Part shown: positions 1 to 64,000 of the stretch, piece by piece
Position numbering within the stretch: position 1 is the stretch's first letter
How the letters are laid out: each line of letters starts with the position of its first letter
Assembly: GCA_964036195.1 (NCBI GenBank)
Contig: OZ038459.1
Span: 10,785,206-10,849,205 of the forward strand
Length of the DNA: 64,000 nucleotides
DNA from: Sphaerolaimus hirsutus
Lineage: Eukaryota; Nematoda; Chromadorea; Monhysterida; Sphaerolaimidae
Reading direction: 5' to 3'
Position numbers and translations under genes: made by a program
Notes under the pieces: generated by a model
Seen by the model: the letters and a program-made list of their open reading frames with translations, nothing else
Told to the model about the DNA's origin: nothing
The model's database searches: none

Positions 1-872
1 ATTTACGTTTACCCGAAATAACCAGTTATTCGGGTATTTATACTTACGTTTACGTTTACGTTTCCCAAAAATACCATTACGTTTTGTTACGTTTTCCTCA
101 CCAAAATACCCGGGTACTAGGGAAAACGTAAAAAAACTTGTGATCGCACATGTTCAAATGGGCCGCACCACCTGCAGCCAACAATATTCTTGTGTATTTG
201 CATAAACATATTTAACATAAACGTAAAAAGTGACTGCAACCTTGCACTTACATATGGAATACTGGGTAGATATTCATAAATGTGTTCAAATGCTGAACAC
301 TTTTTGTTTGTTTGTGGAGCCTTGTCTTTATAAAATTTGTTGTGATGAATTCTAACGAGGCACTTGCAACAACTGTGAAAAGCACACGTTTTGAAACTGG
401 CAGGGCGAGTGCAAGCTCTGGTGCCAATCCCAGACTCTGTAAGATGCCCTGTAAAATGTAAAATTTCATGCAAATGTCAAAACTTATGTAAAATACTCAG
501 CAAAATGGCAAAGATTTGCCACTTTCCAGGGCATTTTGCATGGCTTTAGACACTTTGCATGTCATTTTCAAAGCATTTTACAGGGTCTGGGACCCCCCCA
601 GAATCACCAGCATAGTTGGATTTCGCCACACTTAAAACAGAAAGTAGTGCAGATGGAGCGATTTACCCATCTAAAGGTGAAAATAATAGTATTTTCCAAA
701 GCACAATGGCAAATACTGTGTGTAAGTAAAAAAAATACGTTTACGTTTCTTTTTACGTATTCCTGGGTATTTTAAAAATACCTTACGTTTTAGTATTTAT
801 ACTTTTGATTTGGAAAAGGTATTTACGTTTACGTTTACGTTTTCCAAAAATACCAGTATTTGCACAACTCTC
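1..872. mobile_element. hAT-type MITE, CAGAGTTG family (right part, left end outside window)
   Basis: The sequence is built of repeated AAACGTAAACG words in both orientations and ends at the terminal motif CAACTCT near 865-872. The same sequence order recurs at 28468-29758, where the complete element has an 8-bp target duplication. A second repeat family rich in CTGTAAAATG and CATTTTACAGGG words is nested at about 420-610. There is no coding content: the open frames here are translations of the repeat words. Confidence 0.7.
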
Positions 873-874
873 AC

Positions 875-932
875 CTAAATTCGTCTTGCTACCTGCGGTT
901 AGCTCCTCGTCCCCGACAGTTCCTTGACTCAT
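875..932 (-). CDS. SLC6 gene B-type first coding exon, orphan inverted copy
   Basis: On the minus strand an ATG (932-930) opens 19 codons and the exon ends at 875 before a GTGA donor. The peptide starts MSQGTVGDEELTAGS and matches exon 1 of gene B (20543-20600) at nearly every base, with the same length (58 nt) and phase. The rest of the gene would lie to the left of the window. This is evidence that the inverted copy continues beyond base 1. The flanking 933-1087 (presumed 5' leader and upstream DNA) also matches 20389-20542. Confidence 0.8.
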
Positions 933-1087
933 TTTCTCGCAAGCTTTTTAACTGTGTGTAATTTTTCTTGACCCTTAAACGGAACTAGAGAACACGCGGT
1001 ATAATTGCACAAAATGTTTTATCACGTAAATAAAAGTGATGAGTCAGTCAACGGTCCGGACAGGATAATTGAAGGGTCTAATTGTAA

Positions 1088-2947
1088 ATGTCGACAAGTC
1101 TACAAAATGCGATTTTGTATAAATCGCATTTTAAGGTTTTGAATCCAATTCAAGGTCTGTGTGTCCGATTTGGCTCTCTCATGCCGACTAGTGATGGAAT
1201 GGCGCCATGGCGCTGGCGCCCTTTAATGGCGCCAAAGGGCGCCAGAGCCATGGCGCCATTGGCGCTTGGCGCCCTTTTCTCTGGCGCCACCTGGCGCCTG
1301 GCGCCGTTATTTCGAATGGCGCCATGGCGCCCTTGGCGCTTGGCGCCATTTTCGCTGGCGCCAATCTGGCGCCCGGCGCCATTGTTTTAAATGGCGCCAG
1401 AAATGGCGCCAAAATTCCGAGAATAAATGTGACCAAATAGGACATTTTGGACATTTTATCGTAGATCGTTTCACAAAGCAGTCAATGTACCATATTTCCT
1501 TGAAAAAGCCCCCTCGAAATACCCCCAGGTTTTTCGAGCTGAGTAAAAAATAACCCCCTCGAAATATCCTCATTTGGAATAAGGTACCTCATGTACACAA
1601 TGTACATGATGTATTAATCGATGCCAATATGCATCAGAGCCACACATAAGACTACCGTATTTTCTCGGATAGTTCCCCCAGGGAATTATTTTTTCCTCCG
1701 ACTTTTTTGAGGGGGGAACTATTCGAGAAAATACGGTAGTTTGTGTAGCCATCTATCTACGTTGATATTATACATCTAAATATATCCTGTTTTGTCCCTT
1801 TCATTCAGTTTTGGGGATGTAAAAGCCCATCTTCACTACGATCTGTACGAAATTTCTGGGAAAATAATACAACCACCCCTCGAATAAACCCGACCCCACT
1901 CGAAATGCCCCCCTCAACTGTGACATAACTTTGCACTCTATCGAAAATAAACCCCCTATGGGTATTTCGAGGAAATACGGTATAGTTGCGATGTAAATTG
2001 ACAGCCGTTAAAACATCATGTTCATTTCAAACATGATCTACCTTTTTACAGATGGGGGGTGTCGAGTGGGGGTTATTTTTTTCCCGGCTCGCTCAGACCT
2101 TGGGGTATTTCGAAGGGGGGTTTATTTAAGGGGTATTTGGAGGAAATACGGTAACATATTGCTCTTCTAAAAAAGCTTCTGTTATGATATACATGCTAAA
2201 ATATTGACTTTTACCGTTGGAGCCATTTTGGCGCCCGGCGCCATTTTTCCTGGCGCCCTTTGGCGCCTGGCGCCATTGTTTCAGATGGCGCCATGGCGCC
2301 ATTGGCGCTTGGCGCCATTTTCTTTGGCGCCCTTTGGCGCCCGGCGCCATTATTTTGAATGGCGCCATGGCGCCATTGGCGCCTGGCGCCATTTTTCCTG
2401 GCGCTTTTCCATCACTAATGCCGACCGTTAAGTACTAAATATTGACAATAAAATGTCGAATTTTGAATTTTGAATTTCAAATGTGAAAAATGGTACGTCC
2501 ATAAAATCCTATTTGGACAGTGCAAAACATTTTTTGGGGAGCGAAATGGCCATGTAGAGATCTTGTACGCGAGAACATATTTGTTCCCGGTGTTGATGAA
2601 GCTGTCTTATGGTCAATTGATGGACTTTTCGTTGCTTAGAAATCGGTGTCCATGGTGGACTTATCACATCACAATCGGTGTTCATGGTGGACTTATCACC
2701 CAACAAAAAGGCTGTTGAAGGCAGACTTAACAACTTTTATTCCAATACTAAGTGAACTTGTCGACTTCCTGGCTAAATGTTTTCATTTTTCCCCAAAAAT
2801 GTCAAATTTGACACTATGGGGGCATGTGATGTCAAATAGGGGCATGTGAGGTCAGAAAATTTATGGATAATAACCAAAAATGTGCGGGAGTAGCCCCATA
2901 TGACGTTTCCGGGCTACTCCAAATTTTCATATTTTGGATTTGTCGAC
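1088..2947. mobile_element. DNA-transposon-like element with GTCGACAA inverted ends
   Basis: It begins GTCGACAAGTCTACAAAAT and ends in the complement of GTCGACAAATCCAAAAT. Its uninterrupted version is 19853-20388 (about 535 bp); here it is inflated by the nested hAT element 1189-2417. Inside is a short direct duplication around 2648-2698 (a GGTGGACTTATCAC word twice). The superfamily is not determined, because the target duplication is unclear. Confidence 0.6.
1189..2417. mobile_element. hAT-type MITE, GGCGCC-array family, with nested insertion
   Basis: The ends are TAGTGATGGAA and TTCCATCACTA. The element is flanked by a perfect 8-bp duplication, ATGCCGAC, at 1181-1188 and 2418-2425. The mirror arm has the empty site with a single copy (20287-20294). 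8-bp duplications and a YARNG-type terminus are hallmarks of the hAT superfamily. The first and last about 200 bp are dense palindromic GGCGCC words. The middle (about 1411-2214) is unrelated nested DNA with CCGTATTT-type repeats, including a hairpin near 1655-1740. Confidence 0.9.
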
Positions 2948-3450
2948 TTTTAGAATTGCACGCCTCAGTTGTATTTAGCTGATGTCTTCATAATGAAATG
3001 TCATAATTGACCAATAGAAAATTGATAAATACAGAAGTTAATAATAAAATTTTCGGTTGATACTAAAAAGAATGGACAAATTCGATGACACTGTTCCTAA
3101 AAGATTATTAAATTTTCCAATTGACAGTTACACAAAAAAATTTACAAATAAACACGCAATTTTAAATCAATATCTGTCTTTCGCTAGTTCTTCAAGGGTT
3201 TCAACTTCAAGAAAATCTGCTTTTTAAACTTTTATGGGCGCAGTCGGTCCCTATATTTAATTGTGGCGTCAATGTTTAGTATACTCGCTTCTAGGAAACA
3301 AAATTGGGAAAAGTGAATCGCCAGAGCGAAATGTTCCTACGTAATCTTCCTTCACCTATCACTTAACTACTTTTTCGCAGCCAAATAAAGAACGAGCGCT
3401 GAATGGAAAACGGGCAGAATGTCATTGGACTGTTTTAACATACCTACCTA

Positions 3451-3594
3451 CCTTATTCCTCGAAATACCCCCATAGGGTTTATTTTTTCAGAGTGAGAAT
3501 TTTGAGGGGGTAAAACGAAGGGGGAGGGGGTATTTCGAGGGGGGTCATAAATTCATAGTGTCCATTTTGATGGGGGTATTTCGAGGATATACGG
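3451..3594. mobile_element. CCGTATTTCCTCG-type MITE
   Basis: A short element whose two ends are complementary (CCTCGAAATACCCCC left, GGGGGTATTTCGAGG right) with G-rich and C-rich inner segments. The same element sits at 18689-18832 in the mirror arm, so it was inserted before the two copies separated. Confidence 0.65.
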
Positions 3595-3748
3595 TGCCTA
3601 TGTGATTTTGATCTAAAAGTATCGTTGTTTAACAGTTCTAGATGTCAAGTTGTTACCGATATTTTCTTGAATAGCGCATTTGAAAATGTGTAAGGCCCTA
3701 CGGTTTTCGTGTAAATAAATGTTCTGTAGACGATATACCTATTTTTTA

Positions 3749-3768
3749 GCACATTTCAAGGCACATTT
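3749..3768. other. Apparent transposon excision footprint
   Basis: Two copies of GCACATTT are separated by CAAG. In the mirror arm the same 8-bp word (AAATGTGC on that strand) flanks the 2.7-kb element 15837-18524, whose last four bases are CTTG. This arm therefore looks like an imprecise excision product that kept the duplication plus four element bases. Confidence 0.75.
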
Positions 3769-3889
3769 ACACACATCAGCAGTCTATGGGGGCAGCGTCT
3801 ACTTTTTATTGTCTTTAGCCATTTTTAAGGGATTAGCATTTAAGGTTATAACGAGCGTTTTTAATTTGTTGAGATGGGCCCTGTCCGAC

Positions 3890-4172
3890 AGAGCGCGGGG
3901 CACTGGTACTGGTTACCCGACTGGCACCGGGATCAGAAAGTACCTAACCACATTTCACCGGGTCCGGGGCTTTGGATCACCGGGTCCATTTTCAATTGAA
4001 GCCTAACAAACAACACAGGCTGAATGGATTTTAAAAAAAATCATGGGCTCCATGATATTTGTGTAGGGGGTTTATTTTTCATAGTGGAAATTTTGAGGGG
4101 GGGGGGTATTTCGAGGGGAGAAGTTATTAATCCATAGTGGCCATTTTGAGGCTGGTATTTCGAGGAAGTATG
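3890..4172. repeat. GGCACCGGG-rich tract and CCGTATTT-type fragments
   Basis: Bases 3890-3980 are rich in GGTACTGG, GGCACCGGG and GGGTCCGGGG words, similar in style to the internal arrays of the hAT-type MITEs. Bases 4030-4170 hold GGGGTATTTCGAGG words of the CCGTATTT family. I see no gene here. Confidence 0.5.
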
Positions 4173-4417
4173 GTACTTTATTTATTTATTTTTATTTTAA
4201 GTAAATGAGATATAGGGCCATATCCCTTACGAGATTACGCCCCTCTCGCTATCTACCCACCTGGATATGGATAGCGTAGTTGCGGGATTGGCAACCATAC
4301 CATCCATTTCCGGTGTCTCTAGGTAGTTTATCATATAACATATCGATTATGTCTGTCTATCTATCAGTGATCTGGGATATACATTTGCGAATCATGACAT
4401 CCACCCCCCGCCTATGT

Positions 4418-4939
4418 TCATGGCAGGTTTCCGTCCCTAGGGTGTTGGTTCTCCATTTGCACGTTGATGGTGCATGGTATGTTAGCAAGGTTCGTCCTTT
4501 CTTTCTCATTCCATCTACATAGATACATGATATGGTGAAGATTGGCTACTATTTTCACATTGTTGTCTGAACATGCTTGACATATTTTGCGATATTTACC
4601 GGTTCTGGTCCGCAACACATTGTATCTGGCAGCCAGCCAATTTCTCTCATTATAGTGAATGTTACACAGCTCCAGTTTGTCAATATGACCTCCTCTACTA
4701 GCCAAGGCTGTTTCTTCTTGAATTTTACATTTTATAGTTCGTGTGCGCATTCTTTGTATCTGATATTTCACATCTTGTTTTCTCAGCGTAGCTGTTGACC
4801 CTATTAACAATACCGCTTTCATGATTTTTTGCACAAGTGTCTCATTTGTATTATCAATGTACAAGCGAGAGTTCCCAGTCGCAAGTTGATCAACACCGTG
4901 TGCCCTAACCAACCATCTATTCTTGTTTATGTGGTTCAT
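4418..4939 (-). pseudogene. LINE ORF2 C-terminal region, frameshifted
   Basis: This is the downstream continuation of the reverse-transcriptase ORF in a different frame. The shift lies near 4940-5000, where a CCCCCCTATGT word and its surroundings are duplicated. It contains a zinc-knuckle-like CQAC with a spaced H and C (CxxC-x11-H-x5-C), common at the C-terminus of several LINE clades. Confidence 0.8.
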
Positions 4940-5000
4940 GTATATATCATTTGTAAGGACTAGTTGATGATACCCCCCCTATGTTGATGATAGTTGTTGA

Positions 5001-7175
5001 TTATATCCCCCCTATGTCCATCAACAAAGAGCTATTGCTGCATGATTTCGGCAAACCTATGCATGTTTTCATTGTTTGGGTATAAATTTCGTCTATTTTA
5101 ACAAGATGAGTCCTATCTAGACCAGTAATCTCCACCCCGTACATGCTCCCCGGTTCGACATATGCTTTCCAGGTTATATAGCCTGTGTGCAGGGGGGATA
5201 TTGTGTTTCGTGATGCATTTACAGCAAGTGCACTTAATCTTTTCATTTTTACAATAACATTGTCCTTGTGCTGTTTGAATGGATCATCACCCGTGTTTAT
5301 TATAACACCGAGATATCTTATAGTTTTGGTCTCATGGATCACTCCTAATCTCGCCTCTTCTGGGTTTCCAATATTTATATGCCACTCTCTCTGTTCGATG
5401 TTATGAGAGCCCCATCACAGCACCTCGCACTTAGATGCATTTATACTAACACTCCATCTCCATGCCCAGTTACTGAACACACTGAGCAGATGTTTCAGTT
5501 CACTATCCTTTGATGCCATCAAGACTATATCATCGGCAAAGAACAGCGCTGGAATTTTATGTTGTTTAAGTCCACACTTCGCACCCATACCAGTTGCCAT
5601 CAACTCACGTGCCAGGTCATGTATGTAAATTGCATATAGGGTAGGGCTTAGACTACACCCCTGAATAACTCCCAGCGAATATTTCATAACATCACTTTCG
5701 TATCCTCCATATGTCATAATAGCTCTCGTTTTCCTGTATACATTAGTGATAGCATTTATCAGCTCAGCTGGAATACCCATCATTTCCATTTTTATCCATA
5801 GTTTGTTTCGATCCACTCTATCGAATGCCTTAACAGCGTCTAGGAAGCATGTTATGAAGGGGTTGCCATTCATTTTGGCATAATTGTAGCATGATTTGAT
5901 TATTTGGACATTGTCTAGTGTCCTTCTTCCAGGGCGGAACCCACCCTGCATTTCTGTCAGTGCATCTGTATCCTCTAGCCAACGTATTAGTCGTCTATTT
6001 AGAACGGACATGTATACCTTTTTTATGTTGCAGGAGAGTCCTAGCGTTCTATAGTTTCTGAGATCGCCCTTGTCCCCTTTCTTGTGAAGGAGTATCAATT
6101 TGCACATTGACGCATCGTCTGGTATTTCTTCTCCTTGGAGCCATTTGTTGTATATAGTGCACAGAAGCTTTTGATTTTCCTCTTCTAACAGTTTTAAGTG
6201 TTCGTGGTGAACCCCTGTTGTGCCAGCAGACTTGTTGTTTTTTAGCAGTAGTATTGCTTTTTCAATCTCTATCAGTGTGATCGGATTATTCAACTTTTGT
6301 AACCCCTTCTGCTCTGTATTTATAGGGGTAATCATCCCAATTTCATCGAGGTCTGCACCTGGATTTTCTTTCATAACCACCCCCCATGCCAGGTTCATCT
6401 CTGTGTTCATGGCAGCGGCACTCGATATTTGTGTACCGGTTTTGTCATGGATATTATGAATAATTGTTTTTCCATCCTCCCTAAGCGAGTTGACCTTTTT
6501 AAATATTTCCGTCATTTGATGCTGTGACCGTGTCTTACTATTAGCCAAATATTTTATATGTTTTTCTTTGGTCTCTCTGTCTATTTTTGATTTTATCGAT
6601 TTCAGTTTTCTTCTCTCTAGCTTGAGTGCATCATGAAGTTCATTCGCCCCATACATATCTGGTTGGCATTTTGTGCCCCTTTCTAGTTTACGCCTTAACT
6701 TGGCAATCCTTTTGCATTGTTGTTTAATCTCATTGGGTACTTTTATTCTTTTTTCATCAACTGTAGCTTTGGTTGCCACTTCTGTGATGGCTTTTCTAAG
6801 GCTATCGTAGCTGGTCGGTTTGTGGTTCTGTAAATCCCTTTGAAATGCGATCTCATCTTTTACACTCTTCGGTCTAGTCAGTTTGTGTCTTGGCATACAT
6901 CTGGCTGTACTGTACTCGAATGACATAAGTATTGCGTTGTGGTCTGATTGGATACTACTCAGCTGACCATTTTCATCCACAATTCCATCCAGGAGTGATA
7001 TTTCACCGTCCAGTAGACAAAAATCAATCACCGAGTGCGCATTTCTCCTGTTGAAGGTCCATAAACCCTCCATTTCCCTGTTCAGCAAGGCCACACCTGT
7101 GGTACATAAGAAGTCTCGTACAAGTTTGCCATTTGTGTTGATCTCCTCATTATTTCCTGTGATTCCCAGGTCTAC
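5001..7175 (-). pseudogene. LINE ORF2 fragment: endonuclease end plus reverse transcriptase
   Basis: The reading frame runs from about 7175 down. Endonuclease C-terminal motifs are visible (HSVIDFCLL, then SDHNAIL). Reverse-transcriptase blocks follow: GFRPGRRTLDN, motif A FLDAVKAFDRVD, motif B GVIQGCSLSP and the catalytic FADD in motif C. The frame is broken by one in-frame TGA at about 5415, just after the thumb-like WRWSVSINASKC, and then continues in the same frame to 5001. RT motifs are intact, but the stop and the missing 5' half make it non-functional as it stands. I could not assign a LINE clade by eye. Confidence 0.9.
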
Positions 7176-7483
7176 TTACAAACCGCCTGCGGACCGCCGA
7201 ATGTCAATGTTCGTAACTGATAAAAAAATTATTGAGGTAAATATAATATTTACATAAAATATAATATTCACCTTTAGGTATTATATCCAACGGCTGGTTG
7301 TCTGAATAAAAAGTAACGGATGTGAGCATATGAAATACACTGCAAGACTATCCAACCCCAGCCGCACTCGTATCCCTGACACGACAATAAAATGGTGGTG
7401 CGACGCTACGCGGACGCCTCCAAATCACTCTTAAATCATCCCTCAAAATTTTTCGTGTTCTGCACCGCTAAATTAACAGAAAA

Positions 7484-7693
7484 ATGTCCGTAGGGAAACA
7501 ATTGGACGGTGACAGCGCCAGCAGCGGCGACAAAAACGCAACAGGATACAATGGGAAAGTTGAAAGTAGTGCCGACAGTTTGGACAAACAAAAGAGGACA
7601 ACGGGAAAAAGGCACAAAATTGGTCAATGGTTCGGCGATAGAGTAAAAAGTGTTATCGGAAATGTGATGAAAAAGAAAAATGCGAATGAAAAG
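7484..7693 (+). CDS. SLC6 transporter gene A, exon 1 (N-terminal cytoplasmic tail)
   Basis: The ATG at 7484 opens a 70-codon exon ending AATGAAAAG before a GTAATG donor, in phase 0. The peptide is hydrophilic, rich in Ser, Asp and Lys, as expected for the cytosolic N-terminus of an SLC6 symporter. The inverted copy keeps start, length and donor with only a few base changes (one visible Arg/Lys change), which supports coding constraint or very recent duplication. Confidence 0.8.
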
Positions 7694-8008
7694 GTAATGT
7701 GAAACGGGATTCCCTCCGGTGCGAATTTTGTGAAAAAGTGAAAAAAATCATCGTCATGAGGGGGAGGGGTGTTTTTTTCTCAGCTCAAAAAGACCTGGGG
7801 GTAGTTCGAGGGGGGTGTTATTCAAGGGGGGTTAATTCGAGTAATAAACACGGTACTTTATGTTTAAACTTCATAAAATATTAGGGTGTAAACTAATTAG
7901 TGATGATTTTTTGTGATTTCATACATATGCAAATTCATGTGTCCCATTCTGTCATATCTCATATGTTTGCTGATTTTGATGCCGTTCGAGTATATTGTGG
8001 TTTTTTAG

Positions 8009-8312
8009 GCGCCTTGCAAAATGCACCGCCGGCAAAATGCCTTGCAGAGCGGTGCGAACGTGCGCGGCCGGTGGCGCAACCACTCTGAGTACCTGCTGTC
8101 CAGCATCGGCCTGTGCGTGGGACTGGGCAACGTGTGGCGCTTCCCCACGCTGTGCTACCAGAACGGCGGCGGCGCTTTCCTCGTGCCCTACTTCACGGCC
8201 ACGCTGTTCATGGGCGTCCCGCTGTTCTACTTGGAATCGGCACTCGGCCAGTTCACCGGTAGCGGGATGAATATCGCCTGGGCCAGACTGTGCCCCGCTT
8301 TCAAAGGGATTG
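8009..8312 (+). CDS. SLC6 transporter gene A, exon 2 (TM1-TM2)
   Basis: The acceptor TTTTTTAG precedes 8009 and a GTTGGT donor follows 8312; phase 0 in, phase 1 out. It contains the SLC6 signature CVGLGNVWRFPTLCY, whose unwound TM1 helix forms the sodium and substrate sites, then TM2 with PLFYLESALGQF. SLC6 proteins import amino acids or amine transmitters using the Na+ gradient. GC content and codon use are high relative to the AT-rich introns. Confidence 0.93.
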
Positions 8313-8620
8313 GTTGGTCGCGATTTAGCGATTTTAAATACCGTATTTGCTTGAATAATTCCCGCTTGAATAATCTCCCCTCTCTTGAATAATTCCCCCC
8401 TGCAAGATGCTTGCGTAAGAAATACCCCCTTGAATAATCGCCCCTTATGGCATATGATCAATTTGTTATTAACCATATTTCCTCGAAATACCCCGAGAAA
8501 ATCTTATATTTTCTGAGATTTTTAAATAGAAATCTCACAAAGATTTTTCAATTGTGAATTTTTCAATTCTCAAGATTTGTGATCAGACTTTTTTCTTGCA
8601 TAATAAATTGCATTGGTCAG

Positions 8621-8761
8621 GCTGGGCGTGCATTGCCTTGACAGCAACGATAGCAATTTACTACAACACAATAATTAGCTGGTGCTGCATCTACTTGCTG
8701 GCTTCCTTCAGAAATCCAATGCCGTGGACAACTTGTCGACACGTGCATTATGCCAGCAAGA
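8621..8761 (+). CDS. SLC6 transporter gene A, exon 3 (TM3)
   Basis: It follows acceptor GGTCAG and continues from phase 1 (GWACIALTAT). TM3 carries the conserved YYNTIISW stretch and then NPMPWTTC, the start of extracellular loop 2. It is 141 nt, the same length and phases as exon 4 of gene B. The donor is the weak GTTTGT instead of GTGAGT. Confidence 0.9.
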
Positions 8762-8821
8762 GTTTGTATTTTTATTTAAATTTGCGGATGTGCATTTATC
8801 CGACGCTTATTTAAAGGCACA

Positions 8822-9074
8822 GTGTGAAAATTTTCGGGCTACCAACTAGGGAAAAACGCTTTTTAATGACCCGATTCTAGGAAAAAAACGTTTTATGTTC
8901 AGTCGGTACTAAAAATGTCCATGTGAAATTTATTTTTTGAGTGAAGTTTCTGCATTTTTACTCATTTTCGACAAAAAGTACCCCAAAATTTTTCACAGCG
9001 TGATAAAAAATATGAAAAGTCCAGAAAAATTTTCTAACTTTTTTTCATCGTTACATATCACAGATTATTGTGCC
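8822..9074. other. Intron 3 of gene A, no feature seen
   Basis: AT-rich intronic DNA with no recognisable element apart from short homopolymer runs. It is conserved in the mirror arm at 13635-13887. Confidence 0.5.
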
Positions 9075-9270
9075 TACACACACTAGTTTTCAACGTGACT
9101 TCATGTGAAAACGGTTGAATGATTTCATTTAATTGAAATTTATGAAAGTTAAAATGTGAAAATTTGAAAACTAAAACACATTTAGCATACAATAAGAGTA
9201 GGCTGGCTGGATGTCGCCATGTCGCCATTTCAGTTTTCACATCAGTCACGGTGAAAACTAGTGTGTGTGT
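9075..9270. repeat. CACTAGTTTTCAC-ended short element
   Basis: Both ends carry complementary CACACTAGTTTTCA / GAAAACTAGTGTGTG motifs. A (GT)n run follows. The mirror copy is at about 13432-13630. Confidence 0.55.
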
Positions 9271-9307
9271 GTGTGTGTAGGGCCATTATTACATGTTAGT
9301 ATGGCCC

Positions 9308-11218
9308 TACACACACTAGTTTTCACCATGACTTCTGTGTGAAAACTCAATTTGGTTTTCACATTGTGACAGCAATGAGGTCAATGAGGTTGTATGATTG
9401 AATTTTTGTGTTTTCCTTTTGTGTAACACACTGATGAAAACTATGGAAAAAATGCACAAACATAAATAAGTTTTCACTGTAAAAACATGGCATTGATAGC
9501 AGTAACTTTTTGTTGTATGTGGTAGAGCAGTTGAAACTGTATCTTTTTGTACATTTTGGTGTTTGCTTGTATTTTGGTTCTTTTTTTCTGTATTTTTTAT
9601 AAATCCATGAAGTAATTTTTATCATTCACTGTTTTGTTTTTGTGAAGTTCCCAGTGGCATACATGTGTTGTTTTTCATTCTCTTTCATTTGGTTGTTGTA
9701 AAAGTGAGCAATAAAGATGCAAAATATAAATAACAAAAAAAAATGTATTTCACATGAGATAATTTTTAAAATAAGATTTACTGAACATGTATCTACAATT
9801 TTTGCACACATTACATTTTTTAGAATGCAATGGTAAACAATTGGGAATAATAAACATAAGCAGGAATGAGTAAATAATTTTTTTGATAATGAAAAATGAA
9901 TAAAAAATCAGCCTCTGCATGCATACAGCCACATCTGAGTTCAATTGAAAGACAAAATCTGTAGAATCACATGAAATTAACTGTATTGAGGTCACAGTCT
10001 CAATTGTTTTAAAAAAATATAAAAAGAAGCATTGTTTTCACTTCATGCAAGCAAAATATGAAAAGTAAGCATTCAATTTTCCTATTTAAGCTGACACAGA
10101 TGAAAACTCAACAAAAAGCAAAGCTAAAAACAGGCAAACAGCTCTTAGGAGTCTTCATCCACTCCAGGATTTGTTCTCTCATTGTGAGGCATCAAGTAAA
10201 TCTTGTAAGCCAGTGCTGATTTCAAGTTTTCAAAAAATTTACAAAAAAACACTGGGTCATATTTATTGTAAAAAAAGTTTACTATGCAGTCACCCAGATT
10301 TTATGCATCAGGTGCAACAGTTTCATTGAAAAAAATGGATTATGAAAACTCAATTGTTTTTTAATTTGAGTAATTTCTTTTTGCCTTTTTCACATGTCAT
10401 GTGACCCACCATTCAATAGAGCATAAAATTCTGTAAAAACCCCCTGCAAATATGAACTTTCTCTGACCATCCAGTGTCTTTTAAAGCTACTTTATCAAAG
10501 TTGGCAAAGCTGTGAAAACTCAGGGCACATGGCTACATTTTTGGCGACATTTGGCGACATTGTGGTGACACTACTGGCACTGGTGTCGCCATGGTGAAAG
10601 TTTTCCACAGTTGATGCCCACATGTGAAAACTGTCACCATGTCACCATGTGTCGCCATGTCGCCATGGGCAGGGTTGGTTTTAATAAAATTCTTTTTACT
10701 AAAATTGTATTTTATTTTTATTAAAATTGTATTTTATTTTTATTTTATTCTTCAATTTTCCATTTTATTTTTATTTTATTCTTCAATTGTTCATTTTATT
10801 TTAATTTTATTTTTATTTACTTTTTTAGTTTGTGACCAGGATTGATTTAAGTAAAATTCTTTTTACTAAAATTGTATTATATTTTTATTAAAATTGTATT
10901 TTATTTTTATCTTATTCTTCAATTTTACATTTTATTTTTATTTTATTCTTTAATTTTCTATTTTATTTTTATTTTTTTTCTGAGATTTTGCCAACCCTGG
11001 CCATGGGGTATGGTGACATGTTGCCATTCAGTTTTCACATTATGAATAAATGTTGAAATTCAGTTTGCACATTATGAATGCATGACAAGAAACTTGCCAA
11101 ATGCATGTCCACTTGTGGAAACTACAAAACACATTGCCATACCATGTGTAGACTGTATGCCATACCATTTTTGCCATTTCAGTTTTCACACCAGTCATGG
11201 TGAAAACTAGTGTGTGTG
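9308..11218. mobile_element. CACTAGTTTTCACC-ended DNA element, about 1.9 kb
   Basis: It starts ACTAGTTTTCACCATGAC and ends with the complement GTCATGGTGAAAACTAGT near 11210. GTTTTCACA and GTCGCCATG words are repeated throughout, mostly toward the ends. No coding frame with known motifs is present. A hAT-type element (10670-10999) is nested inside. The left 650 bp are also seen, inverted, after the N run. Confidence 0.6.
10670..10999. mobile_element. hAT-type MITE, CAGGGTTGG ends, TTTTATTT array
   Basis: It starts CAGGGTTGG and ends CCAACCCTG with a perfect 8-bp duplication GCCATGGG on both sides (10662-10669, 11000-11007). The interior is almost entirely repeats of TTTTATTTTTATT and its variants. 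Confidence 0.88.
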
Positions 11219-11245
11219 GGCACTATGCACAAATGGACAGTTTGC

Positions 11246-12152
11246 CAGAGTTGTTAGAATTACTAAACTTTTTTCAAAAGTATATGTAAATGTAAGTATT
11301 TGATTTTTACTCACCACAAAGTATAGAAAATGTAAAATACTTTTTTTACTCATACTCATGTGTAAATGTGAGTAAAATGTAAAAGCGAGTACTTTTCCCC
11401 TGGAAAACATATTTTTACACTAATTTTTACATGTGAGAGTGAGTTTTACACCGAAAGACACAATACCGTATTACCTCGAAATACCCCCATGGGGGTTTAT
11501 TATTTCGTCAGCAAAATTTGAGGGGGGGGGGGTTAATTTGAGGGGGGGTTATTCGAGGGGGGGGGGTTATTATTTCGTCAGAAATTTTCGTGAAATTCAT
11601 AGTAAAGATGACGCTTTTTCTTACACAAAAACGGTAATAAACGTGAGAAAAATAGGTTATATTGGGGCTATAGAAGTACATCTGTACACAAATGAGCGTA
11701 TAAGTGTAGCTACGATGCAAATAAGTAGTAAAAAATACATCATATAAATACGTTGCATACATGATGTACATCATTCCGGAGGGGGGGTATTTCGAGGGGG
11801 GGGGGGGTATTTTTTCCCCAGCCCATTTTGAGGGGGGGGGGGGGTAATTCGAGGGGGGGAGGTTAAGTCAAGGGGGGGGGATAATTCGAGGTAATACGGT
11901 ATATGTCATTTTTTAGTGATTATTTTGTATTTTTTAGAAAAATGATATGATTTCTTCAAAACTGTCTGATTTTAGCAACAGAAAATTGTGATTTTAGCCA
12001 CAAAAAATACATTTTCTCTATACACGTGTACTTTTAAAATGTACGCGTAAAAGTAAGTACATTACTTTTTTCAAAAGTATATGTAAATGTATTTACCGCG
12101 TACTCGCGTACGCGTATTTTTGAGTAAATGTACGTACATTTTAACAACTGTG
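11246..12152. mobile_element. hAT-type MITE, CAGAGTTG family
   Basis: It runs from CAGAGTTGTTA to TAACAACTGTG with the 8-bp duplication CAGTTTGC at 11238-11245 and 12153-12160. Both ends are rich in AAAGTATATGTAAATG-like words. A CCGTATTACCTCG element is nested at 11466-11899. Confidence 0.88.
11466..11899. mobile_element. CCGTATTTCCTCG-type MITE with TA duplication
   Basis: The ends CCGTATTACCTCG and CGAGGTAATACGG are exact complements and are flanked by TA on both sides. The inside holds long runs of G in GGGGGTTATTCGAGG-like units. Confidence 0.75.
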
Positions 12153-12205
12153 CAGTTTGCCACTAAAATACAGTAAAACCGTTTAAGATGAATGCAATTT
12201 TCTAG

Positions 12206-12302
12206 CATGCTACACCAATCAAGACAGCAAGGGATTCTGCGGGCCCAGTACCGGTACAAGTATTCCAGAAAAATACTGCGAATTTCAACTCAATGGAAAA
12301 TC
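12206..12302 (+). CDS. SLC6 transporter gene A, exon 4 (start of extracellular loop 2)
   Basis: This lies after a 3.4-kb intron full of repeats. Acceptor TTTTCTAG precedes 12206 and GTTAGT follows 12302. It is exactly 97 nt with the same phases as exon 5 of gene B. It encodes CYTNQDSKGFCGP then KYCEFQLNGK, aligning with CYTDQDSKGFCGP and NYCTFYLNRR of gene B. Gene A therefore does not end at TM3: the remaining exons are cut off by the contig end at 12557. Confidence 0.85.
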
Positions 12303-12329
12303 GTTAGTTCGCATAATTAATTGTGTTTA

Positions 12330-12557
12330 AGTGACTGAAAAGTCGACAGTAGGGGCGGAGTTACAAAATTTTCGGTTCCGGTTCTCAGTTCAAAAGAATT
12401 TATGTTCGGGTATCGGTTCTCCATCTCATTCCCTAAATATTGTTGGTTCAGTTATCAGTTCCGGTTCTCAGGTTCGGTTAGAGTTCAGTTCCAAAGTTGA
12501 TACGACAAATTTTACAACCCGTGAAGACCTGGCCCTGGTGGGTAGATTTACCAGTTG
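12330..12557. repeat. GGTTCCGGTTCTC-rich tract at a contig end
   Basis: Short words such as GGTTCCGGTTCTCAG and CGGGTATCGGTTCTC are repeated up to the N run. This repeat may be why the contig ended here. Confidence 0.5.
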
Positions 12558-12757
12558 NNNNNNNNNNNNNNNNNNNNNNNNNNNNNNNNNNNNNNNNNNN
12601 NNNNNNNNNNNNNNNNNNNNNNNNNNNNNNNNNNNNNNNNNNNNNNNNNNNNNNNNNNNNNNNNNNNNNNNNNNNNNNNNNNNNNNNNNNNNNNNNNNNN
12701 NNNNNNNNNNNNNNNNNNNNNNNNNNNNNNNNNNNNNNNNNNNNNNNNNNNNNNNNN
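12558..12757. other. Assembly gap, exactly 200 N
   Basis: A run of 200 N. The same length occurs at 48082-48281, so the number is a placeholder rather than a measured distance. The sequence on the right is an inverted near-copy of 9951 and leftward. Confidence 0.99.
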
Positions 12758-13941
12758 CTTTCAATTGAACTCAGATGTGGCTGAATGCATGCAGAGGCTG
12801 ATTTTTTATTCATTTTTCATTATCAAAAAATTATTTACTCATTCCTGCTTATGTTTATTATTCCCAATTGTTTACCATTGCATTCTAAAAAATGTAATGT
12901 GTGCAAAAATTGTAGCTACATGTTCAGTAAATCTTATTTTAAAAATTATCTCATGTGAAATAAATTTTTTTTGTTATTTATATTTTGCATCTTTATTGCT
13001 CACTTTTACAACAACCAAATGAAAGAGAATGAAAAACCACACATGTATGCCACTGGGAACTTCACAAAAACAAAACAGTGAATGATAAAAATTACTTCAT
13101 GGATTTATAAAAAATACAGAAAAAAGGAACCAAAATACAAGCAAACACCAAAATGTACAAAAAGATACAGTTTCAACTGCTCTACCACATACAACAAAAA
13201 GTTACTGCTATCAATGCCATGTTTTTACAGTGAAAACTTATTTATGTTTGTGCATTTTTTCCATAGTTTTTATCAGTGTGTTACACAAAAGGAAAACACA
13301 AAAATTCAATCATACAACCTCATTGACCTCATTGCTGTCACAATGTGAAAACCAAATTGAGTTTTCACACAGAAGTCATGGTGAAAACTAGTGTGTAGGG
13401 CCATACTAACATGTAATAATGGCCCTACACACACACACATACTAGTTTTCACCGTGACTGATGTGAAAACTGAAATGGCGACATGGCGACATCCAGCCAG
13501 CCTACTCTTATTGTATGCTAAATGTGTTTTAGTTTTCAAATTTTCACATTTTAACTTTCATAAATTTCAATTAAATGAAATCATTCAACCGTTTTCACAT
13601 GAAGTCACGTTGAAAACTAGTGTGTGTAGGCACAATAATCTGTGATATGTAACGATGAAAAAAAGTTAGAAAATTTTTCTGGACTTTTCATATTTTTAAT
13701 CACGCTGTGAAAAATTTTGGGGTACTTTTTGTTGAAAATGAGTAAAAACGAAGAAACTTCACTCAAAAAATAAATTTCACATGGACATTTTTAGTACCGA
13801 CTGAACATAAAACGTTTTTTTTCTAGAATCGGGTCATTAAAAAGCGTTTTTCCCTAGTTGGTAGCCCGAAAATTTTCACACTGTGCCTTTAAATATGCGT
13901 CGGATAAATGCACATCCGCAAATTTAAATAAAAACACAAAC

Positions 13942-14082
13942 TCTTGCTGGCATAATGCACATGTCGACAAGTTGTCCACGGCATTGGATTTCTGAAGGAA
14001 GCCAGCAAGTAGATGCAGCACCAGCTAATTATTGTGTTGTAGTAAATTGCTATCGTTGCTGTCAAGGCAATGCACGCCCAGC
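13942..14082 (-). CDS. SLC6 gene A', exon 3 (TM3)
   Basis: 141 nt matching 8621-8761, with the same weak GTTTGT donor. The next exon (12206-12302 in the other copy) is missing because the contig begins inside the following intron. Confidence 0.9.
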
Positions 14083-14395
14083 CTGACCAATGCAATTTAT
14101 TATGCAAGAAAAAAGTCTGATCACAAATCTTGAGAATTGAAAAATTCACAATTGAAAAAATCTTTGTGAGATTTCTATTTAAAAAGTTCAGAAAATATAA
14201 ATAAGATTTTCTCGAGGTATTTCGAGGAAATATGGTTAATAACAAATTGATCATATGCCATAAGGGGCGATTATTCAAGGGGGTATTTCTTACGCAAGCA
14301 TCTTGCAGGGGGGAATTATTCAAGAGAGGGGAGATTATTCAAGCGGGAATTATTCAAGCAAATACGGTATTTAAAATTGCTAAATCGCGACCAAC

Positions 14396-14699
14396 CAATC
14401 CCTTTGAACGCGGGGCACAGTCTGGCCCAGGCGATATTCATCCCGCTACCGGTGAACTGGCCGAGTGCCGATTCCAAGTAGAACAGCGGGACGCCCATGA
14501 ACAGCGTGGCCGTGAAGTAGGGCACGAGGAAAGCGCCGCCGCCGTTCTGGTAGCACAGCGTGGGGAAGCGCCACACGTTGCCCAGCCCCACGCACAGGCC
14601 GATGCTGGACAGCAGGTACTCAGAGTGGTTGCGCCACCGGCCGCGCACGTTCGCACCGCTCTGCAAGGCATTTTGCCGGCGGTGCATTTTGCAAGGCGC
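14396..14699 (-). CDS. SLC6 gene A', exon 2 (TM1-TM2)
   Basis: 304 nt, phase 0 to 1, with the intact CVGLGNVWRFP signature. Only a few base differences from 8009-8312 are visible, all in open frame. Confidence 0.92.
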
Positions 14700-15013
14700 C
14701 TAAAAAACCACAATATACTCGAACGGCATCAAAATCAGCAAACATATGAGATATGACAGAATGGGACACATGAATTTGCATATGTATGAAATCACAAAAA
14801 ATCATCACTAATTAGTTTACACCCTAATATTTTATGAAGTTTAAACATAAAGTACCGTATTTATTACTCGAATTAACCCCCCTTGAATTAACACCCCCCT
14901 CGAACTACCCCCAGGTCTTTTTGAGCTGAGAAAAAACACCCCTCCCCCTCATGACGATGATTTTTTTCACTTGATACAAAATTCGCACCGGAGGGAATCC
15001 CGTTTCACATTAC

Positions 15014-15223
15014 CTTTTCATTCGCATTTTTCTTTTTCATCACATTTCCGATAACACTTTTTACTCTATCGCCGAACCATTGACCAATTTTGTGCTTTTT
15101 TCCCGTTGTCCTCTTTTGTTTGTCCAAACTGTCGGCACTACTTTCAACTTTCCCATTGTATCCTGTTGCGTTTTTGTCGCCGCTGCTGGCGCTGTCACCG
15201 TCCAATTGTTTCCCTACGGACAT
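15014..15223 (-). CDS. SLC6 gene A', exon 1 (inverted copy of gene A)
   Basis: On the minus strand the ATG is at 15223 and the GTAATG donor follows 15014. It has 70 codons, the same frame and ends as 7484-7693, with an intact reading frame. It is head-to-head with gene B, whose ATG lies 5.3 kb to the right. Confidence 0.8.
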
Positions 15224-15455
15224 TTTTCTGTTAATTTAGCGGTGCAGAACACGAAAAATTTTGAGGGATGATTTAAGAGTGATTTGGAGGCGTCCGCGTA
15301 GCGTCGCACCACCATTTTATTGTCGTGTCAGGGATACGAGTGCGGCTGGGGTTGGATAGTCTTGCAGTGTATTTCATATGCTCACATCCGTTACTTTTTA
15401 TTCAGACAACCAGCCGTTGGATATAATACCTAAATGTAAATGAGGCGTCTAATAC

Positions 15456-15660
15456 CAAAAGTCGACAAGTCCACAGAATGCGATTTTGAGTAAATCGCAT
15501 TTTAAGTTTCAAACCTAATTCCAGGCCCTAGGTGCGTGTCCAATTTGGCTCTCTAATGCTTTTTATTAAGTTCCATATGTTGACAATAAAGTGTCAAATT
15601 TTCAGCCCCTAATTTCAACCTTTATGTGAAAAATTGGGTGTCCATAGAATTCCATTCGGT
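15456..15660. repeat. Partial GTCGACAA element
   Basis: It starts GTCGACAAGTCCACA and follows the left part of the 19853-20388 element for about 200 bp, then breaks off. Confidence 0.55.
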
Positions 15661-15836
15661 CAGAACCCGGTGCCAGTCGGGTAACCAGTACCAGTGCCCC
15701 GAGCTCTGTCGGACAGGGCCCATCTCAACAAATTAAAAATGCTCGTTATAACTTTAAATGCTAATCCCTTAAAAATGGCTTAAGACAATAAAAAGTAGAC
15801 GCTGCCCCCATAGACTGCTGACATGTGTAAATGTGC

Positions 15837-18524
15837 ATTCCCGGAAACCTTCCCTCCGTGGACATCTTACCTTCTGGAGGTATGATGTCCAGGCGGACAT
15901 CATATCTCCAGGCGGACATCATATCTCCAGGCGGCCAGAAAATGGCACCGCACCGCACCAGCACCGGTGCCATTCGGAAAAAATGGCACCGGCACCGAAG
16001 GGCACCGGCTGGTTGCCGGTGCTAGCACCGAAAGGCACCGCACCGGGCTGGAATTTCCGAAGTAAATATCGGGTAGTTACTCAGTGGCCACACCTTCGGA
16101 AATGCATAAATCCAGGAATTTTCAACCGATGTTGATGGTTGAGCACTTAAAATAATCAGAATGATGTGGCGATCACTTTTATAGAGCAATTACAATTATT
16201 ACAACTGAAACATAAAATATTCAATTCACTAGAAAGCCCATAGCCACTATTGTCTACTGATCAGGAGTCGTTGCTGTACAGAGAATGTGACTACTAAAAA
16301 ATGGCACCGCACCGCACCGGCACCGGTGCTATTGTCATGAATCCGTGTATTCAGCTGTTTTTTGTCTACACAATTCAGAGCGTTTTTACCACACTTTCCC
16401 TCTATCTCCACTTCACTGGCCGCTTGCCGCTGCAGTGCACTGCACTGGGCCCGGAGGTCCAGATTATAAACGCGTGTGTAAATTTGAAGGAAACGTGTCT
16501 GAAGACGGTAGGTCTTTCAGAACGTGCAGTGAACCACTCGGTGGCTCACGCTGTTCCGTTTCCCGCAGCACGCACAGCACCTACACTTAGCACAAGCAGC
16601 GCGGCAATTAGAGCAGTTGTTAATTAGCTAACTTAGGGAAAACAGTTAGTACTTAGTGCTAATACAAAAAGGGGTCCAAGTTGTGTTGAGAAGAGAGTTT
16701 ATTTTTTAGGGCGATGGAAGAACAGTAGCGGCAGAGTAGAAGCAAAATCAATTTCCGTCGAATCGAAGAATTGGGTGAAAAACAACAATTTCAGCTACTT
16801 ATAAAGCAATTGAAACTACCATAATCAACAGGAATAAAAAAGCTAAAAAAAGGCATAATATTACGTAGGTACATAATCACTATCAAATCACATAAGCTCT
16901 GATGTAAATACTTAGTAAAATCTTGACACATAGCTACCTATGAAAAGAGTACTAATTAAGCTAATAAAAAGAGGTGGTACCAATTAAGAACAGCTAACAA
17001 CAATAATAAAAAAGGCTTCATGAGACATGGGGCTTAATGTACAATTTACTACATCACTTAAAACAGCAATTATCTACTTCCATAATTACCTACAAATCCC
17101 TACTTAATCTAACATAATCAAGAACAGATAACAACGCAGTGCAATGCACAATTACAAAGAACGGAATGAACAAAGTATGGACAAAGGCAATTACGGCGTC
17201 ATAAACTAATACAGCGAATCAAGCTAACAAGTAATTAGACAATTAATACAAGCTTACATCTAATGTTAATTAATTAAGATACAAGGCGATTAATCAAGCT
17301 CATGGAAATGAAAGGCACTGGCGTGAAACAATATATACAATGATTTCTACATGTCACATGGAAACTCTGTGTGGGGGCTTTGTATTCATAAGTTACGGTA
17401 GCTAGCAAAATGCTCGCGGGCGCGAAATGCTTATCACCTCCAACCCCGCGACCCACTATTGTGACTATCCGGTCAGCTAGCGCCCGTGAGAAAGGTCTCA
17501 GCCCGATGGCCACACCCTTCCGAGTGCGAGGAGATATTTATGCTGGGGCGGCGGAAAAGTATTTTTTGGACTGCAACTTGTCACTTGGGGCGTTATCAGA
17601 AGCTGTTCCTACCACCCACCGATACTAGATGACGCACGACAATCTAGTCAACATGGGGAGGAACGCGGAACAGTATTTATTTTGGTATTTTTTGAGTGAA
17701 ATTCATTGTTCCTGGCTTCCGGTCGCCACCTACTTACCAGTCGTCAGTCTCCGCCTCTGCCCAAAGATAAGTAAAGGGTGGAATTTGCTTTAAACCGCCC
17801 AGAAAGTCACAACAGTGTGCCGGCAAACTCAAAGGCGGCCACACGTTGCGCCGCGGCATTTCAAAGTGAAAAATGTGAAATTTCCCCTCTCACCTTATGC
17901 CATGTGGAATGTGGTTACACTTAAGCTAGACATAACTTAGCTGACTTTACTTAAATAGATCTGGCGCACAAAAATAGTAATTAAAATTGGGGGGTAAGGG
18001 AACGAAATTGTGCAGAGCACTACAACCACTATAAACATGGTGAACTCGGTCGGCCAGTGTAGCGGCGTCGATCTTGCGATGCAGTGCTCTGTCAGGGTAC
18101 TGCGCAGCCCACTGCGTGGCCGTGCATGCCGCGCAGGCCCCGTAGCCGTCGAAAAGCTGCCGAAATGTCTGAAAAGGTTTTATCAAATTTAATTTACAAA
18201 ACACATAGCAGTTTACATTCCGTGAATTATTATTGCATTTGGTTGTCTAAAATTTTGTGGGGTGGTGTTTTCCCATCGTAAAAAACGCTCTTACACTATT
18301 CTGAAAAAAATGGCACCGGCACCGGCATGGCACCCCTGACGATTGCAATGGCACCGCACCAGCACCGGTGCTGGTGCCCTTCGGTGCCCAGCACCGAGGC
18401 ACCGGTGCCCCGGTGCCTTTACATCACTAATGTTGACTACCATTGGAGGTATGATGACCGAGGAGAGATGATGTCCCCACGGACATCATCTCTTCCGGAG
18501 GCATGATGTCCATGGAGGGCCTTG
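15837..18524. mobile_element. 2.7-kb DNA transposon with GGACATCAT subterminal arrays (composite)
   Basis: It is flanked by the perfect 8-bp duplication AAATGTGC (15829-15836, 18525-18532). Both ends carry CCCTCCRTGGACATC and inverted GGAGGTATGATGTCC words repeated several times. Inside are GGCACCGCACC-type arrays at about 15936-16050 and 18300-18429, the latter ending TTTACATCACTA like a hAT terminus, so a second element is probably nested. The mirror arm lacks it and retains a footprint at 3749-3768. Bases 16050-17940 hold AT-rich DNA with small ORFs that I do not recognise; a transposase could not be identified. Confidence 0.8.
17947..18172 (-). CDS. Possible helix-turn-helix exon inside the transposon
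   Basis: On the minus strand a good acceptor (AAAACCTTTTCAG) precedes 18172. The open frame contains YGACAACTATQWAAQ followed by YPDRALHRKIDAATLADR. The pattern of a helix, Y/F-P-[DN]-R, H and T/L resembles the small DNA-binding domain of the DUF4817 type that accompanies transposon-derived proteins in arthropods. No start codon or partner exon was found, so this is a guess at the end or middle of a transposon-encoded protein. Confidence 0.35.
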
Positions 18525-18688
18525 AAATGTGCTAAAAAAATAGGTATATCGTCTACAGAACATTTATTTACACGGAAACCGTAGAACCTTGCACATTTTC
18601 AAACGCGCTATTCAAGAAAATATCGGTAACAACTTTACATCTAGAACTGTTAAACAACGATACTTTTAGGTCAAAATCACATAGGCAC

Positions 18689-18832
18689 CGTATATCCTTG
18701 AAATACCCCCATCAAAATAGACACTATGAATTTATGACCCCCCTCGAAATACCTCCTCCCCCTTCGTTTTACCCCCTCAAAATTCTCACTCTGAAAAAAT
18801 AAACCCTATGGGGTATTTCGAGGAATAAGGTA
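18689..18832. mobile_element. CCGTATTTCCTCG-type MITE (mirror of 3451-3594)
   Basis: Complementary ends with GGGGGTATTTCGAGG and CTTGAAATACCCCC, at the equivalent place to the left-arm copy. Confidence 0.65.
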
Positions 18833-19332
18833 GGTAGGTATGTTTAAATCAGTCCGATGACATTCTGCCTGTTTTCCATTCAGCGCTCGTTCTTTATTTG
18901 GCTGCGAAAAAGTAGTTAAGTGATAGGTGAAGAAAGATTACGTAGGAACATTTCGCTCTGGCAATTCACTTTTCCCAATTTTGTTTCCTAGAAGCGAGTA
19001 TACTAAACATTGACGCCACAATGAAATATAGGGACCGACTGCGCCCATAAAAGTTTAAAAAGCAGATTTTCTTGAAGTTGAAACCCTTGAAGAACTAGCG
19101 AAAGACAGATATTGATTTAAAATTGCGTGTTTGTTTGTGAATTTTTTTGTGTAACTGTCAATTGGAAAATTAAATAATCTTTTAGGAACAGTGTCATCGA
19201 ATTTGTCCATTCTTTTTAGTATCAACCGAAAATTTTATTATTAACTTCTGTATTTATAAATTTTCTATAGGTCAATTATGACATTTCATTATGAAGACAT
19301 CAGCTAAATACAACTGAGGCGTGCAATTCTAA

Positions 19333-19846
19333 AGCCGGAATTAGAGCTCAGCGTCGATTCGACGTGAAATGACGACGTAAAATGACGTCGTAAAATTAAT
19401 TACACGAGTGTGCATCATGCTACGGGTCTACAATTTTCTAAGGATAATATATGAATCAATACCTTAATCGTGTCCAATACTGAGTGTTATCAGCCACAAC
19501 TAGAGCGAATTGAAAAATTCAATTTTTATCATTTTACGTCATCATTTTACATCAGGGAACTAACTTTACATTTCACGTCAACGGTTGCTTGCAATCATTG
19601 ACGTGAAATGTAAAATTTGTTCCCTGACGTAAAATGATGACGTAAAATGATAAAAATTGAATTTTTCAATTCGCTCTAGTTGTGGCTGATAACACTCAGT
19701 ATTGGACACGATTAAGGTATTGATTCATATATTATCCTTAGAAAATTGTAGACCCGTAGCATGATCCACACTCGTGTAATTAATTTTACGACGTCATTTT
19801 ACGTCATCATTTCACGTCGAATCGACGCTGAGCTCTAATTCCGGCT
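19333..19846. mobile_element. 514-bp fold-back element with TAA duplication
   Basis: The two halves are near-perfect reverse complements, starting AGCCGGAATTAGAGCTC and ending with its complement, with internal GACGTAAAATGACG words. It is flanked by TAA on both sides, and the mirror arm has one TAA with no insert (near 2949-2955). A 3-bp TWA duplication is typical of the PIF/Harbinger superfamily. It inserted after the two copies diverged. Confidence 0.9.
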
Positions 19847-19852
19847 TAAAAG

Positions 19853-20388
19853 TCGACAAATCCAAAATATGAAAATTTGGAGTAGCCCGGAAACGTCATC
19901 TGGGGCTACTCCCGCACATTTTTCGTTATTATCCATAAATTTTCTGACCTCACATGCCCCTCACATGGGATAAAAGTAGTTAAGTCTGCCTTCAACAGCC
20001 TTTTTGTTGGGTGATAAGTCCACCATGAACACCGATTGTGATGTGATGTGATAAGTCCACCATGGACACCGATTTCTAAACAACGAAAAGTCCATATTGA
20101 CCATAAGACAGCTTCATCAACACCGGGAACAAAAATGTTTTCGCGTACAAGAAGTCTACAAGGCCAATTCGCTCCCCAAAAATGTTTTGCACTGTCCAAA
20201 TAGGATTTTATGGACGTACCATTTTTCACATTTGAAATTCAAAATTCAAAATTTGACATTTTATTGTCAATATTTAGTACTTAACGGTCGGCATGAGAGA
20301 GCCAAATTGGTCACACAGACCTTGAATTGGATTCAAAACCTTAAAATGCGATTGACTCAAAATCGCATTTTGTAGACTTGTCGACATT
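19853..20388. mobile_element. GTCGACAA element, compact copy
   Basis: An uninterrupted version of 1088-2947. Both ends carry GTCGACAA inverted repeats. It lies directly upstream of gene B exon 1. Confidence 0.65.
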
Positions 20389-20542
20389 TACAATTAGACC
20401 CTTCAATTATCCTGTCCGGACCGTTGACTGACTCATCACTTTTATTTACGTGATAAAACATTTTGTGCAATTATACCTGGTGTTCTCTAGTTCCGTTTAA
20501 GGGTCAAGAAAAATTACACAGAGTTAAAAAGCTTGCGAGAAA

Positions 20543-20600
20543 ATGAGTCAAGGAACTGTCGGGGACGACGAGCTAACCGCAGGTAGCAAGACGAATTTAG
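20543..20600 (+). CDS. Gene B exon 1 (start codon)
   Basis: ATG at 20543, 19 codons plus one base, then a GTGAGT donor (MSQGTVGDDELTAGS...). Gene C begins with the related MSQETLSDEKLTSG, which supports this start. Confidence 0.8.
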
Positions 20601-23600
20601 GTGAGTGAGTACTTAAATAGATCAGAAACTTTACCAAATTACCAGAAACTTTTTCAGGAACGCTTTTACACCTTTTTGTGATGAAAACTGATTTTTCAAC
20701 AATTCTTGGGATGAAAATGAAATATTTCATCTGTGTGTAACGCCTCTGATCATTTATCTTTGATATTTATCATGATTTGTCAGCCTCACTGACCAGCACA
20801 AACAACAAGTTTCATAGATTACATAATCATGCACACTAGATTAAATTTTATGGTGGTGACGACAAGCTTGGTGACGACAATGGATCGATTACATCACTCA
20901 CTACATGAAGAGCAATTGTGTCTGTGTTCATTTCTCGCCCAACTTGCAGATCGCCTGGGCCCGGGGAAAACGCGACGTCAACCTGTTAGCAGAGTTGTTA
21001 TTTAAAATACTGGTATTTTTGGAAAGTAAAGATAAATACCTTTTCTAATTTTGTTTATTCATACTAAAACGTAAGGCAGTAACGTAAGGCGTAACGTAAA
21101 AATACCTGAGAAAACATAAAAAAACATAAATATAAAAATTGTAATAAATGCCCCTCCCCTATCAGAGTCTTTGAAAACACCATCGTTTTCATACTTTACA
21201 TTATTTGTATCTGCTCATGTTTCATGTCATTTGATTTAAAAAATGTCACCAAATTACAAAAATGCATTGTGCTTTTTGCCATGCTGTTACCTTACGTTTC
21301 ATTTGAATTCCATCGAATGGCATGGCATTGAATTTGATTTTGAATGCCATGGCACTTTTACATCACTTCACGATTTACTCGTGTTGGACACGGGAGTTAA
21401 ATACCGTATTTGCTTGAATAATCCCACTGGGGGATTATTATTTCGTCAGACATTTTTGAGGGGGGAATTATTCAAGGGGAGATTATTATTTCGTCAAAAT
21501 TTTCAAGCATGTTTCTATCAACTCATTTCACGAAACATGCTTTAGAAGCACAATAACGTGCCATTTTTGTTAAAATTAGGTACAACAAATTAATCAAATC
21601 TTTAAAGGGAGGGATTATTAAAGGGGAAATTATTATTTCCTCACTCGTCTTACAGGGGGAGGATTTTTTTTCGAGGGGTAACTTATTCAAGGGGGGAACT
21701 ATTCAAGCGAATACGGTTAAAAAACAGTGGAGATAGATCAGAAAATGAAAATTATTGTCAAATCCATTTTTTCCATATTTCCTATTCAAAAAGCTGCGTC
21801 ACGCAGGCTACTTTGACAAGTATTTTCGATCAGGCGAAAGGATGTCTCCGCAGAAGAATTGAAACTCACGATGATGCCCATGAAGCCGTAACTTCACTCT
21901 CTGTTGACGTTCTCACTGTGTTATTCTAGCTCGACGTAAAATGCACGCATAAAATTTTCCGGTTTCTCGCTCCCGAGTAAATATGTCCATTTTTAAATGA
22001 CTTTCAAGGGGGCTCACACTCCCTGGAATTATACCTACATGGTACGGAATGGCGTTATGGCGCTGTCGCCGTTGGCGTTGGCACCATAGATCGCTGATAT
22101 GTATGCACATGTCATATACACACATATAGAGAGCTGGGCATGCCATTAGGTTTATTTTTATGAGAATTGACAGTACAAGGACCGATGTACTTATATTTAA
22201 AATAACAGTGTGAATGTGATGGAACAATGCACGGAAAATGGGCCTACATCTGCACCGGCAATTAGAATTATCTGGTTAAATAAAAAAACCTGAGTGTATT
22301 TTGAGGAAACATGGTAGTCTTCTCATCTGGGAGTTTTTAGGTCACTATTTTGCTCAACTGAATGCACAGACATCGACCGGCTCGGTGTCGCGAGGGCATT
22401 GGGCACATCACACAGAGTTCATCATATCAACGTTGGGCTACTGCGTCGGCCTCGGAAACTTGTGGAGGTTCCCGTTCCTTTGCTACGCGAATGGCGCGGG
22501 CGCCTTCCTGGTGCCCTACACGCTGGCGCTCGTCATCGTGGGAATACCGCTGTTCTACTTGGAGACTGCGCTCGGCCAGTTCTGCAGCAGGGGCGCCAAT
22601 GTCGCCTGGGCCAGACTGTGCCCGCTCTTTAGGGGGATTGGTAGGTGTTAACATTGATTCTAGCTAGTTCTAGTCTTGTCTGGTTGAGGACACTAGTTCT
22701 GTATGTATAAGCATAAAATTTTACTGCAAAATAAATGTGTTACTATCTATTTTTTGATTCTATTCTCTCTAAGTAAGTAAACATCTTCCAAGCCAAGTTC
22801 AGCACCCATTTTTTTAATTTGATGCTGGACAACTTAGCAGAAATACTTATTTTTCGAGTAAACGTAAATACGTTTTAACTACTATGCTTAATGGGCAACG
22901 TCAGAAAGTATTCAAATCACAAAAGTTAACTGATGAGTTTCAACATCAAATTTCAGGCTGGGGTATGCTTAGCTCAATGATGCTGAGCTGCCTGTTCCAC
23001 AACACGGTCATCGCCTGGTGCCTCATGTATTTATTCTACTCGTTTCAGTCGCCCATGCCCTGGGCCACCTGCCTCGAGGGAGACTATGCCAGCCGGCGTG
23101 AGTTTATGCTACCTTCATTACATCGGATTGGTTATCGCCTCTTTCTGTGCCTCTTGCAGTGTGCTACACCGATCAAGACAGCAAGGGATTTTGTGGCCCT
23201 CTGCAGGACGCCGACAACCCACCCAACTACTGCACATTTTATCTGAACAGGCGAAAGTGAGTGTGGACTTTTCGCATTTCTGCGTGTCGTGTACCACTTT
23301 TTGGCATAGTTCCAACGTTGTAGGTACCACTACGGCTGCGAATCGGTCACACGGATCGCAGAATCGTCTGAATGGCAGTGCCACAATGTCACTAACGACT
23401 CAGTTATAGATTTGGTTGACCTGTATAAAGATTACGTGCCCTCTTTCCACAACCAATATTTCAACGTAACGAGGGGAGATGAGCACTGGGTCGATTGTAG
23501 CAATACAACGGGCAATTGTTATGTGAATGCATCCGCGTTTTTTAACCAGGTTGCATCATACATAGACATGCGATTACCCGGCGAGGACTTTTTCACGTCT

Positions 23601-26600
23601 GTTGCAATTTTCAGATGACCATTGGATTTACCTAAAATACCTGTTACCGTATTTCCTTGAATTTCCCTGTTCACGTACCCCCCCCTTGAATTAACCCCCA
23701 CCCCTCGAAATACCCCCAGGTGTTTTCGAGCTGGGAAAAAATAAACCCCCCTCAAAATACCCTCGTCTGCATTGATGTACATCATGTATGCAATGTACAT
23801 GATGTATTTTTTGCAGCTAGTTTGCATCGCAGCTACATATAGACTACCTTGTATAGCAATGTACGTTGTACATATGTAAATACAGTACATGTAAATACAT
23901 TTTAACAACTGTGGTAACAAGTTCAGTAATTTTACCAACTGTGTCCGTTCTCCATTTCATTTCATTTTTCCATTAAAATGTTAAAATCCGTGTGTAAATA
24001 AATTCACCCTGCGCAGCAATGGTGTTTACAAAATGCGGTTGGTTGACGGATTGGATTTGGATGTTTTAAACTGGAAGCTTTTTGGAGCATCCGCTGCCAT
24101 ATGGATAGTCACTTACTTGTGCGTGATGTACGGCATACAGACAATTGGTGAGTTTGTTTGCATAAGGCCCCGTTTACACGGATTTTTGTGACAACTTGAC
24201 AACACTAAAAAGTTCAATAAGTTGAGTAAAAAGGTTCCATATTCATGAGAAAATGCGGTAAACTACATATACATTCTATCTAGGTAGATATGCATGTCAA
24301 ATTGCAGAATCATGCTTGTAGCTTAGGGTTATATTTAGACGTTTGAATAAATTTTGCCGTTGTCGCCAGCTGTCGTAAGACTGTCTGACATCAGCAAAAG
24401 TTTTCAAACATGTATATCTCTTGAGCTACAAGCACGATTCTGTAATTTGACATGCATATTCGCATTTTACCTAGGTAAAATGTATACCGGATTTCCTCGA
24501 AATACCCCCCGGGGGGTGATTGTTTCAGAGTGAGAATTTTTAGGGGGGTATTTCGAGACGGGGGGTATTTCGAGGGGGGGGGGGGTATTTCGAGGAAATA
24601 CGGTAGGTAGTTTACCACATTTTCTCATGAATATGAAACCTTTTTACTCAACTTATTGAACTTTTTAATGTCGAGTCATTACAAAAAAATCCGTGTAAAC
24701 GGGACTCAATAGTGTTACACTGCAGGTGCATGTACCCAAATAGTCGATCCATTTACATGATGCAGGCAAACTGGTCTATGTGATTGTGATTGTGCCGTTG
24801 ATTTTACTCGGCGTAATATGCATTGCATGCATGGCTCAGAAAAATTCAGCGGAGGGCATAGTGGGTTTCCTCACACCGCAGCTTGATACACTTCAAAATC
24901 CATATGTGAGTTATCTCTGTTAGCGTTCCAAAAATAGGTGTTATTCGGAAAATATGATAAAAATCAAATATAATCTCAAAAATTAAATTAAATTTAACTG
25001 AAATGATTCTGAGAAAACATAAATGAATATAAATGAGATGTTCCTTCTGATAAAAAATAAAAATAATTAAATCTCTTCGGAAAACTCTGGGGAAAATATA
25101 AATAAATACCAGGAGCGAATTTTTCAGAGTGGAAATTTTGAAGGGTATTTAGAGGGGGGTATTCGAGGGGGGTTATGATTACACCAGAAATTTTCGTATA
25201 TATTATAGTAAAGAATGGGCTATTACACACCTCAAACTGGTAATAAACGCCGCCAAACGGGACGTATTAGAAGGGCGTGCACTGATACGCAGTACGCACA
25301 CGTGCCCGATACGCACATATGCCCGTTTTTTTCACTTGACACTTTTTCAAGTGATTTTCAGATATGAGTAATGTCAAAAAAAGTTGCGCGATGACATCAG
25401 TGAACTTTTTTCACTTCACTCAAATCTGAAAATCACTTGAAAATGTGTCAAGTGAAAAAAAACAGTGAAAAATAGCTATTTTTCACTGTTTTTCACTTGA
25501 CACTTTTTCAAGTGATTTTCAGATATGAGTGAAGTGAAAAAAGTTCACTGATGTCATTGCGCAACTTTTTTCCACTTTACTCATATCTGAAAATCACTTG
25601 AAAAAGTGTCAAGTGAAAAAAACGGGCATATGTGCGTATCGGGCACGTGTGCGTATCAGGCCTGCCCCGTATTAGAACATACAAACGTTGATAGCTATAC
25701 AAACTACTCAATGTATAGCTGCGATGAGATTTGATCCCAATAAATACATCATGTACATTATTTTGCATACATGATGTACCTTATTCAAGACGGGTGTAAG
25801 CTCGAAAACACCTGTGGGTATATCGGGGGCGGGTTAAATTCAAGGGGGGTGGTATTACCGTATAAGACTTTCTCATTTGATCTTATTTTTTAATATAAAT
25901 TTCCCGACGTTTTTGAATAGCTAATCCCTGTTAAATTGAAAAAATCTCTGGGAGATTTATATTTAAAAAATCTCAGAAAATCTCAGAAAATATAAGATTT
26001 TCTGAGATTTATATTTTTTTCCACGATTTTCCAGAGAGATTTCATTATATTTTTTCCTGATTGAAAAAAAATCTCGAGAAAATCTCTATATTTGTCAATT
26101 TTTACCTTCAAATTCACTAGTTCATGTGCTTCATGTCATTTTTGCTTACTTTCAGCTATTTTTAACTATATACCGTATTTCTCCGGGTCTAAGAGCGGGT
26201 CTCCAATAGAAGGGCGTCTCCAATAGAAGGTACACTTTTTCTATTTAATTTGGGCCACGAAATAAATAGAAGGGCGGTCTCCAATAGAAGGTACTCAAAG
26301 TGCTGGAATTGTGCCAAATGCATGAAAAAATTTGAAAAAATCAGTGGACACTGTAGTTTAGTGGCTTTTGTCCATTGATTTAGTGCTATTGTTGAATGAA
26401 CTCTACAAAATCATCATTCTATGAACTGTATCTGACGTAACACTTTGAAAAACCTTGGCAGAACATGAAAAAGATCTGCTGAAAAAGTGGCAATTAAATA
26501 GAAGGGCAGTCTCCAATAGAAGGGCGTCTCCAATAGAAGGGCGGGTAAAAAAGTTGACAAAAACAATAGAAGGGCGCCCTTCTATTAGAAGAAATACTGT

Positions 26601-29600
26601 ATGTGCTAATATACCCATTTTTGGCTATTTTGCACCTATTTTAAGTTTCTTCTCTCCCTTTTTCTGTTCTATAGCATGAAAGCGCCTATAAAAAGTCTAT
26701 CTGAAATACATTCTCTGTACTTGAGTACTTTCAAAAATAATACATAAAAGAGAGTACTGGTACTTTTTTAGAGGAAATGAAAATGTATTTACTCAGTGCT
26801 CTAGCATAGGCATTTTTGAGTTAACTTAAATATGTTTAACAACTAAAAAGTTGACTGCATGCTTTGCAAATACAGTTAATACCAAAATTTGGTGAAAAAC
26901 GTCATCTGATAAATACTGTGTCAATCTTCACACGTGAAAGTAATGTATTTTATTATGAGGAAAAATGTACCTAAATTATATTTTTGTTGATTATTTAGAT
27001 AGTAGGTGGTAGTATGTGGTAGTAAAAGCTGAAACAACACATAAGTTGCATAATATCTAACGATGGCAAACCCTCCAAAAAAGTATTTAAATTTTTAAGT
27101 GTTTTTTCCAAAATGAATTTTCAAATTTTTGAATTTTTCCTGAAATTAATTTTAGTATAGCGAATTTAATTTTCGAATTTCGAATTTTTGAATCTTTTTT
27201 GGCAATTTTCGAATTTTTTTGGCTATTTAGAATTTATTCAAATAATTTTTGATTTTTTTTGGAAAAATATCGAATCTGAAGCTTTAAATGCAGAATTTGG
27301 ACTGTTTTGTAAGTGGCTATACTTGGCAGATGTGATTCTCTACAAATAGATATGATTTATGTCTTTGGCTGGTGGTAGCCAGCCAACCAAAAACTTGTGA
27401 ACCAACTCCCCACTCCACTTCACTTCATCACAACTCCGAATGGGTTCAGTCAGCTGTAAGTTCACTGCGGACTGTGGGTTTGACGTCATGAGGGAGTGTT
27501 ACCTCCAGAAAAATGTAGGGTTAATGTTGCCTGAGTATAGCACACTGAGCGTACTCAGTACATACAGTGCTAACTTCACAAAATACAGGTACTTCTCAAA
27601 CCAATACTAGAAACCACCCTCAAAAAATATCTTTGATCACATTTCTTTTATTCATATGTAAATATGTGCAGCTCCTATGGGCCGTCCCAGACACCTGTAA
27701 AATGCTCTGTGAAATGTCAAATGTTATGCAAAGTGTCTAAACTCATGTAAATGCTGTGGAAAATGGCAAATATGTTAGCCATTTTCCCGGGCATTTTCAT
27801 AACTTTTGACAGTTTGCATGACATTCACAGCAAAAAATGGGTTCATGAAGTGTGTGGAAGTGCGCTATGTGAAGGCACTTCCACTCACTTCCACACACTT
27901 CACGAAGTTTTTGGTGAATTGTCTTCCACTCACTTCACCTAGATTCATGAAGACCAAAATTTGTGAAGTGCACTTCACAAACTTTTGCAGCATACTTTGC
28001 ATGGTTTGTGAAGTGCCGTGAGGCATCTGGAATGTAGTGAAGTGTCTTCACGCCGACATTGCGCATCTGCGTGACGACACTTCACGGACACTTCACCGCG
28101 CATCACACACCCATTTTTTGCTGTGATTGACATTTTACAGGGCATTTTACATTTCAACGTTTTTGGACGTTTTTTTTGTTTCGTTTCAGTTTTGTCATAC
28201 GCGCCGCGTATCAATTGTCAATTTATTTAGCACGTTGAATTGAAGAGTGCGTTTTGTTGCCTTGAATTCCATGAAAAGTTCAAAAAGTATTTTTGAATTT
28301 TTGAATTTTCAAATTTTTTTGAAAAATAAATCGATTTTTAAGTGTTTTTTCTAGGGGTGAAAAAAATTTCAAAAATTCTGAAAATTTCAAAAATTCAAAA
28401 ATGTTTTCGAATTTTCGAATTTTTTTTTGCCATCGTTAGTAATATCTACTCAAACAGACGTCTCTGACAGAGTTGGAAAAACGTATTTACGTTTACCTGA
28501 AATACCCGGTTATTCGGGTATTTATATTTACGTTTACGTTTACGTTTTCCAAAAATACCATTACGTTTTGTTACGTTTTCCTGACCAAAATACCCGGGTA
28601 CTGGGGAAAACGTAAAAATTCTGATATTTAGTAGTTTCTTAGTGGCCGCGCCCTCAGACGGAACTGCGTATTTCCATGAATTCTCTACAGATTTTGATCG
28701 CTGAGCACTTAAAATGATCAGAATGATGTGGCGATCACTTTGGTGCAGCGATTAGGATGATTACAAACAATAGCTAAAACATTTTATAAACTCTGACACA
28801 TAGTCACCAGTGTCTACCGACCATAGTCGATGCCACACAGAGAATGTAGGTAACTGTATTTTGTAATAAACTGACAACAAATTATGAACAAAATAGTGAA
28901 AGAAATCTCATATTTATGATTTAAAATTCAACACAATTCCAGGTACCCTCTTCAGAAAGGTGTGGCAGATTTCACAGTATATTTGATGGAGTGTTTTTCC
29001 AAAATACCGTATTTCCTCGAAATACCCCCCCCCTCGAAATACCCCCCCCCCCTCGAAATACCCCCCCTCAAAATGGACACTATGAACTTTTAAACCCCCC
29101 TTTTAATACGTCTACACACTTATACTAGTCTTTAGAGTCTTATAAATGGCGATTTTTGTTGCATTTTCGACGTCTGCGTACGTTTCAGACGACAATTTAG
29201 TACTTGGTTTTCAAAAAATTTCTGGCGAAATAATAAACCCCCCCCTCGAAATACCCCCCCCCTCGTTTAACCCCCCCTCAAAATTCTCACTCTGAAACAA
29301 TAAACCCCCCGGGGGTATTTCGAGGAAATACGGTAGACTAAAAACAGTTTTAAAAGTTTCAGTGCACTGAAATTACTGTCTGTTCCCCTTACATAGGTGG
29401 CTGTAAAGTGACCATTTAGCCATGGGCTTGTGAAATTTGCTAAAAAATTTAGTTGATAATTAATAATAATAGTAGTTGTCTCACACATGTTGTTGATTAT
29501 GGTGAGCATGTAGTGCTAAAAAACATGAAGATATCATGGAAATCAGCGATTGACCCATCCAAAGGTGAAAATAATGGTATTTTCCAAAGCAAAGTGGCAA

Positions 29601-32600
29601 ATACAACACATATGACATTTTTACGTTTACGCTTTTTTTTACGTATTCCTTGGTATTTTAAAAATACCTTACGTTTTAGTATTTATACTTTTGATTTGGA
29701 AAAGGTATTTACGTTTACGTTTACGTTTTCTAAAAATACCAGTATTTGTACAACTCTGGTCTCTGATTCAAACACCTTGAGATCCTATCAATTAAATCAT
29801 ACCGTTTAAGGTAATTTAGTTGAGAGATTTTATGAGATTTTTTGAACGGCAAGAGATTTTCTCAGAGATTTAATTATATTTTGAAAATGACCCAAGAGAT
29901 TTAATTATATATTTTTTCTTGAGAGAGTTTCTGAGATAATATTTAATTATATTTTCTCAAAATCGGCCATTTTTGGCAATGCTAATCCCTGTACAAGCTC
30001 AGTGTCTGGATCCATCGACGTTGAATACAATCTGAACTTGGAAAATTGTAACTGTCTGAAATATGAGGACATTTTCACGCATCTTTGCCCTGCACACAAT
30101 ACAGGTGTGGTATTTGGCAGCCACCCAGATCGTCTACTCACTCAGCTTGTGCCAAGGGCCTCTGACTGGTCTGGCCAGTTACAACAGATTCAATAAAAAT
30201 GTTTGCACGGCTACACTAATTATTAGTTTCGCGTTGGTTGATTTCATACCTCTTTTTTATTTCATTCCACCAGAGTTGTTAAAAGTACCGAACTTTTTTC
30301 AAAGTATATGTAAATGTAAAGTATTTATTTTTTACTCACCCCTTGAGTACAGAAAACGTAAAGTAAATTTTTGTACGTTTACTCATGAGTCAAGAAATGT
30401 CACTCAAAATCCGTCGTTTTCAAAACTTTTCGTTTACTTTACACAATTTTTAACTATATTTTTGGTTCTATACCCATTTTCGACTAGTTTCCCGTATTTT
30501 TAGCTCATTTTTTCCCTTTCTATGCCTTTAATAACCTTTATAAAAGACAATCTAAAATACGTTTTCTGTACTCGAGTACTTTCAGTTTCAAAAAGTATAC
30601 GTAAATGCGAGTATCAGGACTTTTTTCGGAGGAAAGGTAAACATATTTACTAAATACATTTGAACAACTATGCATTGCACCGCTTGATTTTGTTCTCTAA
30701 TTTATGGAAGTAGAACATGTATGATTACGTTCCATGACGTAAAGAAATGTATATTGAGAATTGAGAAACGTGTATTGAGAATTGTAAAGATGTAAATCTG
30801 TGTGAACCATAGTTGTTAAAACGTATTTACGTTTACTCGATAAATACGTATAGGTACTCGAGTACTGCGTAAATACGTGTACGTTTCCTCGTGAAAAAAT
30901 ACCGGTACTCACTTACTCGCGTACTTTTTGAAAGTATGCCGGTACAGAAAACGTATTTTAGGGGACAAAAAATGTCATTTGGCCAAACAGAAAGTGACAA
31001 ACATAAGACATTTTCATAAGAAATACTTATCAAGAGAGCACAACACATTCTTGATGCATACCACAGTAAAAATTGATAAAATACAGACTTTTCTGTGACA
31101 AAAATACTCACTTTTACGTTTTCTGCGAGAAAAAATGTCTGTTTTTACGTTTTCCTCAAAAAATCACGTTTTTTTACGTTTTCTCTGAAAAGAAGTTCTT
31201 TACTCACGTTTTATGCAGTGTAAAAGTATTTTAAAAATACTTTACGTTTTCTGCACTCAGGTGTGAGTAAAATAAAAATACTTTGCGTTTACGTATACTT
31301 TTGAAAAAGTTCAGTACTTTTAAGAACCCTGGTGTGAACTAAGGAAAAGCCGGACCTTAGCCCGATCATTGTCAGTCAAGTCACAAAAAAATTGTAATAA
31401 ATTGTCAGTAAAAAGGTCTGGCAATTTGGAATTGTCAGTACAAAGTTTCAAAAAGCGCCTTTGCGCTTTTGGCACGTTTGCGTCGCTCAACGTTTCAATG
31501 CGCAAAGGTGGTACAACCATAGAGTTTTGTGGGTTTCTCCATTGATTTCTAGAATTTTACATTTTTATCCAAAATGGTCTTCAAATGTAAATTAAATTTT
31601 AATTCTGATTTCCGAGTATTCTCAGTAATGTCTGATTTTTGGAGTTGTGCAAACCTTGACTGGACCCTGTGGTTGTATCCAAACGCAATATTCTTTTTAA
31701 GGATAACTTGAATACATTCCGCAGCAACTGTGGTACTTCCCTCTTGGTCGGTATTGGAATTTTTGCCGCGCTTGGCGACTTGTCACACGTGAGCAAACGG
31801 CACTTGGAAGCGCAGTGGATGGACACACAGGTAGGCGTCCAAACCCAGTTACAGCTAGGATGCAGTGTCGTTAAAATACTGGTATTTTTGGAAAACGTAA
31901 ACATAAATGTAAATACCTTTTCCAAATTAAAAGTATAAATACTAATACATAAGGTATTTTTGAAATACCAATGAATACTTAAAAAACGTACCGTATTGCC
32001 TCGAAATACCCCCCCCCCCCTCGAAATATCCCCCCTCGTTTGACCCCCCCCCCTCTCGAGACCAGTATGAAACAATCACCACCCCCCCCCCCCCTAGAAA
32101 TACCCCCCCAGATTGAGTGTAAAGAGAACGTACATGACAAATACTGCAGTTTGTGTTCTGCGTAGTGCAGAACACAAGTTAAAACAATGTTGGAATCACG
32201 TTAGAACAGTGTTTATACCATCTACGTACTAATATTAGTATACAGGAGTTGACACATGTCAGTTATTGATGCATTTTTCTACCCCAGCGCACATCACAAA
32301 CCACGATTTTGTACTAGGATTTCAAAAAATTTCCTGTGAATTAATAACCCCCCCCCCTCGAAATACCCCCCCTCGTTTAACCTCCCCCCCCCCTCTCGGG
32401 AGCACTATGAAACAATCACCCCCCGGGGGGTATTTCGAGGAAATACGGTAAATGTAAAAATTTATATGCGTACTATTTGCCATTGTGCACTGGAAAATAC
32501 TATTATTTTCGCGTTTAAATGTAAAATGCATCAAACACTGATCTCTATGTAATATCTTCATGTTTTAACGCTACACTAGTGATGGAAAAGCACCATGGCG

Positions 32601-35600
32601 CCGGTGCCAGGCGCTAGTTGCATAATTTAAAAACCTGCATGCACTTTTATCAGTTTGGCTGAAACAGAAAACAGAAGGTTGAGCGCCTGGCTGTTACGTC
32701 TCATTCTCATCTCAGAACTCGCTGGCGTTCTCGGTAATCGGCGACGCGCTGAGTCGCTGGAAGTGCGGTGGATTCTGGTGCGCGCTATACTTCTTCGTCG
32801 TCATTTTGCTCGGCATTGACACCCAGGTGTGTCGGCGTTCAATTCAGTTCCTTGGATTTCTTATCAACCTGCAGCTTTGAGGGAAGCTGGTAATCCACAT
32901 ACCGTACAACCTCGATATACCCCTATCGAAATACCCCCCCCCCCCCCCAAATATGGTGTATAGAGAACGTAAATGACAAAAGCTACGGTTTGTGATCTGG
33001 GAAACGTAGAACACACGTTAAAAACAATGACTGTGTTACACTCCTGGAAAAATGTCTTTAGCCTCCAGATCGGGAACAAAAAATTTTAATGTCTCCCCAG
33101 CTAACGTGCGACCTGCGTAGGTATTACATGGGATGAATTCTTGTAGAGTAAGGTGCCTTTATGCCACATGTCGATTTTTAGCTTTCTGGGTGCGTTGCTG
33201 CTCATTTGACAGCCATCCAAACTCAAATTTTTGGTGGAAAAAAGTCTCTAGCCTTTTTGTGAAAACGTTAAAACAAGGAAAAAAACATGTGAAAATAATG
33301 AAAAAGATTGCGATGCGATGTGAAAAAAATGGTGCACTGCTCAAATATTAATCACTTTGCAAATTTATATTCAAAATGGTATACCGTGTTTCCTGGAATT
33401 ACCCCTGGGGGGTTTATTTTTTCAGAGTGAAAATTTTGAGAGAAAAACGTGAAAAATGCAACAATAACCACCATTTATAAGTGTTTACAGCCTTATATAA
33501 TGATGTAGATGGTATAAACAATGTTCTAACATAACGCAGTCAGTGTTTTGAACGTCTGTTATGCATTTCCTGGACCACAAATTCATAGTGCCCATTTTGA
33601 GGGGGGTATTTCGAGGGGGGGGGGGTATTTCGAGGAAATGCGGTATGCAGTGACTTGATACTCTGCACTCACCCTGATTTCTCATCATGTTCAAAATTGT
33701 CTGCTATCGGTTGGCAGACAAATATCAACCCGACATGGTGCAGATTTTTGAAATTATAAACAAAACGAAATGTTGGCACTGTGCCAGCTCATGACTGCAT
33801 GCATTAAGTGAAATGTAAAAAAGCAAAAAAAAGCAGAAGGCACTGCGTTCAAGGTTAACAAAATGTTGACTATATACAAAGGAGGGGGGGGCATATTTCT
33901 ACTGTGTGGGGTCGACATAATGAACCCCCCCTATGTATGAGTTTCACCCCTCAGTGACCCATATTTGATGTTTGGTTTGCCATTGAACCAAAATAATTAA
34001 AGGGCTAAAGACATTTTTCCAGGAGTGTATGTTAGAACAGGGTTTATACCAGAGTTGTTAAAATACCGGTATTTTTGGAAAGTGTAAGTGTAAGCGTAAA
34101 TACACTTTCCAAATTTTGAGTATGGATACAAAAAGTGTAAGGTATTTTAAAAATACCTAGGAAAGTGTAAAAAAAGTGTAAGTGTAAAAAATTTTTTAGA
34201 GGAGCTCTCACTGTTGAGCATTAGAAAACACCACTGTTTTCACCTTTAGATCAATTTATTTGTCATTTTCATGCATTATTACACATTTTACTGTCTTTTA
34301 TGAAACATTTCAGACTGTAACAAATACTGTAGTGGTATGAAGTTCCCTAATAATGGCACTTTTTCAGTGTTGATATTTTACTGATTAAGCAATGTGATAC
34401 AGACTGTTTAAATGCAAGAATGGACATGCAGCAAATGTCAATGCCAAAGCCAGTTGACTTTGTGTCCAGCTGGTGAATTTCCATTGATCTTGTACTTTTT
34501 ACAAAAGTATGATGAAACTGTAGAATACCATGAGTACTGATCAAAGGTTGGAGATCAAAGGCTAATTTGTACATTTGCCATATTTTCTACATTCAATGCA
34601 CTGTGCAGTTATTTTTTTGTACATGACCCTTTTTTATGCTTCCTCAAAAGCATAAAACAGGGCCATCTGAAAGAAAAAAATACACTTTCTGTACCCGGGT
34701 ATTTTGCTCAGGAAAGTGTAAAAAAAGTGTATGGGTATTTTATGAAAGTGTAAGTGTAAGTGTAAATATAAATACCCATTTACCTGGGTATTTCGGGTAA
34801 GTGTAAATACACTTTCGCAACTCTGGTTTATACCATCTACGTACATATATAAGTCTGTTGAGTCTTATACATGGCGGTTTTTGCTGCATTTTTGGACATC
34901 TGTGTACATTACATACAACAATTTAGTACTAAGATTTCAAAAAATTTCTGGCGAAATAATAACCCCCCTCGAAATACACCCTGTCGTTTAACCCCCCCTC
35001 AAAAATCTCACTCTGAAAAAATAAACCCCCTGGGGGTATTTCGAGGAAAACGGTAAACACAGGCGCCTATGATCGACGCGGTCGCCACGGCAATTATAGA
35101 CGATTTTCCGGCGCTGCGACGATACAAGCCAGTGGTGATCCTGTGCACTTGCATTTGCTTGTTTCTGCTCTCCGTGCCAACTTTGCTCAACGGTGGCGAC
35201 ATCATGGTCAATATGCTGTATACGTTTGCGTCTGGCGCGTGCGTACTTTTCCTAGGAGCGCTGCAGCCACTGGTCGTGTGCTATGTTTATGGTATGTGTT
35301 GCAATTTCAATGCATTTTACCATTGCAGCTTCGATTCACACTATTTTGGAAGACTTTTGGAAGATTTTTTTCACTTGTGTTTTCTTTGGGTAAGAAAATA
35401 TTCAGGTCAGTTGTAATTGATAGTGAATACAAAACACAGTAGTTAGCTAGAGCATTGAGGGGGAATCCGCCAGCCCCAACATCCCCGCAATTTTTTTCAA
35501 TTTATCTACCACATCTAGATTTGTCAAAAAGATGTCAAAAATACTTTTGGTTGTTTCAGTACTCGCCATGTATACTTTGATGGTCTTATGCAGACTTTTT

Positions 35601-38600
35601 GATCTTCAACCATCCTAATATGTACAAAAATTGTGTAATTTTTGACTCAACCACTATGCATTTTGCATAGTGACGGTGACTTTCTAATAAAAATTCAGTA
35701 GTTTCATAACGTCATATCCGCAGGTCTGAAGCGTTTCATGGGTGACCTGCGTGATATGATCGGCGAATCGAAATCAAAGTTTGGCAGATTGATCGCAAAT
35801 GCAATTGGACCATTTGGCTGGTACTTCCGCATAACTTGGATGTTTCTGACGCCATTCTTTCTGTTTGTAAGTTGAGTTCTGAGGACGTTCTCCTGTCAAT
35901 TCTGGTTACCTACTTATTGTAAATCCTCTAACAAGTCCCCCCGAGCCCGAATACCTAATTCACTACTGTTGTTAGCGTGATGAAAAATACCCCCTGAAAT
36001 AACTCCCCATCTATGACCAATGCAAAAGTTGGAGTCTGCATCAAAATCCAAACAGTGCATAATCCAAACAGCATAATCCAAACAAAAATGAGGCAAAATC
36101 CAAACAAAAATGAGGCATAATCCAAACACTTTTTTGTGCCCCAAACTGCAGCATAATCCAAACAAAAATGAGGCAAAATCCTAACGAAAATGGTGCAAAA
36201 TCCAAACACATCATCCAAGCACTTTCCCTCAATGAAGTGAACATCACATATTTATGTTCTGTTTTCGTTTCCTCAATTCATTTTCTTTGATATGTAACTT
36301 ATCCTTTATGTGCCACAATTTGGAAAAGATAAGCCAGAGTGTGGATGCCCGTGTCACATATTCCATTGCAGATCAATAACAGGCAGTGATTTAAGAGGTA
36401 GATTTAATGGGAAAATGGCTTTGAAGTGACTGACTGATAGGCAATGTGAGTGTTTGGATTTTGCCTCATTTCCATTTGGATTATGCTGCAGTTTGGTGCA
36501 CAAAAAGTGTTTGGATTATGCCTCAGTTTTGTTTGGATTATGCTGTTTGGATTTTGCGCTGTTTGGATTTTGAGCTTTCCCCAAAAGTTGTTGTATCATA
36601 TTTAAAAAAACATTTGATGAAGCCAGACAGACCGAAAAAGCCGTGCCTGGTGACCGACCTGACAGTACTGCACCCCGTAATTGTAATGTGTAATGTCAAT
36701 TGTCAAATGTAGTGCAAAATGTCATTCAAATTTGTCAATTGTCATGCAAAGTGTCAAAATTGCAGTTACTACTACTTGTTAAAGTGAGTCTTGCTTTTCA
36801 GATAATGGTAATTGCTGGTGCAGTTAACTTACATACGATGATGATGGTGATTGACCCAAAGACTGCAAAATATGTAATCGACGTCAAGTACCCTGGCCAA
36901 ATTTGGATTCTGGGCATATTTATTTCATTTATGCCACTACTCATTGCTGCTGGTTTTGGCACCTATGCTATATTTGACACAGTTATAATACAGGTTATAT
37001 TTGGGCACGAAGTTACCTAGGTACTTCCATTTACTTCAGATGTTGGGATGGTTGGATGTTGATGAAGGATCAAACCGATGTTGATGAGACGTGGCATTAA
37101 TTTGTATGACGCTTCTAAATATTTAATACTTACTAAGTATCCGTGTTTTAGCAGTTCGTAACTTTTGAAAAGAGTGTGTATGTGCATGTGCGTCGGTGTG
37201 AATTGTCATTTGAATTGAATTGTGTGAATATAATTAGTCACAAAGAATTGTTTTTTATATACCTAATGCATATTCACAAACGCAGCACCGGCCCTTCTCT
37301 GACACGCTGCGACCCACTTCTTACTGGGGCTCCCACATCGAAAGGCACGCGCAGGACAGGTTAGATGCACAGACAGAGCACTAGACTAGGGATCGAGAAA
37401 AATATTTCTATGAATTTCTTTTTTAAACATTCTTTCTGAAAACCTCCCATATAATGGTTACGGGCCAAAATAGCTGGCCAAGATGTAAATGGCAAGTCAC
37501 AGTTCTTTGTGGTGTTAAATATTTGCATGTAATGGCTTTGGTGCCATGGATAGCATTAAAATGGATGATTTCAGCCAAAAAATCTAGTTTTTGTTAACCC
37601 ATAGCATATATCGCTTTTTGTCAAATGTTCAGGAACCCATAGCAAATATCGTTTTTTTGTCAAATGTTCATGGTCATGCCTTCAAGTTGAATTGGATATT
37701 GGAAAGTCCTCAAATAAGGTTAACATATTGAAAGTAATGTTTCATACTTCAAAAATGTGAAGAACCCCAGGAGAGCACAATGGCTGACCTTATATACCAC
37801 AACTAGTGATGGAAAAGCGCCATGGTGCTAGCGCCAAAGGAAAAAGTGCCATGGCGCTTCTGGCGCTTGGCATTATTATGCTGTGGCGCCATTGGCGTTT
37901 GGCGGCACACCAACAGCCATGAAAATCGCAATGGCGCTTTTTATGCTTGGCCCTATTTTTGCTTGGTGCCAGTAACGAATCGCCTTGCGCTGGTTCAATT
38001 GCGCTTTTGGCAAATTTCGAGTCGGGGTTCGATCCCCATTGAATCATGTCCAAAAATATAAATTTTTGTACTATTTTTTTCAACATTTCTATGATAAAGA
38101 ACTTCTACCTGCAGAATTAATGATAAAGAAACTCCGAGGTCGAAAGGGTCGCACCGTGGAACGAACCTATTGATGCTGCTGAGACGCAGAGTGCTGCCGG
38201 GTTTGAGTTCCGTTTCGGTCAAACGGAATGCATCAGCCCTTGCTGATGTCCGCGGCAGTAGTGGAGGTTTGTTTCGTATATATATATACGCTTAATTAGC
38301 CCTTAATTCACCAAGTTCAGGATGTTTGTTCCACTGGGGTTTTTCCTCGGATTTCGATGTGCAATGTTCATGCTATGCATTCTACATTCATTTTTGTAGA
38401 TGGCGAGAAGACATGAAACGTGTCCCATACAAGGTAGGAAATATTTAGGCCATTTTTCATATCTCAGTTGTTTTTTTTAAAATGGGAATACTTTCATACC
38501 AAGAATAAACTAATGAGTAACAGAAAAGTGGATAATTATCAATGGTCCACCCAATCTGATTCCATAAATAGGTATTCTCCATCGTTACTCAAAAAACAGA

Positions 38601-41364
38601 CACCCAGCCTGCTAAAAAAAATGCAAAGTGAATCATCACACTTCACAGAAACGCTATCAGGATCCCAGGAAGGTATCCCCCAAACGGAAAGCACAAAGGC
38701 TGTAGCAAGGACGATGAGTGGATCGTACAGCGCTGAAAAAAAGCCAAACATTTCGTGGGAAAAATTGGCGTTGAAAGTTGCTCAGCCCACTGCCCCAATG
38801 GAGGATGACAATACAGTGATAAGTGTTCCAGTGGATGATGGTGTAACTAGGCTGTCAATTTTTAATTTTCTGATTTCTGCTGCCAGTTTCCAAAACGGCA
38901 AAATTATTATCTTTCTGAGGGTTTCCTGACAATAACCAATATTTCACTTCCAATTTTCTGAATCATTGGTATTTCCTGACTCAATTGTTTGTTTCTAGCA
39001 GCTTTCCAACCTGTACTTTTCTTTTCTACCATGTTTTTTTATGTTCTACTCCACTAAAAAGAACAGATTTTGCTTTCAATACGCCCACATATTGTGTGGC
39101 ATATTTGAATTATTCTTCATAAACTTTTTTCTGTAGTTATTTTCTATGTACAAACACGTGAGATGAAAACCCCTGAAAAATACATTGTTTTCAGTATTGT
39201 TTAAGTTCAATTCTTATGTCTGGTGCAGTGGTTGTGATCAATATGCTGCTGTATCATCCAATTCAAAGGTATTGCATATATTTATACCGTATTTCCTCGT
39301 AATACCCCGTGGAGTTTATCATTTCACCAGAAAATTGTGAGGGGAGTTAATTCATGCGGTCTATTTCGAAGGGGGTATTTTTTCGGCGTCTAAAGATTCC
39401 GTTAGGTACATATATAGATGGTATAATTCCTGTCCTAATGCAACTTAATCATCGTGGTTACATGTGTCCTGCGTTGCACAGATCACAAATCGCCGTTTTT
39501 GAGATTTACATTATATTATTATTAGACCCCGTTTACACGGATTTTTTGTGACGACTCGACAAAAATAAAACGTTCAATAAGTTGAGTAAAAATGTTCCAT
39601 ATTTATGAGAAAAAGTGGTCAAGTATACCTTCTACCTAAGCGAATATGCAGGCTAAATTGCAGACTCGTGCTTGTAGCTCAAGATTTATAATGTTTGAAA
39701 AAAGTTTGCTATTGTCGCTGGCTGTCGGAGACAGTCTGACAACTGTCCGACAACTGCAAAAGTTTTCAAACGCCTTTAACTCATGTGCTGCAAGCACGAT
39801 TGTGCAATTTGACATGCATATTCGCCTAGGTAAGATGTATAATTGACCACTTTTTCTCATAAATATGGAACATTTTTACTCAACATATTGGACATTTTAT
39901 TTTTGTCGAGTCGTCACAAAAAATCCGTGTAAACAGGGTCTTACACTAAATTCGTGTGGGGGTGTTTCCAACGTGTTCATTCGCCAGATGCCTCATTCAT
40001 GACAAGCGAAACTTTTCACCTTTCCATTTTCCAATTTCCGGCAGGTGATTTTTTTGACATCCAAGGTGAAACAGACCCACCGAAGCTTGAACTGAAGGTT
40101 TCCACTGTGGAAGATGGAACAGAGCCTGACAAGGTGGCAGTCCCAGACCCTGTAAGAGACCCTGTAAAGTGTGAAAGACCCTGCAAAATGTCATGTGTAA
40201 TGTAATAGACCCTGTAAAATGACATGTGTCATGTTAAAGAGCCTGCAAAGTGTCAAATACCATGTAAAATACCATGTAAAGTGTCTGGTATCTAACAATG
40301 GCTTTTTGGAAAAAAGTATTTAAATTTTTAAGTATTTTTAATAAAGTGACTTTTCCGAATTTTCGAATTTTTGCCCAAAATACTTCTCGAATTTCGAATT
40401 TAGTTTTCAAATTTTCGATTTTTTGGGTATTTCAATTCAATTCAAAGTGTTTACTCGGCGCGGACTCTTCAAGTCAAATGAAAGTAAAAATAACAACATA
40501 CACCCGTCGGCTACCCTTAACGCGGTCCTAATAGGTGAGATTGGGTAGTTTTCTGATTTTTTGGGTAGTTTTCGAATTTTTTTGGGTAGTTTTTTAATTT
40601 TTTCAAATAGTTTTCCAATTTTTTGGACGAAAATTAGATTTAAAGCTTTAAATGCAGTATTTGGGTGGGGATCATGTTTGTATAACTTTTTAAACCTTAT
40701 TTTCACAGTTGTCTAGCATTTACATCAATCAAAGTTTATGGACCAGTTTTTGATATCTTTGTTTCATTCTCTTATCATTACAAGAACAGGGAAAGACAAT
40801 GAAACAAAACATTATCAAAATCAATGCCAATACGTACAAATCATCTGTAGTTACTGCACACACTTTACAATTCTCTCAAATCATAAAGTCTTATCTTTTG
40901 AAAAAAATCGATTTTTATGTATTTTTTTCACCACGTGCTCAAAAATTATAAAAGTACAAAAAAATTTGACAATTCCAAATTTTCAAAACTTTTTTTGCCA
41001 TCGTTACTGGTATCCAAATCTATCTGTATCATATCCTCATTCTATATCCAAAGATTTGGATACGATACAATAAAATTTGGATACGCATGACACTTTACAC
41101 GGTCTTTTACATGACACATGACATTTTACAGTGTCTTTTACACTTTACAGGGTTTTTTACAGGGTCTGGGACTGCCCCCTGGTCACTGCAGAGGGTGGCG
41201 GGACTGACCTTGAAAATATCACACAAAAGGCAAGCCTAGCGGACGACGACACGGAACCCGATAAACTTTCAGTGAAAACTGCACTGGTAGCAGATAATGA
41301 AGGAGATTTTGAAGTGGCCTCGCTGAATGATGATGATGATAATGATGATGATGAATTGCCATAA
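20543..41364 (+). CDS. SLC6-family Na+/Cl--coupled transporter, gene B (whole gene, ~19 exons)
   Basis: A plasma-membrane symporter of 12 helices that should take up amino acids, amines or related solutes with Na+; substrate is not predictable by eye. Joined exons 3-16 give one phase-consistent frame: TM1-2 (exon 3, GLGNLWRFP), TM3 (4), extracellular loop 2 (5-6), TM4 (7), TM5 (8), TM6 (9, TQIVYSLS and SYNRF), TM7 (10), TM8 (11, LGIDTQ), TM9-10 (12), TM11 (13), TM11-12 (14) and a long tail (15-19). The tail and a sequon-rich loop make it about 950 residues, longer than the usual 600-700. Uncertain points are the 5' edge of exon 2 and the join of exons 18 and 19. A poly(A) signal follows at 41467. 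It is the only copy here without an obvious break. Confidence 0.9.
20945..20993 (+). other. Possible remnant of gene B exon 2 upstream part
   Basis: After acceptor AACTTGCAG, about 45 bp read RLGPGKTRRQPVSR in the phase left by exon 1 and weakly resemble the PPGSDEPVS part of gene C exon 2. The stretch ends where a CAGAGTTG-family element begins, so the original exon may have been split. Weak evidence. Confidence 0.3.
20994..21150. mobile_element. CAGAGTTG-family hAT-type fragment
   Basis: It starts CAGAGTTGTTATTTAAAATACTGG and carries AACGTAAGG and AAACATAAA words. The other terminus is missing. Confidence 0.55.
21404..21716. mobile_element. CCGTATTTGCTTGAATAA-type MITE
   Basis: The ends CCGTATTTGCTTGAATAA and TTCAAGCGAATACGG are complementary; inside are GGGGAATTATTCAAGG words. 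It is a sister subfamily of the CCTCGAAATAC elements. Confidence 0.7.
21807..21887 (+). CDS. Gene B exon 2 (N-terminal tail)
   Basis: The frame ATLTSIFDQAKGCLRRR ending DDAHEA aligns with gene C TWTRISNTAKAFIHR ending GDGAHEA, and the GTAACT donor sits at the same place as the GTAAGT of gene C. The 3' end is firm and in phase 0. The 5' end is not: an acceptor at 21806 does not agree with the phase of exon 1, and the open frame continues upstream. Confidence 0.65.
22370..22640 (+). CDS. Gene B exon 3 (TM1-TM2)
   Basis: Acceptor ATGCACAG, donor GTAGGT; 271 nt, phase 0 to 1. It has CVGLGNLWRFPFLCY, GAGAFLVPY and PLFYLETALGQFC. The phases of exons 2 and 4 both agree with this start rather than with the earlier AG at 22340. 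Confidence 0.93.
22957..23097 (+). CDS. Gene B exon 4 (TM3)
   Basis: Acceptor TTTCAG, donor GTGAGT; 141 nt. It encodes GWGMLSSMMLSC, FHNTVIAWCLMYLF and SPMPWATC, the usual TM3 and start of loop 2. Confidence 0.93.
23160..23256 (+). CDS. Gene B exon 5 (loop 2)
   Basis: 97 nt between TTGCAG and GTGAGT, with CYTDQDSKGFCGP and NYCTFYLNR. Cysteines are plentiful, consistent with disulphides in the extracellular loop. Confidence 0.9.
23324..23596 (+). CDS. Gene B exon 6 (glycosylated loop 2)
   Basis: Acceptor GTTGTAG, 273 nt, donor GTCTGT in phase 2. Five N-glycosylation sequons are visible (NVT, NDS, NVT, NTT, NAS), and it ends LPGEDFF, matching the loop-2 end just before TM4. This loop is unusually long for the family. 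Confidence 0.85.
24017..24147 (+). CDS. Gene B exon 7 (TM4)
   Basis: Acceptor CTGCGCAG, donor GTGAGT; 131 nt. LNWKLFGASAAIW and YLCVMYGIQTIG fit TM4 and the canonical GIKTSGK turn. The first 420 bp of the preceding intron hold CCGTATTT fragments (23648-23765) and TGTACATCATGTA palindromic words. Confidence 0.92.
24168..24706. mobile_element. Fold-back element with CCCGTTTACACGGAT ends
   Basis: The outer about 130 bp are inverted copies (CCCCGTTTACACGGATTTTT against AAAAATCCGTGTAAACGGG). A CCGGATTTCCTCG element is nested at 24487-24603, flanked by TA. A relative at 39535-39940 has a clear TTA duplication. Confidence 0.8.
24766..24905 (+). CDS. Gene B exon 8 (TM5)
   Basis: Acceptor GATGCAG, donor GTGAGT; 140 nt, phase 1 to 0. 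GKLVYVIVIVPLILLG is TM5, followed by the loop TPQLDTLQNPY that precedes TM6. Confidence 0.92.
25100..25860. mobile_element. CCGTATTT-type repeats around the palindrome
   Basis: Fragments with GGGGTATTCGAGG (25140-25170) and TTCAAGGGGGG plus TACCGTATA (25835-25862) bracket the palindrome, suggesting it was inserted into such an element. Bases 25870-26170 contain AAATCTCNGAGA words and no gene. Confidence 0.5.
25286..25665. repeat. 380-bp near-perfect palindrome
   Basis: Two arms of about 190 bp pair around a centre at 25475/25476 (AATAGCTATT). Each arm contains CACTTGACACTTTTTCAAGTG words and ends in CACGTGCCCGATACGCAC. A transcript through this intron would form a long hairpin. It is likely a fold-back MITE; no target duplication was seen. 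Confidence 0.9.
26174..26598. mobile_element. CCGTATTTCTCC-type MITE with CTCCAATAGAAGGGCG array
   Basis: The ends CCGTATTTCTCC and AGAAGAAATACTG are roughly complementary with TA on each side. CTCCAATAGAAGGGCG is repeated many times near both ends. Confidence 0.7.
26600..27057. other. Intron 8 of gene B, fragments only
   Basis: AT-rich sequence with AAAGTACTTGAGTA-like words reminiscent of the CAGAGTTG family. No boundaries and no gene. Confidence 0.4.
27058..28438. mobile_element. hAT-type MITE, TAACGATGGC ends, GAATTTTTCGAA array
   Basis: It starts TAACGATGGC, ends GCCATCGTTA, and is flanked by ATAATATC and GTAATATC (8 bp, one mismatch). Both ends are dense GAATTTTTGAATTTT words. A nested element around 27670-28150 carries CTGTAAAATG and GTGAAGTG words. 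Confidence 0.85.
28468..29758. mobile_element. hAT-type MITE, CAGAGTTG family, AAACGTA array (complete)
   Basis: It runs from CAGAGTTGGAAAA to TACAACTCTG with a perfect 8-bp duplication GTCTCTGA (28460-28467, 29759-29766). The ends consist of ACGTTTACGTTT words in both orientations. A CCGTATTTCCTCG element (29007-29333, TA on both sides) is nested inside. Confidence 0.9.
29007..29333. mobile_element. CCGTATTTCCTCG-type MITE with TA duplication
   Basis: Perfect ends CCGTATTTCCTCGAAATA and TATTTCGAGGAAATACGG flanked by TA. Inside are C-runs joined by CTCGAAATAC, and a unique core with TACGTCTACACA. Confidence 0.85.
30105..30232 (+). CDS. Gene B exon 9 (TM6 and start of TM7)
   Basis: Acceptor AATACAG; 128 nt ending at GTTGGT. 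TQIVYSLSLCQGPLTG and ASYNRF match the TM6 unwound region that contacts Na+, Cl- and substrate. The donor was chosen because only it gives phase 2, which rejoins exon 10 as SFANCGTSLLVG. Confidence 0.9.
30271..30672. mobile_element. hAT-type MITE, CAGAGTTG family
   Basis: It runs from CAGAGTTGTTAAAA to ACAACTATG with CATTCCAC / CATTGCAC as the 8-bp duplication (one mismatch). Confidence 0.85.
30808..31331. mobile_element. hAT-type MITE, CAGAGTTG family
   Basis: Starts CATAGTTGTTAAAACG, ends AAGAACCCTG; perfect 8-bp duplication GTGTGAAC (30800-30807, 31332-31339). The inside is TTTACGTTTTC words. A short unassigned stretch (31340-31680) with no gene follows. Confidence 0.85.
31725..31830 (+). 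CDS. Gene B exon 10 (TM7)
   Basis: Acceptor TTCCGCAG, donor GTAGGC; 106 nt. GTSLLVGIGIFAALG corresponds to TSLFAGFVIFSVLG of the family. It ends in the short helical loop EAQWMDTQ. Confidence 0.92.
31991..32448. mobile_element. CCGTATTTCCTCG-type MITE with TA duplication
   Basis: TA-flanked CCGTATTGCCTCG to CGAGGAAATACGG. Two halves are separated by unique DNA that includes AGAACACAAGTT, shared with other members of this subfamily (48370-48840). Confidence 0.8.
32716..32826 (+). CDS. Gene B exon 11 (TM8)
   Basis: Acceptor ATCTCAG, donor GTGTGT; 37 codons in phase 0. It has LAFSVIGDALSRW, then FVVILLGIDTQ, matching the LGLDSQF of TM8, where the Na2 site lies. Confidence 0.92.
32890..33650. 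repeat. CCGTATTT-type elements in intron 11
   Basis: A partial copy lies at 32900-32960 and a fuller one at 33384-33643 (CCGTGTTTCCTGG to GAGGAAATGCGG with TA on both sides). The rest, to 34040, is AT-rich intron with no gene seen. Confidence 0.6.
34050..34825. mobile_element. hAT-type MITE, CAGAGTTG family, GTGTAAGT variant array
   Basis: Perfect 8-bp duplication GTTTATAC (34042-34049, 34826-34833). Ends CAGAGTTGTTAAAATACC and CGCAACTCTG are kept, but the internal word is AAGTGTAAGTGTAA instead of AAACGTAAACG. A CCGTATTT-type fragment follows at 34950-35055. Confidence 0.88.
35063..35291 (+). CDS. Gene B exon 12 (TM9-TM10)
   Basis: Acceptor AACACAG, donor GTATGT; 229 nt, phase 0 to 1. It has TAIIDDFPALRRYKP (family: TAIIDEFP), TM9 CTCICLFLLSVPTLL, and TM10 FASGACVLFLGALQP. 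Confidence 0.93.
35724..35866 (+). CDS. Gene B exon 13 (TM11 start)
   Basis: Acceptor ATCCGCAG, donor GTAAGT; 143 nt. GLKRFMGDLRDMIG is the well-conserved intracellular loop (family GLDRFxxDIxxMIG), then WYFRITWMFLTPFF of TM11. Confidence 0.93.
36030..36590. mobile_element. Element with GTTTGGATTATGC inverted arrays
   Basis: AATCCAAACA words are repeated on the left (36040-36215) and the complementary TGTTTGGATT words on the right (36448-36575), around a unique middle. It has the same design as the hAT-type MITEs here, but the ends and duplication are not clear. Confidence 0.6.
36802..36993 (+). CDS. Gene B exon 14 (TM11-TM12)
   Basis: Acceptor TTTTCAG, donor GTTATA; 192 nt in phase 0. MVIAGAVNLHTMM closes TM11; YPGQIWILGIF and SFMPLLIAAGFG form TM12. 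Repeated nearly unchanged at 48870-49061. Confidence 0.93.
37286..37359 (+). CDS. Gene B exon 15 (C-terminal tail)
   Basis: Acceptor AAACGCAG, donor GTTAGA; 74 nt, phase 0 to 2. LRPTSYWGSHIERH fits the post-TM12 motif (P..WGP) of SLC6 tails. Confidence 0.88.
37804..37990. mobile_element. hAT-type MITE, GGCGCC family (left part)
   Basis: It starts TAGTGATGGAAAAGCGCC after ACCACAAC, the same site as the complete element 55599-55998 in contig 3. The right terminus is missing in this copy. The tail at 38025-38045 contains GGGGTTCGATCCCC. Confidence 0.65.
38090..38272. repeat. Unassigned segment shared with 56705-56885
   Basis: About 180 bp with GCTGCCGGGTTTGAGTTCC and GCATCAGCCCTTGCTGATG, which can form short stems. 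The match in contig 3 lies in the same intron, so it may just be allelic. A SINE or small RNA cannot be claimed. Confidence 0.4.
38400..38433 (+). CDS. Gene B exon 16 (34-nt micro-exon)
   Basis: Acceptor TTTTTGTAG, donor GTAGGA; encodes RWREDMKRVPYK with the previous two bases. Phase 2 to 0. Contig 3 has the same exon but lost its donor. Confidence 0.85.
38468..38840 (+). CDS. Gene B exon 17 (long cytoplasmic tail)
   Basis: An acceptor at CATATCTCAG fits phase 0 and gives an open frame of 124 codons ending VPVDD before GTGTAA. The tail is Ser/Thr/Lys-rich (SHFTETLSGSQEG) and predicted disordered. The acceptor used in contig 3 (TTTTTTAG at 58928) is absent here because of a local deletion, so the 5' edge is inferred from frame. 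Confidence 0.7.
39297..39380. repeat. CCGTATTTCCTCG-type fragment
   Basis: Starts TACCGTATTTCCTCGTAATA and is shared with 59758-59870. It predates the split of the two contigs. Confidence 0.55.
39535..39940. mobile_element. 406-bp fold-back element with TTA duplication
   Basis: Inverted ends GACCCCGTTTACACGG and complement, flanked by TTA (39532-39534, 39941-39943). Contig 3 has the empty site with one TTA at 59981-59983. Hairpin arms are about 180 bp. A PIF/Harbinger-type origin is likely. Confidence 0.9.
40045..40151 (+). CDS. Gene B exon 18 (tail), end uncertain
   Basis: Acceptor TTCCGGCAG; phase 1 start continues from exon 17 as VPVDD-GDFFDIQG. Two donors are possible: CAAG|GTGAAA at about 40066, which is in phase with exon 19, or CCCAGACCCT|GTAAGA at 40151, which is a stronger site but out of phase. 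The sequence from 40138 belongs to an inserted element, so the original exon end may have been replaced. Confidence 0.55.
40138..41175. mobile_element. CAGTCCCAGACCCTGTA-ended element abutting exon 18
   Basis: It starts CAGTCCCAGACCCTGTA and ends TACAGGGTCTGGGACTG. Many CCTGTAAAATG words sit near both ends. A hAT-type TAACGATGG element is nested at 40293-41006. Present at the same place in contig 3. Confidence 0.65.
40293..41006. mobile_element. hAT-type MITE, TAACGATGGC family
   Basis: TAACAATGGC to GCCATCGTTA with perfect 8-bp duplication CTGGTATC (40285-40292, 41007-41014). The left half is AATTTTCGAATTT words. Same site as 60332-61051. Confidence 0.9.
41192..41364 (+). CDS. Gene B exon 19 (last coding exon)
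   Basis: Acceptor GTCACTGCAG; ends with an acidic run DDDDDNDDDELP and TAA at 41362-41364. Its DDTEPDKLSV resembles the EDGTEPDKVAV of exon 18, suggesting that the two tail exons are duplicates of each other. Confidence 0.75.
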
Positions 41365-41466
41365 GTGATAGCTGTAAAGGATAGTGAAAGAAAGGCGATG
41401 TGAAATTTGAAGGATGATTTTTGACTATTAGTTTTCTGAATGTTTTGACTTTAAGAGATTCTTTCG

Positions 41467-41472
41467 AATAAA
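41467..41472 (+). promoter_or_regulatory. Poly(A) signal of gene B
   Basis: AATAAA 103 bp after the stop codon, conserved in contig 3. The B transcript should end shortly after. Confidence 0.75.
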
Positions 41473-41861
41473 ACATTTCATTTCGATGTCTTTAATTTGT
41501 GTTTCACCAAAATACAGAACCACGCATGTTTGGTTGACTTCAAAAACACTTTGACATACTTCCAGTGTCCGGAACGGATCAAATTACAGAGAAGGCTTCT
41601 GCAGCCATTCAAATTCAAACGTTACATTTTCTGGCGCGGTTTGACTTCAGCCGTCCGACGGTGCTACATACTACATACAAGCCAATATCACAGTCTGTAT
41701 CCCTACACATACACAGGTGGCAATATCACAGTCTGTTAACCTACACATACACATATGCGCTCTTAACAGTCAAACAGGTGCGATATACATACACGCGAGG
41801 CGGTGTCGCGGCAATCCATGCGCACGCGAGACACGCATATTTACGTTTGTATACTCGGCAT

Positions 41862-42788
41862 TAGTGATGGAATGGCGCCATGGCGCTGGCGCCATTTGAG
41901 GGCGCCAAAGGGCGCCGCGCCATGGCGCCATTGGCGCTTGGCGCCCTTTTTCTGTGGCGCCCTTGGCACCTGGCGCCCACATTCTGAAAGGCGCCATGGC
42001 GCCCTTGGCGCTTGGCGCTCTTTTTCCGTGGCGCCCTTGGCGCCTGGCGCCCTGCTTTAGAAGGGCGCCAAAAAGGCGCCAGCAGGGTTTCAAGGTAAGT
42101 ACTGTGTAAATGAAAAAATAATGAAAAACGCATCCGTGGATGATCTAAATTTGCCAGAAATATAGACGAAGTGGTGTGAGTGGGTGGAAATCTTTCGTCC
42201 AACGTTTCATCAGATGTCTCTGACGGATCAGAAGACAAAAATGATGGATCGTCGAACTTGCTAAATTATAAAAAAGGTTTCAAATCGCCGCAATTCCGTT
42301 TTTGTCCATTTCAGGGAAACATTGATTGGAAAAGCCTTTTTGACGTGAATGGATTGTAATCCAATTCCCATTGTGTTTGAATTCGTGGATTTTATTGTTT
42401 TGTTGTATTTTGGATTATTGGATTTTGTTGCTAGATGTGTTATTGTTCATTACATCGTGAAGAATGTGAATTAAGACGTGAATGCGTGTACCACGGTGCT
42501 GTAGCAACATTTAGCACATGCAGGGTGTTGTAGGCACTTATTTATCCTGGCGCCCTTGGCGCCTGGCGCCCTATTTTCCAAATGGCGCCATGGCGCCCTT
42601 GGCGCTTGGCGCCCTCTTTCCGTGGCGCCCCTGGCGCCTGGCGCTCACTTTCCGAATGGCGCCATGGCGCCCTTGGCGCCTGGCGCCCTTTTTCTGTGGA
42701 GCCCTTGGCGCTTGGCGCCCACTTTCCGAATAGCGCCATGGCGCCCTTGGCGCCTGGCGCCATTTTTTCTGGCGCTTTTCCATCACTA
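41862..42788. mobile_element. hAT-type MITE, GGCGCC family
   Basis: TAGTGATGGAATGGCGCC to GGCGCTTTTCCATCACTA with CTCGGCAT / CTCGGCGT as the 8-bp duplication (one mismatch). Unrelated DNA at about 42076-42544 separates two GGCGCC-dense ends. Confidence 0.88.
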
Positions 42789-42981
42789 CTCGGCGTACAT
42801 GATACTCTGCTGTCGCACTGATTTATGTCTCGTGTTGGAAGCGTGCCAATGATTGTTAAGTCATGCGATTTCCGTAAAAAGATGAAAAAATTCATCGATG
42901 TGAATATGTTAATGAATAACATTACAACAACAATCAATTTTGTCATCTTTTTATGTAACTCGCATGCGCTAACCATCGTTG

Positions 42982-43798
42982 CAGAGTTGTTAAAAGGTAC
43001 GTACGTTTACTCGAAAAATACGCGTACGCGAGTACGCGGTAAATACATTTACATATACTTTTGAAAAAAGTAACGTACTCACATGTACGCGTACATTTTT
43101 GAGGCATACGCGTAAAGAAAATGTATTTCTGTGAATTCAATTTGGGACATATTTATAAGGTGACTACGCTGCAATTTACTATATTTCCTCGAAATACCCC
43201 TGGGAGTGATTGTTTAATAGTGAAAATTTAGAGGGGAGTTAAACAAGGGCGGGTATTTCGAGGGTTTTTTTTATTTCGCCAGAATTTTTCAGAACTCTCA
43301 GCACTAATTTGTTCTTTGTAACATACGCTGAGGTAGAAAAATGCAACAACAAGCTCCATGTATAAGAGTATTTTTATTGACTTACATATATATGTATGTA
43401 AATATAGATGGTATATACTAATGTTCAAACAATGACCGAAGTCACGTTAGAACAGTGTTCTGCATTTCACAGAACACAAACTAAAGGTTTTAATATTTAC
43501 GTTCCATTTACGTTCAATTTTTTTTTTTTGGGGGGGGGCTTTCGACAGGGGGTCAATTTTTTAATTCGTAGGGCCATTTTGAGGGTTGTATTTCAAAAAC
43601 GTACCCAGTTCTACATATTCTATGAAGAAAAGTGCTCGCTTTTGCATTTTAATGGGAAAAAATTTTGTACTCACATTTACGCGTGCGTACGAGTAAAAAA
43701 TAAGTATTTTACGTTTTCGTTACTTTGTGGTGAGTAAAAAATAAATACTTTACGTTTACATATACTTTTAAAAAAGTTCAGTAATTCTAACAACTCTG
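42982..43798. mobile_element. hAT-type MITE, CAGAGTTG family
   Basis: Perfect 8-bp duplication CATCGTTG (42974-42981, 43799-43806). AAATACGCGTACGCG words lie at the left end and AAACGTAAAG words at the right. A degraded CCGTATTT-type element occupies about 43180-43600. Confidence 0.88.
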
Positions 43799-45041
43799 CA
43801 TCGTTGGCACACTTCCAGCGGGAACCACGCGTGTAGGGTGTAAAGTAACCGGAGTATATGTATCAATTGATTATGTATGCTGCGCCTGCTGCTCGCGTTC
43901 CATGCACAAATGCCACTACTAAATAGAGTTTGTTAGTTAGTTGATTTATTTATTGATTGAATGAGAACTCAATGTTAATAGGTTAATTGCGTGAAGTCTC
44001 TTTACAGTACTATGAAATGTAAATATTTAGATAAGTGATTAGAACAGAGGAATTTTCTAGTGATAGGGCATAACACTTTCTCAAATGAAGTTTCAAAAAT
44101 GAAGACAAATGACAATGTAACAAATTTTGTAACAAGACAGTAATGTGTTGCCTTGAAAAAATCTTGGATACATGTAAAATTGTCCCTACATATTTACATT
44201 TACAATGGTGATTTTAAAATCACTTCCAGGGAATTTTTCAGGGCAACAAAGTTGTAAATACATCGTTAGTACATGCGGCTGACAGCACACCTAGTATGGA
44301 AAACTACCATAATCAAATGAATAAAATATTGTGATAAATTTTGTAATAAATTATTGCATAGTAGAAACGAAATATATTGATGACAAAAACTAAGTATATA
44401 ATTTTGGTTCGTTATTTAGCTTTCACACCTTGTCAATCAGGGTGATAATTACTGATAGTGATTTCATACTGATTATCTGTATGGACACATGGAATGTCAC
44501 AGCACTGCCCGCATGTATGTATATCGCACCTGTTTGACTGTTAAGAGCGCATATGCGTATGTGTAGGGTAACAGACTGTGATATTGCCACCTGTGTATGT
44601 ATAGGGATACAGACTGTGATATTGGCTTGTATGTAATATTGAATTCCGCTAGCCGTCCGCCGCTAGTCAACTGATTTCACTTTCCATGAAACGTGTAAGT
44701 GGAAAAGTGCACCTAAAAACGTGTAAAATGCAGCGCTGCGCCCAAATCCGCCCAAAAAGCTGGTTCCATGAAATTAGTACTTGGAAATTAAGGAAGGTTA
44801 ATTTCTAGACAAAAGTTGGTGTGTTCCTATGCAAATGTATTGTCAAGCGACGAATAGAATTTTATAACTTTTCGAAATTGAATTTCGATTTGCTCATATA
44901 AAATGTTATTTTAATATTTTAGAACTGTTTACGTACATACGCATAGGTACATACACTTTTTGGATCGTTCTATTTTTTGTTACTGTTATTTATCTATCAA
45001 TCCAAGAGTGAATTCAAAATTTCAGGTAAATTTTGAGAAAA

Positions 45042-45096
45042 ATGAGCCAAGAAACTCTCAGCGACGAGAAGCTAACATCAGGCGAAAAGAAAGCAG
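45042..45096 (+). CDS. SLC6 gene C exon 1 (start codon)
   Basis: ATG at 45042, 18 codons plus one base (MSQETLSDEKLTSGE...), donor GTAAAA. Related to gene B exon 1. A TTTCAG just upstream (45025) may end a 5' untranslated intron. Confidence 0.8.
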
Positions 45097-45117
45097 GTAA
45101 AATAAGCGACTGTCGAC

Positions 45118-45340
45118 TAGTGATGTAAAAAGCGCCAGGACTTTGGTGACATGGCGCTTTTTACTTTGGTGCTAGCGCCAAGCGCCAGCGCCAGGCATTT
45201 TTGGCAAATTAGCGCCAAAAGCACCATGACGCTTTTCATGGGCATGGCGCCAAGCGCTAATGTCGCCACAGCGCCAAGCGCCAAAAGCGCCATGGCGCTT
45301 TTTGCTTTGGCGCTGGCGCCATGTCGCTTTTACATCACTA
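45118..45340. mobile_element. hAT-type MITE, GGCGCC family, in gene C intron 1
   Basis: TAGTGATGTAAAAAGCGCC to GGCGCC...TTTACATCACTA, with CTGTCGAC / CTGACGAC as the 8-bp duplication. The allelic copy is 63499-63730. Confidence 0.88.
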
Positions 45341-45457
45341 CTGACGACTGTATTTTTAGGCAAACCGGCTAACACCAATGTACTGCCAAAAGCGCGTTCC
45401 CGGTTTCCTGGCATGCAAATTAGGTACACATGTTCACCCCCCCCCCCCGCTTCCCAG

Positions 45458-45603
45458 GCTCCTTAGAGAATGCATTTAGCCCGCCTGGTAGTGACGAGCC
45501 TGTATCAGCTGCACCCAAAAGCGGTACTTGGACGAGGATTTCCAATACTGCGAAAGCGTTTATCCACAGAAAAATTGGTCAGGGCGATGGTGCCCACGAA
45601 GCT
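45458..45603 (+). CDS. Gene C exon 2 (N-terminal tail)
   Basis: Acceptor CTTCCCAG, donor GTAAGT; 146 nt, phase 1 to 0, joining exon 1 directly (SLENAFSPPGSDEP ... GDGAHEA). A hydrophilic, basic cytosolic segment. The C-run at 45437-45448 serves as polypyrimidine tract. Confidence 0.85.
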
Positions 45604-45719
45604 GTAAGTTCAGCGCACCTAAATAGATGGTTGTAAGGGTGAAAAATATACTTAATTTAGGTGCTCTTGGTTTGCTACTTGCCAATCCTCTCATCAATAG
45701 TACCGTGCCGTACGCGCAG

Positions 45720-45990
45720 ACCTGGACGGGCTCGGTGTCGCGAGGACACTGGGATCATCACACAGAGTTCATCCTATCCACTTTGGGGTGCTGCGTCGGC
45801 CTCGGAAACTTGTGGAGGTTCCCGTTCCTTTGCTACGCGAATGGCGCGGGCGCCTTCCTGGTGCCCTACACGCTGGCGCTCGTCATCGTGGGAATACCGC
45901 TGTTCTACTTGGAGACCGCGCTTGGCCAGTTCTGCAGCAGGGGCGCCAATGTCGCCTGGGCCAGACTGTGCCCACTCTTTAGGGGGATCG
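45720..45990 (+). CDS. Gene C exon 3 (TM1-TM2)
   Basis: Acceptor TACGCGCAG, donor GTGAGT; 271 nt, phase 0 to 1. CVGLGNLWRFPFLCY and the rest of TM2 are identical at the protein level to gene B; most differences fall in the first third of the exon. Confidence 0.93.
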
Positions 45991-46354
45991 GTGAGTTGTT
46001 AAATATACTCCGCGGACCGGATATTCTACACTCACACATTTATGTCTCTTCGCCAGCTGAAAACTTATGAACCAACATTTCACAAAAATAAAAAAGAAAT
46101 AATACTGTGTACCAGTGCTACTTTAGAGTGCTACCATTTTGTTACTACTGACTGTTACTACAATCTTGTTTTGCCACAACTACTTTTTGAGTATCCAGGG
46201 GTAGGGTGTAAGAACACTTAATGGATACTGTGTGAATTCGGCTTCATGCATCCAGTGCTTTTTTGATAATCTATTTAGGTATGTATTGTTATTTATGCAT
46301 CTATGCACGCAACGTTATGTATTCTCAACAATCCTATCATCTCCCCACTTTCAG

Positions 46355-47308
46355 GCTGGGGCATGCTGAGCTCATCTGCACTGACAACTGTGTACTACAA
46401 CACAATCATCGCCTGGTACATAGCATCATTTGGGAGTGACATTCTAGGGGGTCTATTCAGCCTTTGCCAGTGGTCATTAATAGTTTAGTGAAGGTTTCAC
46501 AGCATCAATAACTTCATTATTGTGATGAGCAGTATTAATGTTATGAAAAGTAAAGATCCAGTTGTATTTTATGAACATTTTTTTAGATATCAAAAAAAAT
46601 GTGCCTACAGTCTTTCGCTGAGAAATTGTTCTTCGGCGAAGTATAAAATATACAGATAAAACTTCTTATTGACTAGCTATTGGTATTTTTTTTTATTATG
46701 TACACATTGTTTACAGGGCCCTCTACCCCTTTCGAGGTTCCGCCCTTCCCGACCACAAATAAACCGGGGGTGCATCATTTCAAATTCTAGCCATTTCATA
46801 TGCTGTGGAAAAGCTCACTCTGTATGCTGCAGTGCCTCATTTCAAATGCCAAAGTGCTACAGTTGATATGCCAGCATAAAATTTTGTTTTGAATATGAGA
46901 ATGTGCAATCAGTTGAATAATTAGTTGAATAAGGTTTAGTTAGTCAGTTAGTCAAAAATCATGACTGAGAAGCAGCCACTGTATGTTTCTATACATGATC
47001 AGATATCTGGCTTGTTATTGAAAAATGCTGAATCTGTTAAAAGCGTAAAGTGTAGCATCCGTGTATCCATTCATTAAATTGTAGCTAATTGGCACATCAA
47101 GTGATGCCTCACAGCATATAAAATAAGCTGTTTCGCAGCATATGGAACGACTAGCATATGAAACGGTGGCCTCAAATAAACCTGGTTAACACACCCTTAA
47201 AAAGCCAAATCCAAATTATGCTATGCTGGTGCCTCATGTATTTATTCTACTCGTTTCACTCGCCCATGCCCTGGGCCACCTGCCTCGAGGGAGACTATGC
47301 CAGCGGAC
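46355..47308 (+). pseudogene. Gene C exon 4 (TM3), split by an 808-bp insertion
   Basis: The exon begins at 46355 (GWGMLSSSALTT, YYNTIIAW) and stops making sense at 46417. It resumes at 47226/47231 with WCLMYLFYSFHSPMPW and the GTGAGT donor at 47309. Read through, the insertion adds a stop within 25 codons. No acceptor AG sits at the right junction, so clean splicing out is unlikely. This allele of gene C would encode a protein truncated in TM3. Confidence 0.85.
46418..47225. mobile_element. 808-bp insertion in the TM3 exon with 5-bp duplication
   Basis: Flanked by CTGGT on both sides (46413-46417, 47226-47230); ends ACATAGCAT and ATGCTATG are complementary. CAGCATATG-like words recur near the right end. 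No ORF of note. The superfamily is undetermined: 5 bp is unusual among the other elements here. Confidence 0.8.
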
Positions 47309-47370
47309 GTGAGTTTATGCTACTTTCATTACATTGGATTGGTTATCGTTTCTTTCTGTGCCTCCTGCAG

Positions 47371-47467
47371 TGTGCTACACCGATCAAGACAGCAGGGGAT
47401 TTTGTGGCCCTCTGCAGGACGCCGACAACCCACCCAACTACTGCACATTTTACTTGAACAGGCGAGA
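47371..47467 (+). CDS. Gene C exon 5 (loop 2)
   Basis: 97 nt between CTCCTGCAG and GTGAGT, with CYTDQDSRGFCGP and NYCTFYLNRR. The next exon is not found: only a short GACTGAGTTATTGA stretch near 47524 recalls exon 6 of gene B. The contig ends at 48081. Confidence 0.88.
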
Positions 47468-47654
47468 GTGAGTGTGGGCCAAAATGTCAAAGTCTGCATG
47501 TTGAACACTTTCTGTTGAATTGTAGACTGAGTTATTGACACCCAAATATTCAAAGGGCCTGTGCCATTACTCATGTAAACCCATCATGCATGTAGAACCG
47601 GCATACATTTTATTATACCTGGCATACTGGAAATAGGCAATAAAACACATGATA

Positions 47655-47860
47655 GGGTTGGGAATTTCAAAATTTTCGGGTTCGGGTATCGGGTAACGGG
47701 TCCAAAAAATTTCGGGTCGGGTATCGGGTATCGGTTCTAAAAATTTTGCGGGTATCGGGTTCGGCTTCGGGTATTGAGATCGGGTCGGGTCTCGGGTCGG
47801 GTTTTCTGGTCCAAATGTCGGGTATCGGGTAATAGAATTGTCGGGTATCAGGTAATAAAA
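47655..47860. repeat. CGGGTATCGGGT array
   Basis: Dense repeats of TCGGGTATCGGGT beginning GGGTTGGGAATTTC. It looks like one end of another array-bearing MITE; the other end is not seen. Confidence 0.6.
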
Positions 47861-48081
47861 TCATCTGATATTGGACAGAACTGCAAATGTACAGCATAGT
47901 GTTGTGTATCTATCACAAAGAGTATAACTAAGTGCAAATACACATGTGGAAATGCAGCAGTTTTTCCAAAAAAAAAATCATGTTGCTCAAGAAAAAAACA
48001 TGACCATTGAATTGTTACATAGAACATTGTATTTGGAGAGACCTAGGAGGGGGTCCATCAACCCTGGGTCCAAGATTGTAT

Positions 48082-48281
48082 NNNNNNNNNNNNNNNNNNN
48101 NNNNNNNNNNNNNNNNNNNNNNNNNNNNNNNNNNNNNNNNNNNNNNNNNNNNNNNNNNNNNNNNNNNNNNNNNNNNNNNNNNNNNNNNNNNNNNNNNNNN
48201 NNNNNNNNNNNNNNNNNNNNNNNNNNNNNNNNNNNNNNNNNNNNNNNNNNNNNNNNNNNNNNNNNNNNNNNNNNNNNNNNN
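48082..48281. other. Assembly gap, exactly 200 N
   Basis: Same length as the first gap. On the right, the sequence resumes as a near-copy of 36687 onward (gene B intron 13). Confidence 0.99.
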
Positions 48282-48369
48282 ATGTGTAATGTCAATTGTC
48301 AAATGTAGGTAAAATGTCATACAAATTTGTGAATTGACATGCATAGTGTCAAAATTCCAGTTACTACTA

Positions 48370-48840
48370 CCGTTTTTCCTCGAAATACCCCCCCTCTAAA
48401 TACCCCCCTCCCCTCCGTTTGACCCCCCCCCCCCATCCCGAGACCACTCTGAAACAATCACCCCCCCCCCCTCGAAATACCCCCCCCAGATTGAGTGTAA
48501 AGAGAACGTACATGACAAATACTGCAGTTTGTGTTCTGCGCTAGTGCAGAACACACGTTAAAACAATGTCGTACTCACGTTAGAACAGTGGTTTATACAT
48601 GTACCATCTACGTACTACTATTAGTCTACAGGAGTCTAAACATGTCAGTTATTGATGCATTTTTCTACCTCAGTGTACAACTACAAACGACAATTTTGTA
48701 CTGGGATTTGCAAAAATTTCTGGCGAACCCCCCCCCCCCCCCCCCTCCCCCTCGAAATACCCCCCCCCCTCGTTGAACCCCCCCCCTCTCGGGACCACTA
48801 TGAAACAATCACCCCCGGGGGGTATTTTGAGGAAATACAG
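48370..48840. mobile_element. CCGTATTTCCTCG-type MITE with proven TA duplication
   Basis: Contig 2 (36765-36785) has the empty site ACTACTACTTG; here ACTACTA is followed by the element and then TACTTG. The ends CCGTTTTTCCTCGAAAT and TTTTGAGGAAATACAG are complementary. It sits 30 bp before exon 14''. Confidence 0.9.
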
Positions 48841-48869
48841 TACTTGTTAAAGTGTGTCTTGCTTTTCAG

Positions 48870-49061
48870 ATAATGGTGATTGCCGGTTCAGTTAACTTAC
48901 ATACGATGATGTTGGTGATTGACCCAAAGACTGCAAAATATGTAATCGACGTCAAGTACCCTGGCCAAATTTGGATTCTGGGCATATTTATTTCATTTAT
49001 GCCACTACTTATTGCTGCTGGTTTTGGCGCCTATGCTATATTTGACACAGTTATAATGCAG
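48870..49061 (+). CDS. SLC6 gene B'' exon 14 (TM11-TM12)
   Basis: 192 nt, same splice sites as 36802-36993 and only a few substitutions (for example MMMVID to MMLVID). Starts the second, contig-3 version of the 3' end of gene B. Confidence 0.9.
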
Positions 49062-49162
49062 GTTATAGTCACATAGTTATTACCTATTTCCATTTACTTC
49101 AGAGGTTGGGATGGTTGGATGTATTATAGGGTTCAAATGGTACCACTTTTTTGGGCCCGGAC

Positions 49163-50078
49163 TAGGGTGTCAAATTTCCGTTTCCGTTTTCCGTTTCCGC
49201 CTTTCCGCAGAAAAATTTTTTACCTTTTCGTTTTCCGTTTTCTGGCAGCCGAAAAAAATTTACCTTTCCGTTTTCTGGCAGCCAAAAATTTTTTACCTTT
49301 CCGTTTTCCATTTTCCGGCAGCTGAAAATTTTTTACCTTTCCGTTTCCGTTTTTCTGGCCCATTTTTCCGTTTTCCGGCTGAAAAATTTTTACCTTTCCG
49401 TTTCTGTTTTACCAGGCCATTTTTCCATATTCTGGCTTGATTTTCAGTTTTCTGGCATTGTTTTTCCAATATGTATTTATCTTTTTCCACTATGGTGTTT
49501 TTAACTACCAGATTCTTCTGTCATTCATAATTTTTATCTGTATCCAAATCTGTAAAAAAACACGAAGTAATTTTGGACACATACTTTGCAGTCCGCTGAG
49601 TATACTTTTTACTGTTCAGTTACATCAAAGTTCACTTTTGCTAAATTCTTATTGTTGTTGTAGTGTATTTTTGCTACTTTTTGATGATTTTTTGTTGGTT
49701 CACTTAAGCTTGAACTACAAGTGAAGTTACTGGCATGATCCATAGTTGCAGAATGTACAGCTACCACAATCAAAGCCAAACAGGCAAACCTGCATGCAGG
49801 TTTTCCTTCTGCAAATTTGTCTATTACCGTGCAAATTTCACTTTTTTTTCTCCAGTTCCGTGAAAATTTCGCTTTCCGTTTTCTGTTTTTCGGCATTTAA
49901 TTTTTCTTTTTTCCGTTTTCTGGCCGATACCTTTCCGTTTTCCGTTTTCCACTGAGTGAAATTTTTTACCTTTCTGTTTTCCAGCAGAAATTTTTTTTTA
50001 CCTTTCTGTTTTCTGTTTTCCTTGAAGTGAAAAATTTTTACCTTTCCGTTTTCCATAAAAAAATTTTTTGACACCCTA
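49163..50078. mobile_element. hAT-type MITE, TAGGGTGTC ends, TTTTCCGTTTTC array
   Basis: TAGGGTGTCAAATTTCCG to TTGACACCCTA, with 8-bp GCCCGGAC / GCCGGGAC. Ends are packed with CCGTTTTCTGGC words; the middle (49500-49830) is AT-rich and unique. Confidence 0.85.
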
Positions 50079-50265
50079 GCCGGGACCGGGACCAGAAATT
50101 TTTCTTATCGGGACGGCACCGGGATCATGACTGGCATATTTTTTATTGGGACCGGGACCAGGACAGGGACTGGGGTGTCGGGGCCGGCACTGGGACCATG
50201 ACCACCTCAGTCCCGGAATTTTGCCGAACCATCTACCGGAACCGGGACTGCCATATCAGGAGCAG

Positions 50266-51014
50266 AACGTTTTCCAAAAATACCATTATGTTTTGTTACG
50301 TTTTCCTGGCACAATTACCCGGGTACCAGAGAAAACGTAAAAATTCAGCTACACGAAACCACGCGTCTGTGAAATGTGGTCTATTACCACAGTCACATAT
50401 TGATTTTGTGTAAATAGTTATACCAGTGGACGTAAATAATGCCAATCATGTTGTGTAATTGTCTTTTTGACAGTGGAAATATTGTAAATGTAATTAATCA
50501 ATTGTAAATGTAATCAATGTGTCAATTTTGGAATATGAACAATGTGAAGGAATGTGTTACCTATAAATACAAGCAGAAAAAAGGAATGTGTGTATGTATT
50601 TGTGTTGTGGATTATACAATCATTCACTGTTTTGTTTTATTCATTTCCTGCTGAAGTTTTGCAGTAATGTAATTTTTGATGAAGAAGTGTGCTAATCAAT
50701 GAGTTTGCTAACCTGTGACGCCGTCAGCACCAACATTTGTAAACAAATAGATTTTTTGTTTGCTATGAAACGTAAGGGAAAAATGTGAATGGAAATTATG
50801 TATAGGTACATTGTTGAAAATGTCACAACAATGGTCTTTTCAGAAGCTCTGCTCATATGGGGCACTTCTTGAAATTTTTACGTTTACGTTTTTTTTACGA
50901 ATTCCTTGGTATTTTAAAAATACCTTACGTTTTAATATTTATATTTTAGATTTGGAAAAGGTATTTACGTTTACGTTTACGTTTTCCAAAAATACCAGTA
51001 TTTGAACAACTCTG
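50266..51014. mobile_element. CAGAGTTG-family MITE, right end at the PLE junction
   Basis: AACGTTTTCCAAAAATACC at left and the terminal CAACTCTG at 51007-51014. The same order of sequence is seen at 1-872 and 28468-29758. The middle (50410-50800) is AT-rich with no gene. Confidence 0.7.
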
Positions 51015-53572
51015 TTATTCAGATGGGTTATGGTAGGTTTTCATATGTTGGAGAAACACGCCGGAAATTCAAAATTCGTATTGGAGAACATTTAAGAAGT
51101 TTTGCTAAGGGTAAATTGCAAACAGAACTTGTCAAACACTACTCTCTAACTGGACATACTCCCACCTTCAAAATACTTGGTACTTATAGTCAAGATACTC
51201 TATTTGAAATGGAAAAAGAATGGATACTGATTCTGAACAGTGCATTTCCTTTTGGATTAAATACAAAAATTCCGGGATATGGTACAATAAAAAGAGGTAA
51301 CATCCCTAAATTTGCCAATAGTCCCTATTTTTGCAGACCAATTAAGAGGAACCATGCTGATAGAATTAGAAATAAAAGGAACAAACGTAAACGCCATTCA
51401 ATTGATGAAATATGTGAAGCCCTTATGAAAATATCAATTACTGATTACAAATTTGACAAAGTTCTTACAATTTTAAGAAAATGCAAATTACAAGAACTGA
51501 AAGAAATGCAGAGAAAGATTGGATTAATTCATAGAAAATTGTGTGATGGTTCTACAGAACTAGCAATGGCGGTTTTGGGGTTTTTAACAAGCAAAGGGGA
51601 TTTGATCAAACCAGCACCTGTTGATGTTAGAAAAAGGCACTTTTTCACATGTAAATTCCCAGGCTCGCTTATGGACTGTATCAGACCAGCTAAATTTGTT
51701 AATAGCAAAAAATTTACAGACACAATTGAAACGGATTGGCTCAAATTTAACAAGATTGTAGTTTGTTTCACCTATGACAGACCACTTTCACATTTATTAT
51801 GCAACCATAACAAACTATTTAAGAACACATCCGCCAAAGATATAGAAGAAATGTTGAGAGCTGATTGTCAATGTGCTTCATCACCCTTTGTTGACAACTT
51901 TCATAAGCATATTATCACAGGTGATCTGAAAGTACTTCAAGATGATTATCTGGAAAAAGCACTTTGCCTGGGAGCTAAATATAGATACACCTCTGATAAC
52001 ACTAAAAAGGGATGTATTGACCACATTGAAGAGTTGTTGCTTAAAATATGCTCAAAATTCAATATTACGCTTAACGAAGACATTAAGCATGACTTAAACA
52101 GATTTGTCACAAAAAGAACCAAAAATTGGGTAGACAGCAGTCCAGACAATTTAGATATGGAATATATTAGAGCCGCATGTCGTACATTGCATGATAGGTT
52201 CATGATTGCACCAGCAGACAAAGCTACTAGCAATCTTATCATTGTATGTAGAAAATTTGCATGTCAAGCTATGTGCTCAGAACTAGGTGTTTCATGGTGT
52301 AACAATGTTATGCAATGCAAAGGGAATGCTACATATACACCTTGTGATGGCACCGAATCTGAAATTATTACGAGACAGAATAAAATATTAGACAACTTGT
52401 ACATCACCCCAAATACAGTAAAACAAAGCCTGCCCAGACTGTTCCCTATACCTAAAATGCATAAAAACCCACCTAAATTTCGCTTTATTAGTGGAGGTAG
52501 TTCTGCACCTATTAAACCAGCGGCTACTATACTGCACAGAATCCTCAGACATTTTAAAAGACATATTGAAAATTATAGCTACACAATGTCTGATGGTACG
52601 GATACAAGTTGCATAGCCTACTGGCCATGTGAATCCTCCTTAGAAGTGGAAGAATTTGTAAATAAAATATGTAAAGGTAACAGAGAGGTCAGATGTTATA
52701 GTGGTGACTTTTCCACACTGTATCCCAACATGTGCCATACAGAAATTTTACGTTGCATTAATAAGCTGGCAGAAAAATGCTTTTTCAACTCGCACAAAAA
52801 GTATCTGATTGTTGGATATCGTAACTTATGGTATAGCAATTCACCACATAACAGGCTACTCTCTATGGATAAAGAAAGTGTCATTAACCTTCTCAAAATT
52901 GTACTCTCGGAATCCTACCTGGTTTTTTCGGGGCAACTATTTAGACAAACATCAGGACTACCTATGGGTTGTGCCTCTGCCCCTAGCATTGCATGCGCCA
53001 GTCTAATGTGGAGAGAATTTGAATGGTATATTAATAACAGAGATTTACACAACAAAATGTTCAGATGCTTCCGATATATTGATGATCTTCTAATATGCTA
53101 CAAAAATAATTGTGGGTTTGATGTGGAAAAAATAGTTAAGGAAATTTACCCTGCCAATTTACCACTCAACAGAACTGACAGGAATGGCTGTGTTACTGAT
53201 TTCCTAGATATGTCAATTGACTTCGTTAACCGTAGTTGGAAAATTTACGACAAAAGATTAGATTTCAGTTTCAGATGTATAAGTGCTACAAACTATAGGA
53301 GCGCACAGGCTATGAGCGTTAAGAAAGGTTCTTTTTTTGGACACTGGTTGAGAGCCATGAGACTCTGCTCTACATGGGACAATTTTGTCAACAGCATTTC
53401 ACCTATTATTAACAGCCATGTTTTAAATGAATATACTGCAGACACGCTCTTTGAAGTTGCCATGAAATGTACTAGTAAATATAGAGATTTACTCTGGAAA
53501 TTCGAACTTAAAATAGATACAAAAACAGTAAATATAATTAGAAATTTAGTGACTAAGCAAAATACTAGGTAG
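51015..53572 (+). CDS. PLE polyprotein: GIY-YIG endonuclease + reverse transcriptase
   Basis: Numbered from the open frame at 51002, the nuclease occupies about residues 10-95: SYVGET (Y15-G17), catalytic-type Arg in KIRIGEH (R26), H46, and Glu in FEMEKEWI (E71/E73), closing with PFGLN. A linker with a Cys-rich DCQCASSPF block and a PADKAT motif (near 410) leads to the telomerase-like RT: PKMHKNPPKFRF, motif A GDFSTLYPN (near 567), motif B GLPMGCASAPS, motif C YIDD (near 691). The C-terminus (about 120 residues after RT) has no second GIY-YIG. The few residues before 51015 come from the flanking MITE and no genuine start codon is visible. No stop or frameshift interrupts the frame. Confidence 0.9.
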
Positions 53573-53574
53573 AT
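51015..53574 (+). mobile_element. Penelope-like retroelement with N-terminal GIY-YIG (Naiad-type)
   Basis: A single open frame encodes an endonuclease followed by reverse transcriptase. The 5' end abuts the terminus of a MITE and lacks the very start of the nuclease, so it is probably 5'-truncated. The 3' end lies soon after the stop at 53572. Canonical Penelope elements have GIY-YIG at the C-terminus; the N-terminal arrangement is what has been described for Naiad and related permuted clades. The intact 2.5-kb frame suggests a young insertion. It is absent from the matching part of contig 2. Confidence 0.9.
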
Positions 53575-53659
53575 ATTTCACCCATAGATACCGTAATTAA
53601 ATAACCCTGTGTTTCAAGTAATACGAATAAATTAGGCGGTAAATTCAAAATCTAAGGCG

Positions 53660-54100
53660 CACATATAAGGGGCGTTGCATACTTTCTCTCGCATTCCACT
53701 TAAGTATGCTGAGAGCCGGTAGTAAAAGGTCCCGAATTTCTGCAAACAACAGCGCCGACGACATGTCCGAAGAAAACTCTACACCCACCGCCGCTGCCCC
53801 TGTAAGTTCGTAGGTGTAGGGTTAGGATGGTAAGGTGTAAGGAGAGGTGGTCAGTACTGATGAGACCCTGCCACCTCTCTCTAAAAAATTCCCTGTCTAC
53901 TGAAAAGGGTCGAAACAGGGTGTAGGCTTGGAGGTGCTGAGGGAGTGCACCATGTGACTTTTCCAAGCCTTTTTTGCTTACCTTTCTATCTTTTCCAGCC
54001 GTTTTTTCAATTTCACAATTTCATACTAAGTATGATGTCCGCCGCGTATACCCAAGTCATTGAAAAGCGGCTTTTTTCATCCCTTATCAGTACCAACATA
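53660..54100 (+). other. Promoter-like sequence and one or two exon-like frames inside the hAT element
   Basis: CATATAAGGGGC (53665) precedes an ATG at 53707 that opens MLRAGSKRSRISANN ... TAAAP and ends at a GTAAGT donor after 53800. About 200 bp later TCTTTTCCAG leads into an open frame (SMMSAAYTQVIEKRLF). This could be the 5' remnant of the element's own transposase gene. No domain is recognised. Confidence 0.4.
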
Positions 54101-54318
54101 AAATTCCGGGACCGGGACTGGGGCATCATACTGAAACCAGGACCGGGACTGGCATATTTGTTTATTGGGACTGGGACCGGTACCGCCTCAGTCCCGGAAT
54201 TTTGCCAAGCCATCTACCGAGACTGTGGTCCCGTTTGAACCCTAGTTGGATGTTGATGAAGGATTAAACCTTAAAGAACATGTTTGACTTAGATGGAAAA
54301 AATTTATTGTGTTTATAC

Positions 54319-54889
54319 TAGGGTGTCAAATTACCATTTTCTGCAGGCAAATTTGTGTTTTTGTTCCGTTTTCTGGCCACTGAATTTTTTTCTGTTTCTC
54401 TTTCCGTTTGCCTTCCACTAAATTTTTTTGTTTCTGTTTCCGTTTTCCAGCTCATTTTCTGTTTTCCAGCTAAATTTTAAGTTTTTCTGCTTTTTATCCA
54501 TTTTCTGGCTCAATTTTCTTTTTTTTCACCTTTTTCCATTTCCTGGCTCAATTTTCTGTTTTTCCGCCTCATATTCCCTATTTCCAGCTCAACTGTCTGT
54601 TTTCTCTTTCAGCCAAACTGGTAAACATGCATGCAGGTTTTCAATTATGCCAAAAAAATCCATTTTCCATGAAATTTTCAGCAATTTTTACAATTCCCAG
54701 CAAATTTCAGCAAATTTTTTCTATTTTCTGGTAAAATTTCAGCAAATTTTCCTGTTTCCATGCGAATTTCATTTTTCCGTTTTCTGACATTGTTTTCCGT
54801 TTTCCGCCAAGTGCACAAATTTTTCCGTTTCTGTTTCCATTTTCCAGCAAGTGCAAAAAATGTTCCGTATAAATTTTTTTGCCACCCTA
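54319..54889. mobile_element. hAT-type MITE, TAGGGTGTC family
   Basis: TAGGGTGTCAAATTACC to TTGCCACCCTA with GTTTATAC / GTTTCTAC as 8-bp duplication. TTTTCCGTTTCTG and CATTTTCTGGC words throughout. Confidence 0.85.
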
Positions 54890-55157
54890 GTTTCTACTAT
54901 GACGCTTCTATCTACCTATTACTCACTATCCGTGTTCGTAACTTCGTAGCACTTCTTCGTAACAGTTCGTAACTTTTGACAAGAGTGTGTGTGCGTGTGC
55001 GTGCGTGCGTGCGTGCGTGTGAATTGTGGCGTGGTGACGACACGTGAGGTATCAAATTCTCTATAACTATTCACGTTTGAAAGGCATTTTGAGTATGAAT
55101 GAAGAACATTAATCGATCACAAAAAAATTATTATGTAATGCATATTCACAAACGCAG

Positions 55158-55231
55158 CACCGGCCCTTCTCTGACACGCTGCGACCCACTTCTTACTGGG
55201 GCTCCGACATCGAAAGGCACGCGCAGGACAG
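55158..55231 (+). CDS. Gene B'' exon 15
   Basis: 74 nt matching 37286-37359; GSHIERH becomes GSDIERH. Donor GTAAGA. Confidence 0.85.
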
Positions 55232-55598
55232 GTAAGATGCACAGAGCACAAGGGATGGAGAAAAATGTTTATATGAATTGAATTTTTCTCTCAAAACCTC
55301 CCACAAAATGATTACGGGCGAAACTATACAGCTGTAAATATAAAGCAAGTCACAGTTCTTTTGGTGTTTGTTGTGTAATTGTTTTGATGCCATGGGTAGC
55401 ATTATAACTGGTGATTTCAGCCAAAAAATCCCCTTTTTAAATTCACTGCATATAGGTATTGTTTTTTATCCAATGCTCATGCCTTTAAGTGAAATTGGAT
55501 ATGGAAAAGTCATCAAATAAAGTTATCATTTTGAGAGTAATGTTTCATACTGCAAAAGTGTCTTGAGAAGCACATTGGCTGACCTTATAAACCACAAC

Positions 55599-55998
55599 TA
55601 GTGACGAAAAAGCGCCATGGCGCTTTTGTGTCTTGGCGCGATAATGCTGTGGCGCCATTGGCGCGATTATGCTGTGGCGCCATTGGCGTGATTATGCTGT
55701 GGCGCCATTGGCGTGATTATGCTGTATCGCCATTGGCGCGATTATGCTGTGGCGCCATTGGCGTGATTATGCTGTGGCGCCATTGGCGTGATTATGCTGT
55801 ATCGCCATTGGCGCGATTATGCTGTGGCGCCATTGGCGCTTGGCGCTATTTTTGTTTGACGCCAGGAACAAATTTCCTGGCGCTGGCGCTGGCGCTCGGT
55901 GCTAGCTCTAAAGCAGAAAGCGCCATGGCGCTTCTGCCGTTTGGCACCATTTTGCTCTGGCGCTTGGCCCCGAAGTCCTGGCGCTTTTTCCATCACTA
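55599..55998. mobile_element. hAT-type MITE, GGCGCC family, with internal minisatellite
   Basis: 8-bp duplication ACCACAAC / ACCACAAT. The left half is a tandem array of about nine 25-bp units (GCGCCATTGGCGTGATTATG core, 55635-55830). Confidence 0.88.
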
Positions 55999-56053
55999 AC
56001 CACAATGCAACATGGCTAGTGAGTAGTGATGGAAATAAGTGCCATCACGCCAG

Positions 56054-56557
56054 GAGAGTTATTAAAAGTACCAAACTTTTTTCAAAGTATACGTAAACGT
56101 AAAGTATTTATGTTTTTGCTCACACCTTGAGTACAGAAAACGTAAAGTACAAATTTTTTACTTTTACTCATGTGTAAACGTGAGTAAACGTACTTTTTCC
56201 CTCCACAAAACGTAAACGTGAGTATTTTTGAGAAATGTCACTCCAATTTCACTCAAAATAACAAATTTTCATAACTTTTTGCATATTTTAAGCAAATTTT
56301 GGCAAGAAATGTGCTTTTATGTTCATTTTCAACTATTTTTCCAATGTTTTTTGGAAATTCTCTCATTTTTTTTCCTTTAATGCCTTCAAAAATCAACATA
56401 AAAAACTATCTGAAATACGTTTTCTGTACTCGCGTACTTTCAAAAAGTATATGTAAAAGCGAGTACAGGAACTTTTTCGGAGGAAACGTAAACGTATTTA
56501 CTCTGTACTCGAGCATACGTATTTAAATGAGTAATAGTAAATGTTTTAACAACTATG
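56054..56557. mobile_element. hAT-type MITE, CAGAGTTG family
   Basis: GAGAGTTATTAAAAG to ACAACTATG with perfect 8-bp CACGCCAG (56046-56053, 56558-56565). AAACGTAAAGTA words at the left end. Confidence 0.85.
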
Positions 56558-56887
56558 CACGCCAGTGCACAGCTGCAGGAAGTGCTGAGATGTTGCACTG
56601 CACTTGGTTCTAAGTTCCCAAGCTCATTCCAATCAGTACAATAGTTGCACTATTTCAATGGGATACATGCTAAATCTTCTATTTAAGTATTAACCGAAAT
56701 AAAGGCAACAAATTACCTGCAGAATTAATGACAAAGAAACTCCGACGTCGAAAGTGTCGCACCGTGGAACAAAACTAATGATGCTGCTGAGGCGCAGGGT
56801 GCTGCCGGGTTTGAGCTCCGTTTCGATCAAACGGAATGCATCAATCATTGCTGATGTCCGCGGCAGTAGTGGAGGTTTGTTTCGAAA

Positions 56888-57103
56888 ATACCATATTTGC
56901 TTGAATAGTCCCCCCATTGAATAATTCCCCCCTCGAATAATCCCCCCTTAAAGATATTTAATCAGTTAGTTGTGCCAAATTTTAACAAAAATGGCACGTT
57001 TTGTGTTAAAAATACACGTTTCATGAAATGACTTGATAGAAAGTTGCTCGAGCACTTTGACGAAAGAATAAGCCCCCCCCTCGAATAATTCCCCCCTCAA
57101 AGG
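56888..57103. repeat. CCATATTTGCTTGAATA-type MITE fragment
   Basis: TACCATATTTGCTTGAATAG and TTGAATAATTCCCCCC units, like 21404-21716. The segment 56705-56885 before it matches 38105-38272. Confidence 0.55.
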
Positions 57104-57111
57104 TCCATGAC

Positions 57112-58748
57112 TAGTGATGGAAAAGCGCCACGGCGCTGGCGCCTGGCGCTAGCGCCAAAGCAAAAAGCGCCATGGCGCTTTTGGCGCTTGGCGCTAAAAC
57201 GCTCTGGCGCCATTGGCGCTTGGCGCCGGGATCTCAGAAAGCGCCATGGCGCTTTTGGCGCTTGGCGCCATTTTCTGGTGGCGCTATTGGCGCCTGGCGC
57301 CGGCATTTTTAATGGCGCCAAAAAAGCGCCAACCTTGATTATAAAAATAGCGATGATATACTCCGGTTACTTTACACCTTGCACGCGTGGTTCCCGCTGG
57401 AAGTGTGCCAACAATGGGTTACGCGTGCGAGTTTCATAAAAAGATGACAAAATTGATTGTTGTTATAATGTTGTTCATTAACATATTCACATCGATGAAT
57501 TTTTTCACTTTTTTATGGAAATCGCATGATTTAAAATTCATTGGCACGCTTCCAGCACAAGACATAAATCAGTGCGAGGGCAGAGTATCATGTCCGCCGA
57601 GTATACTGTGAAATTGAAACTCCAGTTGATCAACTTTGAGGGCGACTGAATAAATTTTGATTGATGTAAGAGTGTTGTAAGAGGTGATTTATTATTTTAC
57701 AATTTTACATTACCGTATTTCCTCGAAATACCCCCCCCCCCTCGAAATACCCCCTCCCCCTCGAAATACCCCCCTCAAAATGGACACTATGAACTTATAA
57801 ACCCCCCCCCCTCGAAATACCCCCCCCCCCAAATTTAGTGTATAGAGAACGTAAATGACAAAGGCTGCGGTTTGTCATCCCGGCAATGCAGAACACACGT
57901 TTAAAACGATGACTCTGTTATGTGAGAACAGTGTTTGTACTTTGTCTACACATTTATAAATGTCTTTAGAGTCTTATAAATGGCGATTTTTGTTGCATTT
58001 TTCGACGTCTGCGTACGTTTCAGACGACATTTTAGTACTGGGATTTCAAAAAATTTCTGGCGAAATAATAAATCCCCCTCGAAATACCCCCCCCCCCTCG
58101 TTTAACCCCCCCTCAAAATTCTCACTCTGAAAAAATAAACCCCCCAGGGGTATTTCGAGGAAATACGGTATTTATAAAAGATTGATTAATATTAGGAGAC
58201 AACTTTATTTGCATTGAATTCAATTAAAGGTGTAAAATGGTGCTCTTTTCAAAGGTCCTCATATTTGTTTAAATACCTTAGTTCTCACAAAAATGTACTG
58301 GTATTGTATCCACCTTTATTCATTTTAAGCCTCAACTGATAAACATTGGTGATTAGATACAAGAGATGATTGATTTCAAGAAAATGGATTTTTTCTAATC
58401 ACTGAATCCCCTTACAGAAGTTCCCTTCCCCCTTACATGGTTGATTGAGCTTAAATGGCCAAAGTTAAATAGACTACATCGACATCAGCAGTACGTCACA
58501 GTTATGTATTCATAACTCTAAAAACGAATTGAAGAAAAAAATTTTGGCGCTGGCGCTATTGGCGCTTGGCGCCATTACCCTCTTGCGCCATTGGCGCTTG
58601 GCGCTCAGGTCCAGAAAAGCGCCATGGCGCTTTTGGCGCTTGGCGCTATTTTGCTCTGGCGCCATTGGCGCTTGGCGCTGTAAGTAGGAAAAGCGCCATG
58701 GCGCTTTTGGCGCTTGGCGCTAAAAGCCTGGCGCTTTTTCCATCACTA
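57112..58748. mobile_element. hAT-type MITE, GGCGCC family, with nested elements
   Basis: TAGTGATGGAAAAGCGCC to GCGCTTTTTCCATCACTA with perfect 8-bp TCCATGAC (57104-57111, 58749-58756). GGCGCC-dense ends at 57120-57330 and 58545-58740. Nested is a TA-flanked CCGTATTTCCTCG element at 57713-58168. Contig 2 lacks the insertion. Confidence 0.9.
57713..58168. mobile_element. CCGTATTTCCTCG-type MITE with TA duplication
   Basis: Ends CCGTATTTCCTCGAAATA / TATTTCGAGGAAATACGG, TA on both sides. The core (57840-58060) is shared with 29100-29220 (TCTTATAAATGGCG). Confidence 0.85.
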
Positions 58749-58851
58749 TCCATGACCAAGTTCAGGATGCTCGTTCCGCTGAGATCTTTCCTGGAGTTTC
58801 CATGTGCAATTTTCATGCTATCCAGTATCCATTCTACATTCATTTTTGTAG

Positions 58852-58890
58852 ATGGCGAGAAGGCATGAAACGTGTCCCATACTAGGAAAT
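58852..58890 (+). pseudogene. Gene B'' exon 16, donor deleted
   Basis: Reads WREGMKRVPY and then TAG. Compared with 38400-38433, four bases (AAGG) are missing at the exon/intron border, which removes the GT donor and creates an immediate stop. The encoded protein would end here and lose the long tail. Confidence 0.8.
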
Positions 58891-58928
58891 ATTTAGGCCA
58901 TTTTCCATATCTCAGTTGTTTTTTTTAG

Positions 58929-59309
58929 ATGGCAATACACATTTCAGAGCTGGAAAAATACTTCCCTACCAAGAATAAACTAATGAGTAACAGAAAAGTG
59001 GATAATTATCAATGGTCCACCCAATCTGATTTCATAAATAGGTATTCTCCATCGTTACTCAAAAAACAGACACCCAGCCTGCTAAAAAATACAAAGTGAA
59101 ATCATCACGCTTCACAGAAACGCTATCAGGATCCCAGGAAGGTATCCCCCAAACGGAAAGCACAAAGGCTGCAGCAAGGACGATTAGTGGATCGTACAGT
59201 GCTGAAAAAAAGCCAAACATTTCGTTGGAAAAATTGGCGTTGAAAGTTGCACAGCCCACTGTCCCAATGGAGGATGACAATACAGTGATAAGTGTTCCAG
59301 TGGATGATG
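58929..59309 (+). pseudogene. Gene B'' exon 17, frame broken
   Basis: Acceptor TTTTTTTTAG is present, and the exon opens MAIHISELEKYF, a segment deleted from contig 2. Around 59080-59096 the A-run differs (two bases fewer, then one more), giving a TGA after SLLKNTK. The remainder matches contig 2 closely. Confidence 0.75.
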
Positions 59310-60084
59310 GTGGAACTAGGCTGTCAATTTTTAATTTTCTGATTGCTGCTACCAGTTTCCAAAAAGCAAAATTATCACCTTTCTGAGGGTTTCCTGACAA
59401 TTAACAATATTTCACTTCCAATTTTCTGAATCATTTGTATTTCCTGGGTCAATTTTCTGTTTCTAGCAGATTTCTGACATGTACTTTTCTTTTCTACCAT
59501 GTTTTTTTATGTTCTACTCCACTAAAAAGAACAGATTTTGCTTTCAATATACCCACATTTTGTGTGGCATATTTGAATTATTCTTCATAAACTTTTTTCT
59601 GTAGTTATTTTCTATATGTACAAACACGTGAGATGAAAACCCCTGAAAAAAACCATTGTTTTCAGTATTGTTTAAGTTCAATTCTTATGTCTGGTGCAGT
59701 GGTTGTGATCAATATGCTGCTGTTTCATCCAATTCAAAGGTATTGCATATATTTATACCGTATTTCCTCGTAATACCCCGTGGGGTTTATCATTTCTCCA
59801 GAAAATTGTGAGGGGAGTTAATTCATGGGGTCTATTTCGAGCGAGTATTATTTCGGCGTCTAAAGATTCCCTAAGGTATATAGATGGTACAATTCCTGTC
59901 CTAATGCAACTTATCCTCGTTGCTACATGTGTCCTGCGTCGACAGATCACGAATCGCCGTTTTTGTGATTTACATTATATTTACACTCAATTCGTGTGGG
60001 GGTGTTTCCAGCGTGTTCATTCGGCAGATGCCTCATTCATGACAAGCGAAACTTTTCACCTTTCCATTTTCCAATTTCCGGCAG

Positions 60085-60192
60085 GTGATTTTTTGACATC
60101 CAAGGTGAAACAGACCCACCGAAGCTTGAACTGAAGGTTTCCACTGTGGAAGATGGAACAGAGCCTGACAAGGTGGCAGTCCCAGACCCTGT
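60085..60192 (+). pseudogene. Gene B'' exon 18, one-base frameshift
   Basis: Same acceptor as 40045, but one T is missing from the T-run, so GDFFDIQG becomes GDFLTSK and a stop follows about 13 codons later. Confidence 0.8.
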
Positions 60193-60331
60193 AAGAGACC
60201 CTGTAAAGTGTGAAAGACCCTGCAAAATGTCATGTGTAATGTAATAGACCCTGTAAATTGACATGTGTCATGTTAAAGAGCCTGCAAAGTGTCAAATACC
60301 ATGTAAAATACCATGTAAAGTGTCTGGTATC

Positions 60332-61051
60332 TAACGATGGCTTTTCGGAAAAAAAGTATTTAAATTTTTAAGTATTTTTTCTAAAGTGACTTTTCGAATT
60401 TTCGAATTTTTGCCCAAAATACTTTTTGAATTTCGAATTTAGTTTTCAAATTTTCGATTTTTTGGGTATTTCAATTCAATTCAGAGTGTTTACTCGGCGC
60501 GGACTCTTCAAGTCAAATGCAAGTAAAAATAACAACATACCCCCGTCGGCTACCCTTAACGCGGTCCTAATAGGTGAGATTGGGTAGTTTTCGAATGTTT
60601 TGGGTAGTTTTCAAATTTTTTTGGGTAGTTTTTTGATTTTTTCAAACAGTTTTCCAATTTTTTGGTCGAAAATTAGAGTTCAAGCTTTAAATGTAGTATT
60701 TGGGTGGGGATCATGTTTGTATAACTTTTTAAACCTTATTTTCACAGTTGTCTAGCATTTACATCAATCAAAGTTTATGGACCAGTTTATGATATCTTTG
60801 TTTCATTCTCTTATCATTACAAAAACAGGGAAAGACAATGAAACAAAACATTATCAAAATCAATGCCAATACATACAAATCATCTGTAGTTACTGCACAC
60901 ACTTTACAATTCTCTCAAATCATGAAGTCTTTTCTAATCTTTTGAAAAAAATCGATTTTTATGTGTTTTTTTCACCAGGTGCTCAAAAATTATAAAAGTA
61001 CAAAAAATTTTGACAATTTCCAAATTTTCCAAACTTTTTTTGCCATCGTTA
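60332..61051. mobile_element. hAT-type MITE, TAACGATGGC family
   Basis: Allelic copy of 40293-41006 with the same 8-bp CTGGTATC on both sides (60324-60331, 61052-61059). Confidence 0.9.
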
Positions 61052-61266
61052 CTGGTATCCAAATCTATCTGTATCATATCCTAATTCTATATCCAAAGAT
61101 TTGGATATGATACAATATAATTTGGATACGCATGACACTTCACACAGTCTTTTACATGACACATGATATTTTATAGGGTCTTTTACATGACACATGACAT
61201 TTTACAGTGTCTTTTACACTTTACAGGGTTTTTTACAGGTCTGGGACTGCCCCCTGGTCACTGCAG

Positions 61267-61439
61267 AGGGTGGCGGGACTAACCTTGAAAATATCACACA
61301 AAAGGCAAGCCTAGCGGACGACGACACGGAACCCGATAAACTTTCAGTGGAAACTGCACTGTTAGCAGATAATGGAGGAGATTTTGAAGTGGCCTCGCTG
61401 AATGATGATGATGATAATGATGATGATGAATTGCCATAA
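61267..61439 (+). CDS. Gene B'' exon 19 (last exon)
   Basis: Open frame identical in length to 41192-41364 with a few substitutions; ends DDDDDNDDDELP. Upstream breaks make it unlikely to be translated from this copy. Confidence 0.6.
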
Positions 61440-61541
61440 GTGATAGCTGTAAAGGATAGTGAAAGAAAGGCGATGTGAAATTTGAAGGATGATTTTTGAC
61501 TATTAGTTTTCTGAATGTTTTGACTTTATGAGATTCTTTCG

Positions 61542-61547
61542 AATAAA
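61542..61547 (+). promoter_or_regulatory. Poly(A) signal of gene B''
   Basis: AATAAA at the same distance from the stop as in gene B. Confidence 0.7.
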
Positions 61548-61980
61548 ACATTTCATTTCGATGTCTTTAATTTGTGCTTCACCAAAATACAGAACCACGC
61601 ATGTTTGGTGACTTCAAAAACACTTTGACATACTTCCAGTGTCCGGAACGGATCAGTTTACAGAGAAGGCTTCTGCAGCCATTCAAATTCAAACGTTACA
61701 TTTTCTGGCGCGGTTTGACTTCAGCCGTCCGCCGCTAGTCAACTGATTTCACTTCCCATGAAACGTGTAAGTGGAAAAGTGCACCTAAAAACGTGTAAAA
61801 TGCAGCGCTGCGCCCAAATCCGCCCAAACAGCTGGTTCCATGAAATTAGTACTTGGAAATTAAGGAAGGTTAATTTCTAGACAAAAGTTGGTGTGTTCCT
61901 ATGCAAATGTATTGTCAAGCGACGAAGAGAATTTTATAACTTTTCGAAATTGAATTTCGATTTGCTCATATAAAATGTTA

Positions 61981-63286
61981 AACAGCGTTCGGATCAGGTC
62001 CGGCAGTCAGTTTCTGACCTGACTGCTGTCGCCATAACTCCCGCTGTGGTGGGAATTAAGAGATGAAAATTGGGTGGGACGTAGCCGACATTCCCCCCCT
62101 ACTATACTCTAACGCAGGGGCGACGGCGACCCCCCTAAGTGTGGGTCGCCGTATACGCGCAAAAATTTTAACAGAATTTCGCTGTCCGCGTCAAGTCCGG
62201 CACCCAGTGGTTTTTCAGAAATGCGGACACGAAATAGCTGAAATTTTGGGGGGTTATCGTCAACATCCTGTGGCACCATCGACTCACCAAAAGTGTCGCT
62301 CACTGCGTATACCGCGCTGTTTTTTACAGATACAGTGTACGCATCAGGTCCAGGAACAACTTGCGTTTCACCCAGCCAAATTCACTTTAAATATATGTTT
62401 TATTAGACACTTGAAAAGTTGGTTTAGGATGCCCTCTAGGGAAGGGTTTAAGGTATAAAATTGCATAAAAAAACCTTACCCCAAAAATGCCCCACTAAGG
62501 AATTTTAATGGGGGCGAATGTGATGAAGTCATTTATGACATCATCACCATACAAATTTGTACTGTGATGATGTCATAGGTGATGTCAGAACAATCACCCG
62601 CATTAAAATTCCTTAGTGGCGCATTTTTGGGGCAAAGTATTTTACGCAACTTTATACCTTAAACCCTTACCTAGAGGGCATCCTAAACCAACTTTTAAAG
62701 TGTCTAACAAAAAAAATATTTTTTAAGTGAATTTTTAGGATGCAACTGTGGGGGCATTGCTAAAATATCGCTTAACAGGTAACTTCACTGCATTGTACAG
62801 TATCGTATGGGTCTGTAGAACTGTAAAACTGCATTAGATGACTGCATTGAGCATTTTTGAAAAAATTTATAGGGTGCCGGACCTGATGCAGACAGCACAT
62901 TTATTAAAAACGCGTTATACCTGCTAGCGAAACCTTTGGTGGGTTGCCGGCGCCCGCCATTTAGTGTACAGTAAGGGGAGGGGTGTCGGCTATATCCCCC
63001 CAGTTTCAGCTTTGTCCTGTCCGCGTTTCTGGAGTGATGGCACCCGAAGTGATGAAAAACCACTGGGTGCCGGACTTGACGCGGACAGCGAAATTCTGTA
63101 GAAAATTTTGCGCTATACGGCGACCCACAGTTAAGGGGGTCGCCGTCGCCCCTGCGTTGGAGTATAGTAGGGGGAATGTCGGCTACGTCCCACCCAAATT
63201 TCATCTCTTAATTCACCCCACAGCGGGAGTTATAGCGCCAGCAGTCAGGTCAGAAACTGACTGCCGGACCTGATCCGAACGCTGTT
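61981..63286. mobile_element. 1.3-kb fold-back DNA element with TA duplication
   Basis: Starts AACAGCGTTCGGATCAGG and ends with the complement, TA on both sides (61979-61980, 63287-63288); contig 2 has the empty site at about 44907. The outer inverted repeat is about 250 bp (including CGCTGTCCGCGTCAAGTCC against its complement at 63063-63085). A second inverted pair (62390-62520 with 62580-62705) nests inside. No transposase. TA duplication suggests Tc1/mariner-type mobilisation. Confidence 0.88.
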
Positions 63287-63422
63287 TATTTTGATATTTA
63301 TAGAACTGTTTACGTACAGACGCATAGGTACATACACTTTTTGGATCGTTCTATTTTTTGTTACTGTTATTTATCTATCAATCCAAGAGTGAATTCAAAA
63401 TTTCAGGTAAATTTAGAGAAAA

Positions 63423-63477
63423 ATGAGCCAAGAAACTCTCAGCAACGAGAAGCTAACATCAGGCGAAAAGAAAGCAG
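63423..63477 (+). CDS. SLC6 gene C' exon 1
   Basis: 55 nt, one amino-acid change relative to 45042-45096 (SDEK to SNEK), same GTAAAA donor. Confidence 0.8.
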
Positions 63478-63498
63478 GTAAAATAAGCGACTGTCGAC

Positions 63499-63730
63499 TA
63501 GTGATGTAAAAAGCGCCAGGACTTTGGTGACATGGCGCTTTTTGCTTTGGTGCTAGCGCCAAGCGCCAGCGCCAGGCATTTTTGGCAAAAATAGCGCCAA
63601 AAGCACCATGACGCTTTTCATGGGCATGGCGCCAAGCGCTAATGTCGCCACAGCACGATAGCTCCAAGCGCCAAAAGCGCCATGGCGCTTTTTGCTTTGG
63701 CGCTGGCGCCATGTCGCTTTTACATCACTA
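63499..63730. mobile_element. hAT-type MITE, GGCGCC family (allelic to 45118-45340)
   Basis: Same ends and same 8-bp CTGTCGAC / CTGACGAC duplication, with small internal indels. Confidence 0.88.
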
Positions 63731-63849
63731 CTGACGACTGTATTTTTAGGCAATCCGTCTAACACCAATGTACTGCCAAAAGCGCGTTCCCGGTTTCCTG
63801 GCATGCAAATTAGGTACACATGTTTACCCCCCCCCCCCCCGCTTCCCAG

Positions 63850-63995
63850 GCTCCTTAGAGAATGCATTTAGCCCGCCTGGTAGTGACGAGCCTGTATCAG
63901 CTGCACCCAAAAGCGGTACTTGGACGAGAATTTCCAATACTGCGAAAGCGTTTATCCACAGAAAAATTGGTCAGGGCGATGGTGCCCACGAAGCT
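63850..63995 (+). CDS. SLC6 gene C' exon 2
   Basis: 146 nt identical in frame to 45458-45603, donor GTAAG at the window end. The remainder of the gene lies beyond 64000. Confidence 0.85.
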
Positions 63996-64000
63996 GTAAG

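Follow-up and report, generated by a model that had tools for sequence, protein, structure and literature searches.

Subterminal word arrays of hAT-type elements in Sphaerolaimus hirsutus resemble transposase-binding sites switched as sets

Thousands of small cut-and-paste transposons in the genome of the nematode Sphaerolaimus hirsutus carry arrays of short words near their ends, often 13 to 50 copies per element, and in the CAGAGTTG family about 15 copies of a private 7-letter word. We think it probable (roughly 0.7) that these arrays are the transposase-binding regions of hAT families and that the word has been switched along with transposase specificity, a prediction made from DNA sequence. 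The coordinated changes within the arrays look like binding sites that were rewritten as a set once the protein reading them had changed. The starting point was a 64,000-nucleotide stretch of contig OZ038459.1 (positions 10,785,206 to 10,849,205), here called the window.

In one end context of the CAGAGTTG family, the 3659 genome matches include homogeneous triples of AAACGTA (1345), AAGCGTA (880), and AAGTGTA (872), abbreviated below as the AC, GC, and GT classes. The fourth core combination, AAATGTA, accounts for 1 homogeneous triple among these matches, and by subtraction 562 triples are mixed or otherwise beyond the three alleles. An earlier note on this DNA had described one member (34050 to 34825) as switched from AAACGTA to AAGTGT; this is correct, and the element belongs to a large genome-wide subfamily. 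Compared with the AAACGTA copies in the window, it is changed at 23 of 26 core columns and at 0 of 60 other word columns. The class consensuses differ at 15/30 (AC-GC), 30/30 (AC-GT), and 15/32 (GC-GT) core columns, while in each of the three comparisons 0/75 word columns outside the core differ. Of the non-word columns, 24% differ between the AC and GT consensuses, and Fisher tests of core versus non-word columns give P values of 4.7e-7 (AC-GC), 6.8e-8 (AC-GT), and 1.9e-4 (GC-GT). The arrays do not vary freely within a class, since word divergence is 0.8 to 2.4% versus 5.5 to 10.6% for the rest of the end (seed triple left out). The spacing and flanks of the words are conserved across the three classes, and most words stand singly in DNA that is alignable and non-tandem at both ends. 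Class interiors are unrelated, with ends and register kept, and a second word, AAATACC, is unchanged across the switches.

A midpoint-rooted tree of the non-word columns, built with no outgroup, groups all 7 AC copies (support of 0.999) and all 19 GT copies (support of 0.819), with the GC copies between them. The AAGCGTA class is impure: one R-end consensus site is AAGTGTA, and each copy has 1 to 4 words of another allele. Words of the third CAGAGTTG subfamily are more mixed than those of the three word classes. Divergence by word replacement, as the earlier note had proposed for these families, is strongly supported within the CAGAGTTG family, where perhaps two switch events lie behind thousands of copies. 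A second TIR, TAGGGTTCAAACG, bears several words (CGGGACC, CGGGATC, and CGATATC), and word replacement behind a constant TIR is likewise strongly supported in the TAGGGTTC family.

The 8-bp duplications (TSDs) and TIRs described previously are real. The window contains 12 exact-TIR pairs with a TSD of ≤1 mismatch, whereas no such pair occurs in 20 Markov-resampled windows or in 6 shifted-TSD controls; the features are listed in Table 1. The TIRs are common ends of 8 to 13 bp. Short TIRs and an 8-bp TSD are hAT superfamily traits, and Ac has an 8-bp TSD. Among 45 complete CAGAGTTG-family genome elements, chosen by a rule of ≤1 TSD mismatch (11 of 56 matches yielded no complete element), the 8-bp TSD is perfect in 43 and has one mismatch in 2. 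A complete genome copy of the TAGTGATGTAAAG element (L082:322-2361) has a TSD with one mismatch. The decayed end at 31863 to 31992 is a natural contrast to the concerted switch of words.

Table 1. Word-bearing elements and element ends in the window
Feature	Position	TSD	Words and remarks
TAGTGATG element	1189-2417	ATGCCGAC, perfect	GGCGCCA/GCGCCA x53, every word ≤250 bp from termini
TAGTGATG element	41862-42788	CTCGGCAT/CTCGGCGT, one mismatch	GCGCCA x46; position profile
TAGTGATG element, AGCGCCA subclass	57112-58748	TCCATGAC, perfect	GCGCCA x44; ends aligned to 1189 and 41862
Short TAGTGATG element	45118-45340	CTGTCGAC/CTGACGAC	AGCGCCA words; near-copy of 63499-63730
Short TAGTGATG element	63499-63730		Near-copy of 45118-45340; identical flanks; sequence inspected
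TAGTGACG/TAGTGATG element	55599-55998	ACCACAAC/ACCACAAT	GGCGCCA and AGCGCCA mixed
CAGAGTTG element, AAACGTA class	28468-29758	GTCTCTGA, perfect	14 words, 1 interior
CAGAGTTG element, AAGTGTA class	34050-34825	GTTTATAC, perfect	AAGTGTA x15, AAGCGTA x1, AAACGTA x0
CAGAGTTG element, third subfamily	42982-43798	CATCGTTG, perfect	ACGCGTA/AAACGTA words
AAACGTA-class element	1-872		Cut at left edge of window; alignment
AAACGTA-class element	50268-51014		Left end truncated; alignment
Decayed AAACGTA-class end	31863-31992		Heterogeneous: AAACGTA, AAACATA, AAATGTA, ATACATA
Decayed CAGAGTTG end	20990-21145		Mixed words
CAGAGTTG end, third subfamily	11246-11396		Alignment; 89% identity to end of 6-kb element
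CAGAGTTG end, third subfamily	30271-30420		Alignment; 78% identity to end of 6-kb element
TAGGGTGTC element	49163-50078	GCCCGGAC/GCCGGGAC, one mismatch	AACGGAA x15, single orientation; within TAGGGTTC element
TAGGGTGTC element	54319-54889	GTTTATAC/GTTTCTAC, one mismatch	AACGGAA x6; position profile
Probable TAGGGTTC element	49127-54244	Not clean	GGGACC words; interrupted by 49163 element and further insertions
TAACGATGG element	27058-28438	ATAATATC/GTAATATC, one mismatch	AATTCGAA-type words, both ends
TAACGATGG element	60332-61051	CTGGTATC, perfect	Word not prominent in single copy
TAACAATGG/TAACGATGG element	40293-41006	CTGGTATC, perfect	Word not prominent in single copy
CAGGGTTGG element, T-rich	10670-10999	GCCATGGG on both flanks	TTTTATTT x13, one orientation; word status weak
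TAGTGATGTAAAG end	18290-18429		CGGTGC/GGCACC words

The words cluster at the termini rather than being evenly spread. In pooled copies, 262/262 GCGCCA, 202/206 AACGGAA, and 70/70 AAATTCGAA words lie ≤300 bp from an end, and in the three CAGAGTTG word classes 96/97, 253/253, and 286/292 words lie ≤200 bp from an end. The interiors are not packed with words, contrary to the earlier picture. By analogy, this terminal confinement is like that of hAT subterminal repeats. Both orientations do occur overall, but not in balance: 80 to 87% of CAGAGTTG-family words share one direction (84/13, 217/36, and 235/57 along the element), as do all words in 49163-50078 (15/0) and 10670-10999 (13/0). Some words form 6-bp tandem triples, the TAGTGATG ends seem internally repeated by eye, and there are inverted pairs of words as well as palindromes, GGTATTTTTAAAAATACC among them.

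A putative autonomous hAT element of 6,006 bp (C3:40743-46748) in the third CAGAGTTG subfamily has a perfect TSD, putative split BED-finger exons, and a hAT C-terminus, and the ends of the window element 42982-43798 are 91 to 95% identical to its own. The best solved relative of its transposase is Hermes (E = 8e-12, via the C-terminus). With exons spliced by eye, its zf-BED match is weak, with an E value of 0.001 and 19.5 bits against a cut-off of 20.6; as regards an RNase H-like catalytic core with a DDE triad, a DNG motif was seen by eye in one exon, and the middle exons have no hAT-related Pfam match. The hAT dimerisation domain (PF05699) has 28 matches in this genome, many of them in complete elements with these ends, and none in 14 control genomes. 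Copies with a transposase C-terminal piece occur in the AAACGTA class (L064 and L067), the AAGTGTA class (L091), and the TAGGGTGTC and TAACGATGG families, and in a TAGGGTTC copy (L071) whose words are ATATCGA. Five of six C-termini scanned against Pfam are above the cut-off, and L091 is just under it (18.6 versus 21.4). Within the window, element 28468-29758 retains, at 29364-29447, the remains of a transposase C-terminus that tblastn matches at 72% over 29 aa (E = 4e-5). Where tested, then, there are hAT elements that share ends and words with the arrays, and none of the three patterns that the earlier note had named as refuting its idea was seen. No complete element was found around a PF05699 match in the genome for TAGTGATG or CAGGGTTGG, nor was a full-length AAACGTA, AAGCGTA, or AAGTGTA element, and the BED-plus-middle exons match 3 genome loci only. 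VANDAL MULEs have a MULE transposase and a 9-bp TSD, whereas these elements have an 8-bp TSD and a hAT C-terminus. Terminal placement, word conservation, and the transposase pieces in elements with these ends, words, and TSDs all argue for the earlier suggestion that the arrays are transposase-binding sites.

Each array would be the subterminal recognition region of one hAT family, in which the transposase binds a 6- to 9-bp word, most likely via an N-terminal BED zinc finger. Many copies in the last 200 to 300 bp of both ends may provide the avidity to find and pair the ends, and nonautonomous copies (MITEs) would retain just these ends. When a transposase lineage shifts its specificity by 1 or 2 bases, selection could rewrite its words where they stand. 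For the CAGAGTTG family this would mean at least two such events with AAGCGTA in the middle, exchanging with AAACGTA on one side and AAGTGTA on the other by one base at 15 sites each.

Known systems share parts of this arrangement. Ac transposase binds AAACGG repeats (PMC3260210). As in Ac/Ds of maize, we find short TIRs, an 8-bp TSD, and words crowded where Ac has its transposase-bound hexamer repeats (the terminal ~200 bp), and the AAACGGAAA word of the TAGGGTGTC family contains AAACGG. Unlike here, Ac/Ds has one word; Ds copies vary in hexamer number, and in-register word alleles do not appear in the available part of that account (PMC3260210). In Hermes of the house fly, the BED site is AAG(T/C), the two ends differ in the sense of their inner repeats (antisense in one, sense in the other), and ends of ~220 bp are needed (PMC10368747). 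When left-end repeats beyond 50 bp are mutated, ~70% of activity remains, and BED domains did not bind to the right end (PMC10368747). The resemblance lies in repeats crowded at the tips, asymmetric ends, and inner repeats that keep one absolute orientation. The AAG(T/C) motif is contained in AAGTGTA and AAGCGTA but not in AAACGTA, and unlike in Hermes, three word alleles of homologous ends coexist here in one genome. Calling such arrays overgrown, as the earlier note did, is in part a question of degree, for the ends of Hermes also carry 17 and 14 AAG(T/C) motifs (PMC10368747). Proteins with BED and Hermes domains bind diverse 8-mers, and in four cases the motif of a hAT protein has matches in its own subterminal regions (PMC8097297). 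Such domains, like those of CGGBP/ZBED, readily change 8-mer specificity among CG-containing and AT-rich words; that work concerns the protein side, and a changed site set in an element is absent from the part of it available (PMC8097297).

The words might instead be recognized by a different protein of the element or the host, an anti-silencing factor or repressor, with a silencing arms race driving the switch. The precedent is VANC of Arabidopsis, which binds short family-private motif arrays in VANDAL noncoding DNA, motifs and VANC diverging together (PMC5735166); motif types of subfamilies can differ by one base (C-type and T-type), as here, and coevolve with an element-encoded protein, as is proposed here. 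In addition, BED/Hermes domains have often been domesticated as DNA-binding proteins (PMC8097297). However, our words sit at both termini, ≤200 to 300 bp from the ends, the site of hAT transposase action. VANDAL elements also belong to another superfamily with another protein, and their motifs are located in introns and upstream regions, with change coming about through tandem repeat formation (PMC5735166), whereas CAGAGTTG words are replaced at the termini in a fixed register with conserved non-tandem flanks. We regard such a protein as an unlikely reader of the words.

Three further explanations are less likely still. Tandem duplication with gene conversion could homogenize words within an element, as the tandem triples and repeated-looking TAGTGATG ends might suggest and as tandem repeats do for VANDAL motifs (PMC5735166). 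Most CAGAGTTG words, however, are single and in non-tandem alignable DNA with flanks and spacing shared by three classes, and conversion tracts would need to be about the 7-bp length of the word, which makes this very improbable. Methyl-CpG decay and drift followed by amplification of a founder has marginally less to recommend it. The AAGCGTA to AAGTGTA change is CpG to TpG, and few amplified founders do explain the homogeneity between copies. Yet from the GC to the GT consensus 15/15 word CpGs are lost, and read along the word every one has become TG and 0 have become CA, while 5/7 other CpGs are kept; no CpG is altered between AAGCGTA and AAACGTA; and decay of AAACGTA would yield AAATGTA, which forms 1 homogeneous triple in the genome. 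A mutator acting on just these word positions, in either orientation, would be required. Moreover, decayed window copies hold mixed words, and word columns outside the core are unchanged. Because register is kept despite unrelated interiors, both CpG decay and tandem homogenization fit poorly. Least likely of all is that the words act as self-complementary DNA (foldback or hairpin) and not as protein sites: inverted pairs and palindromes exist, but 80 to 87% of CAGAGTTG-family words and all 15 in 49163-50078 run one way, which leaves most of them with no partner among the words.

It has long been puzzling how a protein can change together with its site when that site is present in many dispersed copies, since altering any one of them ought to be harmful. 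Here, one genome contains three homologous sets of sites that differ by a single base, with the intermediate surviving in 880 exact triples, so the order of steps, tolerance of mixed arrays, and protein change are directly testable. A possible, tentative elaboration is that transposon families here speciate by a stepwise re-coding of a distributed address, in which about 15 words follow a one-base specificity shift via the AAGCGTA hub, the MITE swarm competing for transposase is left unreadable, AAATACC stays fixed by another domain, and the same has happened behind TAGGGTTCAAACG. If so, switching words would let elements escape parasitism by MITEs or the repression that MITEs cause by titration. 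These elements also form a natural, possibly orthogonal series of hAT ends, and they tie the hATs of animals to the notion, drawn from VANDAL/VANC, that private addresses are how transposons diversify.

Several words were revised. For TAGTGATG, GGCGCC gives way to GCGCCA, with GGCGCCA and AGCGCCA subclasses; the TAGGGTGTC word had been misread and is AAACGGAAA; and the TAACGATGG word is AATTCGAA rather than GAATTTTTC. The TAACGATGG word becomes visible on pooling copies (ATTCGAA occurs 72 times in the terminal 200 bp of 7 copies versus 5.9 expected) and is not prominent in the single elements at 60332 and 40293. TTTTATTT, proposed for the CAGGGTTGG window element, is low-complexity sequence with weak enrichment. 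The TAGGGTTC ends at 49127 and 54244 mark a single, interrupted span of 5.1 kb, although the family itself is real genome-wide. Enrichment for a word does not by itself set hAT elements apart: certain control segments match or exceed several elements via C-runs of another repeat.

The hAT-like elements that an earlier note on this DNA had claimed were found at the claimed places by a mechanical scan for terminal inverted repeats (TIRs) and target-site duplications (TSDs), followed by per-element checks. The window contains 12 exact-TIR pairs with a TSD of ≤1 mismatch, compared with 0 in Markov-resampled windows (n = 20) and shifted-TSD controls (n = 6), which disfavors a chance origin for these pairs. 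A perfect 8-bp TSD is present in 43 of 45 complete elements of the CAGAGTTG family, and these 45 elements tend toward the target site (G/C)TnnAnAC, which is near the nTnnnnAn pattern of Ac-type hATs. By the features tested, the arrays belong to the hAT superfamily, with a BED finger, whose match scores slightly under Pfam's cut-off, as a candidate only. The TAGTGATG elements at 45118-45340 and 63499-63730 are near identical and have the same imperfect TSD and flanks, which probably reflects duplication of the locus and not two insertions. An array of CACTTCAC/GTGAAGTG at 27840-28110, within a TAACGATGG element, is perhaps a nested element with a word of its own.

The same note had described element interiors packed with words, but in both pooled copies and window elements the words are terminal instead. 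In three window TAGTGATG elements, GCGCCA occurs 53, 46, and 44 times, every one ≤250 bp from a terminus. When complete copies are pooled, 262/262 GCGCCA (8 copies) and 70/70 AAATTCGAA (7 copies) are ≤300 bp from an end, as are 202/206 AACGGAA (10 copies), of which the other four are near 374 bp. CAGAGTTG elements fall into the AC, GC, and GT classes (words AAACGTA, AAGCGTA, and AAGTGTA; the two variable bases are the core), and 96/97, 253/253, and 286/292 of their respective words are ≤200 bp from an end. Most of these words share one orientation relative to the element (84/13, 217/36, and 235/57), which parallels Hermes, in which repeats 2 to 7 run antisense in the left end and repeats 1 to 5 sense in the right (PMC10368747). 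A hairpin function is disfavored by this orientation, the sole basis on which it was judged. The words claimed for TAACGATGG and CAGGGTTGG are unsupported in the form stated. Word enrichment by itself is nondiagnostic, since C-runs of a different repeat bring some control segments up to the enrichment scores of several elements.

Alignment of the element at 34050-34825 with AAACGTA copies confirms the proposed switch of its word from AAACGTA to AAGTGT. Most inter-word sequence is retained, and the aligned sites are AAGTGTA at 12/13 positions (three of which adjoin alignment gaps) and AAGCGTA at 1/13. The altered columns are 23/26 in the core, 0/60 elsewhere in the word, and 45/210 outside words. 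The window occupies C15:10785206-10849205 of a 348-Mb genome. A genome search for R ends with GGTATTTTTGGAAA-NN-GTAA-NN-GTAA-NN-GTAAAT gave 3,659 matches (reversed control, 0). Homogeneous triples number 1,345 AC, 880 GC, 872 GT, and 1 AT, so that 3,097/3,659 carry the AC, GC, or GT allele and 561 are mixed or other. Among the first 100 matches listed of the 3,659, read by eye, AC, GC, and GT triples number 41, 25, and 24, with 10 mixed.

All 60 class loci lie within the initial 26 Mb of a single contig. The 61 sequences gave 56 R-end hits, of which 45 yielded complete elements; 43 of these (450 to 1,400 bp) were aligned, with the window's GT/GT/GC copy assigned to GT. AC elements number only 7, because the AC loci were drawn from another pattern. 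Each aligned element carries 13 to 19 words of its own class allele, both ends together. Purity is imperfect, with 0 to 1 (AC), 1 to 4 (GC), and 0 to 1 (GT) foreign-class words per copy. In the terminal 180 bp, the AANNGTA core is AC in 96/122 words of the AC class, GC in 248/278 of the GC class (22 are GT), and GT in 283/286 of the GT class.

Between class consensuses, core columns differ at 30/30 for AC-GT (15 sites), 15/30 for AC-GC (15 sites), and 15/32 for GC-GT (16 sites, the sixteenth being an R-end site that is AAGTGTA in both), while other word columns differ at 0/75 in each comparison. Non-word columns differ at 51/212, 46/213, and 28/216 for AC-GT, AC-GC, and GC-GT, and by Fisher test against them the zero counts of the other word columns have p values of 6.8e-8, 4.7e-7, and 1.9e-4. 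With the seed triple excluded, divergence within the AC, GC, and GT classes is 1.6%, 0.8%, and 2.4% in words and 9.2%, 10.6%, and 5.5% outside them. This alignment of class consensuses disfavors tandem homogenization as the cause of the switch. CpG decay would turn AAGCGTA into AAGTGTA, and from GC to GT 15/15 word CpGs are indeed lost; however, every loss is to TG in word orientation, only a single AT triple exists, and decayed copies are mixed, all of which disfavor it. The decayed CAGAGTTG ends at 31863 and 20990, used as a contrast only and left out of the classes, carry AAACATA, AAATGTA, ATACATA, and AAATATA, and this is the appearance of neutral decay. Of the non-word CpGs, 5/7 are retained between GC and GT.

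A tree of 215 non-word columns, midpoint rooted without an outgroup, has an AC clade (0.999) and a GT clade (0.819) with GC between them, from which we infer that change probably passed via AAGCGTA. Because copies are nonindependent, the evidence amounts to about two switches at 15 sites each, not to thousands. Interiors of AC elements match those of the other two classes in 0/65 and 0/85 pairs, and GC matches GT in 7/221; within classes the figures are 3/10 (AC), 65/78 (GC), and 136/136 (GT), the first of which indicates that AC interiors are diverse among themselves. A second word, AAATACC, is present in all three consensuses, is conserved like the class words (divergence of 1.6, 1.1, and 2.6% in AC, GC, and GT), and is absent or rare in a third subfamily with mixed ACGCGTA/AAACGTA words. 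This suggests AAATACC as a candidate second recognition module.

The hAT C-terminal domain PF05699 is matched at 28 places in this genome and in 0/14 control genomes, and many matches are inside complete elements with family ends and TSDs (see the table). The search around PF05699 matches (loci L069, L070, and L087) gave no complete element of the TAGTGATG or CAGGGTTGG family. The C terminus of the AAACGTA element L064 located L091, an AAGTGTA-class element with 16 words and a perfect TSD. Window element 28468-29758 contains a 29-amino-acid transposase remnant. On contig C3, 40743-46748 is a CAGAGTTG element of 6,006 bp with TSD CCTTGGCG on both sides, putative split BED-finger exons, and a hAT C terminus, through which Hermes is its best solved relative; its ends are 91 to 95% identical to window element 42982-43798. 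Since its BED and middle exons match three loci only, the source and two others, the AAACGTA and AAGTGTA transposases are known as C termini only and that of AAGCGTA is unseen. At L098 on contig C6, a TAGGGTGTC MITE (60-588) lies within a related hAT transposase gene, one hAT family interrupting another, and no word clusters were found near the match at L099 on contig C1.

Features of the window and elements elsewhere in the genome (L0xx loci) with a PF05699 match
Feature	Location	Strand	Evidence
RVT ORF, 878 aa	window 50936-53572	+	RVT_1 E 1e-4, below cut-off
Open frame, probable reverse transcriptase of a non-LTR retrotransposon	window 5418-7175	-	RVT_1 E 2e-29
Large inverted duplication	arms 9311-9742 / 12965-13396		arms 99% complementary
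Symporter-like open frames, one each side of duplication	window 8009-8392 and 14316-14699		near-identical
Assembly gaps	window 12558 (inside inverted duplication) and 48082		200-N runs
CAGAGTTG+AAACGTA elements	L064, L067		PF05699
TAGGGTGTC+AACGGAA elements	L061, L062, L065, L066, L080-L082, L085, L088		PF05699
TAACGATGG elements	L073, L074, L076-L078, L084, L086		PF05699
TAGGGTTC element	L071		PF05699

By analogy, the arrays would work like the subterminal repeats of Ac and Hermes. What is unusual is that a distributed set of sites has been re-coded in register, by one base, and is kept as three sibling classes, the intermediate among them. Among the matches listed in the open-licence literature, we found no description of hAT ends whose words had been replaced in register. 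The nearest published parallel found is VANDAL/VANC, in which motif change is attributed to tandem repeats (PMC5735166), unlike the in-register change here. Because Hermes inner repeats can be dispensable, with about 70% of activity retained (PMC10368747), selection on the words may act on genome targeting and not on catalysis. One scan of viral contigs found no AAACGTA array.

The TAGGGTTCAAACG family appears to be a second family with differing words, as judged from terminal word and array composition. Among the first 100 listed of 7,645 matches, read by eye with a pattern that held one C fixed, the word after TAGGGTTCAAACG is CGGGATC 47 times, CGGGACC 38 times, CGATATC 5 times, and a different one 10 times. 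Complete elements have arrays to match (25 CGGGATC in L030 and 30 ATATCGA in L072), and L071, a complete element whose TSD has one mismatch, has 27 ATATCGA. The TAGTGATG family is less discrete: among the first 100 listed of 5,592 matches, by eye, AAGCGCC is next in about two thirds and GGCACC in a few (reversed control, 42 and 40).

A further type of repeat, bounded by CCGTATTT..CTCG, is present at window ~1660-1990, 29000-29335, 31990-32450, and 57715-58170; by eye it is TA flanked, and it is made of CTCGAAATACCCC-like words. The copy near 1660 carries ATAGTTCCCCC in their place, and for this reason word exchange may occur in a TA-targeting family too. Sodium:neurotransmitter-symporter exons are also present in the window and suggest an animal genome. 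The frame at 50936-53572 has, by eye only, a GIY-YIG-like stretch toward its N-terminal side, and the combination with reverse transcriptase suggests a putative Penelope-like element with an N-terminal endonuclease.
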